Of a stretch of DNA of 64,000 nucleotides, positions 1 through 64,000 are shown one piece after another; position 1 is the first letter of the stretch, and each line of letters begins with the position of its first letter. The translations under genes were made by a program, and so were the position numbers. The stretch is taken from assembly GCA_025200525.1 (NCBI GenBank), contig CM045763.1, positions 85,340,131 through 85,404,130 of the forward strand, in the 5' to 3' direction. The DNA comes from Camellia lanceoleosa. Its lineage: Eukaryota > Streptophyta > Magnoliopsida > Ericales > Theaceae. The notes below the pieces were generated by a model. That model worked only from the letters and a program-made list of their open reading frames with translations. It was not told where the DNA came from and did no database searches.

Positions 1-1356
1 GGGTATGGATCCAACCAAAAACAGAGGCATAATACGACCCAACAACACTCAAAAATCTCTGAAATGAAGCCAAGAACAACTAATCATGTGTGCTACCCTT
101 ATGAGCCAAAAACAAGGACAAAAGAGAGACAAAGGGAGAGGGGTGTCCCTCCCCTATGCAAGACCTCAAAACCCCTTCTTCACCACTGAAAATCCATTGG
201 ATTTCAGTGGTGAGAAGGCTAATACACAAAGATAACCAAAGCTCAAAAAAGAAGGCACAAAAAGGGCCAAATAAGGCCTAAGAGGGGGGGATCGACCCCT
301 AACACCAAAACAACCTTAATGAAGTATCTCAAGCATGCAAATACAAGACTTTTTTCAATTATACACAAAACTTAAATCAGTATGCAAGATAGGCAAAAAT
401 CTAGTGCAAGATTGGGGAATCTAAAGCAAGTGTGTTACCCTTGAAGAAGCCTTGAAGAACAGCAAGGCCAGCCACCTTCCTCTGGTCAAAATCAGTCCAA
501 AACCTCAAGAAAAAACCCTCAATGCCTCTCAAATTCGAAGTATGGTGTAATAGTGTGTGTTTGTGTGCAAAACTAAGGATAAAATGCACTTTAAGGCCCT
601 TAAACACACACAAATGAGGAGAGAGAGGGAGATATAGAGAGAGAGTGTATATATCAGATATATATATATATATATGTATAGGCTCTGGTTTTTTTTGTTT
701 AACCCCTAACAATGGAGAAGGAGGAGGTCTTATATAGGCAATGCAAAAGCTTGAAGCTTCTCAAAGAAGCTAAATAAGAAAGGGCCAAAGGGGGCAAGAA
801 GGTCAAGGCTTCTGGAGGAAGCTAAGACAGCTAGCAAGCTTCTTGAAGAAGCTTTGACAAAAGGTCAAGCTTCCTCAAGAAGCTTTGACCAAAAGGGTGC
901 AAAAGAGGCAAAACAGCCACATGTATGCCCTGGGGCAGGTTTGGTGCATTCCAGCTGGCACAACTGGCATGCACCATGCCTGAAAAAGGTAAAAAAGTGC
1001 TACCGGCCATAAAATGAGGTCATCGGCCAAACATATGGCCGGCCGACCATACTGAGTGCCGACTGGCCAATGGTATACTCTACCAATGGCCGGTAGCCTC
1101 AACACATGGCCGGTGGCCTCAAACCACGGCCGGTGGGTCTCAGAGGTAGCTAAAAAGTTACCTCGTACCCTCAGAAGCAAAAACACAAGTGTTTGGTGCA
1201 AAACCAAACACAGAACGGTCGAGTTGAGAGATCCTGAGGCAAGGCGCGTAGTCGAGACCTCCGGGAACTCAAAACGAAACACAAACAAGGATAATCATCG
1301 AGTGTTCGAACGGTGACGTCCAAGTCTTGAGGACGGTCAAAAATGGGGTGTCTACA
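1..1356 (-). mobile_element. Partial LTR of a Ty3/gypsy-like retrotransposon
   Basis: On the minus strand the segment begins TGTAGACACCCCATTTTTGACC at 1356, a start typical of plant gypsy LTRs, and it runs off the left edge. A TATA box, CTATATAAG, reads on minus at about 738-730. Internal sub-repeats are visible: AGCTTCTTGAAGAAGCTTTG-type units at 745-895 and GGCCGGTGGCCTCAA-type units at 1030-1130. The flank at 1357 is CTACT, which could be one side of a 5-bp target duplication; the other side is outside the window. It sits inside LTR-like element A. No coding region is visible. Seen: the terminus, TATA box and repeats. Inferred: the superfamily. Confidence 0.6.
730..738 (-). promoter_or_regulatory. 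TATA box of the left-edge LTR
   Basis: CTATATAAG reads on the minus strand, followed by a purine/pyrimidine-mixed leader. It lies about 620 bp inside the LTR start at 1356, which suits a U3/R boundary near 700. Confidence 0.4.
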
Positions 1357-3254
1357 CTACTACACCTAGAATTGGAGACTTAAGGTAGAGATTATACCTT
1401 CTTGTTCATGTATTCAAGTTATATGTTGCATGGTTTATGGAAGTCTAGAGATTAAGACATGAATTAGCTTTATATGTTGAATTAAGAGCTTAATCCATGC
1501 ATGTATGTTGCTATTCTTGAGTTTTGAAGTTATTATTCATGAAATTCCACATGCATGTCCATATTTTTGCCTTGGACCATGAGTTCATCTTGTCTTTTGG
1601 AGAAATTGGCTCATTTGAGCATGTCTTTGAAGCTTGAAGTTGTTTAAAATTCATGCATGTCACATTGGAAGTATGTTCTTGAACTTTGGTTTGAAATTGG
1701 ATTTAATTGAACTACCTTTGGGCTTTGATTTCTCAAATTGATCTTTGAAACATGTTATACTATGAGTTTACAAGTGTTTTCCAGAAAATTAGCCCAAGAG
1801 GATCGAATTTGGTGCATTGAAACTTGGTTTTGAGCTTGAGGTTCAAATCTGAAATTTCCAGAATTTGGACTCACGCTCGAGCGGGGAAATTAGAGCTTGA
1901 GCGTGGAATACGTGCTCCCAGCACTTTGCATTGTTTTACAGTCTGCTCGAGCGGGAGAATGCACACTCGAGCGGGGTTTTGTGTCATACGCTCGAGCGGG
2001 TGTCGAGCGCCCATCGAGCGTGATTTTCACACATCCAGTACTTTTGCCATGTTTTGCAGTCCGCTCGAGCGTGGGAAGTGACGCTCGAGCGGGGAACCTT
2101 TGTCTGCATATCCGCTCGAGCGTAGAAAGCCACGCTCAAGCGTGACCCCTATTTTCTGAAAATTTTGTAAAGTGTTTAAAAGTGCATCTTTGCATCCTCT
2201 TTCCATCCTAGGCATTCCTAGGGCATGTTTAAGGCATCTTAAGGAGGATATTGATGTAGAACCACACCGAGGTAAATTAGGGATTAAGTTATTATTTTTC
2301 CCAACCATGTAGCTTAGTGTGTGTTCACTCTGTAATTGTGTAGGGTTGGCATCCAGTGACGCTCTAGCCTATCTGTAGCCTAGAACTCTGTGAGTAACAA
2401 TGTTGTAAAGATATGTTCAAAAATGATTATCTTCTTAACTATTGAATCTTTGTTTTTCGAAATGATCTTTATTCTTGAATGAATGATGTCCTAATTGTGA
2501 ATCAGACAGTGGCATCCTTAGCAACCTCATTCTTTGTCTTGCATCATCGACATTAAAGATCTCTGTCGGTTCCCATGTTGGAACCACTACTGTTTACTGA
2601 TATGATGGCCATCAACTGACTGTTCGGTCTGTTTAGACCTATTGTACTGTTTTGCTATTGGATGTACCACATATGACTGCTATGATTGAGTAATTGATAT
2701 ACTGATTGAAATGATTGTTTTCAATGCTGAAAGGACATTCATTCTTAACCTCTTTACGCATTATGTTATTCACTGGGATTTAGCTCACTACTTATATATA
2801 TATATATATATATGTAGGTGTACAGGCACCAGACCGTTGCTAGGAGCGTCGAGATAAACTCCAGTTTTGTCAAGCCAACCACTGTACCTCACAGAGAGGT
2901 TCCAAGTCCTTCAAGCTAGGGCTTTTAGGGTGTTTTAAATTTTTCATTTTTGTATCTGGTTTTGTAATACTGTATAGACTGAATGATGTTTTACTGTACT
3001 GTTCTGATAGGGATTAGGTCCTTGTCCTGGATGACTGAATATGGATGTATATGTACTGTTTATGTGTATATGTATGAAAGGTCTTTTTGCATACAGAATG
3101 TCACAGCTCATTGGACGTCTTCTATTTACTGTTTTGGCTTCCGCCAGCCCCTATACTCTGTATTACTGTTTTACTGTTAAGTAGGCCTTCGGTAATCTCG
3201 GATTACTGGCCGGTTATGGTACTAAACCCATAGGGGCGGGTTTGGGTTGTGACA
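1357..3254 (-). mobile_element. LTR-like element A, truncated
   Basis: The right end reads GGGTTTGGGTTGTGACA on plus, the reverse complement of the TGTCACAACCC-type start shared with elements B and D. On the minus strand the order of sub-regions matches B and C: conserved terminus, TATATATA tract (about 2790-2812), GAACCGACAGAG-type block (reverse complement near 2560-2590), CGCTCGAGCG array, then TTAGAACC-like block. The distal end is missing because the left-edge LTR interrupts it at 1356/1357. It is inserted into the MULE-1 transposase coding exon immediately before 3255. No ORF of retrotransposon type is present. A solo LTR is the simplest reading. Confidence 0.6.
1868..2145. repeat. CGCTCGAGCG palindrome array in element A
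   Basis: About ten copies of (A)CGCTCGAGCGKG or slightly decayed versions are spaced 15-45 bp apart, with intervening sequence such as TTTGCAGTC. The same array occurs at the equivalent place in elements B, C and D. Confidence 0.8.
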
Positions 3255-3499
3255 GGATTCTTGTTTGTCATTCGATCAATCACGGTGGTATTTTGATGAG
3301 GCATTGAAGAACAATCCAGGTAGTCGTTTTAAGTTAGATTTTGAAGATAACAAGTGTTTCAAAAGAGTGTTTGTGGCTTTTCATGCATGCATTGCTGATT
3401 TCAAATATTGTTGGTCATTGCTTTTTCTTGATGGAATATTTTTTAAAGGACGATACAAAAGAGTTATGCTTGCTGCGACGGGAAAAGATGGGAATGAAG
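3255..3499 (+). pseudogene. MULE-1 transposase, exon fragment upstream of intron
   Basis: The readable frame gives LSFDQSRWYFDEALKNN..., through FLDGIFFKGRYKR and ending GKDGNE, followed by GTAATTG. This is the start of the MULE transposase core; the Asp in FLDGIFFKG is at the position of the first catalytic Asp of the DDE triad. It aligns residue by residue with the MULE-2 copy (19030-19200 plus 21609-21648). The exon joins in phase 1 to the exon at 7039, restoring the conserved GFFPIAFAIVD motif. The N-terminal half (MuDR-type DNA-binding region) is absent because element A is inserted at 3254/3255. There is no usable start codon, so this is a gene fragment. Confidence 0.85.
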
Positions 3500-4384
3500 G
3501 TAATTGTAAATATATCTTATTTTATCTAAATATGTGAATTTTCTATACATGTAGGAATTGAGTGAATGTGATTTTTCTCTGACACTTTGAATTTTCTCTA
3601 GTTTTGGCCACTGTATGAATTTTCTCTAGTTGTGGTGTCACGACCCAAACCCGGCCCTATGGGTTTAGCAATCAGAATCGCCGAATCCGAAATTACCAAA
3701 GGCTCTTTGAACAAGAATACAATTAAACAGTCTGTATTCAAGGAAGCCAATACAGTAAATAACTAGTGTTCATTGAGCTGTGAAAATCTGTATGCCAAAA
3801 ACATTTTTCATGCATTCATACGGTTAAGACAGTCTGATCTAAACAATCATTTACAGACACTCAATATAGGGACTTAATCCCTACTCAACAGCACGATGAA
3901 CATTCGGTCTATACATTCGATTCGGTTATTACAAACAAGAAGACAAGACAAGAGGGGAAATACTAAAACACCCTAAGCCTTGGCAAGGTAGGCTCGGAAT
4001 CTCACAAAGGAGGCACATAGGTGGCTTGACAAGATCAAGTAACCCGACGCTTCTAGTCATGTCTGGTGCTCAGTACACCTACATATATATATGAAGTGAG
4101 CTAAAGCCCGTGAATAATATAATGCGTAAAGGGTTAAGAATAAATGTCCTTTCAAGATTAAAACCAGTCATTTGATCGGTTTATCGGTCATTCGGTTTGT
4201 GGCTCATATTTGAGCCATATGATCATTCGATTAAAATAGTGATATGTGGTACATCCCTTGGCGTAAAGATAGTAAGCGGTAGGTCTTAAAAGACCGGGTC
4301 TTATGAACCAAACAATAAATGATGGCCATCGAAGCGATCTGATAAGAATGGCGATATGATACCAATTCAGAGAAACGATCTGAT

Positions 4385-4716
4385 ACTTGTGGATTCAAGA
4401 GGTGGCTCCTTTGTAGCACTTAGTTCAGTAGATTCTAGAGGTGGCTCGAGTAGCACTTTGCTCCTTATCGAATCTAGGGATTCAAGAGGTGGCTCCCCTG
4501 TAGCACTTAGCTCAGTAGATTCTAGAGGTGGCTCGATGTAGCACTTTGCTCCATATCGGTAATACCGAGTGGCCATCACAACAAGAATGTAGTGGTTCCC
4601 AACTTGGGAACCGACAGAGATCTCTCACACAAGATGTGGATTCAAGAGGTGGCTCCCACTGTAGCACTTAGCTCCGTAGATTCTAGAGGTGGCTCCCAGT
4701 GTAGCACTTTGCTCCA
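4385..4716. repeat. Minisatellite in element B (GATTCWAGAGGTGGCTC)
   Basis: Seven or so copies of GATTC(A/T)AGAGGTGGCTC are each followed by a GTAGCACTTAGCTC or GTAGCACTTTGCTC spacer. The two spacer types alternate, giving a higher-order unit of roughly 100 bp. A non-repeat piece with CAACTTGGGAACCGACAGAG lies between blocks at about 4560-4625. Confidence 0.8.
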
Positions 4717-5253
4717 AATCAATAAACAGTAGGTGCCAATGATGCCCTAGTACAGTTCAGAATATAACTCATACGTTCATTTAGTATACAATGTCGATTC
4801 GATGGGCAATTCAATTGATACTTGATGTCAATTCAAGAAATTGATTCGGTGAACAAGATCAATTCAAGAACGGTGTCAATTCAAGAACGATTGATTCGAT
4901 TCGATTGATTCGATAAAATAGACGGCTCAATAAGGTAAGGTTCAATAAAGTAAGCGATTCGAAGATAATCATTTTTGGACATATCTTTACACAGTTGTTA
5001 CTCACAGAGTTCTGGGCTACAGTATGCTAGAGCGTCTCCTCGGTAAGCCAACCCTACACAGTATACAGGATGAACACACACTAAGCTATACAGTTGGGGG
5101 AAGATTAATAACTTACCCTAATTTGCCTCGGTGTGTTCTACATCTATATCCTCATTAAGATGCCTTAAACTAGGCCTAAGAATGCCTAGAATGGGATGAG
5201 GATGCAAAGATGCACTTAGAAAGTACTTTACAAAATTTGCTGAAAATAAGGGC

Positions 5254-5566
5254 CTCGCTCGAGCGAGCCTTCCTTCGCTCGAGCGAGATTCCAAAATCAA
5301 AGGCTTCGCTCGAGCGAGAAATCCTTCGCTCGAGCGGTCTGATGAAACAGTAAAAATACTGGATGCTGAAATTTTACGCGCGATGCTCGCTCGATGCTCG
5401 CTCGAGCGAGATTTCAAAATCAAAGGGTTCGCTCGAGCGGTCTGATGAAACAGTAAAAGTACTGGATGTTCGATTTTTACGCTCGAGCCACCAATCCTTC
5501 GCTCGAGCGTGTCTCAGAGGAAAACATTGGTCGCTCGAGCGAGGAATCCTTCGCTCGAGCGAAGAA
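5254..5566. repeat. CGCTCGAGCG palindrome array in element B
   Basis: About a dozen copies of TTCGCTCGAGCGAG or TTCGCTCGAGCGG-type units. A longer block, GGTCTGATGAAACAGTAAAA.TACTGGATG, is repeated at 5335 and 5438. The array is equivalent in position to those of A, C and D. Confidence 0.8.
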
Positions 5567-6645
5567 GCCAAATCTGGAATTTCCAAATTTGCCTTCCTAG
5601 CTCAAACCAAGCATTCTCAACTCAATTCTCGACCTCTTGGGCTCAAATTCTGGAGAATACATCCCAAAACAATGTACAACAAGTTTCAAAAGCCAATTTA
5701 TGAATTCAAGCCCCAAAGGTGAGTCAATTAAAACCATTTTTCAAACTCATTTTAAGAACAATCTTCAAACATGCCATGCATGAATTTTAAACCAAATTGA
5801 AGCTTCAAAACTTGCTCTAATGAGCTCAATAGTTGGGAAACAAAATGAAAACATGTACTTTAATAACAATATGAGCATGCATGTACAATTTACCATGAAT
5901 TCAACTTCAAAATGCACCAAAATGGCCATGCATGCATGAATTATGTTATGTTTTCAACATGTGAAGCTATTTCATGGCTTAATCCACCAAACTTGACATA
6001 AACCATGCAAGAACAAGTTTAATTCACAAACAAAGGGGTAATTACACTACCTTAGGTCATCATTCACAAGATTAGAAGCTCAATTAAGCAATTACCCTTC
6101 AATTTCTTCAAGTATCCAAGCCAATTTCCTAGTTGATTTCACAATTCTCTCATTTCTCTCTCTCTAGTCGGTTCTCTCTTCACAAAATGGCTGATAGAAA
6201 AGTGTTTGCCTAAGGTATATCAATGCTCAACATGATATAATACAAGGCCCACTAACAATGGCAAAACGGTAATTACGTCAAACTCTTTAATTAGCTCATT
6301 TTAATCCAATTTAATCATACCAAATCGATTTTCAATTAAATATACCATAAAACCACATAAATTATGGTAATCATGAAACACTAAACAATTTTCAGTTTGG
6401 TCGCCGATAAGGCCTTCAATTTGCAGTTTAAACGTAAACACACGAACAGATAATTAAACAGTCGAACAGATAGAAATGTAATACAATAGGCACACTCAGT
6501 CAATTCGGTTCCAGTTTTCAATCGATGCAAGATTTTGATTGATTCAATTATCAGTCATAAGCAGTCTCAATTTCACAGTAATCAGTAATAAATCAGTGGT
6601 CAGTGATTAATCAGTAATCGGTAACGAGGGTTGTTACATGTGGCC

Positions 6646-6990
6646 AGTGTGAGAATTTTCTCTGGATTTTGTTCAGTGTGTGAATTTTCTCTGGATGTTG
6701 TCATTTTGTAAATTTTGTCTGTAGTTGGTCACTAAGTGAATTTTCTCTGGATATTGTCACTAAGTGAATTTTGTCTGGATGTTGCCAATGTGTGAATTTT
6801 ATCTATAGTTGGGCACTAGGTGAATTTTCTCTGGATATTCTGATTGTGTCAATTTTCTCTAGATGTTGCCAATGTGTGAATTTTCTCTGGAGTTGGGCAC
6901 TAAGTGAATTTTGTCTGGAGGTTGCCAGTGTGTGAATTTTCTCTGGGTGTTGGTAGTGTCAAGTTTCTCTGGTTGTTTATTGTTCTAATT
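6646..6990 (+). repeat. MULE-1 motif array, intron (GAATTTTCTCTGG)
   Basis: About 14 units of (TG)TGAATTTTCTCTGGATGTTGCCA occur at 20-35 bp spacing with alternating spacers (GTTGGGCACTAAG, GATGTTGCCAGTG). The array is continuous with the copies left of element B at 3570-3630, so B landed inside it. Confidence 0.8.
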
Positions 6991-7038
6991 TTCTCTGCAT
7001 GTGTATATCTAATATGCTTGTTCCTATTTGTTTTGTAG

Positions 7039-8091
7039 GTTTTTTTCCTATAGCTTTTGCGATTGTTGATGTTGAGAATAAAGACAATTGGTGTTGGTTC
7101 CTTGAAAATTTATGTGAAGTATTGGGATCAGAGAGGGTGATAAGTTTCATATCAGATCGACATTGTGGTATTGTGGAAGGAATTGCTAGGTTTTTCCCTA
7201 ATTGCTTTCATGGATTTTGTCTTGAACATCTAAAGAGAAATTTGAGGGATAAGTTGTCATGTAGAAACACAAATTTGGTTAGGGAGACGAATGTGTCCAA
7301 GTTTTCAGAATGTGCATATGCACCAACAAAGGCATCATTTCATTTCAATTTAAATGAATTAAAAAGTGAGGGAGGAGACATTGTGAGTGTTTTCTTGAGA
7401 AGTTTACCATATGAAAATTGGAGTGATGCATATTTTGAGGGGAAACGTTATGGTGAGATGTATTCAAATGTTGCTGAGTCATTCAATTCATGGTTACGAG
7501 ACGCTCGACACTTGTCAATAACAAATTTGGTGGACATGATATGGTTGCAAATCATGAATATAAAGTCTGATAGGAGGTTGCTCTCTAGTAAATGGAATAA
7601 AGTTTTCTGTCCTCATATGGATAGTGTATTGGATAAGGCTTTCTTGGATGGGAGGACATGGAATGTGAGTTTATCATCTGATAATGTCTTTGAAGTGCAT
7701 TGTTTTCCTTCGGTTATGGTTGATCTTGGGTTGAGAACTTATTCATGTCGAAAATGGAAAATAAATGGGTATCCTTGTCAACATGCTGTTTACTGCAATT
7801 TTTAGGAGTGGAAAGAATTTGAATTCATTTGTTGAACCATTTTTTCATGCTGATATGTATCGTTAAGCATACTCGTTTTCGATTGGCCTAGTTCCAACTG
7901 TTGAAAAACCTGTGTGTAGCATTGATGATGCTATTATTTTACCTCCATTGAGTAAAAGACCAACTGGAAGGCCAAAAAAGAACAGAATTTCTTCTACTGG
8001 AGAGTTTAAAAGGGTGATTAAGTGTAGTCGTTGTGAGAGTATTGGTCACCATAATAAGAGAACATACAAGGAACCTTTGTTAAATAGTTGA
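7039..8091 (+). pseudogene. MULE-1 transposase, main exon (MULE domain, SWIM, CCHC)
   Basis: The exon encodes the core of a Mutator-like transposase, which would bind and cut the element's ends. Visible motifs in order: GFFPIAFAIVD, the second catalytic Asp in FISDRHCGIVEG, the C2H2-like FCLEHLKRNL, the catalytic Glu in NVAESFNSW, then a SWIM region YSCRKWKINGYPCQHA whose first Cys is Tyr. The frame breaks at about 7788 (one extra T in GCTGTTTAC). The next frame continues RSGKNLNSFVEPFF, has an in-frame TAA at 7864-7866, and then gives the usual C-terminus TVEKP...RPTGRPKKNRI and a zinc knuckle KCSRCESIGHHNKRTY with its last Cys changed to Tyr. The natural stop is TGA at 8089-8091. All DDE residues are retained, but the gene is dead through the frameshift and stop. 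Confidence 0.9.
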
Positions 8092-8186
8092 GGATAATAC
8101 ATTTTATTGATTGAATAATACATTTGATGATTACTTTGTGTATTTTGTTTTGTGAAATATATTTTTTGGACAGTGTACATAATAAT

Positions 8187-8960
8187 ACTTATCAAATTCA
8201 TCCAGAGAAATTTTTCAATAGCAGTGAAATTGTGCATTGTGTTTGTTGATACACACTATAGGCAGTGGGTTTGTAATACCAGTCAAGTTCATCCAAAGAA
8301 ATTTGCCTATAGCAGAGAAAATTCTCTGTGCAAATTGTTTTGAAGCTTCAAATTCATCTAGAGAAATTTGCCAATAGTAGAGAAAAGTACTGCGTGCATT
8401 GTGTTTTTTGAATTTGATGATTGTTTTGTACTAACACAGTGCATTACAGATTGCATGATCATATAGGCACTCTCTTTGGCACGATACGAGTTAAATTTCT
8501 CTGTGAATTTCTGGTAACTTCATACCAGTCAAATTCATCTATAGAAGTTTGCCAATAGAAGAGAAATTTACTATAGGTATTGTGTTTGTTGAAATGTGCA
8601 TTGTGTTTTGTGAGGTCCAATTCATCCAGAGAAATTTGCTAATAGCATTGAAAATTACAATATGCATTGTGTTTGTTGAAACATACTATGGGCAGTCTAT
8701 TTATAATACCAGTCAATTTCATCCAGAGAAATTTTCCACTAGCAGAGAAAATTATCTGGGCATTGTATTTTAAAGCTTTAAATTCATCCAGTGAAATTTG
8801 CCAATAGTAGAGAAAATTACAGTGCGCTTTGTGTTTTTTGAATTTGATGATTGTTTTGTACCAACACAAAGCATTACAGATTATATGATCATATAGGCAT
8901 CCCCTTGGGACGATACGAGTTAAATTTTTCTGTGAATTTCTGGTAACATCATACTAGAGA
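8187..8960. repeat. 430-bp tandem repeat carrying the MULE-1 motif
   Basis: A block with TTCATCCAGAGAAATTTGCC, TTGTGTTTTTTGAATTTG and CATATAGGCAnnnnCTTnG(G/C)CACGATACGAG occurs twice, offset by about 430 bp (CATATAGGCA at about 8463 and 8892). Each copy holds five or six AGAGAAATTT or AGAGAAAATT motifs. It lies between the converging 3' ends of the transposase and ULP-like genes. Confidence 0.8.
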
Positions 8961-11234
8961 AATTTCTACAAACAATTTTCTCTATGTGGATTGTGTTGAC
9001 AATCACTATAAAAATAAAAAAAAATTTAACCATTGATAGGTATGAAATTTACATTAGTCAAAAAAGGATATATACATATATGTCAAGAATCATCATTCCT
9101 TCAATGTATGAAAAAACAAATTGAATGGTTAATTCTAATTATATTGTATACATTGTCTTCCTTTCACTAGTTTCACTATTACACTTTTGGTTCTTCTTCT
9201 GGAGGTATTTGAATTAGTTCTGTCCATGACCGGCCAACTTCGGTCACAAATCTCTCTATGATTTCTGCCCTCATTAACCTTATGTCTTGTGTGGACAATT
9301 TCGAGCTGATAAGTTCATGCTTGCTATATTGTCTCATTATATAGCATACAAAGAGACTACAATCCAGACTGCATACAAATTATAGGTATAGTTAGTTTTA
9401 AGAAACATTCAAATCAGATTATCTTATTTATAGATGTTGTATGAAACTTATGAATCACTGTCTTGTTGTGGAGCATTGTTGACATACTCAAAGTCGTAAT
9501 TTGTGTTTTGTGAGTTTATCAATTTGAAAGAGGGTTGTGATTGTGCCTCTCTTTTAAGGCAAGATTTCAAAAAATTATCCACATAATCTTGCTGCAAAAA
9601 AATAATTTTTAAATAACAGAGAAATTTACAGACAAATCAATGGGATTCTATGAAAATTATCATCACATAAACATTATGATGGATTAGAGAAATTTGCACT
9701 CGTTACCAATTGTTTTGCATCTTTGACATATTTGTCTTCTATATCATCCCTCTTTGGCCTTAGTGAGTTGTAGAACCTCTATAAATTGTCTTTTTTGTCC
9801 AGGACAAGCAAGGTCCAGTGATTTCCATGTGTTGACTTCTCATTACCCCCAGTATTTATTGGGAAATGGATGCTGTTTCAACATGCTTGTCAAATAATAA
9901 GACTCAGAAAGTTTGATTTTCCGTCATCTTGATGAAATTCTATGGTAAGAGAAAATCAAAAAATGGTTATGTTATAAAAAAATTGAAATGAGAGGAATTT
10001 AAGAAATATACACACAGAGAAATTTTAAATGCACACAACTAGCCAAAAAAAATTAGACTAGTGACACAACTGGTTTCAAGAAGTATCTTAACAAGAGAAA
10101 GTAGTAAGTAAATTCCAGAGAAAATCAAATAAAAGAGTAGTAACATACTAAGCTTATGGATGTGAAAAAAAATGAAGTTGGTTATTGTTTTTCTCTGCTT
10201 TGGTCAGCAAAAGGATCTCTCCATAGTCATCAATGACCTGAAAAATATCATTTATAATTGTAATATTGGTTTATAAAGGCTGATAGAACATTACAGAGAA
10301 ATTTTGATAAAAGACTTACATTGTTGGCAATTTCTTTTTGCTTTATTAGGTTTCCAATGTATGCGAAGGTAATGAGATTCAACTCACTTGTCCAGATTAA
10401 AGCCTTACAAGATGACAAAGAAGGGATTTAATAGTTGTTAATGCAATATAAGTTAGTAAATTGTTGTTTGTTATCTTCTATTTTATTTGTTGTACTACTC
10501 AAGTCTAGACACATTTGATATGTGCTACAAGATGTCTTTTACATGATCTTTTATCAATCTTGAAACCAGTAGAGTTTGTGAAAAAACCCAAGATTTTCTG
10601 ATGCTTGTTGGTTGAGGCAAGACGTACGCATCAGCACAAAGTACTTCTTTGTCTTTTGTGGTTTGCTCTGGTTGCTTTGTAGCTTGCTTTGAACCTCTAG
10701 TTACTTTCGCAACTTTGGGATATTGAAATTCTGGATCATGTTGCTTTTCTTTCTTTTCTTTTGCCTTTAAATTTTTTATCATTGATGTAGGATCTTTTTT
10801 GACTGTAGACAGTGAAAATATTAGTAAAAGTGAAATTTCTCTGAAGTAACAGATGATATTTCAATATGTAAATTTATTTGATTCAATATTTTCCAGTTAC
10901 CATAGACATTCGTCTTTTGTTTTGGTTGTTCTTTGTGTGCCATTTGTTCTTGTTGGGTTGTTGGTTGTTGTTCCACTTGCATTCCAACTATACACAGTGA
11001 AAATCAAACAAGCCCTAAAAATTGAATAAGAAAATAGACAGAGAAAATCAAATAAGTAGTAGAAATCAATAGAAATAAGCAATAGAAACTAATGTGTTCA
11101 GAAAAATTTAACTTCCAGAGAAAATTATAATAAATAGAAATTTCTCTGAGTTATGTTGACACAAGGACATAACTTTTTGTGGCTCAAGATTTTCACTGAC
11201 CTTGTGGTTGAACTTGTGTCGGTGTTTGGTAAGG

Positions 11235-11900
11235 TTATGTTGCTACTTGGACGAATAGTTCTTGAATTTGTTCATACAATTTAGCATTTTCAGTTTCAAG
11301 CTCCGAAATTGAATACCTCAACTTTTGAATTGTTTTTGTATCATCTTCTTTTTGAACCTCCAACATCCTTAGTTTCATTTGGATTGTGCTGTCTCTTTCT
11401 TGAAGTTCTGAGTTAAATGATGTCAAGGTTCTTATTGCAATATCCTTTTCTGCAAGTAATTCATTCTAATTTCTCTCTTCTTCTATTTTAGATTTAGAAA
11501 GTGCCTTTAGTCTTTGATGTAGATTAGCAATTTGGGCGTCATTTGCTTCCTCAGATTCTTGAGGCTGATGCATTATTGAGCCACAAATGCTGTCATGATG
11601 TTGGTCCATCGGCTCATTATGTTCTTCTTCATCATTTTCCTCATTGTTTTCTTCTTGCTGTTCATTTTCTTCTTTGTCTTCTTCACTGTCTTCTTCTTTC
11701 TGTTCATTTTCTTCTTTTTCTTCTACTTCTATTTCTTCACTTTCTTCTCTGGCTTCTGCTTCTCCACTGCTTGCTTGATCTTCTTGTCCATTGCTAGCTT
11801 TGTGTTCTTCTATGTTGCCTTTTGCTTCTTCATTCTTCAGATGAATCTTCTAATGTCTCCTTGAATTTGACAATTGCCTTTTTTGATTCTTTCTTCTTCT
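11235..11900 (-). pseudogene. Acidic and coiled-coil middle of the MULE-1 ULP-like protein
   Basis: On minus, about 130 residues dominated by Glu (EEKEENEQKEEDSEED type) are followed, after one in-frame stop, by heptad-rich sequence QKLRYSISELETENAKLYEQ. MULE-2 has a coiled coil in the same place (26049-25690) but with unrelated detail. The plus-strand reading of this stretch (Phe/Leu-rich) is only its shadow. Confidence 0.6.
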
Positions 11901-12842
11901 TTTTACCAAGACAGAATTCCTCTGATGGGTTTTGAACTAGCTCCTTGTTATCTATCTGTAACATGAGACACTTTTATTAGAGAAATGTTACAAAATTCAC
12001 TGAGAGAAAAAATTCAAATAAGGAAAATAAAATTCATCTAAATGATACTAATGGGAAACAAACTTTAGAGAAAATTGTATGGGCCAGAGAAAATTACAAA
12101 CAAGGAGTTAATTTTATGAAGCACTGAAAATTACAGACAAGGAACATAATTTAGATATCAGAGAAAATCAATCAAGGCATATAAGTTAATGTTTTACTAT
12201 AATTGTGTCAGAGAAATTTGGATTCCAGAGAAAATTCATTAGAATGGTAGAAATAAACAGTGTTAATCAAAGATGCAAGGCACATAAGTTATGGGCCAGA
12301 GAAAATTACACATAAGGAGAAACAATTTTATGGGCCAAAGAAAATTATGAAACAACCAACATAATTCAGATATTAGAGAAAATCAATCAGGGCATATAAG
12401 TTAATGTGTTACAATTGTGATCAGAGAAATTTGGATTGCAAAGAAAATTGATTACAATGGCAGAAATAAACCAGTGGTAACCAAAGAAGAGAAAATTGAT
12501 AGTTCAGAGAAAATTGATCTCAATCAATCAAGGCACAAGGAGGGAAACAAACCAGTGGTCAGAGAAATTTTGGAATTTCACTGAGATTTCAGTGGTGATA
12601 GAAATCTAACCTGTCGAGGTGCAAGAGAGTGGACTGGTGTCTTCTGCAACTGTTTCGTCAAGCTTTGCAGGTTTCACTTTGTACTTCCGAGTCAATGATA
12701 TTTGCATGTTCACATAGCCAATACTGTGATAAAAATTAAAGTAATTAAATTTTGCTAAACACACAAATTTGTAAGTATAATAACTGTAAATTTGAATAGA
12801 TATTATACTTACCAGCAATACAATGACACACCCCGTAACTTT

Positions 12843-13325
12843 TTATGGAGTTTTGTGCAATGCTATAATAGAATCAATCAATCTTGATGCGATTGCTTCT
12901 GGCCAATCATACTGTTTCATTGATTCAAGAGGTTCCACATACTTTATAAAAACCCACCCTATTGAATTTCCACTTGTTGCAAAAAATAGGGTGAGACACA
13001 AGTACAATGTAACAATGATTCCTACATCTTTGAAGTCAGTTGGTTGCTTGAATTTCATTACTTTGAGCAAGGCATTTTTAAGAACATGACCAGTGGGCTT
13101 TATGTCCTTTTGGAATCTTCTCCTTAAGAATACAGATTTTAGCTTTTTAGAGTATCTTAATGACATGACTACTTTACCTCCTTGCAAACAAAAAATCAAG
13201 GTCATGTCATTGGTTGTAAAGGTCAAGTTCTTTTTACCAACTATGAATGCTTTTGTTTTTTCATTGTAACATTGGATTATTGCAACTACATCATCATCAG
13301 ATTTCCTAGATTTCCTTGGATCCAT
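12843..13325 (-). pseudogene. N-terminal conserved exon of the MULE-1 ULP-like gene
   Basis: About 160 residues, MDPRKSRKSDDDVVAIIQ... to IIALHKTP. It aligns with the equivalent MULE-2 exon (29866-29015) through D(M/V)TLIF..(L/I), the RRFQ/RRFR block and IGW(V/A)F...(V/L)EPLE-like motifs, ending just before a shared VTGCV...LL/GTAAGT splice site. It resembles the DUF1985-like region found next to ULP domains in plant MULE proteins; I cannot confirm that assignment without a profile search. The TAA replaces a residue that is Glu or similar in MULE-2. Confidence 0.65.
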
Positions 13326-13805
13326 CCTTCAAATGGTTAGAGCTTGGATCAAATACCAGAATGGGGTCTTTTGAAGCTCTACAAGTTGGTTTGAATTGAA
13401 TTTAAGTGTTTGAAAAAAGGAGACAACAGATGAGAGGTTGGATCGATATTGAATGTTGTAGTGAGCTCTCTTTCTTTGGAGTTTAACAGGTTTTTTCCCT
13501 TTCAGCTTGAGTCTTTTGAAGTTGGGGTACTCATCTTGATGCTAGTTGTTTCATCACCTTGGACTTGTGTGTTTTGGCAAGGAGTTTGTGGTGTTTTGCT
13601 GCTAGTTTTTGATCTTAGATCATAAGAAGACTGAGAGAGTTTCTGTTTCTTGCTTGGTGTTTCCGGTGTTTTGCTTGTGGTTTTTGATCATAGATCATAA
13701 GAAAACTGAGAGAGTTTATGTTTCTTGCTTGGTGTTTCCGGTGTTTTGCTGCTTTTACGTTTTGTCATTTCTAGACAATGATGAAAACATACAGACGTCA
13801 ACATT

Positions 13806-15060
13806 AAATCCCAGAGAAAATTGAACATGCTAGAGAAAATTGGACATGTCAGAGAAAATTACACATAAGGAAGAAAACTAAGGTGGCCAGGGAAAATTAT
13901 AAATGTCAAACAAAACCAGACACTAAAAATTAAATGTCAGAGTACTAATTGTTTTCTTGTGGAATACATCTAGCCACAGAAAATTTTCATTGCCAGAGAA
14001 AATAAAAAAAGCATCATAAACATGGCAGAGAAATTTTCAATAATTGTTAAAATTACATATAGAAGTAAAATATAGCCAGAGAAAATTGAAAAAAGAAACA
14101 TATATCTAGTAAGCACATAAAATAAATGACAGAGAAAAGTAAACATGGCAAGCCAAAGAAAATTTTCATTCCACAATTAGCAAGATAAAATAAACAAAGT
14201 AATTTAAACATGACACTGAAAATTATACCATATTGAAACCAAGAATTGAACAAAATAAAAATACCAGAGAAAATTACACATTCTTGAGAAAATTTCCATT
14301 CCAGAGAAAATTTCAAGTCCATAATATTAAAATGCTAGAGAAATTTACATACACAATCAGAGAAAATTAAACATGATAGAGACATACAAGGGAGAAAAGT
14401 GATGTGGCCAGAGAAATTTATAAATGCCAGAGAAACTTAGACACAGACAAGAGAGTAATAGACATTCTATAGAAAAATATATATTCCAGAGAAATTTACA
14501 AAGTAAAGAAATTTATAGACAAAATCACAGAAACATGTTCAAGAATAAGATCAAAACACAAAGAAATAACTTTTTTTCAAAATAAACATGCTAGAGAAAA
14601 TCCAAAGAAGAAACATACATTCCAGTCTATAATATTAAAATGCCAGAGAAATTTACATACACAACCAGAGAAAATTAAACATAATAGAGACACACAAAGG
14701 AGGAAAGTGATGTGGTCAAAGAAAATTATAAATACCAGAGAAACTTAGACAGAGACAAGAGAGTAATAGACATTCTAGAGAAAGATAGACATTCCAATTA
14801 AAAATACATATTACAGAGAAATTTACGGAGCAGAGAAATTTATAGACAAAATCACAGAAACATGTTCAAGAATAAGATGAAAACACAGAGAAATAGCTTT
14901 TTTCAAAATAAACATACCAGAGAAAATTGAAAGAAGAAACATACATCAAGCAAAAACCAAAGAAATTCAAATGCCAGAGAAATTTACAATAAAATCACAC
15001 AAACATGTTCAAGATTAAGTTCAAAACACATAGAAATAACTTTTTTCAAATTCATGTAGC
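13806..15060. repeat. Densest MULE-1 motif array (CAGAGAAAATT), with 306-bp tandem
   Basis: More than 20 near-exact CAGAGAAAATT or CAGAGAAATTTAC copies lie in 1.25 kb upstream of the ULP-like gene. A unit starting at ATAATATTAAAATGC (about 14322) recurs at about 14627 (period about 306 bp), with a third partial copy from about 14975. A lower-density spread of the same motif continues left through the ULP gene introns (9960-12580). Confidence 0.85.
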
Positions 15061-15642
15061 TTTTTATTTCGAAATTGAAACCCTAATTTATGGAAGGTTA
15101 ATATAAAATGCAATTAATTGTGTGTCCAGAGAAAATCTAGTTGTATTGTAGAAAAACTTACCAGAGTTATGATGAAACTTTAATGACGAGCTAATATGCC
15201 CTGAGATGAAGATGCGACGTGACGAAGATGAACTGAGATGACGATGAACAGTGAAAACGAGGTCAGAGAAATTTGTGAGGAAGGAATGAGAATGATTTTT
15301 GCAGAAGATAACAAAGCTCTAATGTCGATGGCGAAGATGATATTGAAACCCTAGTTCTGTTGTTCTCTTGTTCGCGAAGATGGTTGGATGCTTGGAATGG
15401 AACTCAGTCGTCGGAATCAGTTTCGTCTCTGTGTTGATTTTGTGAAGGGTATTTTGGTCCACGAAATAATTAAAAATGCGCGCCATGTTGTTTAGGGACC
15501 TGATGCATCACTCTCTTTTTTGGTGTCCTTTAACCTCGAAATTATTATTATTAGGGACCTTAAAAAAAATTCCCCTTTTATCTTTCCACCTTATTTGGGG
15601 GATTTCGGAGAGAAAAAATTATGTGAATGTAATATTGATGTT

Positions 15643-15830
15643 ATATTATTTATGAAAAAATTTAAATTGATTCGATAATTATAATATTTTTATTTTATTG
15701 GGTTTATCTCTAAAAAAATAGATAGCCTATTTTTAAAAATATAATTGTAGTCAAATTTTTTTAGACAAATGAAATAAAATAAAAATATTATGATTGTCAA
15801 ATCGATCTAATTTTTTTATGAACAATATAT
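15643..15830. mobile_element. Fold-back MITE, copy 1
   Basis: AT-rich inverted repeat. The left arm AAAAAATTTAAATTGATTCG..AATATTTTTATTTTATT pairs with the right arm AAATAAAATAAAAATATTAT..TCGATCTAATTTTTTTATG, around a loop with ATAGATAGCCTATTTTT. A diverged relative is at 45575-45760, which supports a family. Confidence 0.6.
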
Positions 15831-16470
15831 ATTGAATGTTGTACAAAATGAACAATTTGAATAATCTAGGCTCATAATGGGCCCTATCATAAATTCTCTC
15901 AAATTTAAATTTAAATTTGAAAGAAATTCAACCTTTATATAATATATATAGATAAAGAAAAATGTATTACAATTATAATTATTTGAGATTTTTTTCATAT
16001 TCTTGCAGATCTAAACAATGGTGTATAGTAATATTAATTTTAATGAGAAATAAGATCTTAAAATAATTTTATTTTTTAAGAAAATTATTTTGTTTTACAT
16101 TTAATTTTATTTATTATTAATCAATAGTTGAATTTTTTTTCTCATCAAGATCTAACAGTTGAAATGATTTTGATACAAGGCATGCCAAAATCACAATTGG
16201 TACCCAAGGTTAGATGGGTTAGTAAGGTACTATAAGTCCTGGGAACATAACTTTTATCAATCTCGTTATTGTCCTTGATTGAAATTGAAGGTGATGGATG
16301 GAATTCTCGGCATCCTTGTTAATCAAATTGTATAATTAAACAACATAAATAGATTTATGATTTATTTAGAATATCAAATAAATCCATATTTGATAAATTA
16401 TATTCTAGAGCATGAAACATGAAAACATGATTAATACATATTTAATCTAAATATTGAAAACAAGGAATCA
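15831..16470. other. AT-rich intergenic DNA, no gene seen
   Basis: No coding sequence or clear element. It contains a short palindromic ATTTAAATTTAAATTT run at 15900-15920. Confidence 0.5.
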
Positions 16471-16479
16471 AACCAAATT

Positions 16480-17300
16480 ATGTGTGATACCACAGTGTCC
16501 TTAAAACAGACTAGTCGCCTCACCATGGGTGTTGGAGGAACGTCAACTTCTGTCTTCCAGAATAAGATGGTTTAGACCGGCTAACGCAGAAGCACCTTTT
16601 GTTAGCTTTGGTGAACTGACAATGATAGCACTCTCTCACACAGGAAGAAAATTATAGACACAAGCAGACTGATTGTATAATTTTGGAAGGCAAAAATCTC
16701 TATATCAACCAAGGAAGATGGGACTCATTTTATACACAATGGGGGAGAGATGAGGGGCCTCCAGCCATGAAGGCTAGTAACTAATGGCCATCAAGGCTGG
16801 TAACTAATGGCCATTACTCCTGCAAAATTGCTGGAGTAATGGTCCAAAACTGATGGGAAAAAATATCTGCAATATATATTCTGTATACACAAGTATGTGT
16901 ATATCTGCAGCAGACTTGGCCCCCCCAAAAAAAAAAAAGGTTGGTGGACCACCAATTCGGCCCAGCCCAAACCTAATCCATTCCAGTAAGCCTCAAGCCC
17001 AAGATCCAAGATTCACGGACCACAGACCCAGACTCGGTCCGATCTGGGCAAGCGGTGCGTGTGGCAATTTTTCCATAACCAACTTGGACCATAGTCTTGG
17101 CCCAAGTCCATCCTTGAAACATCTATGCCTCCATTCCTTTGAAAAATTTGGATGCCCTAAAGGGCTCATATCCTTATCAAAATCTTGAGGTTTAAATACC
17201 CATCAAAGCTTTCTTCTACAATCAATGTGCGATTGGTAATTATACACAATTCCCAAAACCTTATTCATGAGACCATTTTTATGAGACAATTTCTCATTCA
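16480..17300 (-). mobile_element. LTR-like fragment next to MULE-2
   Basis: On minus a TATA box, TATAAAATGAG, lies at about 16738-16728. Downstream comes a transcript-leader-like stretch ending GGTATCACACA at about 16470. Two 25-bp repeats, CTGGTAACTAATGGCCAT(CA/TA), occur at about 16777-16820. No ORF is convincing. I could not fix both ends or a target duplication, so the limits are approximate and the LTR call is an inference from the promoter-like layout. Confidence 0.35.
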
Positions 17301-17819
17301 ATTCTCAATGGTTTTTTGTCATTTTTTTTAGGGTTTTTTTTAGTGAAACCCCCCTTTTAGGACTTTTTATAGGGTAAAGGATAACTCAATCAATTTTCTT
17401 TCAAAAAGTCCCTGACGACATTCTATAATTTGTCATTTTTTTATGACAATATTGCCCTTCTATATATGTATCATATATTTGAAATCTGATATATAGTATA
17501 CGGATCTACACGCAATATGCAAAATCAGGCACACAATATGCGAAATCAATGAAGACGATCTCCAAATGTGAAGATCTCGCAACCAAAGATCTCTCCCTTG
17601 GTCAACAATAGACGATCTCGCTGCCGACGATCAATACTCTCAACTAAACGAGAGTTTACATTTCAAATATGTACAAATCTGTATTTGTGAGTGTTGATCG
17701 AGTTTTAGAGGTTTTTCTTCTCAATCAGGTATGTTGATTTGTTGATTAATTATTTTGTTTGCTTGTTTGTTTTTGTTTTTGATTTATTTTGTTGTGTTTG
17801 ATCTAATTTTGTTTGACAG

Positions 17820-18130
17820 AACGAGAGTAAAATTTTACTCTGGTTCTATGTGCTCTGTTTTTTGTTTGAGAGAATGAGAGTAAAATTTTACTCTATTATG
17901 CGCTCTATTTTTGTTTGAGATAATGAGAGTAAAATTTTACTCTAGTATGTGCTATGTTTTTTCTTGATAAAATGAGAGTAAAATTTTACTCTGGTGTTAG
18001 AATGACAGTAAAATTTTACTCTAGTACTCTATACTTCTGTTATTTGTGTTTTGAACTTGTAGTGACAGTAAAATTTTACTTTGATAGTGATAATAAAATT
18101 TTACTTTGATTAACAGTAAATTTTTACTGT
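17820..18130. repeat. MULE-2 motif array upstream of the transposase
   Basis: Eight copies of (GAG)AGTAAAATTTTACTCT or close variants lie 25-55 bp apart, immediately before the transposase ATG at 18153. The core AGTAAAATTTTACT is a perfect 14-bp palindrome. Confidence 0.9.
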
Positions 18131-18152
18131 TAATTGATTGTAGATTTCAAAA

Positions 18153-19200
18153 ATGGTTCCACCTCTTATGTTGTTATGTAAGGATGGTGATTGTACCATT
18201 GTGTTCAAAGTTGTGTCAAACTGCACATTGAAGGATTTAACTGATTTCTTAAGTTGTAAATTGAAGAAGTTTGACAGTAGTGGTTGCATATTGTTATCGT
18301 ATTGTTTACCTGAACATTCGCAATGCATGATTGACGATGATTCTGATTTTCAGAATATATTGTCGCTTGTTTATCCCCTTAGTGTTGACCGGGTTGATAT
18401 GACTATTATTAAAATGGGCATTTCAAATGAAAAACATAGAGTTAGAGAATTGGGGGGCACTAGCGGATCAAACGTTACTGATGATGAAATGGATTTACTC
18501 CCTATGTTTTGTCAACATGAAAAAAGGACTTTGTTGTCTTGTGGATGGGTGAATGGAATTACTCATGTAGATCAAAGATTTATTGGAGGTGCAAAGGATT
18601 TTTGGACTGCATTATGTAAATATGCCATTGAGATAGGATTTGAGTTTGTGTATGTGAAGAATGAGAAGTGTCGGGTCACTGCTGTGTGTTCAATGCGGGA
18701 GTCTAAAGGTCATTTATGGCAAGTACATGCATCTCTAGAGAGTGTTAATAATTTTTCTACATTAGGACTCTGCATGATGAGCATAGTTGTAGAGCTACAG
18801 TTCGTACTTTTAAAAACTCAAGGATGAGTTCAAATTTGGATGCAAGTTTGATTGTTAATGAAATTCATAGAAATCCCCAAACTTGTCCAATTGATGTTGT
18901 GCGTCAATTTATAGATCAATACGGGCTCACCATTATGTACAATCATGCTTGGTTGGGAGTTGAAAAAGCTAGGACTAATACTTTTGGGGATTTCTCTATG
19001 TCTTATGATGAGATTTGATGGTATATGAATATTGTGATGAGCACAAATCCTGGTTGCTATTTGTGTCTTGACTATAACTATCAAAGTGAACAGTTCAAGA
19101 GGTTTTTTGTTGCATTTAATGCTTTCATTCAAGGGTTTAGGCATTGTTGTCCTATATTGTTTATCAATGGAACTTTTTTGAAGGGGAAATATAAGGGCAC
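18153..19200 (+). pseudogene. MULE-2 transposase, N-terminal exon
   Basis: Starts MVPPLMLLCKDGDC, a PB1-like N-terminal segment usual in plant MuDR-type transposases. The MuDR DNA-binding region follows: FIGGAKDFWTALCKYAIEIG and CRVTAVC...GHLWQVHASL. A frameshift near 18765 moves the reading to RATVRTFKNSRMSSNLD...; a TGA at 19016-19018 interrupts before WYMN. The core begins LFINGTFLKGKYKG, where Asn replaces the first catalytic Asp seen in MULE-1. The exon is split by element C after KYKGT; the last codons (LLTATAKNGDQ) are at 21614-21648. Inactive. Confidence 0.88.
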
Positions 19201-21608
19201 ACACATTCAAACCCGCCTATGGGTTTAGTATCAGAATCGCCAAGAATCCGAGATTATCAAGGCCCGCTAATAAGAAGACAGTAATATAGAGTACAGGGGC
19301 ATGACGGAAGCCAAAACAGTAAATAACAATGTCCAATGAGCTGCGACAATCTGTATGCAAAAGGACTTCTCATACATATATATATACTCAGTACAGAACA
19401 GTATGCACAATATTTACAATCATTCAGAACAGGGACCAAATCCCTATAAAACAGTACAGTACAGTGCTATACCTATACAGGTATACAAAACAGATACAGA
19501 GACAAACGGGGGAAATTAAAACACCCCTAAGCCATAGCTTGGCAGGCTCGGAACCTCGCAGTGAGGCACAGTAGTTGGCTTGACAAAAAGGGGAGTCTAA
19601 CCCTCGCTCCTAGCTCCGGTCTGGTGCTTGAACACCTACATATATATATAAACAGTGAGCTAAAGCCCAGTGAATAACATAATGCGTAAAGAGGTTAAAA
19701 ATGAATGTTCTTATAGTAATGGAAACAGTTCATTGATTTAGTATAGCAATCATTCAGTCATAATAGTCATATGTGGTACATCCGTTAGCATAGTAGTACA
19801 GTAAACAGTAGGTCTTAAAAGATGCTAAAGATGGCCATCAATCAGTAAACAGTAGTGGTTCCAACAAGGGAACCGACAGAGATCTCTGTAACAGTAACAG
19901 TAAATTGTAGTTGCTAAGGATGCCACAATACAGTTCAAAATATAGGACATACATTCATTCGATTAACAGTATCAGTTCAGTTAAACAGTCAGAAATATTC
20001 ACAGTTGAACATATCTTTACACAATTGTTACTTACAGAGTTCTGGGCTACAATTAGACTAGAGCGCGTCCCCAGATGCCAACCCTACACAGTTTACAGGA
20101 TGAACACACACTAAGTTACACAGTTGGGAAAACAATAACTTAATCCCTAATTTGCCTCGGTGTGGTTCTAAATCAATATCCTCATTAAGATGCCTTAAAC
20201 ATACCCTAGGAATGCCTAGGATGGAAGGAGGATGCAAAGTTGCAGTTAGAAACACTTTACAAAATTTTCAGAAAACAGGGGTCTCACTCGAGCGTGGCTT
20301 CCTACGCTCGAGCGGACATGCAGACAAAGGAGCTCCGCTCGAGCGTGACTTCCGTCGCTCGACGGGCGCTCGACCCTCGCTCGAGCGTGAGACACAAGTC
20401 CTCGCTCGAGCGTGAATTCTCTTGCTTGAGCGGACTGTAAGCTCATGCAAAGTACTAGATGCACGCTTTTCACGCTCGAGCGTCACTTTACTCGCTCAAG
20501 CAAAAGGCATGATCACAGAGTGTACGCTCGAGTGTGGAGTTCCTCGCTCGAGCGTGGGTCCAAAATCTGGAAATTTCAGATTTGAACCTCAAGCTCAAAA
20601 CCAAGTTTTAATGCATCAAATTTGATCCTCTTCGGTTAATTTTCTGGAAAACACTTCAAAACCCATAATATTACATGTTTCAAAGGTCAATTTGATAAAT
20701 CAAAGCCCAAGGGTATTTCAATTAAATCCAATTTCAAACCAAATTTTATAAACAAGGTAAACATGTAACATGTATGAACTCAAATCATTTCAAAGCTTCA
20801 AATGAAATGACGAACTCATGGTCTATAATATAAACATCATGAACTCATGGTCTATAATATAAACATGAACATGCATGCAAGATTTCCATGAAATCAAACC
20901 TCACAATGCAAGGATAAACACATGCATGCATGAATTCTAACTCAAATCAACCTATGAAGCTATTTCATGACTCAATCCACTAAATTTGACATGAATCATG
21001 TGAGAACAAGCTCAATTCATAAACAAGAGGGTAATTACACTACCTTAGGTCTAAAATTAGAGGTATAGAGGCTCAATGTTGCAAGTCTTCCTTTAATCTT
21101 CTAATTTCTAAGCAATTCTCTCAACAACAAATCAATTCTCCCCCCTCTCTCTCTCTCTCTTGGTCGGTTGAGACAAGGAATAAGGCTAAAGAAATGTTTT
21201 GTTTAGATGTATAATAAGGCTCAAGTATGTGTTGGCTAAGTGGCCCACTCAATGGCATCATGGTAAATAAGTCCAACTATGCAATTTAGCTTAATTTAAT
21301 CATACTAAATCACATTGTGGTTAAATATGCCATAAAATCACATTAATTCTAATGATTATAAAACACTAATCAATTTCAGGTTCGGCCGCCGATAAGGCCT
21401 TCGATTTGTAGTTTAAACATAAAAACATGAACAGATAATCAAACAGGCAACAGATAGAAATGCAATTTAACTAACATATTCAATCAATTTAGTTCCAGAT
21501 TTCAGTCAGTCAGTTCAATATTTCAATCAGTTCAATTACCCATCATAATTAGTCTCAGTTTAATAGTAATCAGTAATTAATCGGTAAGCAGTGGTGAGGG
21601 TTGTTACA
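19201..21608 (+). mobile_element. LTR-like element C (solo LTR type)
   Basis: It starts ACACATTCAAACCCGCC (the TG of the terminus is lost or mutated) and ends GGGTTGTTACA. The 5-bp flanks GGCAC (19196-19200) and GGCAC (21609-21613) match perfectly, and removing the insert plus one GGCAC restores the transposase frame KGKYKGTLLTA. Sub-regions match B: ACCTACATATATATAT, GGTTCCAACAAGGGAACCGACAGAG, GTTACTTACAGAGTTCTGGGC, a CGCTCGAGCG array, then GGTAATTACACTACCTTAGG. No retroviral ORF. Confidence 0.75.
20284..20560. repeat. CGCTCGAGCG palindrome array in element C
   Basis: Ten or more (CT)CGCTCGAGCGTG units, some decayed (CTTGCTTGAGCGG, TCGCTCAAGC), at 20-30 bp spacing; same location relative to the element ends as in A and B. 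Confidence 0.8.
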
Positions 21609-22857
21609 GGCACCTTGTTAACAGCTACAGCAAAGAATGGGGATCAAGGTAGATATTACTATAGTTTATTGAAAAGTAACAAGTTACTTATTCTCAGAGT
21701 AACATGTTACTTATTTTTAGAGTAACATATTACTGTTATTCAGAGTAAAAATCTACTATATTTGTCATTTTCATTTAATATACTTACTAATTGTAAAATG
21801 TTATTTTTCAGGTTTTTTTTCCTTTGCAATGGCAATTGTCGATACGGAGACTACAAACAATTAGGAATGGTTTTTTATGCATTTGTCGAATATATTGTTA
21901 GATGAAAGACCAATTACCTTCATATCTGATCGGAACGCTGGACTTTTGAAGGCTTTACCCAAGGTTTTACCTACTGCTTACCACTATTTTTGTCTCCAAC
22001 ACTTGAAGGCCAATTTCAGGGATAGGTTCTCCAATCCATGTTTCAGCAATACTTTCAGGAGTAGAATAGTTTTTTTGTTTTCTTCATGTGCTTATGCTCC
22101 GACAGTGGGATGTTTTAATCAGTGTTTGAAAGAATTACAAGATGAGGGAAAAAGGATCGTCTGTAGGTTTCTATCCAATTTGCCCTATGACAAGTGGACT
22201 AATGCATATTTTAAAGGACAAAAATATGATGAAATGCACTCGAATGTGGCGGAGTCTTTCAATTCATGGATCCGTCAAGCTCGTCATTTGCCCACTATGA
22301 AGATGATTAATTCAATTAGGTTGAAGATCATGGATTTGATATCAAAAAGGAGAGAACAAGCTAAGAAATGGAATACTTTTCTTTATCCGAAGATGGATTC
22401 AACATTAGTAAATGCTCTTAAAAGTGAAAGAACTTGGTTGATTAGTCATTCAAGTGATCATGTTTTTGAGGTTTAATCTCGGCCATCAGTTAGCGTTGAC
22501 CTCTTGAATAAAACTTGCTCATGTTACCAATAGCAATTGAATAGATTTCTTTGTGCTCACGAGGCGACCGCTATCCAAAAGAGTGGAGGTGATTTGTATG
22601 CACATGTGGAACCATTTTATTACACTAGCAAGTTCAAAGCTTGCTAGGCTAAGTTTGTTTATCCACTACCCACTGTTGAGAAACCTCCTGTAGTTATGAA
22701 TGATCTTGTTGTCCTTTCTCTAATTTGAAAGAAGCCACCTGGTAGGCCAACGAAGAATAGGATTCCATCTAGGGGTGAGAAGATAAAACGAGTATAGTGT
22801 GTTAGATACGAGAAGTACGGTCATAATAGGAAGACTTGCAAGGAGACATTGCCATGA
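21609..22857 (+). pseudogene. MULE-2 transposase, core and C-terminus
   Basis: After element C the exon resumes (21609-21648), then a 163-bp intron (21649-21811; donor CAAG|GTAGAT, acceptor TTTTTCAG) at the same site and phase as in MULE-1. The main exon begins GFFSFAMAIVDTE, with a TAG soon after. The second catalytic Asp is in FISDRNAGLLK, the C2H2-like motif is FCLQHLKANF, and the catalytic Glu is in NVAESFNSW. The SWIM motif TCSCYQ is broken by a TAG where Trp is expected (QLNRFLCAH follows). Further stops precede the tail RPTKNRIPSRG and a knuckle VRYEKYGHNRKTCKE lacking one Cys. Stop TGA at 22855-22857. Confidence 0.9.
21655..21760. repeat. MULE-2 motif variants inside the transposase intron
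   Basis: AGAGTAACATGTTACTT, AGAGTAACATATTACTG and AGTAACAAGTTACTT: palindromic variants of AGTAAAATTTTACT with a changed centre, all in the 163-bp intron. Confidence 0.75.
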
Positions 22858-23154
22858 AAGACATTATTGCTTTTGCAATAAAAGTATGAAAATAACGCAG
22901 TTCTTCTATGATAAATAGTCCATAGCAATAATAGTATAGTCTTTTAGACTAGACTTGTAAGGAGACATTGCAATAAAAGACATTTTTACTATGTTCTTGA
23001 ATGGTTGTTTATCCAAGTTTCTGATTTGCTTTGTGGTTGAGTTTGACATTTTAATATATATTTTTATTTTGGTTGAACAAGTTTCATGTAAATGAACTTA
23101 TAATGGAGTTTGTTTAGTAGGTGTGAAGGTTTGAAATGGCTGTGCTTAGCCTGT

Positions 23155-23610
23155 GCTTCAGAGTAAACTTTTACTTTATTGCAGAGTAAAATTTTACTTT
23201 TTCCAGAGTAACACATTACTTTCATTCACATGAAAGTAAAACTTTACTGCCTTTTAAAGTAAAAATTTACTATGTTGTTGAATCATTGTCTATGGTTGTG
23301 ATGAGCCTGTGGTTTCATAGTAAAATTTTACTTTATTTCAGAGAAAAATTTTACATTTAGAGTAAAATTTTACCTTATTTCAAAGTAAAATTTTACTATG
23401 TTGTTGAATTGTACTCTATGGCTGTGTTGAAGCTGTGGTTTTACAGTAAAATTTTATTTTATTTCATAGGAAAATTTTAGATTCAGAGTGTAACATTTTA
23501 CTCTTATTTCAGAGTAAAATTTCAATTTTATGTAGAGTAAAATTTTACTTTTAAATTCAAAGTGTAACATTTTACTCTTATTTCAGAGTAAAATTTTACT
23601 TTATTTCAGA
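23155..23610. repeat. MULE-2 motif array downstream of the transposase
   Basis: About 17 copies of AGAGTAAAATTTTACTTTATTTC or variants. A longer unit, ATGTTGTTGAAT..T..TCTATGG(T/C)TGTG, recurs at about 23273, 23400 and earlier, so the array grew by tandem duplication of motif-containing segments. Confidence 0.88.
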
Positions 23611-26156
23611 CAGTATGTTAGTCCTTTAGAAAAACATTTCCAACCTGCACCAAAATTTACCACAATACACAAACTCCCCTGATACTCATCATGCAATCTT
23701 TGTGCAAAAATAAACTAACAACACAACTACATATATCATCAAAGATACACAAGTATAACCTGTACCATTGTATTCTATCCATAACAACATTCATTCCTAG
23801 TCAAAATAATATCATGTTATAATAATGTATTAATCACCAAATCACAGTAAAATTTACTAGAACAATAGACATAGCATGTACTATCTAATACTCTTTTAGT
23901 ATTCTTTCACTTACAATTACTTTTTTACCATTCTTTCATTTACAAAAATTGAAATTACATACATCATTCACAATAGTTCCCAAAAGTTGTCCACATCGTC
24001 GTCCTTGAGGTCTTATCTCTTGACTATTTTTCTTTTGAGGTTGAATTGTTCCTCACTCCATGCTTTTGGATAATCATTCAAAAATTGATGCACTATTGAT
24101 GCTCGAAAATTATTAATTTCATCTTCTTCCATAGAATTTGAAATAGGCTCATCTCTTATGATTTGGCGCATGATATAACATACAATAATTCCGCAATCAA
24201 CACTGTTAATAAAAATCAAGATCATGTTAGATTTAGTCAAATTTCAAAACTACCAATTTAAGCATGTAGTAGTAGCGTGAAATACTTACAATGTTGGGCG
24301 TTGTTGTGGACTATCTTCATCAAAACCAAGTTTGCAAACTTTCTTGTACCTCTCTTCCTTTTGTTGGCCAACTTATTCTCCACATATGTTATCTAACATC
24401 ATTGCATAATTGTTTGGTCACGATTAAATACAAGAATAAAACACAGTAAAAATATACTGTTAATATGATGCAAAGCACTACAATCTGTTTTGCATCTTTA
24501 AGGTAAGGATCTTCTCTGTTGTCTCTTGGCCTTAAAGAATTGTAATGTCTTTACTCATCAAATTCAGTGTCCAATACAAGCAGTGTCCAGTAATAGGGTT
24601 TTTCTTCCTTCTTGTTCCCATTGGAGTTCATGCAAAAGTGAAGGAATCTGTATCCACTTAAATCTTGCTCAAGCACTTCGTTAATTAAATGATTTCTCAA
24701 ATCTCTATAACCCCATTTCACTAATGACTGCATTTAAACATATAAGAGTGTCATGTGTCAAGTTGTGTTGGTGACACACTGTATGAGTTGTCAATCTTTG
24801 GCAAACCAAATAGTAAAAATTAACTCTAAAAAACAACACAATGTTACACTAAATCATAGTAAAATTTTATCAATTCAAACTAAAAACAAATTGATGGCTT
24901 ACCCAATAAATGCTTGAGAAAAAGAATGACTTATTCTTTTCTGACTTCTTTGCTTGTTGCTTAATCTGAAGCATTTCTACAAAGTTGTCAATGACCTACA
25001 AAAACAAAAATTAATTAAATATATGTTAATAAAATGAACTATTTTTAGTTATTGTAGTGAACACTAGTCATTGAAAATTGTATGGGCACTTACATTATTT
25101 GCAGTATCACCATCTCTCAGAATTGCATTCATATCATACAATGTAACATATACTCCATTTCCTGTGCCGGACCATATGATTACATTAGTCATAAGGTAAA
25201 AAAAATGTTGATTAACACGTTGCAGTTTGATAACAATAAAAATCTGTTGTTTGATAAAATTAAAATGGTCTTACTTTGTGATTTCCAAATTGTAAATCTT
25301 GCTCAGTAGACACTTATCATTCTCATCAAACAATTTGCATATTGCAGCCTTATCTGGAAACAAAACCCTTTCAACTGGCTTTGATTAGCTTAGAGGCAAG
25401 TTGTCAACACAAATCACTTTATTTGATATCACTTCAATTGCTTATTTTGTGGCCTTTTTTTTTCTTTGCCTCTCTTGTTTTACATTCAAAATCAGATATC
25501 TCTTTTTTCTTCCTCGCCTTGATTTTGATTTTCTTGACCATGGATGTTTGCAATGACTTTATGACTACATGTGTTTCTTTCAATGTAGGCTGAATCATAA
25601 AGTTTTGCTCTTGTTCTACTTCTTTAGCATGTGGCATTTCTTTAGAAGCAAAAGCTTGGGTAGCCGCATGAACTACATTTTTTTTCAATCTGTTCAACTA
25701 ACTGTTTATTTTCATATTTGAGTACTTCAAACTCCTTTCTCAGTTTCTCCATTTCTTTCTCTGTATTGCTCATCTTTTCCATCATTTATTTTGTTTTTGC
25801 CTCTTGATCCTCTTGTATTTTTTGCATTGTTTCCCTCATTTTCTTTAGTTCTTCAATCAATGCCATATTCTCACTTTTCAATCTCTTGTTTTCTTTTTGA
25901 ACTCGTTCTAATTTCCCAAGATCAATGAAGTCCTTCAAAGGTTGCTCATCTCCTAAAGCTTCAACTACATGATCTTCATCTTTTTTAGTCTTCAAATTTT
26001 CCTCTATGTCAAATACATCTTCTTCCTCATCATTTGCAATGAGTTTCATTTCTTCTCTGAAAAATGGGCTTTAGTTCATTGTAATTCACCTGTATTTGAA
26101 AAATAGAAAAAAAAAAAAAAAAAAAAAAAAGTCAGTAATGAAGCAAACTTTAACCA

Positions 26157-26225
26157 CCAGAGTAAAATTTTACTCTGTTTCAAAGTAAAAGTTTACTCTG
26201 ATTTTAAGTAAACTTTTACTTTGTT
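26157..26225. repeat. MULE-2 motif cluster in a ULP gene intron
   Basis: Three copies: AGAGTAAAATTTTACTCTG, AAAGTAAAAGTTTACTCTG and AAGTAAACTTTTACTTTG. They lie just left of element D and right of an A-tract of about 27 bp at 26105-26131. Confidence 0.8.
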
Positions 26226-26834
26226 CAAAAATGACATTTTATTATGTAAGTATAATTTTAAGCAAAGTGAACCAATAAGGCTGAGATTGGAAAGATGATA
26301 CCTCTTCTGTCATGACCCGAACCCGCCCGTATGGATTAAGGTCATAACCGACCAGTAATCAAGGGATTACCTACGGCCTCAAACCTAATTAAACATATTT
26401 CAACAGAGTTAAGGGGCCAAGACGAAAGCAAACTTGAAAATTTTGTCTATAGAGCTGTGCTTACATAGCATGTCAAAACATTTTGCATGTACTCATTAAT
26501 AACCTACATCAAAAGGGAAATAACATAGAATTTTTACACAACAGGATCATTCAAGTCATAGTCAGCCAAACTAAAAGCTTATGTACATGGTGATCTAACA
26601 TTTTCACCAAAGTAACAAAAGGAAGACAAAAGAAACAAACAAGTCTCGTGCGTGAGACGTTTGGGTTGACTCCTCAAAACTTTGACTTTTTCTTACATAC
26701 TTCACTGAGGTTGGGTTTGGACATCTCTTGGCTCACCTACATATACATGAATGAGAGTGAGCGAAAGCCCAGTGAATAATATCAAATAAAGAAGATACAT
26801 GAATCATATTCAAAACAGATATATCAAACTGCCT

Positions 26835-27140
26835 TAGGTCCATTCATGTTTCTATTTGGTACATTAAACGGCTTCAAGCTTGATCATATCAAACAGCCTC
26901 TGGCCCACTTTGTCCTTGACAAACGATCTCAGGCCCAATTCATCCATGTCAAACGGCCTCGGGCCCAATTTATTCATGTCAAACAGCCTTGGGCCCAGTT
27001 TCACTCTTGTTGAATGGCCTTTGGCCCAATTATTCATATCAAACGGCCTTTGGCCCAATCATTTATGTCGAATGGGTTCATGTCAAATGGCCTTTGGCCC
27101 AATCGTTCATGTCAAACGGCATTTGGCCCAATCATTTGTG
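26835..27140. repeat. Minisatellite in element D (CGGCCTTTGGCCCAAT)
   Basis: About ten units of CATGTCAAACGGCCTNGGGCCCAATTNATT, period about 30 bp. The GGCCTTTGGCCCA part is nearly palindromic. Element B has a different minisatellite at the corresponding place. Confidence 0.8.
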
Positions 27141-27557
27141 AAATGCGCATTTCGTACTTGAGATCATAATCACATCATAATCATAATTGTAATCCAACGG
27201 CCTTATCCAATCATATAGTGTAACGAATATTTGTCCACAATTCAAATTAACAAACTTATGAAACTCAAATAGGAGTAAACAATTGGACAAATAGCATACT
27301 TCAAAATATTTTTACTAAGATATTACTCACAGTGTCCTGCCGGTGGATTCGCCCTTGTGCTCGACTCTACACATTACATAACACATATTGGGTTACAAAC
27401 GGTTTAATCCGTTCTTAGTTTATTTCTTTCTCTTAGGTCTCTTTCTTATCCTTTTAGGTCATATACAAAGCTCAATGCATGCCTAAGAGTGCTTAGAAAT
27501 GGAAGAGAACGGAAAATGAAACTCAAAATAACTTTTTAAAATTTCTGAAACAGGGTT

Positions 27558-27785
27558 TTCCGCTCGAGCGTGGGTCTTCCCGCTTGAGCGGACCCCTTTA
27601 GTCTGCAAAAATACTGGTTGCCTCATTTTTGCACTCAAGCGTGATTTCGGACGCTCGAACTAAGAGCCAAAACATGTGACTTTGTGCTCGAGCGTAACTC
27701 TCCCCGCTCGAGTGGGCATCAATGTTTGCAAAACTTATGGGAGCTAACATTTTACACTCGAGTAGCGCTTTCCCCGCTCGAGCGG
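27558..27785. repeat. CGCTCGAGCG palindrome array in element D
   Basis: About nine CCGCTCGAGCG-type units, several decayed to CCGCTTGAGCGG or CACTCGAGTAG. Confidence 0.75.
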
Positions 27786-29014
27786 ACATGCCGAATTCTG
27801 AAATTTCTAGAATTGCGTTTGAAGTTCAAACTTAGCATTCAAAGAGTCTAAAGCTCATGTTCTTGATATAAATTCATGGAAATATTTATACAATATGAGG
27901 ACATAAGAAAATTGAGTCTAATTTGTCCAAAATCACAATTCAATTCCCAAATTATTTCACATTTTTCTTGACAACCCATACCAACTTCATATCTTCAAAA
28001 CTCATGCAAATTAATTTCCATAGCGTTTTGAATTTTACATGCATGTGAAATATATGCTTCTTTTTCAACTTAAATAACACAATTGATGCTCATCTTCATC
28101 AAACTCTATATTATCATGTTTGCATGTGCCAAATAGCCTTCAATTCTTCCTATAATACATGTTTGTACTCAATTATGCAAGCTCATGATAATCCTTTACA
28201 TGCATGCACATTCAAGCTTCAAATTCATCAAATTCAACTCAATTTATGTTCTTGATTACCATCTAACTTTGAATTCACAAAATTACAAACTCAAACTCAT
28301 GAATTTGTGCTTAATTACTCACCTAGGAGCTCCAATCTTTCAAATTCTAACTAGTTCTTGAGCTAATCCACTTAATTCTCTAATTTCCTTGCAAAATCTT
28401 CAATGTCGGCCACTTTTTCTCTCTAAATTCGGTTCACTCTCTCTCTAGAGTGCTATTTTAGATTTTTGAGCTCTTAAGGGATGAATATGAGTGTAATTGG
28501 GCTTTTATATACACACTTGGCTAATCAACTTAATCAAGGCCAATTAATTAAGCTTAAATTAATCAATTTAATCTAATTATTTTGATCCGAATCAATTTTC
28601 AATTAAATTTCACTATAAGTTCTAAAAATTACGCTAATCACAATGGCGTAATCAATTTCAGTTTCTGACGCCTCTACGGCCTTTAATTAAAATTCTAAAA
28701 TAGGAATTCAAATAGATTTTCCTACAGTGAACAGATAGAAATTCAAAAACACATATAATCATGTAATTATCACTCAAAATCATATCAAACATATAATCAC
28801 AATCATAATTAAGATCAATTAGCATAACACGCGACAAGGTTATCACATCTTTGGGCTTTAGTGTTTGCAATGGCCTCTTCATTAGCTTTTTTCTCAACAT
28901 TGATAAGTTCCATCGAAAGAGCCTTGGATACAAATTTTTTCCTTCTGGTTGAATGAGGGTAGTGTGCTTGCATAACCAGTACTATAAAATAAAAAATCGA
29001 AATTAGTTAATTCT

Positions 29015-29866
29015 CTAAAGATAGATTGCGTAATATTTCAAGTAGTTTAATTTACTTACCAAAAGAAGAAATACACATCCAGTTACATTTTCAAGACTTC
29101 CTAATGAAGACTGGATTGAAGTAGTTAACGTGGATGCAACTGCAGTCGACCATGCATATGAATTCATCATTTCCAAATCTTCTACGAGGGCGACAAAAGC
29201 CCATCCAATTGTTAGACCGGTTGTTAGTAATAACAAAGTTGCCATAACAAATAAACACATTATTCGTGCAACATCCTCAACATCAACTGTCGTTATACCT
29301 TCCAATGCATCTCATAATGCCTCTCGCAAACTCTTTACGAATTTTCTTGACATATTACGAAACCTTCTTTGCACAAAAGGTGATTCTTATTTCTTCTCAT
29401 ATGAGATGTCTACTTTTTTCGTTCCCGATTTTATCCCAAAAATCAAAGTAACGTCACTGTCCCGTATGTCACACGTTTTCCCCCCAAGCTTAAATCCCTT
29501 TGCATGAAAGTCATAAGACTTGATCACATCCATGACATTATCGTCAACTTTCTTGAACTTTTTCAACACCACATCTTCTTTCTTCCAAAAAGATTTGAAT
29601 AAGATCCCAAAATGTGTTATCTCGAGGGCAGTAATGTGTCTTTCAGTGAACCTTGTGTCTCGCATTAGGTTTATCAATGAAACCATTTGACTATATTGTT
29701 TCACATAGTTCTCCATCTCCCGTATTCCATGTACAATATTCGACTTTGAAGGTTTTCTTGTTGAAGGCATTGGATTGTTTTCATGAGAGCCTTCATCCTC
29801 ACTAGGAGAGCGCTTTCTCAGTCTCATTGATGCAAGCATAAAATCATCATCACATGCATCATCCAC
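29015..29866 (-). pseudogene. Conserved N-terminal domain of the MULE-2 ULP-like protein
   Basis: Two frame-compatible pieces separated by stops. The first runs MDDACDDDFMLASMRLRKR ... RHITALEITHFGILFKSF ... DSDVTLIFGIKSG. The second runs GITTVDVEDVARIMCLFVMATLLLLTTGLTIGWAFVALVEDLE ... NVTGCVFLLL, then GTAAGT. The order is the same as in MULE-1. The hydrophobic MCLFVMATLLLL run resembles a buried helix in MULE-1 (LYLCLTLFFA), so it is probably structural, not a membrane anchor. Confidence 0.65.
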
Positions 29867-29999
29867 ATTGCTTATGGATTTTCAACTGTGCTTTTTAGGG
29901 AGTTTCTTCTTTTCTACAACTGTTGGTGGAACTTCAAAATCATCATCATCATCACCATTCCTACGCTTGCTTCTAGTAATAACCATTTTTGAACACTAA

Positions 30000-30235
30000 A
30001 AGGTTTCCCTGTATCAACAGTGTAACATTTTACTTTAAACAACAAAGTAACAAAACAATAAGCACCAAAGAAAATGAAGAATAATGCAACAAATCAAAAA
30101 TGCAAAAACATTGTAATGAAACAGTAAAGTTTTACAGTAAAAGTAAAATTTTACTCTAATTGGAAGTAAAATTTTATTTTGATTGGAAACAAAATTTTTC
30201 TTTGATTGGAAGTAAAATTTTACTTCGAATAAGCA
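30000..30235. repeat. MULE-2 motif cluster upstream of the ULP-like gene
   Basis: At least six copies: GTAACATTTTACTTT, AGTAAAATTTTACTCTAATT, AAGTAAAATTTTATTTTG and AAGTAAAATTTTACTTCG. They begin directly 5' of the ULP-like start codon at 29986. Confidence 0.85.
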
Positions 30236-30344
30236 AAAACACCTACAAAAATTCTATAGCAAATAATATTGACAAAAGTACATTGCCATATTCAAGAAAT
30301 GATGGTGAAGAAACAGAGATAGTTCTAGCGAAGTATAGAAATTA

Positions 30345-31110
30345 CATATAAAGACCACAAAAACATATATTCAACAATATGCACTACAATCATATTTACG
30401 TACATAAATAGATAAATATATGCACAAATATATTCATATACAAATTGATATACACATTTATATAATAAGCAAAGGCTAGAGAACACATACAACAAGAAAT
30501 CAATAGGCATTGATGAAAGCATAAAAATACACAACATTGTAATGAAACAATAAAGTTGTAAAGTAAAATTATACTCTGCCTATAAGTAATACTTTATTCT
30601 CATTGAAAGTAAAATTTTACCCTGAATAATATACACTAGAAAATAAACCAAAAAAAAAAAAAATACATATATTGAACAATATACACTACAATCACATTCA
30701 CATACATAAATAGATACATATATACACACATATGTTCATATACAAATTGATATACACATTTATATAATAAGCAAAGGTTAGAGAACACGTACAGTAAGAA
30801 ATCAAGAGGCATTAATGAAAACATAAAAATGCACAAACATTATAATGAAACAATAAAGTTTTAAAGTAAAATTTTACTCTATCTATAAGTAACACTTTAC
30901 TCTCATTGAAAGTAAAATTTTACTTTGAACAATATACATTAGAAAAAAAATATATATATATATATTGAACAATATACACTACAATCACATTCACATACAT
31001 AAATAGATACATATATACACACATATTTTTATATATAAATTGATATACACATTTATATAATAAGCGAAGGTTAGAGAACACAAATAGTAAGAAATCAAGA
31101 GGCATTGATG
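30345..31110. repeat. 300-bp tandem repeat carrying the MULE-2 motif
   Basis: A unit with CATATATTNAACAATATRCACTACAATCA, a run of tata/caca dinucleotides, AATAAGCRAAGGYTAGAGAACAC and a pair of AGTAAAATTTTACYCT motifs recurs at about 30361, 30664 and 30956. The periods are about 303 and 292 bp; the third copy is partial. Confidence 0.85.
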
Positions 31111-31474
31111 AAAGATCCGCAATGTCATTGGCACCGTTACTCATGGCGGTGGTGAAAGGAGGGTTTTGAATGTTCACCATAGTAGTGGAATGAGGGTTTC
31201 GGATGCTACGACGATTGTGGGAAGTAGGGTTTCGGATGATAAGGTTTCTGAATCACACTTTTTCAGAGCAACAAGTTGGTCGATCAAACAGAGTGAGAAT
31301 GAGGGGGACAAACGGTTCATATTTGCCCATTTATATAGAAGGATATTTCAGTCTTTTGATCATATTTTTTTATTTAAGGGGCTTTTGAAACCATTATTTT
31401 ATTCCATGGCCTTCACACAAAAAAGGCCCAAGGAAGGGGCTTTTCACCAAAAATCTCTTTTTTTTATGGTGTAA

Positions 31475-32430
31475 AGATCTTGTTATAAAGAATCTAAACC
31501 CATTTAATTTCATTTTAACCAATAGTTGGGACTTACTTTAATTTCACATTAAAGTTACTGTAAAACTATTTTTTCCAACACCTTCCTCAAGTTGTAGAGT
31601 GGGGTCCAAAGGGCATAGCCTTGGGTTCTCGGTTACCAAAAAATAATCACAATTGGTAAAGTCCCGTTTGGCAAGATAGTTTGGATTAATTTAGTCCAAT
31701 AAAAGATAAAATATGCTAAAAAGTCAATAATATAAAATGTCATATGCAAACCACAATTATTTCATGATTTTTTCCTCACAAAACTGTAAAAAAATCAGAA
31801 GTTCATTTCAAATGAAATTTTTTTAGTTAGGTTAAAATAGAAAAAAAGCTAAAAAATTAGATTAAAAAGTTCTTCCCAAGTACATGCTTAGACTGCTACT
31901 AATCTAAAGTGATCTTAGAGCATCTCCAATTGTTCATTAGATATTTCATCAATTTTGAGTAAAAATTTGATATGATATGATGAGCTCCAACCCTTTCATC
32001 AAATCTAACGAGTCATCTGGCCTAGTATAAAATTTCAAAAAATCTTTCCAAAATTGGATTATTCACCTAGTTGTCCACCAAGGATTACTTACAAAATTTG
32101 ATGAAAAGATAATGCGCTCACTTGATTTGATAAAAAAAACTTCTTCTTTCATTTTATATCAATTTGGTAAAACTATTGGAGTATCGTTTTCATTAAATTT
32201 AAATTTGATAAAATATTAAATACATCGTTGGATATGGTCTTCCACCACTAATAATCACCACGTAAATTTATATCACAATCTAAACATTAAAAAAAAATTA
32301 TATTACAATCAAAAATTTACCAACACTGCTAATACTAATATTTAATTTTATATTACAATAAAAAATTATATGAATTTTTAATTTTATCAATTTAAATATT
32401 AATATTTTGATTTATTTTTAATTCAAACCA
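31475..32430. other. Gene-free AT-rich spacer, MITE-like pieces
   Basis: No coding sequence. GAGCATCTCCAATTGTTCATTAG at about 31920 resembles the inner end of common plant MITEs, and GTCCCGTTTGGCAAGATAG at about 31664 is another MITE-like phrase, but I found no matching ends. Confidence 0.4.
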
Positions 32431-32432
32431 TT

Positions 32433-32705
32433 AACTTATTTTCGTTGAATAAAATTGATAAAAAAAAAAAGTATTTTAATAATTAAACCCAACATAATAA
32501 ATATATGAAAAATGCCTAAAATATCATTTTTATTAAGTTTGATAACTAAAATATTTATTCTTCATCAATTTATCTTATTTTCGTTGAGTAAAACTCATAA
32601 AAAATAATATTTTAGTTATTAAATCTAATATAAATGTATAAAAAATGTTTAAAATATCATTTTTATTAAATTTAATAATTAAAATACTCATTCTTAGTTA
32701 GTTTT
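32433..32705. repeat. Two-copy tandem repeat, about 142 bp
   Basis: The unit from CTTATTTTCGTTGARTAAAA to AAAATAYTYATTCTT occurs at about 32431 and 32572 with many small changes. Located about 700 bp upstream of the MED11 coding start. Confidence 0.65.
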
Positions 32706-32880
32706 ACGTAACAAAAATACGTAAATGATTAAGACTGTAAATAAATTAAAATATTAAGATTGAAATTGGTAAAATTAAAAATTAAAAATTTATTTTATTA
32801 AACTTGGGATTTTTTTTTTTTTAATTTTATAATTTGTCATATAAAAAATGTGGAGAGGAATGAAAAAAGAAAAAGAAGCT

Positions 32881-33407
32881 GGAGAGAGAGAGGGAGGGAG
32901 AGAAGCAGCACCACCGTACACCACAACCGTCATCTGGCGGAGCTCACTCACGACATAGAGTGAATCAGGTTCTTCCTCCAAACTTGAAATTGAACGAACC
33001 AAAACAGATTGGCAAGTTAAATTTTTGAATTGTAAAATTAGGGTTTTTGATTTGTATATTTGTTTTTTAGCTGCATTTTCTCTCTTTGAATTGCATAGTG
33101 GTTCTCCATTAAAGACATATATAAATTGGATTTCATATTTGATTTGTAGTATAAACAAGAAATTCCCCAGTTTTTTTAGCTGTTTCAAGGTGTGCTTTTA
33201 TCATGCGAATGAGAATTAGTAGCTCACAATAACAATCTCAGTTTTTTTCACGAATCAGCCAATTTTTCATTACTCCAAATTTTGATTTCACTTTTTACCC
33301 CTGTAATCTTTGTTGTATGATGTCAAAACACAAAATTTAAGCTAGTATAATTGCAGCCAATCGATCGATCGTTCGTTCTTGTTCCCCTTGAGCTCTGATC
33401 GAAATCC
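32881..33407 (+). promoter_or_regulatory. MED11 5' region with GA tract
   Basis: A GAGAGAGAGAGGGAGGGAGAG tract at 32881-32902 is followed by a T-rich leader up to the ATG. Plant core promoters and 5' UTRs often hold such GA/CT tracts. I cannot place the transcription start. Confidence 0.35.
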
Positions 33408-33687
33408 ATGGATTCACAGAGCCAAAACACTTCGCTGCAACGACTCCAAACTGTAGAGCAGGTAATCAATCAATCGTTCTTGTTTTCTTCAATAAAAACT
33501 AGTCCTCACAATATCAAATTCCATTTAATTTCAAATCTAATCCATTTATTTGTTTGGGGGTTGTAACAGAGAATAGTTAGGGTTTTGGAGCTCGCCGGAG
33601 GAGTAATGGACGAACTCTCTAGCCCTAGCGGTCCCAGAAAAGAATTGGTTAGCAGCCAATGCAGTGAGTTCATGCAATTAATCAAGG

Positions 33688-33721
<34 letters not shown>

Positions 33722-34798
33722 TGAAATTTTGTTTGGTTTAGTTGTTTTGGTTAACTTGGAAACAGATACATTTTGGAACTGTTTCAAAAAAAATTCTGAA
33801 ATGTTTTGGAAATATAGGTGGATCATATGTGACTTAATCATGCTTGTTTGATATTCTCATTCTTTCTAGTTTTTTGATTCTCTAATAAATTTTAGATTTT
33901 TCTTTGTTCTCAAATCTTTTCTTTTTGACAAAAGTGGCAAATATAAACGATCATTTCTGAATTCTCCTATGTGTTTGCTATGTTTTGTTCTTTCTTGGTG
34001 TGGTGTGGTGCATTTCGGTGGAAAATATTGGAATTGCAATATTACACTATTTTTTTGTTTTGGTTTCCTAAGAAAGATAATAATTTGTTTCTTGAGATAT
34101 ATATATATATATAGGCGCATAGACAATTTAATGATTAGAACTTTGTGGCAAATTGGGCTAGTTCTTGGATTTACGAGTTGTTTAGTGATAGTTCAAGGGG
34201 TTCCTCAGAATCCCATGATAACAATGTATATGGAAGTAGATAACCTGTCTATTGCAAACAATTTATGGCACATTGGAGAGGCCTAACTTGCAAATCTTGG
34301 CTTTAAAATAGAGTTACTAGAATTTTTTGTTTTCTAATTTATTTGTCTATTTTTGGGGAATTTATAAGAATAATAGTTAAATGTTGTGTGAAGAAGTATC
34401 TGTGAAATTGATTGAAAACCTGGATATTGATTTTATGCTAATGTTAGTGTGCTGGTATCTCTAGCCCCTAGAAACACCACACATGCATGTAGTGTCAAAC
34501 TATTTGTTAGATGGACTCTTCTAAATTTAGTATTTTAGGGCATGTGATATGTGTCCTACATTACATGGACTCTTTGAAATTTGGGAGGTACCCGTGTCAA
34601 CATGACACGACACGGGTACGGGTACGGGTAAGGGTACGAGTGTGTAGCTCTTTACAAATGAGTATGGCTCTATTTTGCCCTAAATGCAGAAAAAATAAAA
34701 GAGAGAGCAAGGAGAGAACCTATCGCTGGCTTCGATCATCTATTCGACGACTTCGACAAGCATGGCCCCTTCAACTTCATCAACAATTTTCATCTTCG

Positions 34799-34829
<31 letters not shown>

Positions 34830-36183
34830 ATGTCGATCTTTGTTTTCGCTTTTCTCTCTGTCAATCTCTTTTCTCTCTCTCTCTCTCTATCTCTCTCTCT
34901 CAAGAAATTCAATTAAATCATTTATAATTAAAAAGACGAATAAATTCTATAAAACAAATCATCTATTTTTTATTTTTTATTTATTTTAATATAATTTGTT
35001 ATTCTTTATTTGTTATACGTTATTTATTTCTAATATATATATATATATCAATAAAAATTAAAAATATTATATAAATAAATAAAAAATATTATCAATAAAA
35101 ATAATACATAAGATAAAAATAATAAATATATTTAAAAAATAACTATTTAACGTCTCCTAAATTTTTAGTTTTGAAGTGTCTGACCCCTAGATACGCACAC
35201 CTGCACCCGAGTCCATGTAACGTAGTATGTGTCTGACATATCTTTTTAGTCATCCACCCAACAAATATATTTATGTAGAAGAGTTTATTGTGAAATCATG
35301 CATAAGAATCGCATTCTATGAATAAAAAGCTCTATATAATCCTTTGACATTTGCCTGACTTGCAATTTGGAAGTCATTTGAGAGGGCATAAGGGAACTTC
35401 CACAAACACCCCTTAGATATTTTTTTGGGTGAAAATTTGATACATGCTGCATCATTACAAGGGCCTATTTGTTTGCATGAATTGGATAATTTCATTTAGG
35501 ATTAACTAGTTCAAAATCTAAAGTTCAGAGATTTTGTGTAGGTTGAGCTGAAGACATTTTAAATCTCCCAACATGGATTAGGTGTTCAATGTTTTAAAAG
35601 AAGTGATCCACGTTAAATTTCATGAGGAAATTAAAATGTGTAGTTGTTTCATTTTTAGAGCCAAACACGTCCATTTCTCTAATTTGTAAATGGGGTAATT
35701 TTTAAATGGCCCAATGCATATTTTTGGACAACCGAATGGACCCTATCAGTATGTTTTCATTTCAAATTTATCCGGAATACAGTATTCATGCTGTGGGACA
35801 GTAAGAAATAATTTGGGAACTATTCAAGTCTAGTTGTTGAACTGGGGTATAGTTGTGTGTAGTCAATTGGTGTGTGAGATAGCTGAGCAATTGGTGTCTA
35901 GTCCATTCTAAACTACAATTCTCTTATTACTCAAAATTTTTGGCTAGTATGGTACTAGTATGTTTTTAACTGAACTAATCAAAGTTCATGTTTTGCTATG
36001 AAATAGGACATCCAAATGACACTGAGGGATGAAATCAAAAGTGCATGCGAGTATCGTCCATTCGAGAAGTGTGATTACAGTTCAAGAATATCTAACGAGA
36101 TATGTTGCAAGAAACTGGAATTCGTCACTGCACAGTTGGATGGGATGAAGCAAACCATTGATGGATATTATGATGCAACTTGA
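33408..36183 (+). CDS. MED11: Mediator subunit 11 (MED11), three coding exons
   Basis: MED11 is a small head-module subunit of Mediator, linking activators to RNA polymerase II in the nucleus. Coding exons: 33408-33461 (MDSQSQNTSLQRLQTVEQ), 33570-33686 (RIVRVLELAGGVMDELSSPS...MQLIK) and 36007-36183 (DIQMTLRDEIKSACEYRPFE...YYDAT, stop TGA). All joins are phase 0 with GT-AG borders, and the total is 115 residues, the usual plant MED11 length. It matches plant MED11 along its length as I remember the family: a helical protein with conserved LELAGGVM and EYRPFEKCDY motifs. Intron 2 is long (2320 bp) and holds a hAT MITE (34556-35225) and CT microsatellites. A CT/GA-rich leader lies upstream (32881-32905). 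It converges with the WVD2-like gene. No damage seen. Confidence 0.95.
33690..33719. repeat. CT microsatellite at the MED11 intron 2 start
   Basis: About 14 CT units immediately after the donor AAG|GTTC, which is a weak donor sequence next to a pyrimidine run. Confidence 0.9.
34556..35225. mobile_element. Non-autonomous hAT element in MED11 intron 2
   Basis: Ends CTACATTACATGGACTC and GAGTCCATGTAACGTAG are imperfect inverted repeats. Both flanks are TATGTGTC (34548-34555 and 35226-35233), a perfect 8-bp duplication, which is diagnostic of hAT transposition. Inside are GGGTACGGGTAC repeats (34612-34640) and CT microsatellites (34799-34830, 34870-34900). No transposase. Confidence 0.85.
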
Positions 36184-37132
36184 AGACACCCCGCAGCATT
36201 AGTATGCAAGCTTGCTGAAGATTATTGCCTTGCCTAGCTTATAAGAATCTTAGAAATTAATTTGAGGGATGTACGTAGTAAGGTACTTTTTGGTAAGGTA
36301 CTTTTTATTCTTAGATTTGATAGCAAATTACTTTACACAATCTAAAACCATGTTCAATGCCTCTTTTGTATGTTGTGGAATATGAGATGGTTTCTTTATT
36401 TTGATCAATACCTTGTTAGTATCTTGTGATGTTCATAAAGTTAGTCTGTTGTTCTTGTAAATTTCTTTGAAGTATGTGATGGATTAGTAACATGCTAAGT
36501 TACTTATTTTTTAATTTCAGCAATTAAATGATTGTGGGGTATGTTTTTACCTAAGTCTGAAGGTTTATTACACCTAACTTTGAAGGCATTTTTGACTTGT
36601 GCTTAGGTGTTTAAATTTGTCTTTGAAATAAATGTTTATATATATAATATATACTAATTATTTATCTTTAATTATATACTTATCTTGATATATGATATAT
36701 AATTATTTCGTGTTGTGTTATGAACTTTAGGCCACAACCTAAACCCAAGCGCACAAGTCGGTGTGGCAACCGCTCCATAGGCATGCAAGGCTTCAACCTG
36801 AGTGTCTTCACCTAAAATAGCCACAATAATCCTAGAAATAAAAATTCTCCAATAAATACAACCTAGCTCCCCAATTTAATCAAAATATTAAAACCACCTC
36901 CTTTAAAAGTTATAGTCATCCACATATTCAATGACAAAGAAGAAAATTTTAAGTCCACAATATATGAATCTCATCTCTCTTCTTATAGATAATTTACATG
37001 TAACAATGAAAGATACATAAAAATATACAAATCATTGCAAGCAAGAACAGATAATGAGCTGTTTCCTTTAACAAACACTCAAATGACCAAGAAAATTCTA
37101 AAACTTTTTTCTCCTATTAAAGAAAAAAACAA
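36184..37132. other. Convergent intergenic region (MED11 / WVD2-like 3' ends)
   Basis: Holds both 3' UTRs. A repeated AAGGTACTTTTTGGTAAGGTACTTTTTATTC is at about 36279-36311 just after MED11. No further gene seen. Confidence 0.5.
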
Positions 37133-40100
37133 CTAGCTATTGACAGCAATGTCTGCACTTCTCTGCTCGGCCATTTTACGAGGGGTGGTGGTGATGGTTT
37201 TGCCTGTCTCCTTCGCTGTTTTTGAACGGTCCTTAATTTTGCAAGTGCCGTTGTTACCATTCCTTCCACTGATCTGATCCTTATTTTTGAGAGGGCTGGC
37301 AGAAGCACTGCCGTCTTTGTGGCTGCCGAAGCTGTGGCGAATTGCCCTGTTGCAAACTCCCTTTTCCTCCGAGGACGAGCCAGCTACGTCACCACAACTC
37401 TTTCTCCGATTCAACTTTGGTGATTTGGCACGAGTCAATGGAAGCTGCCATCCAATTCAAGTAAAATTACATTGTTCTTGAACAAAAGAAGCTAGTGTAG
37501 ACAAGTTTCCACTTTGGAAGTGTAGTCTTATATGAGCACACACCAATGGTTTACAAAATAAGTATAAAAAAAAAAGAGTAAGAAGAAGAAAAGCAAAAGG
37601 GTTCCTCATTCTGAAACACCCATTAATTGGTTTTTTTTAATCTTTTCACAGCCATGTAAGTGGAAGGTGTGTTAAGCTCAGCTGCAACACAGAGAGTTTA
37701 GTGAAGAAAGGGTTGATCCGCTCGCCAAGGGATTCTATCCCAATGGCGTTACCACGACCGTCTCATATGAGAGGTTGGGGGTTCAAACCTTGCCAAAGGC
37801 AAGATAAGGGTGTATAAAAGCTTCTTCAGTTCCCATCTGTTCCCACCCGTCTATGCCGCTTATCAGCTCCCCCTAAAACCCAATACCCCTAGGATTAGGC
37901 TATATATATATATTCCAATCCTCAAAAAAGATTAACCAGCTCAATTTTCAGTTCAGTTGCAGCCCTAATGATATCTTTTATGTTCCATGAATTTCCAATT
38001 TTCTTCCAGTTCCGACCTTTTTCCAGATGAAATAACATCTTAGATTCTCAACTTCACAGGACTATCAATGAGAAGTCCAAACTGAGTACCTTTTTTAGTT
38101 CTTTCTTAGGTGGAGGTCCTTCCTGGTAAAAGCTAGGGACCGGATTTGCTTTATATGTCATGGTCTTTCTAAGCTGCTTTATAGCAGCCTCTTCTTCCTC
38201 CTGGAAATTAAGAATAGACAACAGGATAAATAAAAGGGGGGTAACACGACGTTCACAATAGCAATTATGATGTGAAACAGTAAAACACAAAGGAAACAGT
38301 ATAACAATACATGCACACAAATGGAAGTACCTTGGTTCTAGCCTCATATTCCAACTTCTCTGCCTCCAAAGCTTGATGTTTTTCCCCTAGCTTAGAGTAA
38401 AACTACAAACGAAAATTAATTAAGAGAAGAAAATCGCAAGAGGAAATTAAAAGCTATCGATTGAGAAAACATTTATACTCATCCACTCAATATTTGATTC
38501 ATAAATACCTCTTTGCGTTTCTCTGCACGTTGAATGCATTTAAAGACGGGAGCTACTGGGACAGTGGTCTTAAATTTGACAGTCCGGGCAGATGCTGCAG
38601 CACTATGCAAAGCTAAGGACACTTAAATTTAAAATGGAACCGACAAACATTGATCAAACAACAAACAAAAATAAAAATGCTCAAATCAAGACCACGGCAA
38701 AGGATACGAAGAAGCCAAGGACCAATTATCTTCCTCATCAAAATGCTTCTTCCTATATGCCTGAGAATAGTTTGGCTGGTACAAATACAAAATAATCAAG
38801 ATAAGCACGCTTTCCAAATCTACAATTATATCGTACAATTGTATTCACTTTGACATACAAATTGCTCAATTTGCTTATGAGGAATTCAAATCAAACCTCC
38901 GTAAAGAGTTCTCAAGAAAATCTAAACATGAACGTAACGATTTAAGTGAGGCAGAGATGAAAACAATGATGATACCTGTGAAGGGCTCAAGCATAACAGC
39001 TACCACATTTTTTTTCCCTTTGTAAAACACATTTATTGATTAATAATTTAGAAGTCTTAATCCTCATCTTATTTGTCAAATTACCAACCAAATCCAATCT
39101 CGCATTCAACTGTTTTGTGTTAACTTCAATCTGAGAATTAATAAACTAGATGATGAGGAGAAGAGAACAAATAGGGAATCACAATCCCAAATCAAAAATC
39201 TCAATCTCAATAATCAATATTCATATAAAAATTACAAAATCTTCAATTATCTCTTTATTGAATGCCTTTCAATCCCCATCATTAGAACTGGAAATGAGCA
39301 TTAACATAAGAGCATATAAATGCCTCTCTTATATAATCTTGTCAGTCAAGTCTGGTATGGAACCAAACTAAAGTATGCCAATAAATTGAGTTTCATTGAC
39401 CTTAAAGCAACCCTAAATGATTGGCTTTATCAAGTTGACGATTGGGTTTGTATGAGGACTACTGGCTCAGAAACTATGTTACTGTAACGCGTGTTTCTAT
39501 ACGAGGAATGGAAACGAAAACAAGATGCACCACATGTTCTAAAACATAATACGATAGGGTAGTGTTATATAGATGACACTACTAGAATTTAAGACACTAT
39601 ATAACATAATGGCAATTATAATTTAATAGTTAGACACCCAAACGGGTTTTATAGATCACACCAATAGAATTTAAGAAATTAAAAAATATAATAGAATTAT
39701 ATTTTAATAGTTAATCATGCAATAAAATATTGTTACAGATTAATCATGTAAAAGCACAATTCTAGAGTTTGAAAAGGAGAAAAGAGATAATGGCATCCTT
39801 GCATAGCACCATTAATTGACTTGCCTGTGATTTCCTTGAAGAGACAGGGGAGTGGAAATCATTAGTATTAGGTGAACAATTCCTACCCACATCAACAGTT
39901 TCAGCCCCAACATGATCAGTTTCAGCTGAAACCTGTTTCTCAGTTGCAGCGGGAGTAGAGGGCTGCGAAACAGTATCCTTCGTCTCCACATGACCCTTGA
40001 CAGGTGAGTTCAACTTCTTGTCACTTGACTTCTGAGCCTCAGGTTTCAAGGTTTTCCCCTCAGGCAAACCAGCATCACGATTAGTACTTTTAACACCTAA

Positions 40101-40298
40101 TACATCTTGCTTCTCATGACTTTCTTCCACAAGCGAGTCATGTGCAGTATGATCCTCTGCCTCGTAGTCCTTTGCTTCGTCACTTCCTTCCGAAGTTTTG
40201 GGAGAAACATGAACTGGATCATGAGAAACACCATTTGAATTCACTTTGACAAGATTAGGTTTCTTGTCAATGCGGATACCAGTAACATCCCTCCCCAT
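37133..40298 (-). CDS. WVD2-like microtubule-associated protein (TPX2 domain)
   Basis: Six coding exons on minus: 40298-39821, 38999-38976 (24-nt microexon), 38612-38509, 38402-38331, 38200-38090 and 37444-37133, about 366 residues. The N-terminal 160 residues ([18 protein letters not shown]) are acidic and low-complexity. The C-terminal TPX2 region is clear: [56 protein letters not shown], then [14 protein letters not shown]. Plant WAVE-DAMPENED2/WDL proteins bind and bundle cortical microtubules and affect cell elongation and organ twisting. The basic, Ser-rich tail ends AVNS. The first exon end is uncertain: A|GTCAAT (39821) keeps frame with the microexon, while the neighbouring CAG|GCAAGT looks like a GC-AG donor but breaks the frame. 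No disabling change seen. Confidence 0.92.
37700..37925. mobile_element. Possible tRNA-derived SINE downstream of the WVD2-like gene
   Basis: GGTTGGGGGTTCAAACCTTGCC at 37773-37794 contains a pol III B-box-like GGTTCAAACC. TGGCGTTACCA about 35 bp upstream could be a worn A-box. It ends in a TA repeat near 37905. No clear poly-A or target duplication, so tentative. Confidence 0.4.
39000..39820 (-). other. WVD2-like intron, no element identified
   Basis: AT-rich. A repeated phrase, A(C/G)ATAATAGAATTATATTTTAATAGTTA versus ACATAATGGCAATTATAATTTAATAGTTAGACACCC (39600-39715), suggests a small old duplication. No ORF of note. Confidence 0.4.
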
Positions 40299-40302
40299 GG
40301 CC

Positions 40303-42016
40303 CTGCACAAAAATATGGTAAAAGTGTCAGAAACAAAATAACAAAGCAAATTTAGACACCAAGAAACATAAAAACTATTAAAACAAAGGAAATATTTCCT
40401 TCTATTGTGGTTTAGTGAAGGTTTCCAGCAGCACTATAATAGCCTATTTTTTCATTTCAATAACAATTTATCAAGGGGCCACTGCTTGGTTCATGGTAAA
40501 AGAAAAGGTTTTCTTCATGAATTTCTATCATAGACTTGCATCAAACTACCCTCCTTTGAAAATAAATAAAAAATATATATACAAAGGAGAAAGGGAAAAA
40601 AATATATATATATATTAGAAAACATAGAATTGAAAACCACTTCGTTCATTCAACAGTGATAATAATTTACCAGCTAGCCAAGACAACAGTGGATTGACCA
40701 ACCCTCCTTGGCTAACTAGGAAATATGTACAAATTGGGGAAAATTAAATAGATATTTGGGCTGGTTCGGTATCATTTTCAATGTTTCATTTTTCGTGTAT
40801 TTTAAAACAAAAGTGAAAGTGCGAAGGGAGAATTCCTTTTTGAGGACAAAAACTAAAAAATGAAAACGATACCAAACCAGTAGTAACCAACTTTCAATGA
40901 TGATTCCCACAAGCGTGAAAGAGTAAATGGAGAAAATTCCTTTCTGAAAAGAAGAACTAAAAAATGAAAACGATATCAACCGGGCAGTAACCAACTTTCA
41001 AGGATGATTCACACAATTGCGAAAGATAAAAGGAAGAGAATTCCTTTTTGAGAATAAAAACTAAATAATGACATCGATACCAAACCTGCAGTAATCAACT
41101 TTCAAGGATGATTCCCACAAATGTGGAGAGACTAGGGGGAAAACAAAAACAAAACAAAACAAAAATGCTCATTTGCACAAGGATCTATTGAAGGAGGTGG
41201 GGGATTGACACAAACCAATACATTCACCAATATGTTGACACTAAAACAAAATCTAGAAGACACCAAATGCTAGAGACATTATATATAGGAGAAATGAAAA
41301 TGAGAAAGAAAAGATCCCATTCAAAGACTCCAAAGACAAAAACATGGAAACAGAACAAACCCTTTAAACCCCTCATTTTAAAGCTCAACCTATAAAAAAA
41401 AAAATTTGTATAGATACATGAATATTACACATACCATATGAAAGTGAGAGAGATGGGACAGCAACCTCCATTTCAAGTCCCACATTCATAACCAGAAAAT
41501 AATACCCACCAACACAAAAACAGAAACAACACAGAAAGAAGAAGAATTTATGAAACTACACAGATCCAAGCAAATTGCTTTTCAAGGTTTACCCCTAAAT
41601 ATAATCAGATCAGCAAACAAACAAAGAAAGGGGACAGACCCAATTCATCAAATAGTTCAAAATAGTGCTTAAAACCCCTCATCATTCACTTAACCCCCAA
41701 AAGAATATCCAAAAAGTATCAATAGATAAATGAAGAAAGTGAGAGAGAGAGATGGGAAAGCAACCTTCATTTCAAAAAGCCCACATTCATTAACAAGAAA
41801 CCAAAAAAAAATCACAAATAAAAACAAAAAAATAAAAAATAAAAAAGTAAAAACCCAGAAAGCAAAGTGGAGAGCTGCAAATGAATTTGTGAAACAAACA
41901 CAGATCGAAGCAAGTTGCTTTCAAGAATCAGATCGGTAACAAAAACAGAAAAGGGACAGAGACCCAACAAAAAAAAAATAAAAAAAATAAAAAGGAGCAG
42001 AGAGATGATCTCTTAC
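40303..42016 (-). other. 5' UTR intron of the WVD2-like gene
   Basis: Donor AACT|GTAAGAG at 42016 and acceptor TTTTGTGCAG ending at 40303, four bases before the ATG. The 1.7-kb leader intron contains a locally duplicated block (GATTCCCACAAGCGTGAAAGAG, GAATTCCTTTCTGAAAAG) repeated three to four times at about 40760-41120. Confidence 0.65.
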
Positions 42017-42320
42017 AGTTCGCAGCTCCGATCTGACGAGATTTGGACTTCGTTCTTTGAAATTGAGCGTTATGAACCACCAGTTCACCACCACCACCAC
42101 CTCTCTCTTCTGTCTCTCTCTCTCTCTCTCTCTCTAAAAGGAAACAAACAGACGAATGTTGTAGTAATAGATTTGAGCTTTTTTAATAATTTTGTTTGTT
42201 TGTTTGTTTTTGTTGTTGTTTTTTTTAAAAAAAAAAAAAAAATAGAAAACCTGTGGAGAGTTGAGTCTCGAAAGCGTACATGTCGCGTCGTTGTTCGTGT
42301 GTGTGTATATATAGTTGATT
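42017..42320 (-). promoter_or_regulatory. WVD2-like gene leader and core promoter
   Basis: On minus, CTATATATACACAC at about 42314-42303 is a good TATA box. The transcript would start near 42275 and carry a (GA)n tract (42136-42112; CT on plus) in its 5' UTR before the donor at 42016. Confidence 0.5.
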
Positions 42321-42379
42321 TCCGTTTTACACGGCGTCACTTAACGGCGCTATTTAAGAAATTTTAATAATTATTAATT

Positions 42380-43200
42380 ATTAGATAATAAAAGTGTTAG
42401 AAATAGAGGACTTAGTGGCGGTCGAGTTTGGGTTGTCTAGGTCTTTTTGTTTTCTTGGGTATTTTTTTATTTTTTTTGGGTCAATATTGGATTTTGTTGG
42501 TAGGTGACGTTGCCTGCCTAATTTCCTTGGACACTATTTTTTTTTCAACTCGCTAACCAATTTCTATGTACTTTGATATTTATTTAGACACTTTACCTAC
42601 GTTCGATTTATTTGATTTAAAAATATTTTTTTATGTTTAGTGGAGTGGCAGTGATGATGGAATGAAAGTAGAACTGAAGGCATGGTGGTAGTAGTGAAAT
42701 GAAGGTACTAGTGGTTGAGGTGAGAGTGACAGTTGTAATGTAGTGACATTAATAAGATTTTAATTTAAAAAATAATTTATGTCTTATAAAAATAAAAAAT
42801 ATTTTATACCCATATTGACTTATTTTATGCTGATCATAAAAAATATTTTTTGTTAATTTTCATTTTTCATCCTACCAAATATCAAAAAATATGAAAAATA
42901 TTTTTCATCCAAAGAAACTAGTGCTAATATCAAAATTAACTTTCAATCTTTTTAAACCTTAACATTAGCTTCATCCCACTTACCTACTATGTCCTCGTTT
43001 GGAATGAGTTAATTTAACCTAATTTTTAAAACTTTTTAACTATTTCAACCTGATTAAAAAAGTTGTGTTTGGGATGATAATGGCTCATTTATAGTTAATT
43101 TGATGGTTGCGAGAGAAAAAATAAAATAATTATACTTTAGATGTAATATTTTGTTTTATTTACTAAAATAATATATTTTGTCTTTATTAGCTAATTTAGT
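42380..43200. other. Gene-free spacer with a MITE-like block
   Basis: From about 43000 the sequence CCTCGTTTGGAATGAGTTAATTTAACC...GAGAGAAAAAATAAAATAATT...TTTTATTTACTAAAATAATATATTTTGTC matches the layout of blocks at 46736-46945 and 47990-48195 (GTGTTTG...GAGAGAAAAAAT...ATTTTATTTTATTAACTATTTTAGC). This indicates one MITE family with three copies here. No gene. Confidence 0.5.
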
Positions 43201-43206
43201 TCCAAA

Positions 43207-43712
43207 TAGGGGTGTAATTTTGGCCCGGCCCATACGGGCTCGGGCCGGGCCCATACTAGGCCTTGCGGGCTCCCACCAAAAAACGAGCCGGTCCATGGGC
43301 CAGAAAATTGGGCTCAAGCCCAGCCCTAGGGGTATCCGGGCTTTGGGCAAGCTAGTAGGCCAGGCCTCGGCCCGGGCCCATGGGCTTGGGCCTGAGCTTG
43401 GGCTTCGGCAGGCCTAAACAATTTTTTTTTGTTTTTTTTTGTTTTTTTCACCAAAAATTTTATTATTTTCTATTAAAAATAACACTGGGCTAGGCCTCGA
43501 GCCAAGCTTTTGGTCGGCCCTTAAGCGAGGCCGATAAGTCAGGCCACGGGCCAGACCGGACTTCAAAACGATAGCTCAGGCCCTGGCCCAAGGCCTCAAG
43601 CTGGGCTTGGACTGGGGTTGGGGCCTAAATGGGCCTTAACAGGCCGGGCCCACCTTGGGCCGCGGGCTGGCTTCAAGCCGCTCGCAAGCCATGGGCCAAA
43701 ATTACACCCCTA
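43207..43712. mobile_element. GC-rich hAT-like MITE
   Basis: The ends TAGGGGTGTAATTTTGGCCC and GGGCCAAAATTACACCCCTA are inverted repeats (one break). The flanks GTTCCAAA and ATCCCAAA match at 6 of 8 bases, which fits an old 8-bp hAT duplication. The interior is GGCCCGGGC-rich sequence with GGGCT(T/C)GGGCC reiterations, quite unlike the AT-rich surroundings. Confidence 0.8.
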
Positions 43713-44890
43713 ATCCCAAACAACCCTATATCACCTTCACTTACTATCCTCAATCTCTTTTCTGCTTCAACAATCTCTTCTAGCCCATACCCACCCTCTC
43801 TCGCCACTGCTGACCCCACTTCTATCCCCTTCACACCGTTTTAATCCCGTTCCACATCTATTGTGTGTGAGGAAAAAAGAGAGATAAATCGTGATACTCG
43901 GAGAGAGATTACAAAAACTAATCCATTTTTTTTCTTCTTAATATCATCTAGTCAATAGAATACTCTTAGTAGTATCTCATTAATTATTTTGGACCCTTAA
44001 TTTCTTTAGACTCCCACTTATAAATTCTAAAATCCTTAAAATTTCTTTTCTCCCTCTAGATAATACCAAAATTATCCTTGTGAAAATATTACACCCATTC
44101 AATTGAATGCACACCCCTATATCTCAAAAAGTCTCTCTTCTAAAAATTCTAACAAAACCCCCAAAGGTGATTATTATTTTATCTCCACATACTTGTTCAT
44201 GATCTGAGAAACTAAATGTATAATTTTTTGTTGTTAATTCAAAATTTCCCTTTTGTAGATTTTGTGATCTCCATGAATTTCGGTTATCTATTTTCGAACA
44301 AATAAGAAATGTTTGTTTACCTGTTCCCAAACAAATGAATAATGTTCAAGCCTGTATTTCTAAATTTCGGTCATATGTTCAAGAGTTCAGTACTGAAAAA
44401 ATGAAGAACAATTTTTATTATTTTTGCCATTTTTTTCAAGAAATTTACCCTTACAAAGTTGATCTTCTCTGAGCTAAAAACACCATTAAAGCTGTGAACC
44501 TCTTCTAAGTTTTTATTGTTGTACTTCTCTCATCTCATAGACTTGTAGTTACTAAAAAAGCTTTCCCTCATTGTTATTGCCGGAGAAGTGTAGGTAATTA
44601 AATGGTTGCCACAATTATTGCTAAAGGGTTTTCAAGATTTTGCAGGTGGGTAGGTTTTGAAGGTGAAATTTGAAGAAGATGGATAAGTGGTGATGAAAGT
44701 GGGTACTCTCATAAACCCTAATTCATGACGATGTAGTGGATGTGGAGGCTTAATTGTGAGATATGGTATCCTAAATTTATTGATATCCTTTTTAATAATT
44801 TCATTTGAAGTTATTATTATAATAAAAAAATAAAAAATTAAGGGGTCTAAAATAATTGATGAAATGCTAATAACAATACTCATTTTGTAT
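43713..44890. other. Gene-free AT-rich spacer
   Basis: Contains a CT-rich stretch (43740-43830) and no recognised element or gene. Confidence 0.4.
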
Positions 44891-44896
44891 CCCTCT

Positions 44897-45262
44897 TGGC
44901 CCCGTTTGTTTTGGGGTGTAATGGATGAGAGGGGGTGAGGATGGAGGTGGGGATTAAGATAGAGGTTGGAAGGGAGATTGGGATGGAGGAGGTAGAGGTG
45001 GTATTAGAAAAATGTGAGGGGATTAGAAATTTTTTTATTTTTTACATATTGGGAATTTTTTTAAAACATTAATGTTTAATTTTTTATATTTTTGTATTTG
45101 ATTTATTATTTTATATAAAAATAATTTAACAATTCTTACACTAACAACTATCATCAAAACAAACACAATTTTACTTAATTCTCTCACTATCAATTCTCTC
45201 ACTATTAATCCGTTTATTATAAATTCACTCCATTCTACCTCTAAAAACAAACCGGTGTGAGT
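44897..45262. mobile_element. MITE-like element
   Basis: GGCCCCGTTTGTTTTGGGGTGTAATGG at the left and CTACCTCTAAAAACAAACCGGTG at the right form an imperfect inverted pair (CCGTTTGTTTT / AAAACAAACCGG). Phrases of this sort are frequent at ends of plant MITEs. No target duplication could be fixed. Confidence 0.45.
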
Positions 45263-45307
45263 GTGAACTGGTACATTTTTTTTTCCCACAATGTTCTTTA
45301 TATTGAT

Positions 45308-45402
45308 AAGTACGATATTCTATAACTGTTTCATCAAACCGTATAAACTATTAAAGTATGATATTCTATACATGTTTCATCAAACTGTATAAACTATTAA
45401 AA
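45308..45402. repeat. 47-bp direct tandem pair
   Basis: (A/T)CGATATTCTATAACTGTTTC and ATGATATTCTATACATGTTTC, each followed by ATCAAACYGTATAAACTATTAA. Confidence 0.8.
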
Positions 45403-45574
45403 AAAAATTTATTCACCAAAACACTCCATCATTCAAAAATTTAAATGGAAAATAACAAATGATTGAGCTTCTCTTAGGTTTAAATCTGAACATGAGAAAA
45501 ATTGAGGAGTTCGTGAGACTCATCGCAACTTTCGTTTGAATGATCTGAATTATTTATTTTGCAGGGCTCTCAAT

Positions 45575-45760
45575 ATATATTATTATTAAAAAAAATTAAT
45601 TCGATTCAATAATTATAACATTATTATGTTTGTTAATAAAAAAAATAATAAGTATACTTTTAAAAATAAGCTATCTACCTTTTAAAGATAAACACGATAA
45701 AATAAAAATCTTTTGATTATCATATCAACTTCATTTTTCTTTTTTTTTCACAAATAAAAT
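45575..45760. mobile_element. Fold-back MITE, copy 2
   Basis: Same order as 15643-15830: AAAAAAATTAATTCGATTCAATAATTATAAC, an AAGCTATCTACCTTTT loop, then AAATAAAAATCTTTTGATTATCATATCAACTTC. Diverged relative of copy 1. Confidence 0.55.
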
Positions 45761-45834
45761 ATACATATTACTATAAAATAAATTATTCAAATAATCTAAA
45801 CAAGATTTACAGTAAATTTCATATTCAAATTTGA

Positions 45835-46530
45835 TAAAAAGTCAACCAATTAGAATAGAAATAGATGATGCACCAACTGCTCATCACTATGATCAAGGCT
45901 GGTAACCACTTGTATGCTTTTTCTGTCTTAATTGAAATTAGCAGTAAGCAACCCCACACACAGTGCCCGCAAACGGCGCAAAGGAAACTTCGGGCACACA
46001 CACTAATGGCAGGGCTTGAATGTGAACTTTAGTCGGTGGGTTGGGCAGGTAGGAAAATTGCTGCCCCCACTTTTCATTGGAGGATAGACATTAGTCAAAC
46101 CCATAATTGCCTTTCCTTTTGGACATCACAAAATTAACGTTTGACTATTCATCAATCAAAGTGAAACATAAATAAAGCCCTAATGGGTATCGTTTTTTGA
46201 ATTTTCTTCATGTCTTTTGAGTCAAAGTTCCACACTTCCATCGTCTTATTTAAGACCGCCACAAACCCGAGGAAGTGTAACGGCCTTGAGGTATACGCCC
46301 GGAGATCCCATGTTTCACTTTTTCCGATCAATCATTAGGCCACATTTTAAGGATAAATCTTTTAAATTTGAATAAAACGTACTGAATATGAAAAATATAA
46401 ATTTAAATTTTTACCTATATATAAATCTACAACTCATCGCTATATAGTTAAGCATCGTTTAAAAATAACTTTTGAGATTTCGACTCTTTAAAATCTAATC
46501 TTAAAAATCATCCTTCTATAATTAGGGCTT
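45835..46530. other. Gene-free spacer
   Basis: No coding sequence or recognised element, apart from an unremarkable AT-rich context. Confidence 0.4.
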
Positions 46531-49033
46531 TTATTTAAGACCTTCGCATACATTTTTCTTTACATTAACAGCAGCATAAGCACTGCTCACTTTTCAATCT
46601 TATTAAAAAATTTGAAGTCAATTTGGTAATATTTGACCCATTCTTTTGAAAAATACGTGTATTACAAAATCGAATTGTTACACAAAAATGAATTCATCCA
46701 CACATTATTTGTGTGTAAACAATATACAAAATATAGTGAGTGTTTGAGAAATTACTATTTTAGTAAATTATTTTAATTTTTGACTATTTTATTAGATTAT
46801 TTTTTGTGTTTGAAACGATAGTTAAATTTTTTTATAGTTGGATGTGATGTTTATGAGAGAAAAAATAAAATAATTATGAATTTGATATGACATTTTATTT
46901 TATTAACTATTTTAGCTTATTTTATCTTTTTGTAAATTTTAATCTAAAAAACCAAAGGGTAAATTACACTGACATCCCCTGAGGTTTATGTTTATTACAG
47001 TTCCCCTCCTCACATCTCCCCCTGAGGTTTAAAGTTTCATTACAGATTTTCTCCTCAGCAATTTAATTTTTTTAAGTACTAATTTTGCCCTCACTAGGTA
47101 AATTACATTGACACCCCTCACATTTTAAAAATTATAATCTCCTTCCTAAGGTTTAAAGTAGTATTACCAATTGCCCCCTCGGTTAGTATTAATTGGGAAA
47201 AAAATTATTTTAAAAAAAATTAATTGAAAAAAAAATTGTTAGTAAAATTTTTAAAATTTTAAATTTCTATTTAAAAACTAACGTAAGCTTATTTTTTGAA
47301 TTTACGTTTTTTTTAAATAATTTACAAACTGAGACAACCATTTATAAATCAAAAAAATTATCAAACAAGTTTTTATGATAGTTTTTAAAAAATTTGTAAA
47401 TATAAATTGAAAATTGAAAACGAAATGGTTACTAAACAAGCTTCAGATGATAAACATGTCGTAAAATTAACAAATAATTAAATAAATTACTAACGTAAGA
47501 AATGACTTATTAAAAGATTCTTAGGCTATGTATGGTTTGATTTTTAGAATTTTTTTTAAAAAAATTAAAAATTAATTTGGTGAAGAAATAAAAAATAAAA
47601 AATAAAAAATAATTATCATTTTTATATAATTTTTATCTTTCAAGTGGTTAGAAATAATTTTTTGCAAATTAAATTGAAACAGCCATACGCATGTATATAA
47701 CCTACCCAAAAGTTAAAATGATAATTATTTTTACTCTTAAATGATAATTACTTTTAATTTTTATTTCTTAACCAAATTATTTTTATTTAAGACCTTCACA
47801 CACATTTTTCTTTACATTAACAGCAGCATAAGCACTGCTCACTTTTCAATCTTATTAAGAAATTTGAAGTCAATTTGGTAATATTTGACCCATTCTTTTG
47901 AAAAATACGTGTATTACAAAATCAAATTGTTACAGAAAAATGAACTCGTCCACACATTATTTGTGTGTAAACAATATACAAAATATAGTGAGTGTTTGAG
48001 AAGTTATTATTTTAGTAAATTATTTTAATTTTTGACTATTTTAATAGGTTAAATTTTTTATGTTTGAAAAGATTGTTAAATTTTTTTATAGTTAGATGTG
48101 ATATTTATGAGAGAAAAAAAAAATTTATAGATTTGATATGACATTTTATTTTATTAACTATTTTAGCTTATTTTATCTTTTTGTAAATTTTAACCTAAAA
48201 AACCAAAGGGTAAATTACACTGACATCCCCTAAGGTTTATGTTTATTATAGTTCCCCTTCTCACCTTTTGGAAATTACATCTCCCCCCTGAGGTTTAAAG
48301 TTTCATTACAGATTCCCCCTTCAGCAATTTAATTTTTTTAAATACCAATTTTGCCCTCACTAGGTAAATTATATTGACACCCCTCACATTTTAGAAATTA
48401 CAATCCCCTCCCTAAAGTTTAAAGTAGCATTACCAATTGCCCCCTCGGTTAGTATTAGTTGGAAAAAAAATTCATTGAAAAAAAATTAATGAGAAAAAAA
48501 TTATTAAAAAAAATTAATTGAAAAAAGATTTGTTAGTAAAATTTTTAAATTTCTGTTTAAAAACTAACGTAAGCTTATTTTTTGAATTTACATTTTTTCC
48601 TCAAATTTACAAACTGAGACAACCATTTATAAATTAAAAAAAATTATCAAACAAATTTTTATTACAGTTTTTAAAATTTTTATAAATATAAATTGAAAAT
48701 TGAAAACGAAATGGTTACCAAACAGGTTTCAGATGGTAAAAATATCGTAAAATTAACAAATAATTAAATAAGTTACTAACGTAAGAAATGACTTATCAAA
48801 AAATTCTTAGGTTATGTATGATTTGATTTTTAGAATTTTTTTTTAAAAATTAAAAATTAATTTTGTGAAGAAATAAAAAATAAAAAATAATTATCATTTT
48901 TATATAATTTTTATCTTTCAAGTGGTTAGAAATAATTTTTTACAAATTAAATTGAAACAGCCATACGTATGTATATAACCTACCCAAAAGTTAAAATGAT
49001 AATTATTTTTTATTTTTTATTTCTCAACCAAAT
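46531..49033. repeat. 1.25-kb tandem duplication
   Basis: Unit 1 (46531-47782) and unit 2 (47783-49033) match along their length (offset 1251-1252 bp) with scattered substitutions and small indels. Each starts TTATTTAAGACCTTC(G/A)CA and includes about 425 bp of flank plus the left arm of the fold-back element. The duplication therefore occurred after that element inserted. Confidence 0.85.
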
Positions 49034-49692
49034 TAATTTTTAAATTTTTTAAGAAAATTTAAAAATCAAACCATACATAACCCAAGAATTTTTTGATAAG
49101 TCATTTCTTATGTTGATAACTTATTTAATTATTTGTTAATTTTACGATATTTTTACTATCTGAGATCTATTTGATAACCATTTCGTTTTCAGTTTTCAAT
49201 TTATATTTACAAAAATTTTAAAAACTATCATAAAAACTTGTTTGATAATTTTTTAGGTTTATAAATGGTTGTCTTATTTTATAAATTTGAGAAAAAAACG
49301 TAAATTCAAAAAATAAATTTACGTTGATTTTTAAACCAAAATTTAAAAAATTTACTAACAAATTTTTTTTTCAATTAATTTGTTTTTTCAAATAATTTTT
49401 TTTTCAATTAATTTTTTTTTTCAATGAATTTTTTTTTCCAACTAATACTAACCGAAAGAGCAATTGATAATGCTACTTTAAACCTTGGAGAGAGGATTGT
49501 AATTTTTAAAATGTGATGAGTGTCAATATAATTTACCTAATGAGGGCAAAATTGATATTTAAAAAAATTAAATTGCTGAAGGAGAGAATCTGTAATGAAA
49601 CTTTAAATCTCTGAGGGGAGATGTGATTTTCAAAAAGTGAGGAGAAAAACTACAATAAATATAAACCTAAGAGGTGTCAACGTAATTTACCC
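48208..49692. mobile_element. Fold-back MULE-like element with 9-bp target duplication
   Basis: Starts GGGTAAATTACACTGACA and ends TGTCAACGTAATTTACCC. The two arms (about 48208-48890 and 49010-49692) are long imperfect inverted copies around a short loop. Both flanks are AAAACCAAA (48199-48207, 49693-49701), a perfect 9-bp duplication, the size made by Mutator-like transposases. The interior has no transposase. A second copy of the left end and its flank is at 46948-47782. Confidence 0.8.
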
Positions 49693-49778
49693 AAAACCAA
49701 AAAATAATCTCTGCCAAACATCCCTAATTAGTCCAAATATATAAACTAGTGTAATGTCCTCACCCAAAATGATAGGCC

Positions 49779-50085
49779 CACTACCACCAGGGTTGGTGGC
49801 CTGGTGGAGGATGCTGTCCATTCCCCAGCATTGGCGCAGGTTCGATTCCTAGGGCGGGAGTGTTTGAAATCACTTCGGTGAACACGCTCTTTAAAGCCCC
49901 TCGTTCCTGCCCTGTGCTGTGGCGTGGGTCTGCCCTCCATTGGTGCCTTGGTGGTGGGTCCCCCACATGGTGGGGGTTAATTCCTAGCTGGCAACCGGTT
50001 ACCCCGGGGTTAGGGCCCACGGGGGGCGTGACCTCCACCGTCGATCCCCTTTTTTTGCCGATCAAAAAAAAAAAAAAAAAAAAAA
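49779..50085 (+). mobile_element. tRNA-derived SINE, complete
   Basis: Head with pol III boxes: A-box-like GGTTGGTGGCCTGGTGG (49791-49807) and B-box GGTTCGATTCC (49839-49849). A GC-rich body follows, then TTTTTTTGCCGATC and a poly-A of at least 22. Perfect 13-bp flanks AAAATGATAGGCC (49766-49778 and 50086-50098) show target-primed insertion. Confidence 0.9.
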
Positions 50086-50099
50086 AAAATGATAGGCCT

Positions 50100-50600
50100 A
50101 CTCTCTCCACCAAACGAAATACAAATTGTACTGCTATTTTACACATGTTATTCATACTTCCTTTTTTTGGGCGGGTTTACTAAACAAAAAATCAATAATT
50201 CATATATCAACTAAGGAACAAAAACCCATAATCCGACTTTGTTAATAGATATTTGAACCAAGAAATTTTAATCGGTAATTGATATTCGAACCATTGAGAG
50301 TATTATTTTGGGTGTATTTAGCACTTCTCGTTGAAAGGGCTTCTAAATACCCCTCAATTCTTCTCTCTACACCCACTTCTTTGAGAAACAATTTTTTTCC
50401 CTCCATAAAATAGAAGATTAATTATGCATGGGGCGGGTATATAGAGAAATTTAAAAGGTATATTTAGGAGTTTCTTGATCCATAAACCATACATACGAAT
50501 CAGTTATCACTAAGGTCCACCAAGTGACCGACCTATCTATCTAGTCTTGCAACATTCCAATTTACAAGTGCTGACATTAAAACAACATTAAACCTGCTAT
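50100..50600. other. Downstream region of the zinc-knuckle exon
   Basis: No gene. It would contain the 3' UTR of the minus-strand zinc-knuckle gene. Confidence 0.4.
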
Positions 50601-50891
50601 CTAACCCGAACAGTCCTTTGCCCAGTGGCCAGGGTTTCCGCACTTGTAACAAGCATGCGATGAAGCGGTAGTTCCTCCTTGATTGGCAGGTTTTTGAATC
50701 GAAAGGGTGGGACAGTCTTTTGCCCAATGCCCATCCATGCCACACTTAAAACATGACGAACCACTTCTTAAACCGAAGCTGTTGCCGCCCGTCTCCTTTG
50801 TCTTATAAATTTTAGCGGTGTTGACTAGGACAGGGGGGCTGCCTTGAATTGTATGTTCATGGCACCATTTGAAAAAGCCGCAAGAGCTTCC
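50601..50891 (-). CDS. Terminal exon: GRF half-finger plus two CCHC zinc knuckles
   Basis: Open from an acceptor TTTCTTGTGTAG (ending at 50892) to TAG at 50603-50601, 96 residues. The first residues GSSCGFFKWCHEH are the C-terminal half of a GRF zinc finger, a nucleic-acid-binding module of DNA repair and topoisomerase proteins. After a 50-residue linker come two CX2CX4HX4C knuckles: CFKCGMDGHWAKDC and CYKCGNPGHWAKDC. The order GRF-knuckle-knuckle is known in plant zinc-knuckle proteins and at the end of topoisomerase 3-alpha; I cannot decide between them. The first half of the GRF finger should be in an upstream exon at higher coordinates, but I did not find one before the retroelements begin. 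The gene is therefore either split by a very long intron or truncated. Confidence 0.75.
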   Translation of the reverse strand, partial: GSSCGFFKWCHEHTIQGSPPVLVNTAKIYKTKETGGNSFGLRSGSSCFKCGMDGHWAKDCPTLSIQKPANQGGTTASSHACYKCGNPGHWAKDCSG

Positions 50892-51599
50892 CTACACAAG
50901 AAAGGAAAGGTGTAAATCAACCACCATCAAAATGATTGTAAGATATTGCTACACAGGTAATAAAAATACTTCATCTTGTTGGAGTGAAGAAATGTGAACA
51001 TCTTAATTTCATTAAAAAGCTACGCACAAGCGATTCATGTGCAGAAATGACGGTTGTATCTGTTATCTGGGAAAAATAATATGGATATAGAGGGAAGAAA
51101 ATAAAATGAAGACATCAAAATTTGGACAGTTGCATAGGGGGGTAATTTGGGTATGAGAATATACGTGACATAACTTCAAAATATTATTTGAGTTGTGTGT
51201 TTTATATAATAGAATAGATACCTCTGAAAGCATCAAAGACAACAATATAGCAGCTATTCAGTTATGTGTACTCAGATGCTGCAAAACATCATATAAGAAT
51301 TGGAAAACATGAATATTAAGTTTTCAATTCAAAACAATTAAAATTAAACTAGCGTATTGGGTTCTGCCACAGTATAAATGGATACTAAATTTTAAAAAGG
51401 ACAACAGTTTCAAGGAATACAACATCCTAAGCTTGAGTTCCCCACAAAATGGATTTATTTATTCACATGCATAATAGCAATTATGTCTCAGCAAAATTTG
51501 CTGGAAAATCATCCACAGACACCGAAGGAAGGGTGGTCATTTGGTTTCAAGCACCAGTTTTCCCATGTCATATCTCAAATTAGAGATTAGGGTTTAGGA

Positions 51600-52320
51600 T
51601 TTAGTTCCTTAATTGCTCAATCTTTCACACATTTAAAGCTATAAATGTGTCTGGTAGATATTACCAAACACATTTCTGCCATCTTCTTTTGAATTCTAAC
51701 CTACTAGAAACTGATTCATCTTCCAAGAATGTAGCTCCTTAATTGCTCAATCTTTCACAAATTCAAAGCCATAAATGAATTTGGTAGCTATTACCAGACG
51801 TTTTCTACTTTCTTTTGGAAGTTGCTATCTTTACATCTTTGTTCTGATTCATCTTTCAAGCATTTAGTTCCTTAATTGCTCAATCTTTCACACATTTAAA
51901 GCTATAAATGTGTCAGGTAGCTATTAACAGTTACATTTTCTACTACCTTCTTTTGAATTGAAACTCACTATCTTAACATCCTTGTTCTGATTCATCTTAC
52001 AAGAATGTAATTCCTTCGCTACTCAAATCTTTCACAATTTGGAGTTATAAATGTGCCCAGTAGCTATTACCCCCAGACAGTTCCTACTTCCTTTTAAATT
52101 GCATCTAACTATTTTATCATCCTTGTTCTGATTCATCTTTCAATTATGTAATTCCTTAATTGCTCAATCTCTCACAAATTTAAAGCTATAAATGTGTCTG
52201 GTAGCTATTAACCCAGACAGTTTCTGCTTCCATTTGAATTGCATCTAACTATCTTAGCATCCTTGTTCTGATTCATCTTTCAAGCATGTGATTCTTAATT
52301 GCTCAATCTTAAATACAAAC
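51600..52320. repeat. Minisatellite, 130-142-bp unit, about 5.5 copies
   Basis: The phrase TTCCTTAATTGCTCAATCTTTCACA..TTTAAAGCTATAAATGTG(T/C)C.GGTAGCTATTA..AGACA..TTCT recurs, with the CCTTAATTGCTC anchor at about 51607, 51737, 51870, 52011, 52153 and 52293. Each unit also has CCTTGTTCTGATTCATCTT. It lies upstream of the zinc-knuckle exon, possibly within that gene's intron. Confidence 0.85.
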
Positions 52321-53460
52321 ATAGCAAATCAAAAAACTACTATGGAAGACAGTTTAGAAGAGGTAGAAGGTACTCAACTTTTTTTTTTTGTGTGTGTGTG
52401 TGTGGGGAGAGGTTGATTTATGTGACTTGAACCAGCGTCACAAGACTAAGGGCAAATAGCACTTGCCAGGTGACAACCTCTATCACCTTCATTTGTCTAT
52501 TGGCCATCAAAAAAAATAATAATAATACTACCATTCTAGTTATGGTCTTTCTATATTGCGCTATATAAATTTATCTGGGTCACAATTAGCGCAATATGTT
52601 TAAATAGAATCTTTCCTTGGTTAATGTTCTAAAATTAAGGCTACAACAATTTTATCAGTTAAAACTATGTTGTCTGCAAGCAACATAAGCCATGGCATCT
52701 TATAGATAGATACCTAGTAAGATCATCCATGATGCAAAACAAAAAAGGCTTTTATGGTGATCATTGAAGATGCGACTCTAATAGGTCATATAATTAATTC
52801 ATTAACATTGAATTTTATCTGCAACTATTTATTGTTCTGTATAATTTTTGTACTTTTAGCACATAAAACATAAAATCAAACAATAGTTAGGCACAAGCAA
52901 TCAATTGGAAAACACTAATCTCCATTTCTGACTAAAACATTAAATTAGGATAGTTACATTAGGCACATTAAAACCTATGACGAGGCGTGTGGGGTAAAAA
53001 ACAATAAAAACAACTAACTCAAACATGTCCATTAACTCTAGTCATATGCCTTTATGGGTTTAGCCCAATAAAATTCTAGCTGGATGAAGTTTTAAAGAAT
53101 AAGCTAGTGTTTATGGGACAACATATTTTGGTTGAGAAAAAAGCCCCGCTTAAATAATCTGTTCAAAAGCCAGAACAGTTTTTTTATTGTACCATAAAGT
53201 TTTTTATTTCAATTTACTATCCAATTAAGGAAAAAACAAGTGGTTTACAAATCAATTGTCACTAACAACAAACTAATCTATTTTGGAAACTCCAATAATT
53301 GCAACGGAAGCATAATAGAAGTTTCATGAGCACCAATTGTTCAAAAAAAAAAACATGATCATTATATATCCACATGAAGTATGCAAACTTTTGCTGGTGT
53401 AACTTTCGATAGTGCAAATTTGGTCTTATTTCACCTGCTTTATCATCCTCTTAGTTTTTA
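52321..53460. other. Gene-free region
   Basis: A TG microsatellite (52392-52405) and AT-rich unique sequence. I searched the minus strand for an exon giving the first half of a GRF finger and saw none. Confidence 0.4.
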
Positions 53461-53469
53461 AAAGATTTA

Positions 53470-54106
53470 ATTCTCCCCACACACCGTTTCACGGCCTTGG
53501 ATTTTCCAAGCCAACCGTGTGACCTTAGATCAACCCACTTGATTGCACCGAAGTCAGCCTTCCCCACTCGACCACACTAACTAAAACACAGTTTAGGTGG
53601 AAGAATGTATTCCCTATACAAGTATAGTTGTGTACAAAGCTTTACAAGCCTCTCACCCTCACAAGTGCTTGACTCTTAGAGCTCTCTTGGATCTCCTCTC
53701 TTCTTCTATGTGTCTACAAATGAGACCCCTCCCCTTATATAGCCATCCCCCTCCTCAATGGATGGCTAAGATCATTTTGATCCAAGAGCTATAAGCTCTC
53801 CTCTAGAACCCTCCATAGAAATATTTAGGACAACTACCCTTCTACTACCTTCTAGAATTCTCTACACTAGTGTAGTACATGGTAGGCTTCTCCATGATAT
53901 TCTAGGATGTTCCAGACCCATCTAGACTCTTCTGGACCCTCCAAGGTTCTTCCACCACATTTCGGAATCTTTTAGGCCACTCCCGACCCTTCCACCATGT
54001 TCTAGAGCCTTCCAGCATACTCTAGCCCGTTCTCACACCTTTCGGAACCTTCCAACGCATTCTCAACCGCTGCTCTTTGTGTCACAGAAATTCTCGGGGC
54101 GTGACA
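53470..54106 (-). mobile_element. LTR-like fragment with degenerate TTCTAGA/CCTTCCA repeats
   Basis: On minus it begins TGTCACGCCCCGAGAATTTC at 54106, a terminus-like sequence, and has CTATATAAGGGGAGGGGTC (TATA box) at about 53740-53722. Between them, 53870-54060 is a run of 20-30-bp units with TTCCA, TTCTAGA and TTCGGAA. The far end was not fixed. Confidence 0.5.
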
Positions 54107-54218
54107 CACTGGATACGGCTAGCATTTTATATCTACGACATATTGACAGTTACAAAGAGAGAGCCCCCGCTTCATAATTAGTTTGATTTGCATTTGTGCA
54201 CCAATTGAACATTCACAT

Positions 54219-55397
54219 TGTAAGAGAGGGTTCAAGAAAGGAGTTGGAAAATTCGAAGATCTTCGAAGATCCTTGAAGAACAACTTCGAATTCTCTAGAA
54301 GATGATAATAGGCTTAGATTTTTCAATAGTCTCAACTTAAGAACACAAGAGTAAAGGAGATGATGGAGATAAGAGATTGGGTGAAGAAGAAGGCAAAATG
54401 GCTAGAGAGAGAATAATGGCAAGGCTCTCCCATGGATCTCCTACTTTCACTCTCAAGGTTGATAATGGACAAGGGAAATTAGTTCTTTCCCAAAAGTTAT
54501 CTCTCCAAAATCCATCCCTTGTAAAGCTATGGGTGGTGCTATTTATAGGCACCTCATGATGTAGGATGGAGCCCATGTGCAAGGCACATGGGGAATATTC
54601 TCTCTAACCACCTTGTTCGAGGAGGTGACCTCTCCGAGGATGAGAAAAACCCCGAAGAGGAGATCAACCCCTCGGCGAACCCTTCTTCTTAGCCACACCT
54701 AACTAATGATCCCCAATCATCCCAAAGGGTCAGGGGTAGTCCCAGAGGACGTCCTGCCGCATCAGGGCCAGGGGTAGTTCAAGAGAACGCCCTGCCGCAA
54801 ATATTGCCGAGTCTCAGGGACCCCCTAGATCGTGCCACCTCGACCTGGGTATAGGCTAGTTTAACCGAAGAGTGAATTTATCTCCACTCACCATCCTCGG
54901 GATCGGGTCCTTTGTTCGAACTCCATTACGCTCATGGTTCTGGTGCGTAGATCCCGAAAAGCTCCGAGCCCGCAAGTGTTCTGGGACTCATTAACGGAGC
55001 GACTTCTAAATTGCGTCTGAATCCGTTCGAAGCCAAGTGCTTCGGACCTCTAGGTTCGTGGATCCGAACATTTTCGAGTCCGAGTGCCTCGGATCACTAG
55101 GTTTGTTTAATGCCCTTCCGAGACCGGGCCCGAGTAAGTCTCTAAGTTCGTGGATCCGAACCCTTTCGAGTCCGAGTGCCTCGGATCTCTAGGCTTGCTT
55201 AATACCCTTTCGAGTCCGGGCCCGAGTAAGTCTTTAGGTTCGTGGATCCGAACCCTTTCAAGGCTTAGAGCCATTCAGCCCGTTTGACGGCGATAAATCC
55301 GAGCCCACCAATCTTGGACTTGCGATAAATTCGGGCCCACTAATCTTGGGCTATTGGACCTAAATAATTTAGTGGGCTCAAATTAGCCCCTCTTACA
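54219..55397 (-). mobile_element. 3' LTR of a Tat-like gypsy element
   Basis: 1179 bp. On minus it starts TGTAAGAGGGGCTAATTTGAG at 55397 and ends CCCTCTCTTACA at 54219. It is preceded on minus by AAGGGGCAAA, a polypurine tract. TATA box CTATAAATAGC at about 54549-54539. In U3 a 92-93-bp unit with TTCGTGGATCCGAAC recurs at 55054, 55147 and 55239. The 5' LTR copy is at 62036-62705. Confidence 0.88.
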
Positions 55398-55411
55398 TTT
55401 GCCCCTTGCGT
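55398..55411 (-). other. Polypurine tract
   Basis: Minus strand GCAAGGGGCAAA directly precedes the TG of the 3' LTR, as required for plus-strand priming in LTR elements. Confidence 0.6.
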
Positions 55412-58400
55412 GTATGAGAAATTGTAATTTTCTCGGACATGCATAATTTCACCTTCTCAGCCATGCTTCACATTACGTCTTGGCGCATATTTGGTCTTTA
55501 CAGAGTCCATGGATAAAGCCGAGGGCTCACCGTAACTTACAGATAAAATTGACAAGTAATATTAAAAAATAACTAAATAAATATATTTTTATTTTTTTTG
55601 TGCCATGTTTGGCCAACATATATACCTTCATGCTTATAATCTCACAAAGAAAAACAAATCAAAATCTGAATATTTAAAGATCCACTCACCAAAATTGATC
55701 AAGAATTAAATTTCTCTTTCCAGGAAATGGTCAAACCCATATATTTTTTTTCTTTTGGTCTTATCTTGTACCTTTGCTTGGGCCACACAGCTTTTCTTTA
55801 TCATTTTGATTCAAATGCCTTTTGAAGCCAAATAAACCCATTAAAGAAAAATTCTTGCTGACAGTCCAACCTCAATTCTTTAATTCCTTTAATCAACTTA
55901 CATAAATTCAATTTGGCAGATTCCCAGAATATTCGGAGATCTATAGTGTATATCTGAAGGACCACCAATCAAGAGGCAAAGAGCTTGTGCTTATCCCCTT
56001 TTTTTATTCTGAAATGTAACCAACCAACAAAACTTTTATTTATTTATTCTGAGAGGTCTAACATCCAAACCCATTTTCGTTTTGCACTCTAAATTATTGA
56101 AGACCACTGTTTCTCCTTTTTTGAAATTGGAAACTCATAAAATGCATGGCACTTTATATATATATATATATATATATTGTGGAATATGTGAGGGACCACC
56201 ATAACCAAACTTTTTGCTCCAAAACAAACTTTATCTTCTCCAACAACCTGAGGGCCCAACATATATATTTATATATACAGCCCTAGCACTAGCATATTTG
56301 TAGCCATAATAATCAAACTTTTATGCTCCAAACAAACGATAAAAAAAAACCTTGGCCCTATTCTCTTTCTATCAAAACTCTTTTTTCAGCCCATTATCTC
56401 TAACAAAGACAGATTCAGACTTCGTCTTCTTCAAGGAGCTCTACTTCGCGGTTTGCTCACTACCGACTGCTGCAATTGCGGGAGCCGACTACTACAACTC
56501 TGAGTGCATTGCTAACCTGTCCCAGCCTCGGCTGCTGCAGATGTCGCGACCCAAGCTACTACCAACCTCTCCTTGCTGCAACTTTGCCTTCGGCATCGGC
56601 TGTCCAACACCACCCACACACGTCGCCCACTCAACGCGTCGTGTGTGGTCTTGCTTAGCGCAGTCCCAGCGATACTTTTCAAAGCTTGGACCACACAAAT
56701 TTCGGTTTTTCTCGCAGACCCACTAGTTCTAATGGTGATTAATCAATGCCGACCACGTCGCCGACTCAACGCGGCGTCGGTCTACCTAATTCCTTTCTCA
56801 CCCACTGTTCGTGCAAGCTACACGTGCCGCTGCCGACCTGTTCTGACTGTCTTGGTCCATTTTGGTGCATGCTTCGATCTATTTCTTCCCTCCACAGTGC
56901 TTACTCTGCCCATTTCTTTTATTTCTTCTACACTGCTTCAGATCTGTGAGTGAGCTCTTTATATATATATATGGGTTTTGATTTTTACTCAACTAATTCC
57001 ATTCCTTTCACTGTTTCAGATTTATTGATCTTTGGACTTCAAGATCTAGTTGAATCTTTGCTCAAAGCCCTCTTCCTTTTTCTTCTTGCATTTCTATTTT
57101 TCTGGTAAACCTCGTATTCTGATGAACTCTGAATTTGTGAACTTCGGTGGAAATTTGATTTTAGTTTTGAGGCTTGCAAATAATCTTGAGTTAGTGCTTT
57201 GATTACATACATCTTCAAATCCTTGCTTGAGATTCAGGACTTTTATTGATGGACTGGATATAGATAAATCTTTAACACTGGGCTATTAAACTTCATTGCT
57301 GAATTTTATTTTTTTTTCAAGTTGCATGTTGTTCATCGCCGCAGCTACAGGCTCCGCCGTTGTCAATACTTCACCTCGGCCCAACCTACTGCTGGCCTCT
57401 CCCTGCTGGTTTGCTTCTGGCCTCGACGGTCCAATGCTGACCACACATATCGCCCCACTCAACGCGATGTGTGGTCACCGTTCAGCTTGTTGACAGCGTG
57501 ACAACCTGGAAGGCGCGCACTCATTCACGGCAGTCAGTACACTGCACTGCTGATCTGCTCCACCCACTACTGCACACCATCAGTGCTTCACTTCAGCCTA
57601 GTGAGCTTAGAGATTCGGGCATGCCGGATCTTGGTTTCGCTCCTACAGCCGCTGAAGTCCATCACTGCTTGTGTATCACTCGTTGTCTCAACCCTCTAAG
57701 TGTCGCTGTCGGCTTATGCAAGAACCAACCCCAGCGTTATCTTGCGCGCGACCACTTCAACTCGCGTGGCTTGTGTATGTGTCATGCCCAGCTCCTGCAC
57801 CGTTGAGAAGTGACGACCACGCTGCCCACTCAACACAGCGTCGGTCTGTCCATATCCATTCTTATTCACTGTCTGTGCCATCGCCGATCTATTCCGACTA
57901 TCCTTGGTGCTGATTTTGATTTGTGCCGATTCAACCCTTCATTGCTCCAGATCTCTAATTACAAACTTGATTTGGTTTGGGATTCGGGTTATTCGAAAAC
58001 TCATAATTCTGATTTGAGATAACTAGTGCTCTGTTAAATCTGGGTTTAGTATCTCTAATTCATTTTGAGAATACATTTTGAAACTTTTGCATGAGATTTA
58101 AGCTTTCATTGATGATCCTGACTTGAATAGAACTTTGATGCTGCAATTTTGTCTTGAAATAGCTATTGCCTCTATTGAATCTTGATTTGCATGATAAATG
58201 TAGTCTTGAAATTCATGTTTTGGAGCTTGACCTTGTGTTCATAAATTTGACATAGATATAGTATTAATGTGGCAAATGAGGGATTGGTGTTGCTATTGAA
58301 AATTTTGTTAGACTTGCTCGTCTTGAAATTTGTAGAGTAAATAAATATTGTTACAAAAGAAATCCGAGGAAAAAAGTCCTTCATATTGTATATAAATCTT

Positions 58401-58840
58401 GTTGTCGAATGATTGATTGTTGGGGCTCCAAGAATAGTAAAACCCGATATTAAGATTTATATACTTGATGAATGAATTCCCGATATCCAAATTCGGTGAA
58501 TGTTTCGCTTGGAAGAATAAATCGATGTAACAAAGCATAAGACCATATATTGTTATGTATTGATCTTGTGGACACTTGAGGAAATAAAATGTTGATGCCA
58601 AAATTTTGTGTGACCATTGTAGTTTTACGTCGGCTTGAGAGGAACCGGCCTGGAGAGACAAAACCTTGATTGTTGCATTTTCATGAACTTGCTCAGAGAA
58701 GTAGAATTGTTGTAGCTTAAATAGACTAGTATTATTTGTTGATGTTGCCCCATTCCGATAATGCATGAATCATGATCTGAAATTGATATTGTTCATCTTG
58801 TTTGTTAGCTTCACTATTTCAGGCAAATAAATTTTTGTGC
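55412..58840 (-). mobile_element. Non-coding interior of the retroelement
   Basis: About 3.4 kb where protease, reverse transcriptase and integrase would be expected, but I recognise none on either strand. It includes hairpins with the loop CCACTCAAC (56608-57846) and two TATATATA tracts. The part 55690-57150 has an inverted copy at the right edge of the window. It could be a second inserted element; I found no clean ends. Confidence 0.5.
56608..57846. repeat. Four hairpins with constant loop and covarying stems
   Basis: Sites at 56608-56650, 56751-56782, 57438-57477 and 57814-57846. Each has (G)CCNACTCAACNCNG in the loop. The stems differ: CACACACG/CGTGTGTG; GACC-ACGTCGCC/GGCGTCGGTC; GACCACACAT/ATGTGTGGTC; GACC-ACGCTG/CAGCGTCGGTC. 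Two reappear in the inverted copy (about 63069-63095 and 63195-63240). Confidence 0.65.
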
Positions 58841-58844
58841 AAAA

Positions 58845-59830
58845 TCCACGACCCCGAGGCCTTCAGAATCTTCACTAATGAGAGCAAGGGCTATTCCTCG
58901 GAAGTCCGAACAGAAACAAGACTGTCCCTCGGGAGTCCGAAAGTAGCACACACCCTACTTTGGCAAGAAAGATCCCTCTAGACGGCAACCAAGTCTACCA
59001 AGCTTGCACCAATAAAAGTAAAGATTGTCTCCCAGAAGTCCGAGCAGAAGCAAGGCTGTCCCTCAGAAGTTCGAGCGAAAACAAGGCTCTCCCTCAGAAG
59101 TCCGAGTAAAAACAAGGCTGTCCCTCGGAAGTCCGAGTGGATGCGCACTTCTACTTCGGCAGCTAATGGAAGCAAAGGCTATCCCTCGGGAGTTCGAGTA
59201 AGAGTCCACTCTACTTTGAAAAGAAAGATCCTCGGAGCTCGTATTGATGAAATCAAGGGCTGTTCTTCGAACCCGCACTAATGAGAGCAAGAGTTGTCCC
59301 TCGGAAGGCTCTCCCTCAGAAGTCCGAGCAAAAACAAAGCTGTCTCTCGGAAGTCCGAGTGGATGCACACTTCTACTTCGGCAGCTAATGGAAGCAAAGG
59401 CTATCCCTCAAAGCTCGCACTGACGGAAGCGAGGTCTGTTCTTCAAAAGTCTGAATGGGAGCACACACTCTACTTCAACAAGGAAGATCCTCGAAGCTCA
59501 CGCTGATGGAAACAAGATTTGCTCTTCGAAAGTCAAACTGGGAGCACACACTCTACTTTAACAAGAGAGATCCTCGAAGCTTGTACTAATAGAAGTAAGT
59601 GTTGTTTTTCGGAAGTCCGAGTGGGAACACACATTCTGCTTCAACAAGAAAGACCCTTGAAGCTTGCATTGATGGAAGTAAGGGCTATTCTTTGGAAGTC
59701 CGAGTGAGAGCACACACTCTACTTCAGCAAGAAAGACCCTCAAAGCTTGCATTAATGGAAGCCATGGCTGCTCTTCGGAGGTCCGAGTGGAAGTACACTT
59801 CTACTGTGTCAAGAAAACTCCCTTCAGGTT
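58845..59830. repeat. 84-bp tandem array in the retroelement
   Basis: The unit CGGAAGTCCGAGTGGGAGCACACACTCTACTTCAACAAGAAAGATCCTCGAAGCTYGCACTGATGGAAGCAAGGGCTGTTCTT recurs with decay about 8-12 times, in long (84 bp) and short (about 38 bp) forms. The core TTCGGAAGTCCGAG is partly palindromic. Confidence 0.85.
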
Positions 59831-60162
59831 GGTAACTGAGTCTACTATTCCTCTTTCTTCTTTGAGGGGCAACAAAAATTGAAAACTGTTTCAAGCAACA
59901 TAACACAATGAAGATATACAATGTAAAGAAAATAACTTCTAATGGAAATACATAATATGGAGGAAATAAATTTCTTCATGACATAAGAAAGATAGAATTT
60001 CTTGGATAATGCAGTAAATATAAATTGTAAATGTCATAGATAGACTTCTTCTGCGGAATGTTGACATTTGCCCCTAGAGTTGCAAGATCATTTGGAAAGC
60101 TTTCACCAGTTGCTCGGGTTGTGGCCATCATTCACCATCATAGCCATGTCTTCTGAGATATC

Positions 60163-62002
60163 CTAGGGCTCCTGTTCTCTGAACTCTATCTCATGTGCTT
60201 CGACTTTCTTTCTAAAGATCTTCTTAAGCATCCGGCACTTTTCTGTAGGATGTCCTAGTGATCGGTGGAAAACACAATAATCAGGACCCTCGCGGTCCTT
60301 CTCCAGCAAAAGCTCTTCGACATAAGGCAACTTCAGTTCTCCGTCTGCCACCCATTCTTTAACTAAGGCCTTCACCTCCTCAACGCTACACGGAAAGGGA
60401 GTGTCATCTTCGCAGTATTTCCTCTTCTGACCTCTGAATTCCTCCCCCTGCGACTTTCGGGTAGAAGACGCAGAAGCCGCAGTGACAGAAGGTCCTCAGG
60501 ATGACTTGAAGCTGATTTTATAACTAGTCTCGAACCCGATCTCCTGAGATTGAGGCATGTTAATGTTCCGAGATGCTTCAATTAGTGCCGAGAAGGTGAG
60601 TAGCTTGTGATTAACAAGAAGCATCTTATACCCGTTCAATGCCCCTTCAACACAGATTTGGACCAAGTAGCTTTCCTCCACAGCCTCATGACAGTCCACG
60701 GCTTTGTCTTGGAACCTCTTCACATATTCGAGAATGTCTTCACTCTCTCGTTGCTTTTCCTTACATAGGGTAAGTGTGGTCACTTTCTCGGCCACTTGAA
60801 AGAATTTGGCATGGAATTTGTTGACCATCTCCTCCCAACTTCGAACAGAGTTTGGGGCCAAGTTAACGTACCAACTATATGCTCGGTCGGTGAGGGACTT
60901 GGAAAATTCTCGTAGTCGGAGGACATGGTTTGAACCATGAATCCCCAAAGTCTCGATGAACCGAATAACATGTTCTCGAGCATTTCCTTGCTTGCCATTG
61001 AATTTGATGAACTTCGGCACCGTGTACCCCTCCGAGTATGGATAACTCAACATCTCGATAGGGTATGGTGGCTTGGCATCCGGATCAGGAAAAGAGGGTA
61101 AAGTCCTCTTGCCCCGTTCGAAATCGGACATGACTTATACATCGGCGAGAGTGAGAGATTGTTGAGGAAGAGAACTTGATGGTGGTATTCCCGGAACCTG
61201 ACTTGTAGACCAGAAGATTAAGCTTGGAGCAACTTGGCCATTCGGGTGTTGAGAATTCACCATCGGTGAAGACATATGATGATGTTGGCCATCGGCACCT
61301 ATGGACACGCCGTTTGGTGATGAGACGTTGCATTGGGTCCCATAAAGTCCATTGTACACCACGGCTATAACAGGTTGGGCTTGCAAACTCGGCATCAGAG
61401 CCAAAAGAGACCCACTCGGTACATGAGTAGAATTTACAATCGGTGGAACAAAATTAGGCATGGATGGAACACCATTTTTGTAAAGGAATTTCTGTAGGCC
61501 TTCCTTGAACTTCCACAGCCATTGGAACACCATTCGTCGCGCCGGAAACTCCTCTAACCACCGCTGGACCATGGCTTGATCCTCCAGGTGCGTGATTTTG
61601 CGCTCCGCAGGCCATAGGTTGGCCATGACTTGTTCCTCCTAACACTTGATTCTGCACACCATTTTGTACAACTTCAGGGAGAATTTGGGATGGATCTTGA
61701 TGGTTTTGACCATTTCCAATATTGCCATGAAGTTGTTGATGCTTGTCGGTGCCGACTTGACCTCCATTTGTTGCTGGTGGTGCAAAATTCGAACCCATCA
61801 CCAACATGATGTGGGTGAGATTTTGAAGGGTCGTGAGAATCTCTTGTTGAGTGTGTTGGAGTTCTTGAATAGCTTTAAGGATGAGAGGTGAGTCTTGAAC
61901 TTGAGTCCTTTCATCACCACCATTGGAAGAGCCTTGTTGATGAGTCTCATTATTTGCCATTTTTGCCGGTGTTGTATGAGTTTCAGATCTCGTTGAAACC
62001 AT
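60163..62002 (-). pseudogene. Broken gag of a Tat-like Ty3/gypsy element
   Basis: The start MVSTRSETHTTPAKMANNE at 62002 lies just after the primer site. It has a Gln/Asn/Gly-rich N-terminal part with a predicted coiled segment (LKAIQELQHTQQEILTTLQNL). A frameshift lies near 61480, and in-frame stops are TAA (61137-61135) and TGA (about 60498). The capsid-like core is clear: VPKFIKFNGKQGNAREHVIRF, SLTDRAYSWYVNLAP, SWEEMVNKFHAKFF. The nucleocapsid-like end is YCVFHRSLGHPTEKC, a Cys/His knuckle of the Tat kind, and the stop is near 60163. Gag would package element RNA; this copy cannot make it. Confidence 0.88.
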
Positions 62003-62013
62003 TAACCAATCCG

Positions 62014-62035
62014 CCTCCCCAGTGAAGTCGCCAAA
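62014..62035 (-). other. Primer-binding site (tRNA-Arg-like)
   Basis: Minus strand TTTGGCGACTTCACTGGGGA immediately follows the 5' LTR end (…CTTTTACA at 62036). It is close to the TGGCGACTCCGCTGGGGA primer site I associate with tRNA-Arg in Tat/Ogre elements. Confidence 0.7.
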
Positions 62036-62705
62036 TGTAAAAGAGGGTTCAAGAAAGGAGTTGGAAAATTCGAAGATCTTCAAAGATCCTTGAAGAACAA
62101 TTTCGAATTTTCTAGAAAATGATGAGAGGCTTAGATTCTTCAATAGTCTCAACTTAAGAACACAAGAGTAAAGGAGATGATGGAGATAAGAGATTGGGTG
62201 AAGAACAAGGCAAAATGGCTAGAAAGAGAATAATGGCAAGGCTCTCCCATGGATCTCCCACTTTCACTCTCAAGGTTGATAATAGACAAGGGAAATTAGT
62301 TCTTTCCCAAAAGTTATCTCTCCAAAATCCATCCCTTGTAAAGCTATGGGTGGGTGCTATTTATAGGCACCTCATGATGTAAGATGGAGCCCATGTGCAA
62401 GGCACATGGGGAATATTCTCTCTAACCACCTTGTCCAAGGAGGTGACCTCTCCGAGAATGAGAAAAACTCCGAAGAGGAGATCAACCCCTCGGCGAACCC
62501 TTCTTCTTAGCCACACCTAACCAATGATTCCCAATCATCCCAAAGGGTCAGGGGTAGTCCCAGAGGACGTCCTGCCGCATCAGGGTCAGGGGTAGTTCAA
62601 GAGAACGCCCTGCCACAAATATTGCCGAATCTCAGGGACCCCGTAGATCGTGCCACCTCGACCCGGGTATAGGCTAGTTTAACCGAAGAGTGAATTTATC
62701 TCCAC
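62036..62705 (-). mobile_element. 5' LTR, U3 end missing
   Basis: 670 bp matching 54219-54887 with few substitutions. It keeps the TATA box (minus, about 62367-62356) but lacks the remaining 510 bp of U3, including the 92-bp repeats. The break is at CTCCAC/CGAAG. Confidence 0.88.
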
Positions 62706-64000
62706 CGAAGTTCACAAATTCAGAATTCATCAGAGTACGAGGTTCATTAGAAAAATAGAAATACAAGAAGAAAAATGAAGAGGGCTTTGATCAAAGATTC
62801 AACTAGATCTTGAAGTCCAAAGATCAATAAATCTAAAACAGTAAGGAATGGAATTAGTTGAGTAAAAATCAAAACTCATATATATATATATAAAGAGCTC
62901 ACTCACAGATCTGAAGCAGTGTAGAAGAAATAAAAGAAATGGGCAAAGTAAGCACTGTGGAAGGAAGACATAGATCCAAGCATGCACCAAAATGGACCAA
63001 GACAATCGAGCAGTTGGCGGCAGCGTGTAGCTTACGCGAGCGATTGGGTGAGAAAGAAAGCGGAGGCGGCCGCGTTGAGTCGGCGACGTGGTCAGCATTG
63101 ATTAATCACCATTAGAACCAGTGGGTCTGCGAGAAAAACCGAAATCTATGTGGTCCAAGCTCTGAAAAGTATCGCTGGGACTGCGCTAAGCAAGACCACA
63201 CACGACGCGTTGAGTGGGCGACGTGTGTGGGTGGTGCTGGACAAAGTTGCAGCAAAGAGAGGTCGATGCACTGGGTCGCGACATCTGCGGCAGTAGAATG
63301 AGTTGGCAATGCACTTTCGAGTTGCGATGGTCGGCTCGAAATTACAGCAATCGGTAGTGAGCAAACCGCGAAGCAGAGCTCCTTGAAGAAGACGAAGTCT
63401 AAATCTGTCTTTGATAATGGGCTGAAAAAAGAGTTTTGACAGAAAGAGAATAGGGCCAAGGTTTTTTTTTATCCTTTGTTTGGAGCATAAAAGTTTGATT
63501 ATTATGGCTACAAATATGCTAGCGCTAGGGCTGTATATATAAATATATATGATGGGCCCTCAGGTTGTTAGAGAAGATAAAGTTTGTTTTGGAGCAAAAA
63601 ATTTGGTTATGGTGGTCCCTTACATATTCCACAATATATATATATATATAAAGTGCCATGCATTTTATGAGTTTCCAATTTCAAAAAAGGGGATAAGCAC
63701 AAGCTCTTTGCCTCTTGATTGGTGGTCTTGTGATTGGTGGTCCTTCAGATATACACTATAGATCTCTGAATATTCTGGGAATCTGCCAAATTGAATTTAT
63801 GTAAGTTGATTAAAGGAATTAAAGAATTGAGGTTGGACTTTCAGCAATAATTTTTCTTTAATGGGTTTATTTGGCTTCAAAAGGCATTTGAATCAAAATG
63901 ATAAAGAAAAGCTGTGTGGCCCAAGCAAAGGTACAAGATAAGACCAAAAGAAAAAAATATATGGGTTTGACCATTTCTTGGAAAGAGAAATTTAATTCTT
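62702..64000. repeat. Inverted, diverged copy of 55690-57150
   Basis: Read in reverse complement it follows 57150 down to about 55690 with small differences throughout, including the TATATATA tracts and two CCACTCAAC-loop hairpins, and continues past the window edge. The divergence argues against a simple assembly artefact. Confidence 0.88.

Follow-up and report, generated by a model that had tools for sequence, protein, structure and literature searches.

VANDAL21 (Hiun) with VANC21 and VANDAL6 with VANC6 are Arabidopsis elements that carry family-private words, given as YAGTATTAY and AGTTGTCC/AC (Hosaka et al. 2017, PMC5735166). In the KI-MULE/KIU group, VANC genes are accompanied by Ulp1 (review PMC13317346; grapevine paper PMC2528002), and, according to the review, Vandals with KIU likewise act on words of their own. 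Spm TnpA and MuDR MURA are named in a further paper as lowering the methylation of their elements (PMC10398659). Here we describe two Mu-like elements, M1 and M2, in the window, a 64-kb stretch of Camellia DNA. Each element holds a Mu-like transposase gene (vanA) together with a vanC-like gene, and each is dense in a short word of its own. M1 and M2 most probably represent two VANDAL/VANC-type families, in which each protein would bind its own word and strip silencing from its own copies.

Two private words in the window

The M1 word, AGAGAAAATT/AATTTTCTCT, occurs 30 times in the window, with 30/30 copies within 3590-14919, and the palindromic M2 word, AGTAAAATTTTACT, occurs 16 times, with 16/16 copies within 17826-30911. 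In an unbiased k-mer count, each word ranks top in the non-coding DNA of its respective element. An iterated weight matrix gave a wider M1 word than first described, CAGAGAAA(A/T)TT, with 94 sites. Compartments were counted using the patterns AGAGAAA[AT]TT (M1) and AGTAA....TTACT (M2) and exon limits mostly drawn from protein matches. The M1 pattern was found 55 times in 5,036 bp of M1 non-coding DNA and once in 4,237 bp of M1 exons, with no M2 pattern in either; the M2 pattern was found 27 times in 4,431 bp of M2 non-coding DNA, which has no M1 pattern, and neither occurs in 4,715 bp of M2 exons. Both are missing from 11,202 bp of LTR-like inserts, and the remaining 34,379 bp of the window hold three M1 patterns and no M2 pattern. 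In 22 AT-rich windows of 500 bp (at least 68% AT, 31471-64000), we counted one M1 pattern, no M2 pattern and three half sites AGTAAAATT. These counts bear out the preliminary description in that M1 non-coding DNA is full of its word, the words do not cross between elements and the LTR-like inserts between lack them; in AT-rich DNA of the window outside the elements they are infrequent. Its claim that the words avoid exons holds for M2, and for M1 apart from a single exonic site at 7234. Region 21655-21760 of M2, which it lists as full of the palindrome, contains no exact AGTAAAATTTTACT but variants of it, AGTAACATGTTACT among them. Nor is every non-coding piece filled: in the small introns near the 3′ end of vanC, M1 has 4 sites in 594 bp and M2 none in 553 bp; and the short intron adjoining the N-terminal domain of vanC is devoid of sites in both elements. 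The LTR-like inserts are saturated with another palindrome, distinct from the M1 and M2 words.

The M1 sites form arrays of largely one orientation. In the vanA intron (3532..7001), 16 matrix sites, all on the minus strand, follow 28-bp steps and are split by an LTR-like insert at 3636-6638. Between the genes (8199..8988), 14 of the 17 sites are on the plus strand, in an array that is internally duplicated (8192-8535/8616-8964). The vanC introns (9613..12575) contain 28 sites, 25 on the plus strand, with a density peak at 11974-12575, and all 33 sites upstream of vanC (13808..15279) are on the plus strand. The M2 word, being palindromic, is strandless; its arrays are located upstream of vanA (17822..18132, 8 matrix sites), in the vanA intron (21671..21809, variant cores AGTAAC..GTTACT at 23-bp steps), between the genes (23158..23604, 16 sites), in the large vanC intron (26157..26224, 3 sites at 23-bp steps) and upstream of vanC (30017..30928, 12 sites). 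The sense strand of the M1 genes reads AATTTTCTCT at 16/16 vanA-intron and 25/28 vanC-intron sites, as would suit an intron signal at the RNA level, e.g., a pyrimidine-rich splicing element. Such a signal has hardly any probability, given that the M2 word has no strand, that arrays are also dense between the genes and in the DNA preceding vanC and M2 vanA, and that gene-less derivatives retain arrays.

Between tandem duplicates, 336/351 word positions are identical in M1 against 0.923 expected (corrected for choosing intact words) and 136/152 in M2 against 0.917 expected, the counts being taken from both sides and hence not independent. Compared with its sister copy, M1 is identical at 523/540 word, 4,159/4,462 other non-coding and 3,934/4,236 coding positions, and this word identity is about what choosing intact words alone would yield. 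Among 45 of the 47 M2 matrix sites (two weak ones left out), complementary double changes, taken as a sign of compensation, numbered 2, and shuffled sets averaged 1.0 (P 0.27). That the duplicate and sister-copy tests gave no clear signal of selection, together with the local duplication of arrays and the different palindrome of the LTR-like inserts, would agree with short tandem repeats having spread neutrally through rapidly evolving non-coding DNA with no reader protein. Neutral spread is nevertheless very unlikely, since the same core reappears with unrelated flanks, the words fill matching compartments of two diverged elements and recur in further copies, and the M1 strand is fixed.

The all-pair resultant at 10.5 bp, computed without a null, is 0.10 for M1 (88 majority-strand sites) and 0.25 for M2, with no peak there; neighbour-distance resultants, also without a null, are 0.44 and 0.49 at 10.5 and 0.36 and 0.59 at 9.5 for M1 and M2, respectively. 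Neither word resembles the Arabidopsis VANC words beyond chance (letter shuffles; smallest P 0.097 in six comparisons). A single inserted T (edit distance 1) separates the M1 word CAGAGAAAWTT from either half of the M2 palindrome, ARAGTAAAATTTTACTYT, a distance reached by 0.3% of letter-shuffled M1 words with the flanking C and by 2.8% with the core alone.

Structure of the elements and their proteins

M1 spans 3255..15530 (plus, in vanA orientation), as aligned by blastn to L031/L032 at 91-93% identity; its left end was removed by an LTR-like insert, and its right side aligns with another genomic copy up to 15530. Its vanA gene (3255..8091, plus; exons 3255-3500 and 7038-8091) encodes a Mu-like transposase (MULE 1.4e-8, Transposase_mut 1.8e-7, SWIM 3.5e-4) and has frame breaks in its exons, with the 3636-6638 insert inside its intron. 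The vanC-like gene (9194..13768, minus; tblastn of P0001 and P0002) starts with exon 12810-13768, which encodes a PMD/DUF1985-like domain, and proceeds through exons 12608-12725, 11202-11958, 10902-10988, 10498-10803, 10320-10427, 9707-9939 and 9451-9591 to the ULP1-like end at 9194-9370.

M2 spans 17331..31457 (plus, in vanA orientation) with two LTR-like inserts inside, its ends being placed by aligning it with another member of the family, a copy whose 9-bp duplication is clean. Its own 9-bp target-site duplication, TTTTTTTTA (left 17322..17330, right 31458..31466), is T-rich and thus credible only through that family copy. There, TTATGACAT flanks both sides, and 16-bp matching ends, GGGATTTTTGGTGAAA, are followed by decay, so that family 2 has degenerate or missing TIRs with a 9-bp target-site duplication. 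A TIR search within the window alone gave a result inside the random range; the M2 ends were settled only via the family copy. The M2 vanA gene (18153..22860, plus; exons 18153-19203, 21609-21650 and 21812-22860; DBD_Tnp_Mut 2.1e-7) shares 86% identity with P0052 over 241 aa, and has stops in its exons and an LTR-like insert at 19204-21608. The vanC-like gene (24019..29986, minus; tblastn of P0033 and P0038) comprises exons 29057-29986, 28848-28997, 25274-26067, 25091-25180, 24903-24995, 24476-24727, 24315-24392 and 24019-24207, with an LTR-like insert at 26308-28847. Both window copies are decayed.

The N-terminal domain of the M1 vanC-like protein matches PMD (3.1e-5) and DUF1985 (0.042), and that of M2 matches DUF1985, at 0.025 for the copy in the window and 7.1e-6 for P0035, all under the curated cut-offs; in bits, the scores are 26.5 for DUF1985 (P0035) and 26.3 for PMD (P0006), against cut-offs of 35.1 and 34.9. 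DUF287, which is absent from some VANCs, was not among the matches listed at E 0.1. Models of one relative per family match VANC21, as crystallized in complex with its target DNA, better than any other chain. By predicted fold, the vanC-like proteins thus appear to carry a VANC-type DNA-binding domain, which lends outside support to the N-terminal domain as the putative word reader. A coiled coil is also predicted, which would make a dimer. Furthermore, Peptidase_C48 (ULP1-like) matches P0001 (2.3e-9) and P0038 (5.8e-6), whose exons map to the minus strands of M1 and M2; a predicted ULP1 (SUMO protease) domain would therefore be encoded opposite mudrA in both elements.

Further copies in the genome

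Genome-wide, the words are ~135-fold (M1) and 26-fold (M2) more frequent than the reversed control, with about 12,000 exact sites each. Each family has an additional long copy that carries its word, both of these copies having been located via word clusters, and the M1 word is also present in two M1-type gene copies picked by protein match alone (n=2, both family 1). Two of the three refuting conditions named in the preliminary description, equal frequency in unrelated AT-rich DNA and absence from other copies, were thus not borne out. Six arbitrary 10-kb stretches (L025-L030) hold one M1 word in total; the M2 word is absent from five and occurs 9 times in L030, which is an M2-related piece. 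Intron read-through in 116 relatives, used as a word test for other copies, gave one compatible place (P0020), and a pattern count of the read-through of 51 relatives gave none. Scans of IMG/VR and GTDB found no relatives.

Some short derivatives of M2 have no genes but retain 0.4 kb of its left side, words included, and 0.15 kb of its right side. Five of them, in L006/L007, lie in a row ~3.3-4.8 kb apart and may be one multiplied insertion. Retention of these parts, as well as the reported lowering of methylation by TnpA and MURA (PMC10398659), would fit words that are binding sites of the transposase, somewhat like Spm TnpA sites, serving excision or element-specific activation. We consider this unlikely, because the words spread across 12-14 kb in introns and between genes, beyond the ends, and the predicted VANC21-like fold sits in the vanC-like protein rather than in vanA.

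Discussion

The evidence supports the earlier reading of family-specific, VANC-like recognition between protein and word, and enables us to propose a putative mechanism. Each vanC-like protein, modelled with a VANC21-like fold, would bind the word of its own family, possibly as dimers or larger assemblies on arrays of oriented sites in M1 and of 23-bp-spaced palindromes in M2. Binding would lead to removal of DNA methylation and opening of the element, and the ULP1 domain may aid by taking SUMO off silencing proteins at the arrays. As a result, each family would likely relieve silencing at its own copies alone, and the decayed window copies would now be targets, no longer makers of the protein. 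Joint divergence of word and protein is suggested by a sample of two families. We tentatively raise the somewhat doubtful possibility that the pair records a switch of specificity, in view of the one-T difference between the M1 word and each M2 half. A VANC lineage that read single oriented sites would have shifted to a site of two-fold symmetry, recognized by a coiled-coil dimer, leaving sister transposons mutually blind. Both sisters lie in one genome, each with its ~12,000 exact sites, along with word-keeping gene-less derivatives.

VANC anti-silencing has been worked out in Arabidopsis, and M1 and M2 reside in a large genome of another order. With words that exclude each other and thousands of sites, the two sister families offer a natural experiment on joint protein–word change, and also bear on what a fused ULP1 domain adds. 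In tea, phased siRNAs are reported to arise from 175 loci in plant-mobile-domain genes (PMC10673657); they may reflect the part that the host plays in this conflict. Pairs of a word and its domain could also find use as tools that remove silencing in a sequence-specific way.

M1 and M2 resemble VANDAL21 and VANDAL6 in combining a Mu-like transposase with vanC, in having private short words in non-coding DNA, often tandem and in one orientation, and in a vanC that varies more than vanA; models of both families also match the VANC21 crystal fold. They differ in word sequence, in the palindromic 14-18 bp M2 word, in the ULP1 domain fused in a vanC-like protein without a DUF287 match at that threshold, and in host (Camellia versus Brassicaceae). 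With KI-MULE/KIU they share the ULP1-like domain in a gene on the strand opposite mudrA and poor or no TIRs, and differ in host and words. Sasaki et al. in 2022 reportedly found, for anti-silencing across eudicots, that the domains DUF1985, DUF287 and Ulp1 were both acquired and lost in VANC evolution, that specificity is set by word sequence, density and helical periodicity, and that non-autonomous copies matter; unlike that pattern, the M1 and M2 words have no clear helical phasing. Similar to what is described for Spm TnpA and MuDR MURA, the element's own protein, here a predicted one, would lower the methylation of the element. TnpA and MURA are transposition proteins acting near element ends, whereas the M1 and M2 words occupy introns and the DNA between genes.

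M1 (3255..15530) and M2 each carry two convergent genes. The plus-strand gene, vanA, encodes a Mu-like transposase with the domains MULE, Transposase_mut, SWIM (M1) and DBD_Tnp_Mut (M2). The relatives of the multi-exon minus-strand gene, vanC, have a PMD/DUF1985-like N-terminus, scoring under the Pfam cut-offs, and a coiled coil, the longer ones also possessing a ULP1 protease domain. Among the matches listed, these relatives come from Camellia in 32/32 cases for M1 and 16/19 for M2, and the closest matches were Camellia proteins in all three protein searches, which makes a Camellia the likely host. Another protein, P0116 (1,077 aa), is listed as having a ULP1 domain (PF02902) together with that of a MULE transposase. 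In the window, the two copies show decay in the form of frame breaks and are interrupted by LTR-like inserts; by eye, M1 has DCS in place of DCG in its relative P0001, and M2 has YW in place of HW in P0038. M2 extends from 17331 to 31457 between T-rich 9-bp repeats, ends that were so placed because a family copy shows a clean duplication, TTATGACAT. On either side of the LTR-like insert that interrupts M1's vanA intron stands a 5-bp repeat, TGTGG (3631-3635 and 6639-6643).

An unbiased k-mer count per element returned as commonest the two words named in the preliminary description, AGAGAAAATT in M1 and the palindrome AGTAAAATTTTACT in M2. In the 64-kb window, all 30 exact copies of the former lie within M1 and all 16 of the latter within M2. 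Given exon borders taken mostly from relatives, M1 holds 55 sites of the wider form AGAGAAA[AT]TT in 5,036 bp of non-coding DNA, and M2 holds 27 of the looser form AGTAAnnnnTTACT in 4,431 bp, against means of 0.22 and 0.02 in 1,000 dinucleotide shuffles, bearing out the proposed saturation of each element with its own motif. As also proposed, the words never cross over within the window (0 sites in either direction) and are missing from the 11,202 bp of LTR-like inserts. Their avoidance of exons holds for M2 and nearly all M1 sites, a single M1 site being exonic; the remainder of the window has three sites of the M1 type.

The inserts have a palindrome of their own, CGCTCGAGCG, with all 22 window copies inside them (five in 1-3254, nine in 3636-6638, six in 19204-21608 and two in 26308-28847) and 298,766 places genome-wide vs 530 for the reversed control; we know of no reader for it. 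Elsewhere, an AT-rich block occurs twice at 90% identity (46529-47732 and 47781-49010).

The two words occupy corresponding compartments of their elements: an intron of vanA that interrupts the same codon position in both (10 M1 sites; 3 M2 sites), the intergenic DNA (11; 9), the large intron of vanC (9; 3) and the region upstream of vanC (18; 5). Upstream of vanA there are 7 M2 sites, the corresponding part of M1 being cut off, and vanC's small 3'-end introns hold 4 M1 sites and no M2 site. The M1 word is oriented, its strand reversing from one gene to the other, and its sites share little beyond the core. For the palindromic M2 word, 23 bp accounts for 19 of the 32 neighbour distances below 60 bp.

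Throughout the 3.0-Gb assembly, both words lie far above their reversed controls: AGTAAAATTTTACT at 11,981 places vs 89, and the M1 word, as CCAGAGAAAATT, at 5,787+5,946 vs 212+235. Other family copies carry the words too. Two long copies, both found via word clusters, are exclusive: the family-1 copy C1:3587500-3603500, which is 91-93% like M1 but lacks the insert in the intron, contains 57 M1 and 0 M2 sites, and the family-2 copy (L010+L021) has 55 M2 and 0 M1 sites. The top two family-1 vanC matches, picked regardless of words as the best among 46 scored of 19,808 candidates, have 11 and 9 M1 sites and no M2 site in the 700 bp upstream, 20/20 on the strand seen in M1. Another family-1 vanC match (C1:4389704-4390660) sits within a listed M1-word cluster, and the top family-2 match, among 66 scored of 9,971, is the cluster-derived copy itself. 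None of 28 stretches of 8-10 kb (L005-L032) combines at least two sites of each word; in L018, 13 M1 sites occur along with 1 M2 site. Some clusters are part of ~0.65-kb derivatives composed of pieces from M2's two ends (0.4 kb on the left, 0.15 kb on the right), and others match none of the eight vanA/vanC query proteins. L006/L007 (G000 C1:2836000-2855800) contains a row of five short M2 derivatives without genes, spaced ~3.3-4.8 kb from one another and each retaining pieces of M2's left and right parts.

The M1 word differs from half the M2 word by one inserted T; 0.3% of shuffled words are as close with the flanking C, and 2.8% for the core. Because of this one-T difference, and because the N-terminal domains of M1 and M2 are 32% identical vs 45% for vanA, we suggest, without proof, that both words and their putative readers descended from one common pair. 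By analogy with VANC21 (Hosaka 2017), an active copy would likely make the VANC-like protein, which would bind word arrays of its own family; methylation would then be lost at the arrays and subsequently across the element, allowing it to be expressed and to move. Past the words and the predicted fold, we infer every step. The coiled coil would yield dimers, which would suit a palindromic word, and the ULP1 domain may, as a guess, remove SUMO from silencing factors.

Among the matches listed, the Camellia VANDAL/Mutator and anti-silencing literature gave no earlier report of either family, and the exact words occurred in none of the papers searched. Further Camellia vanA-like proteins (P0062, P0064, P0065, P0068, P0070 and others), ~36-51% identical to M2, suggest that additional families exist, and these may have their own words. 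Ulp1-carrying VANC genes are described in a review (PMC13317346), and the kind of system is already known from Arabidopsis VANC21 and VANC6, each with the word of its own family.
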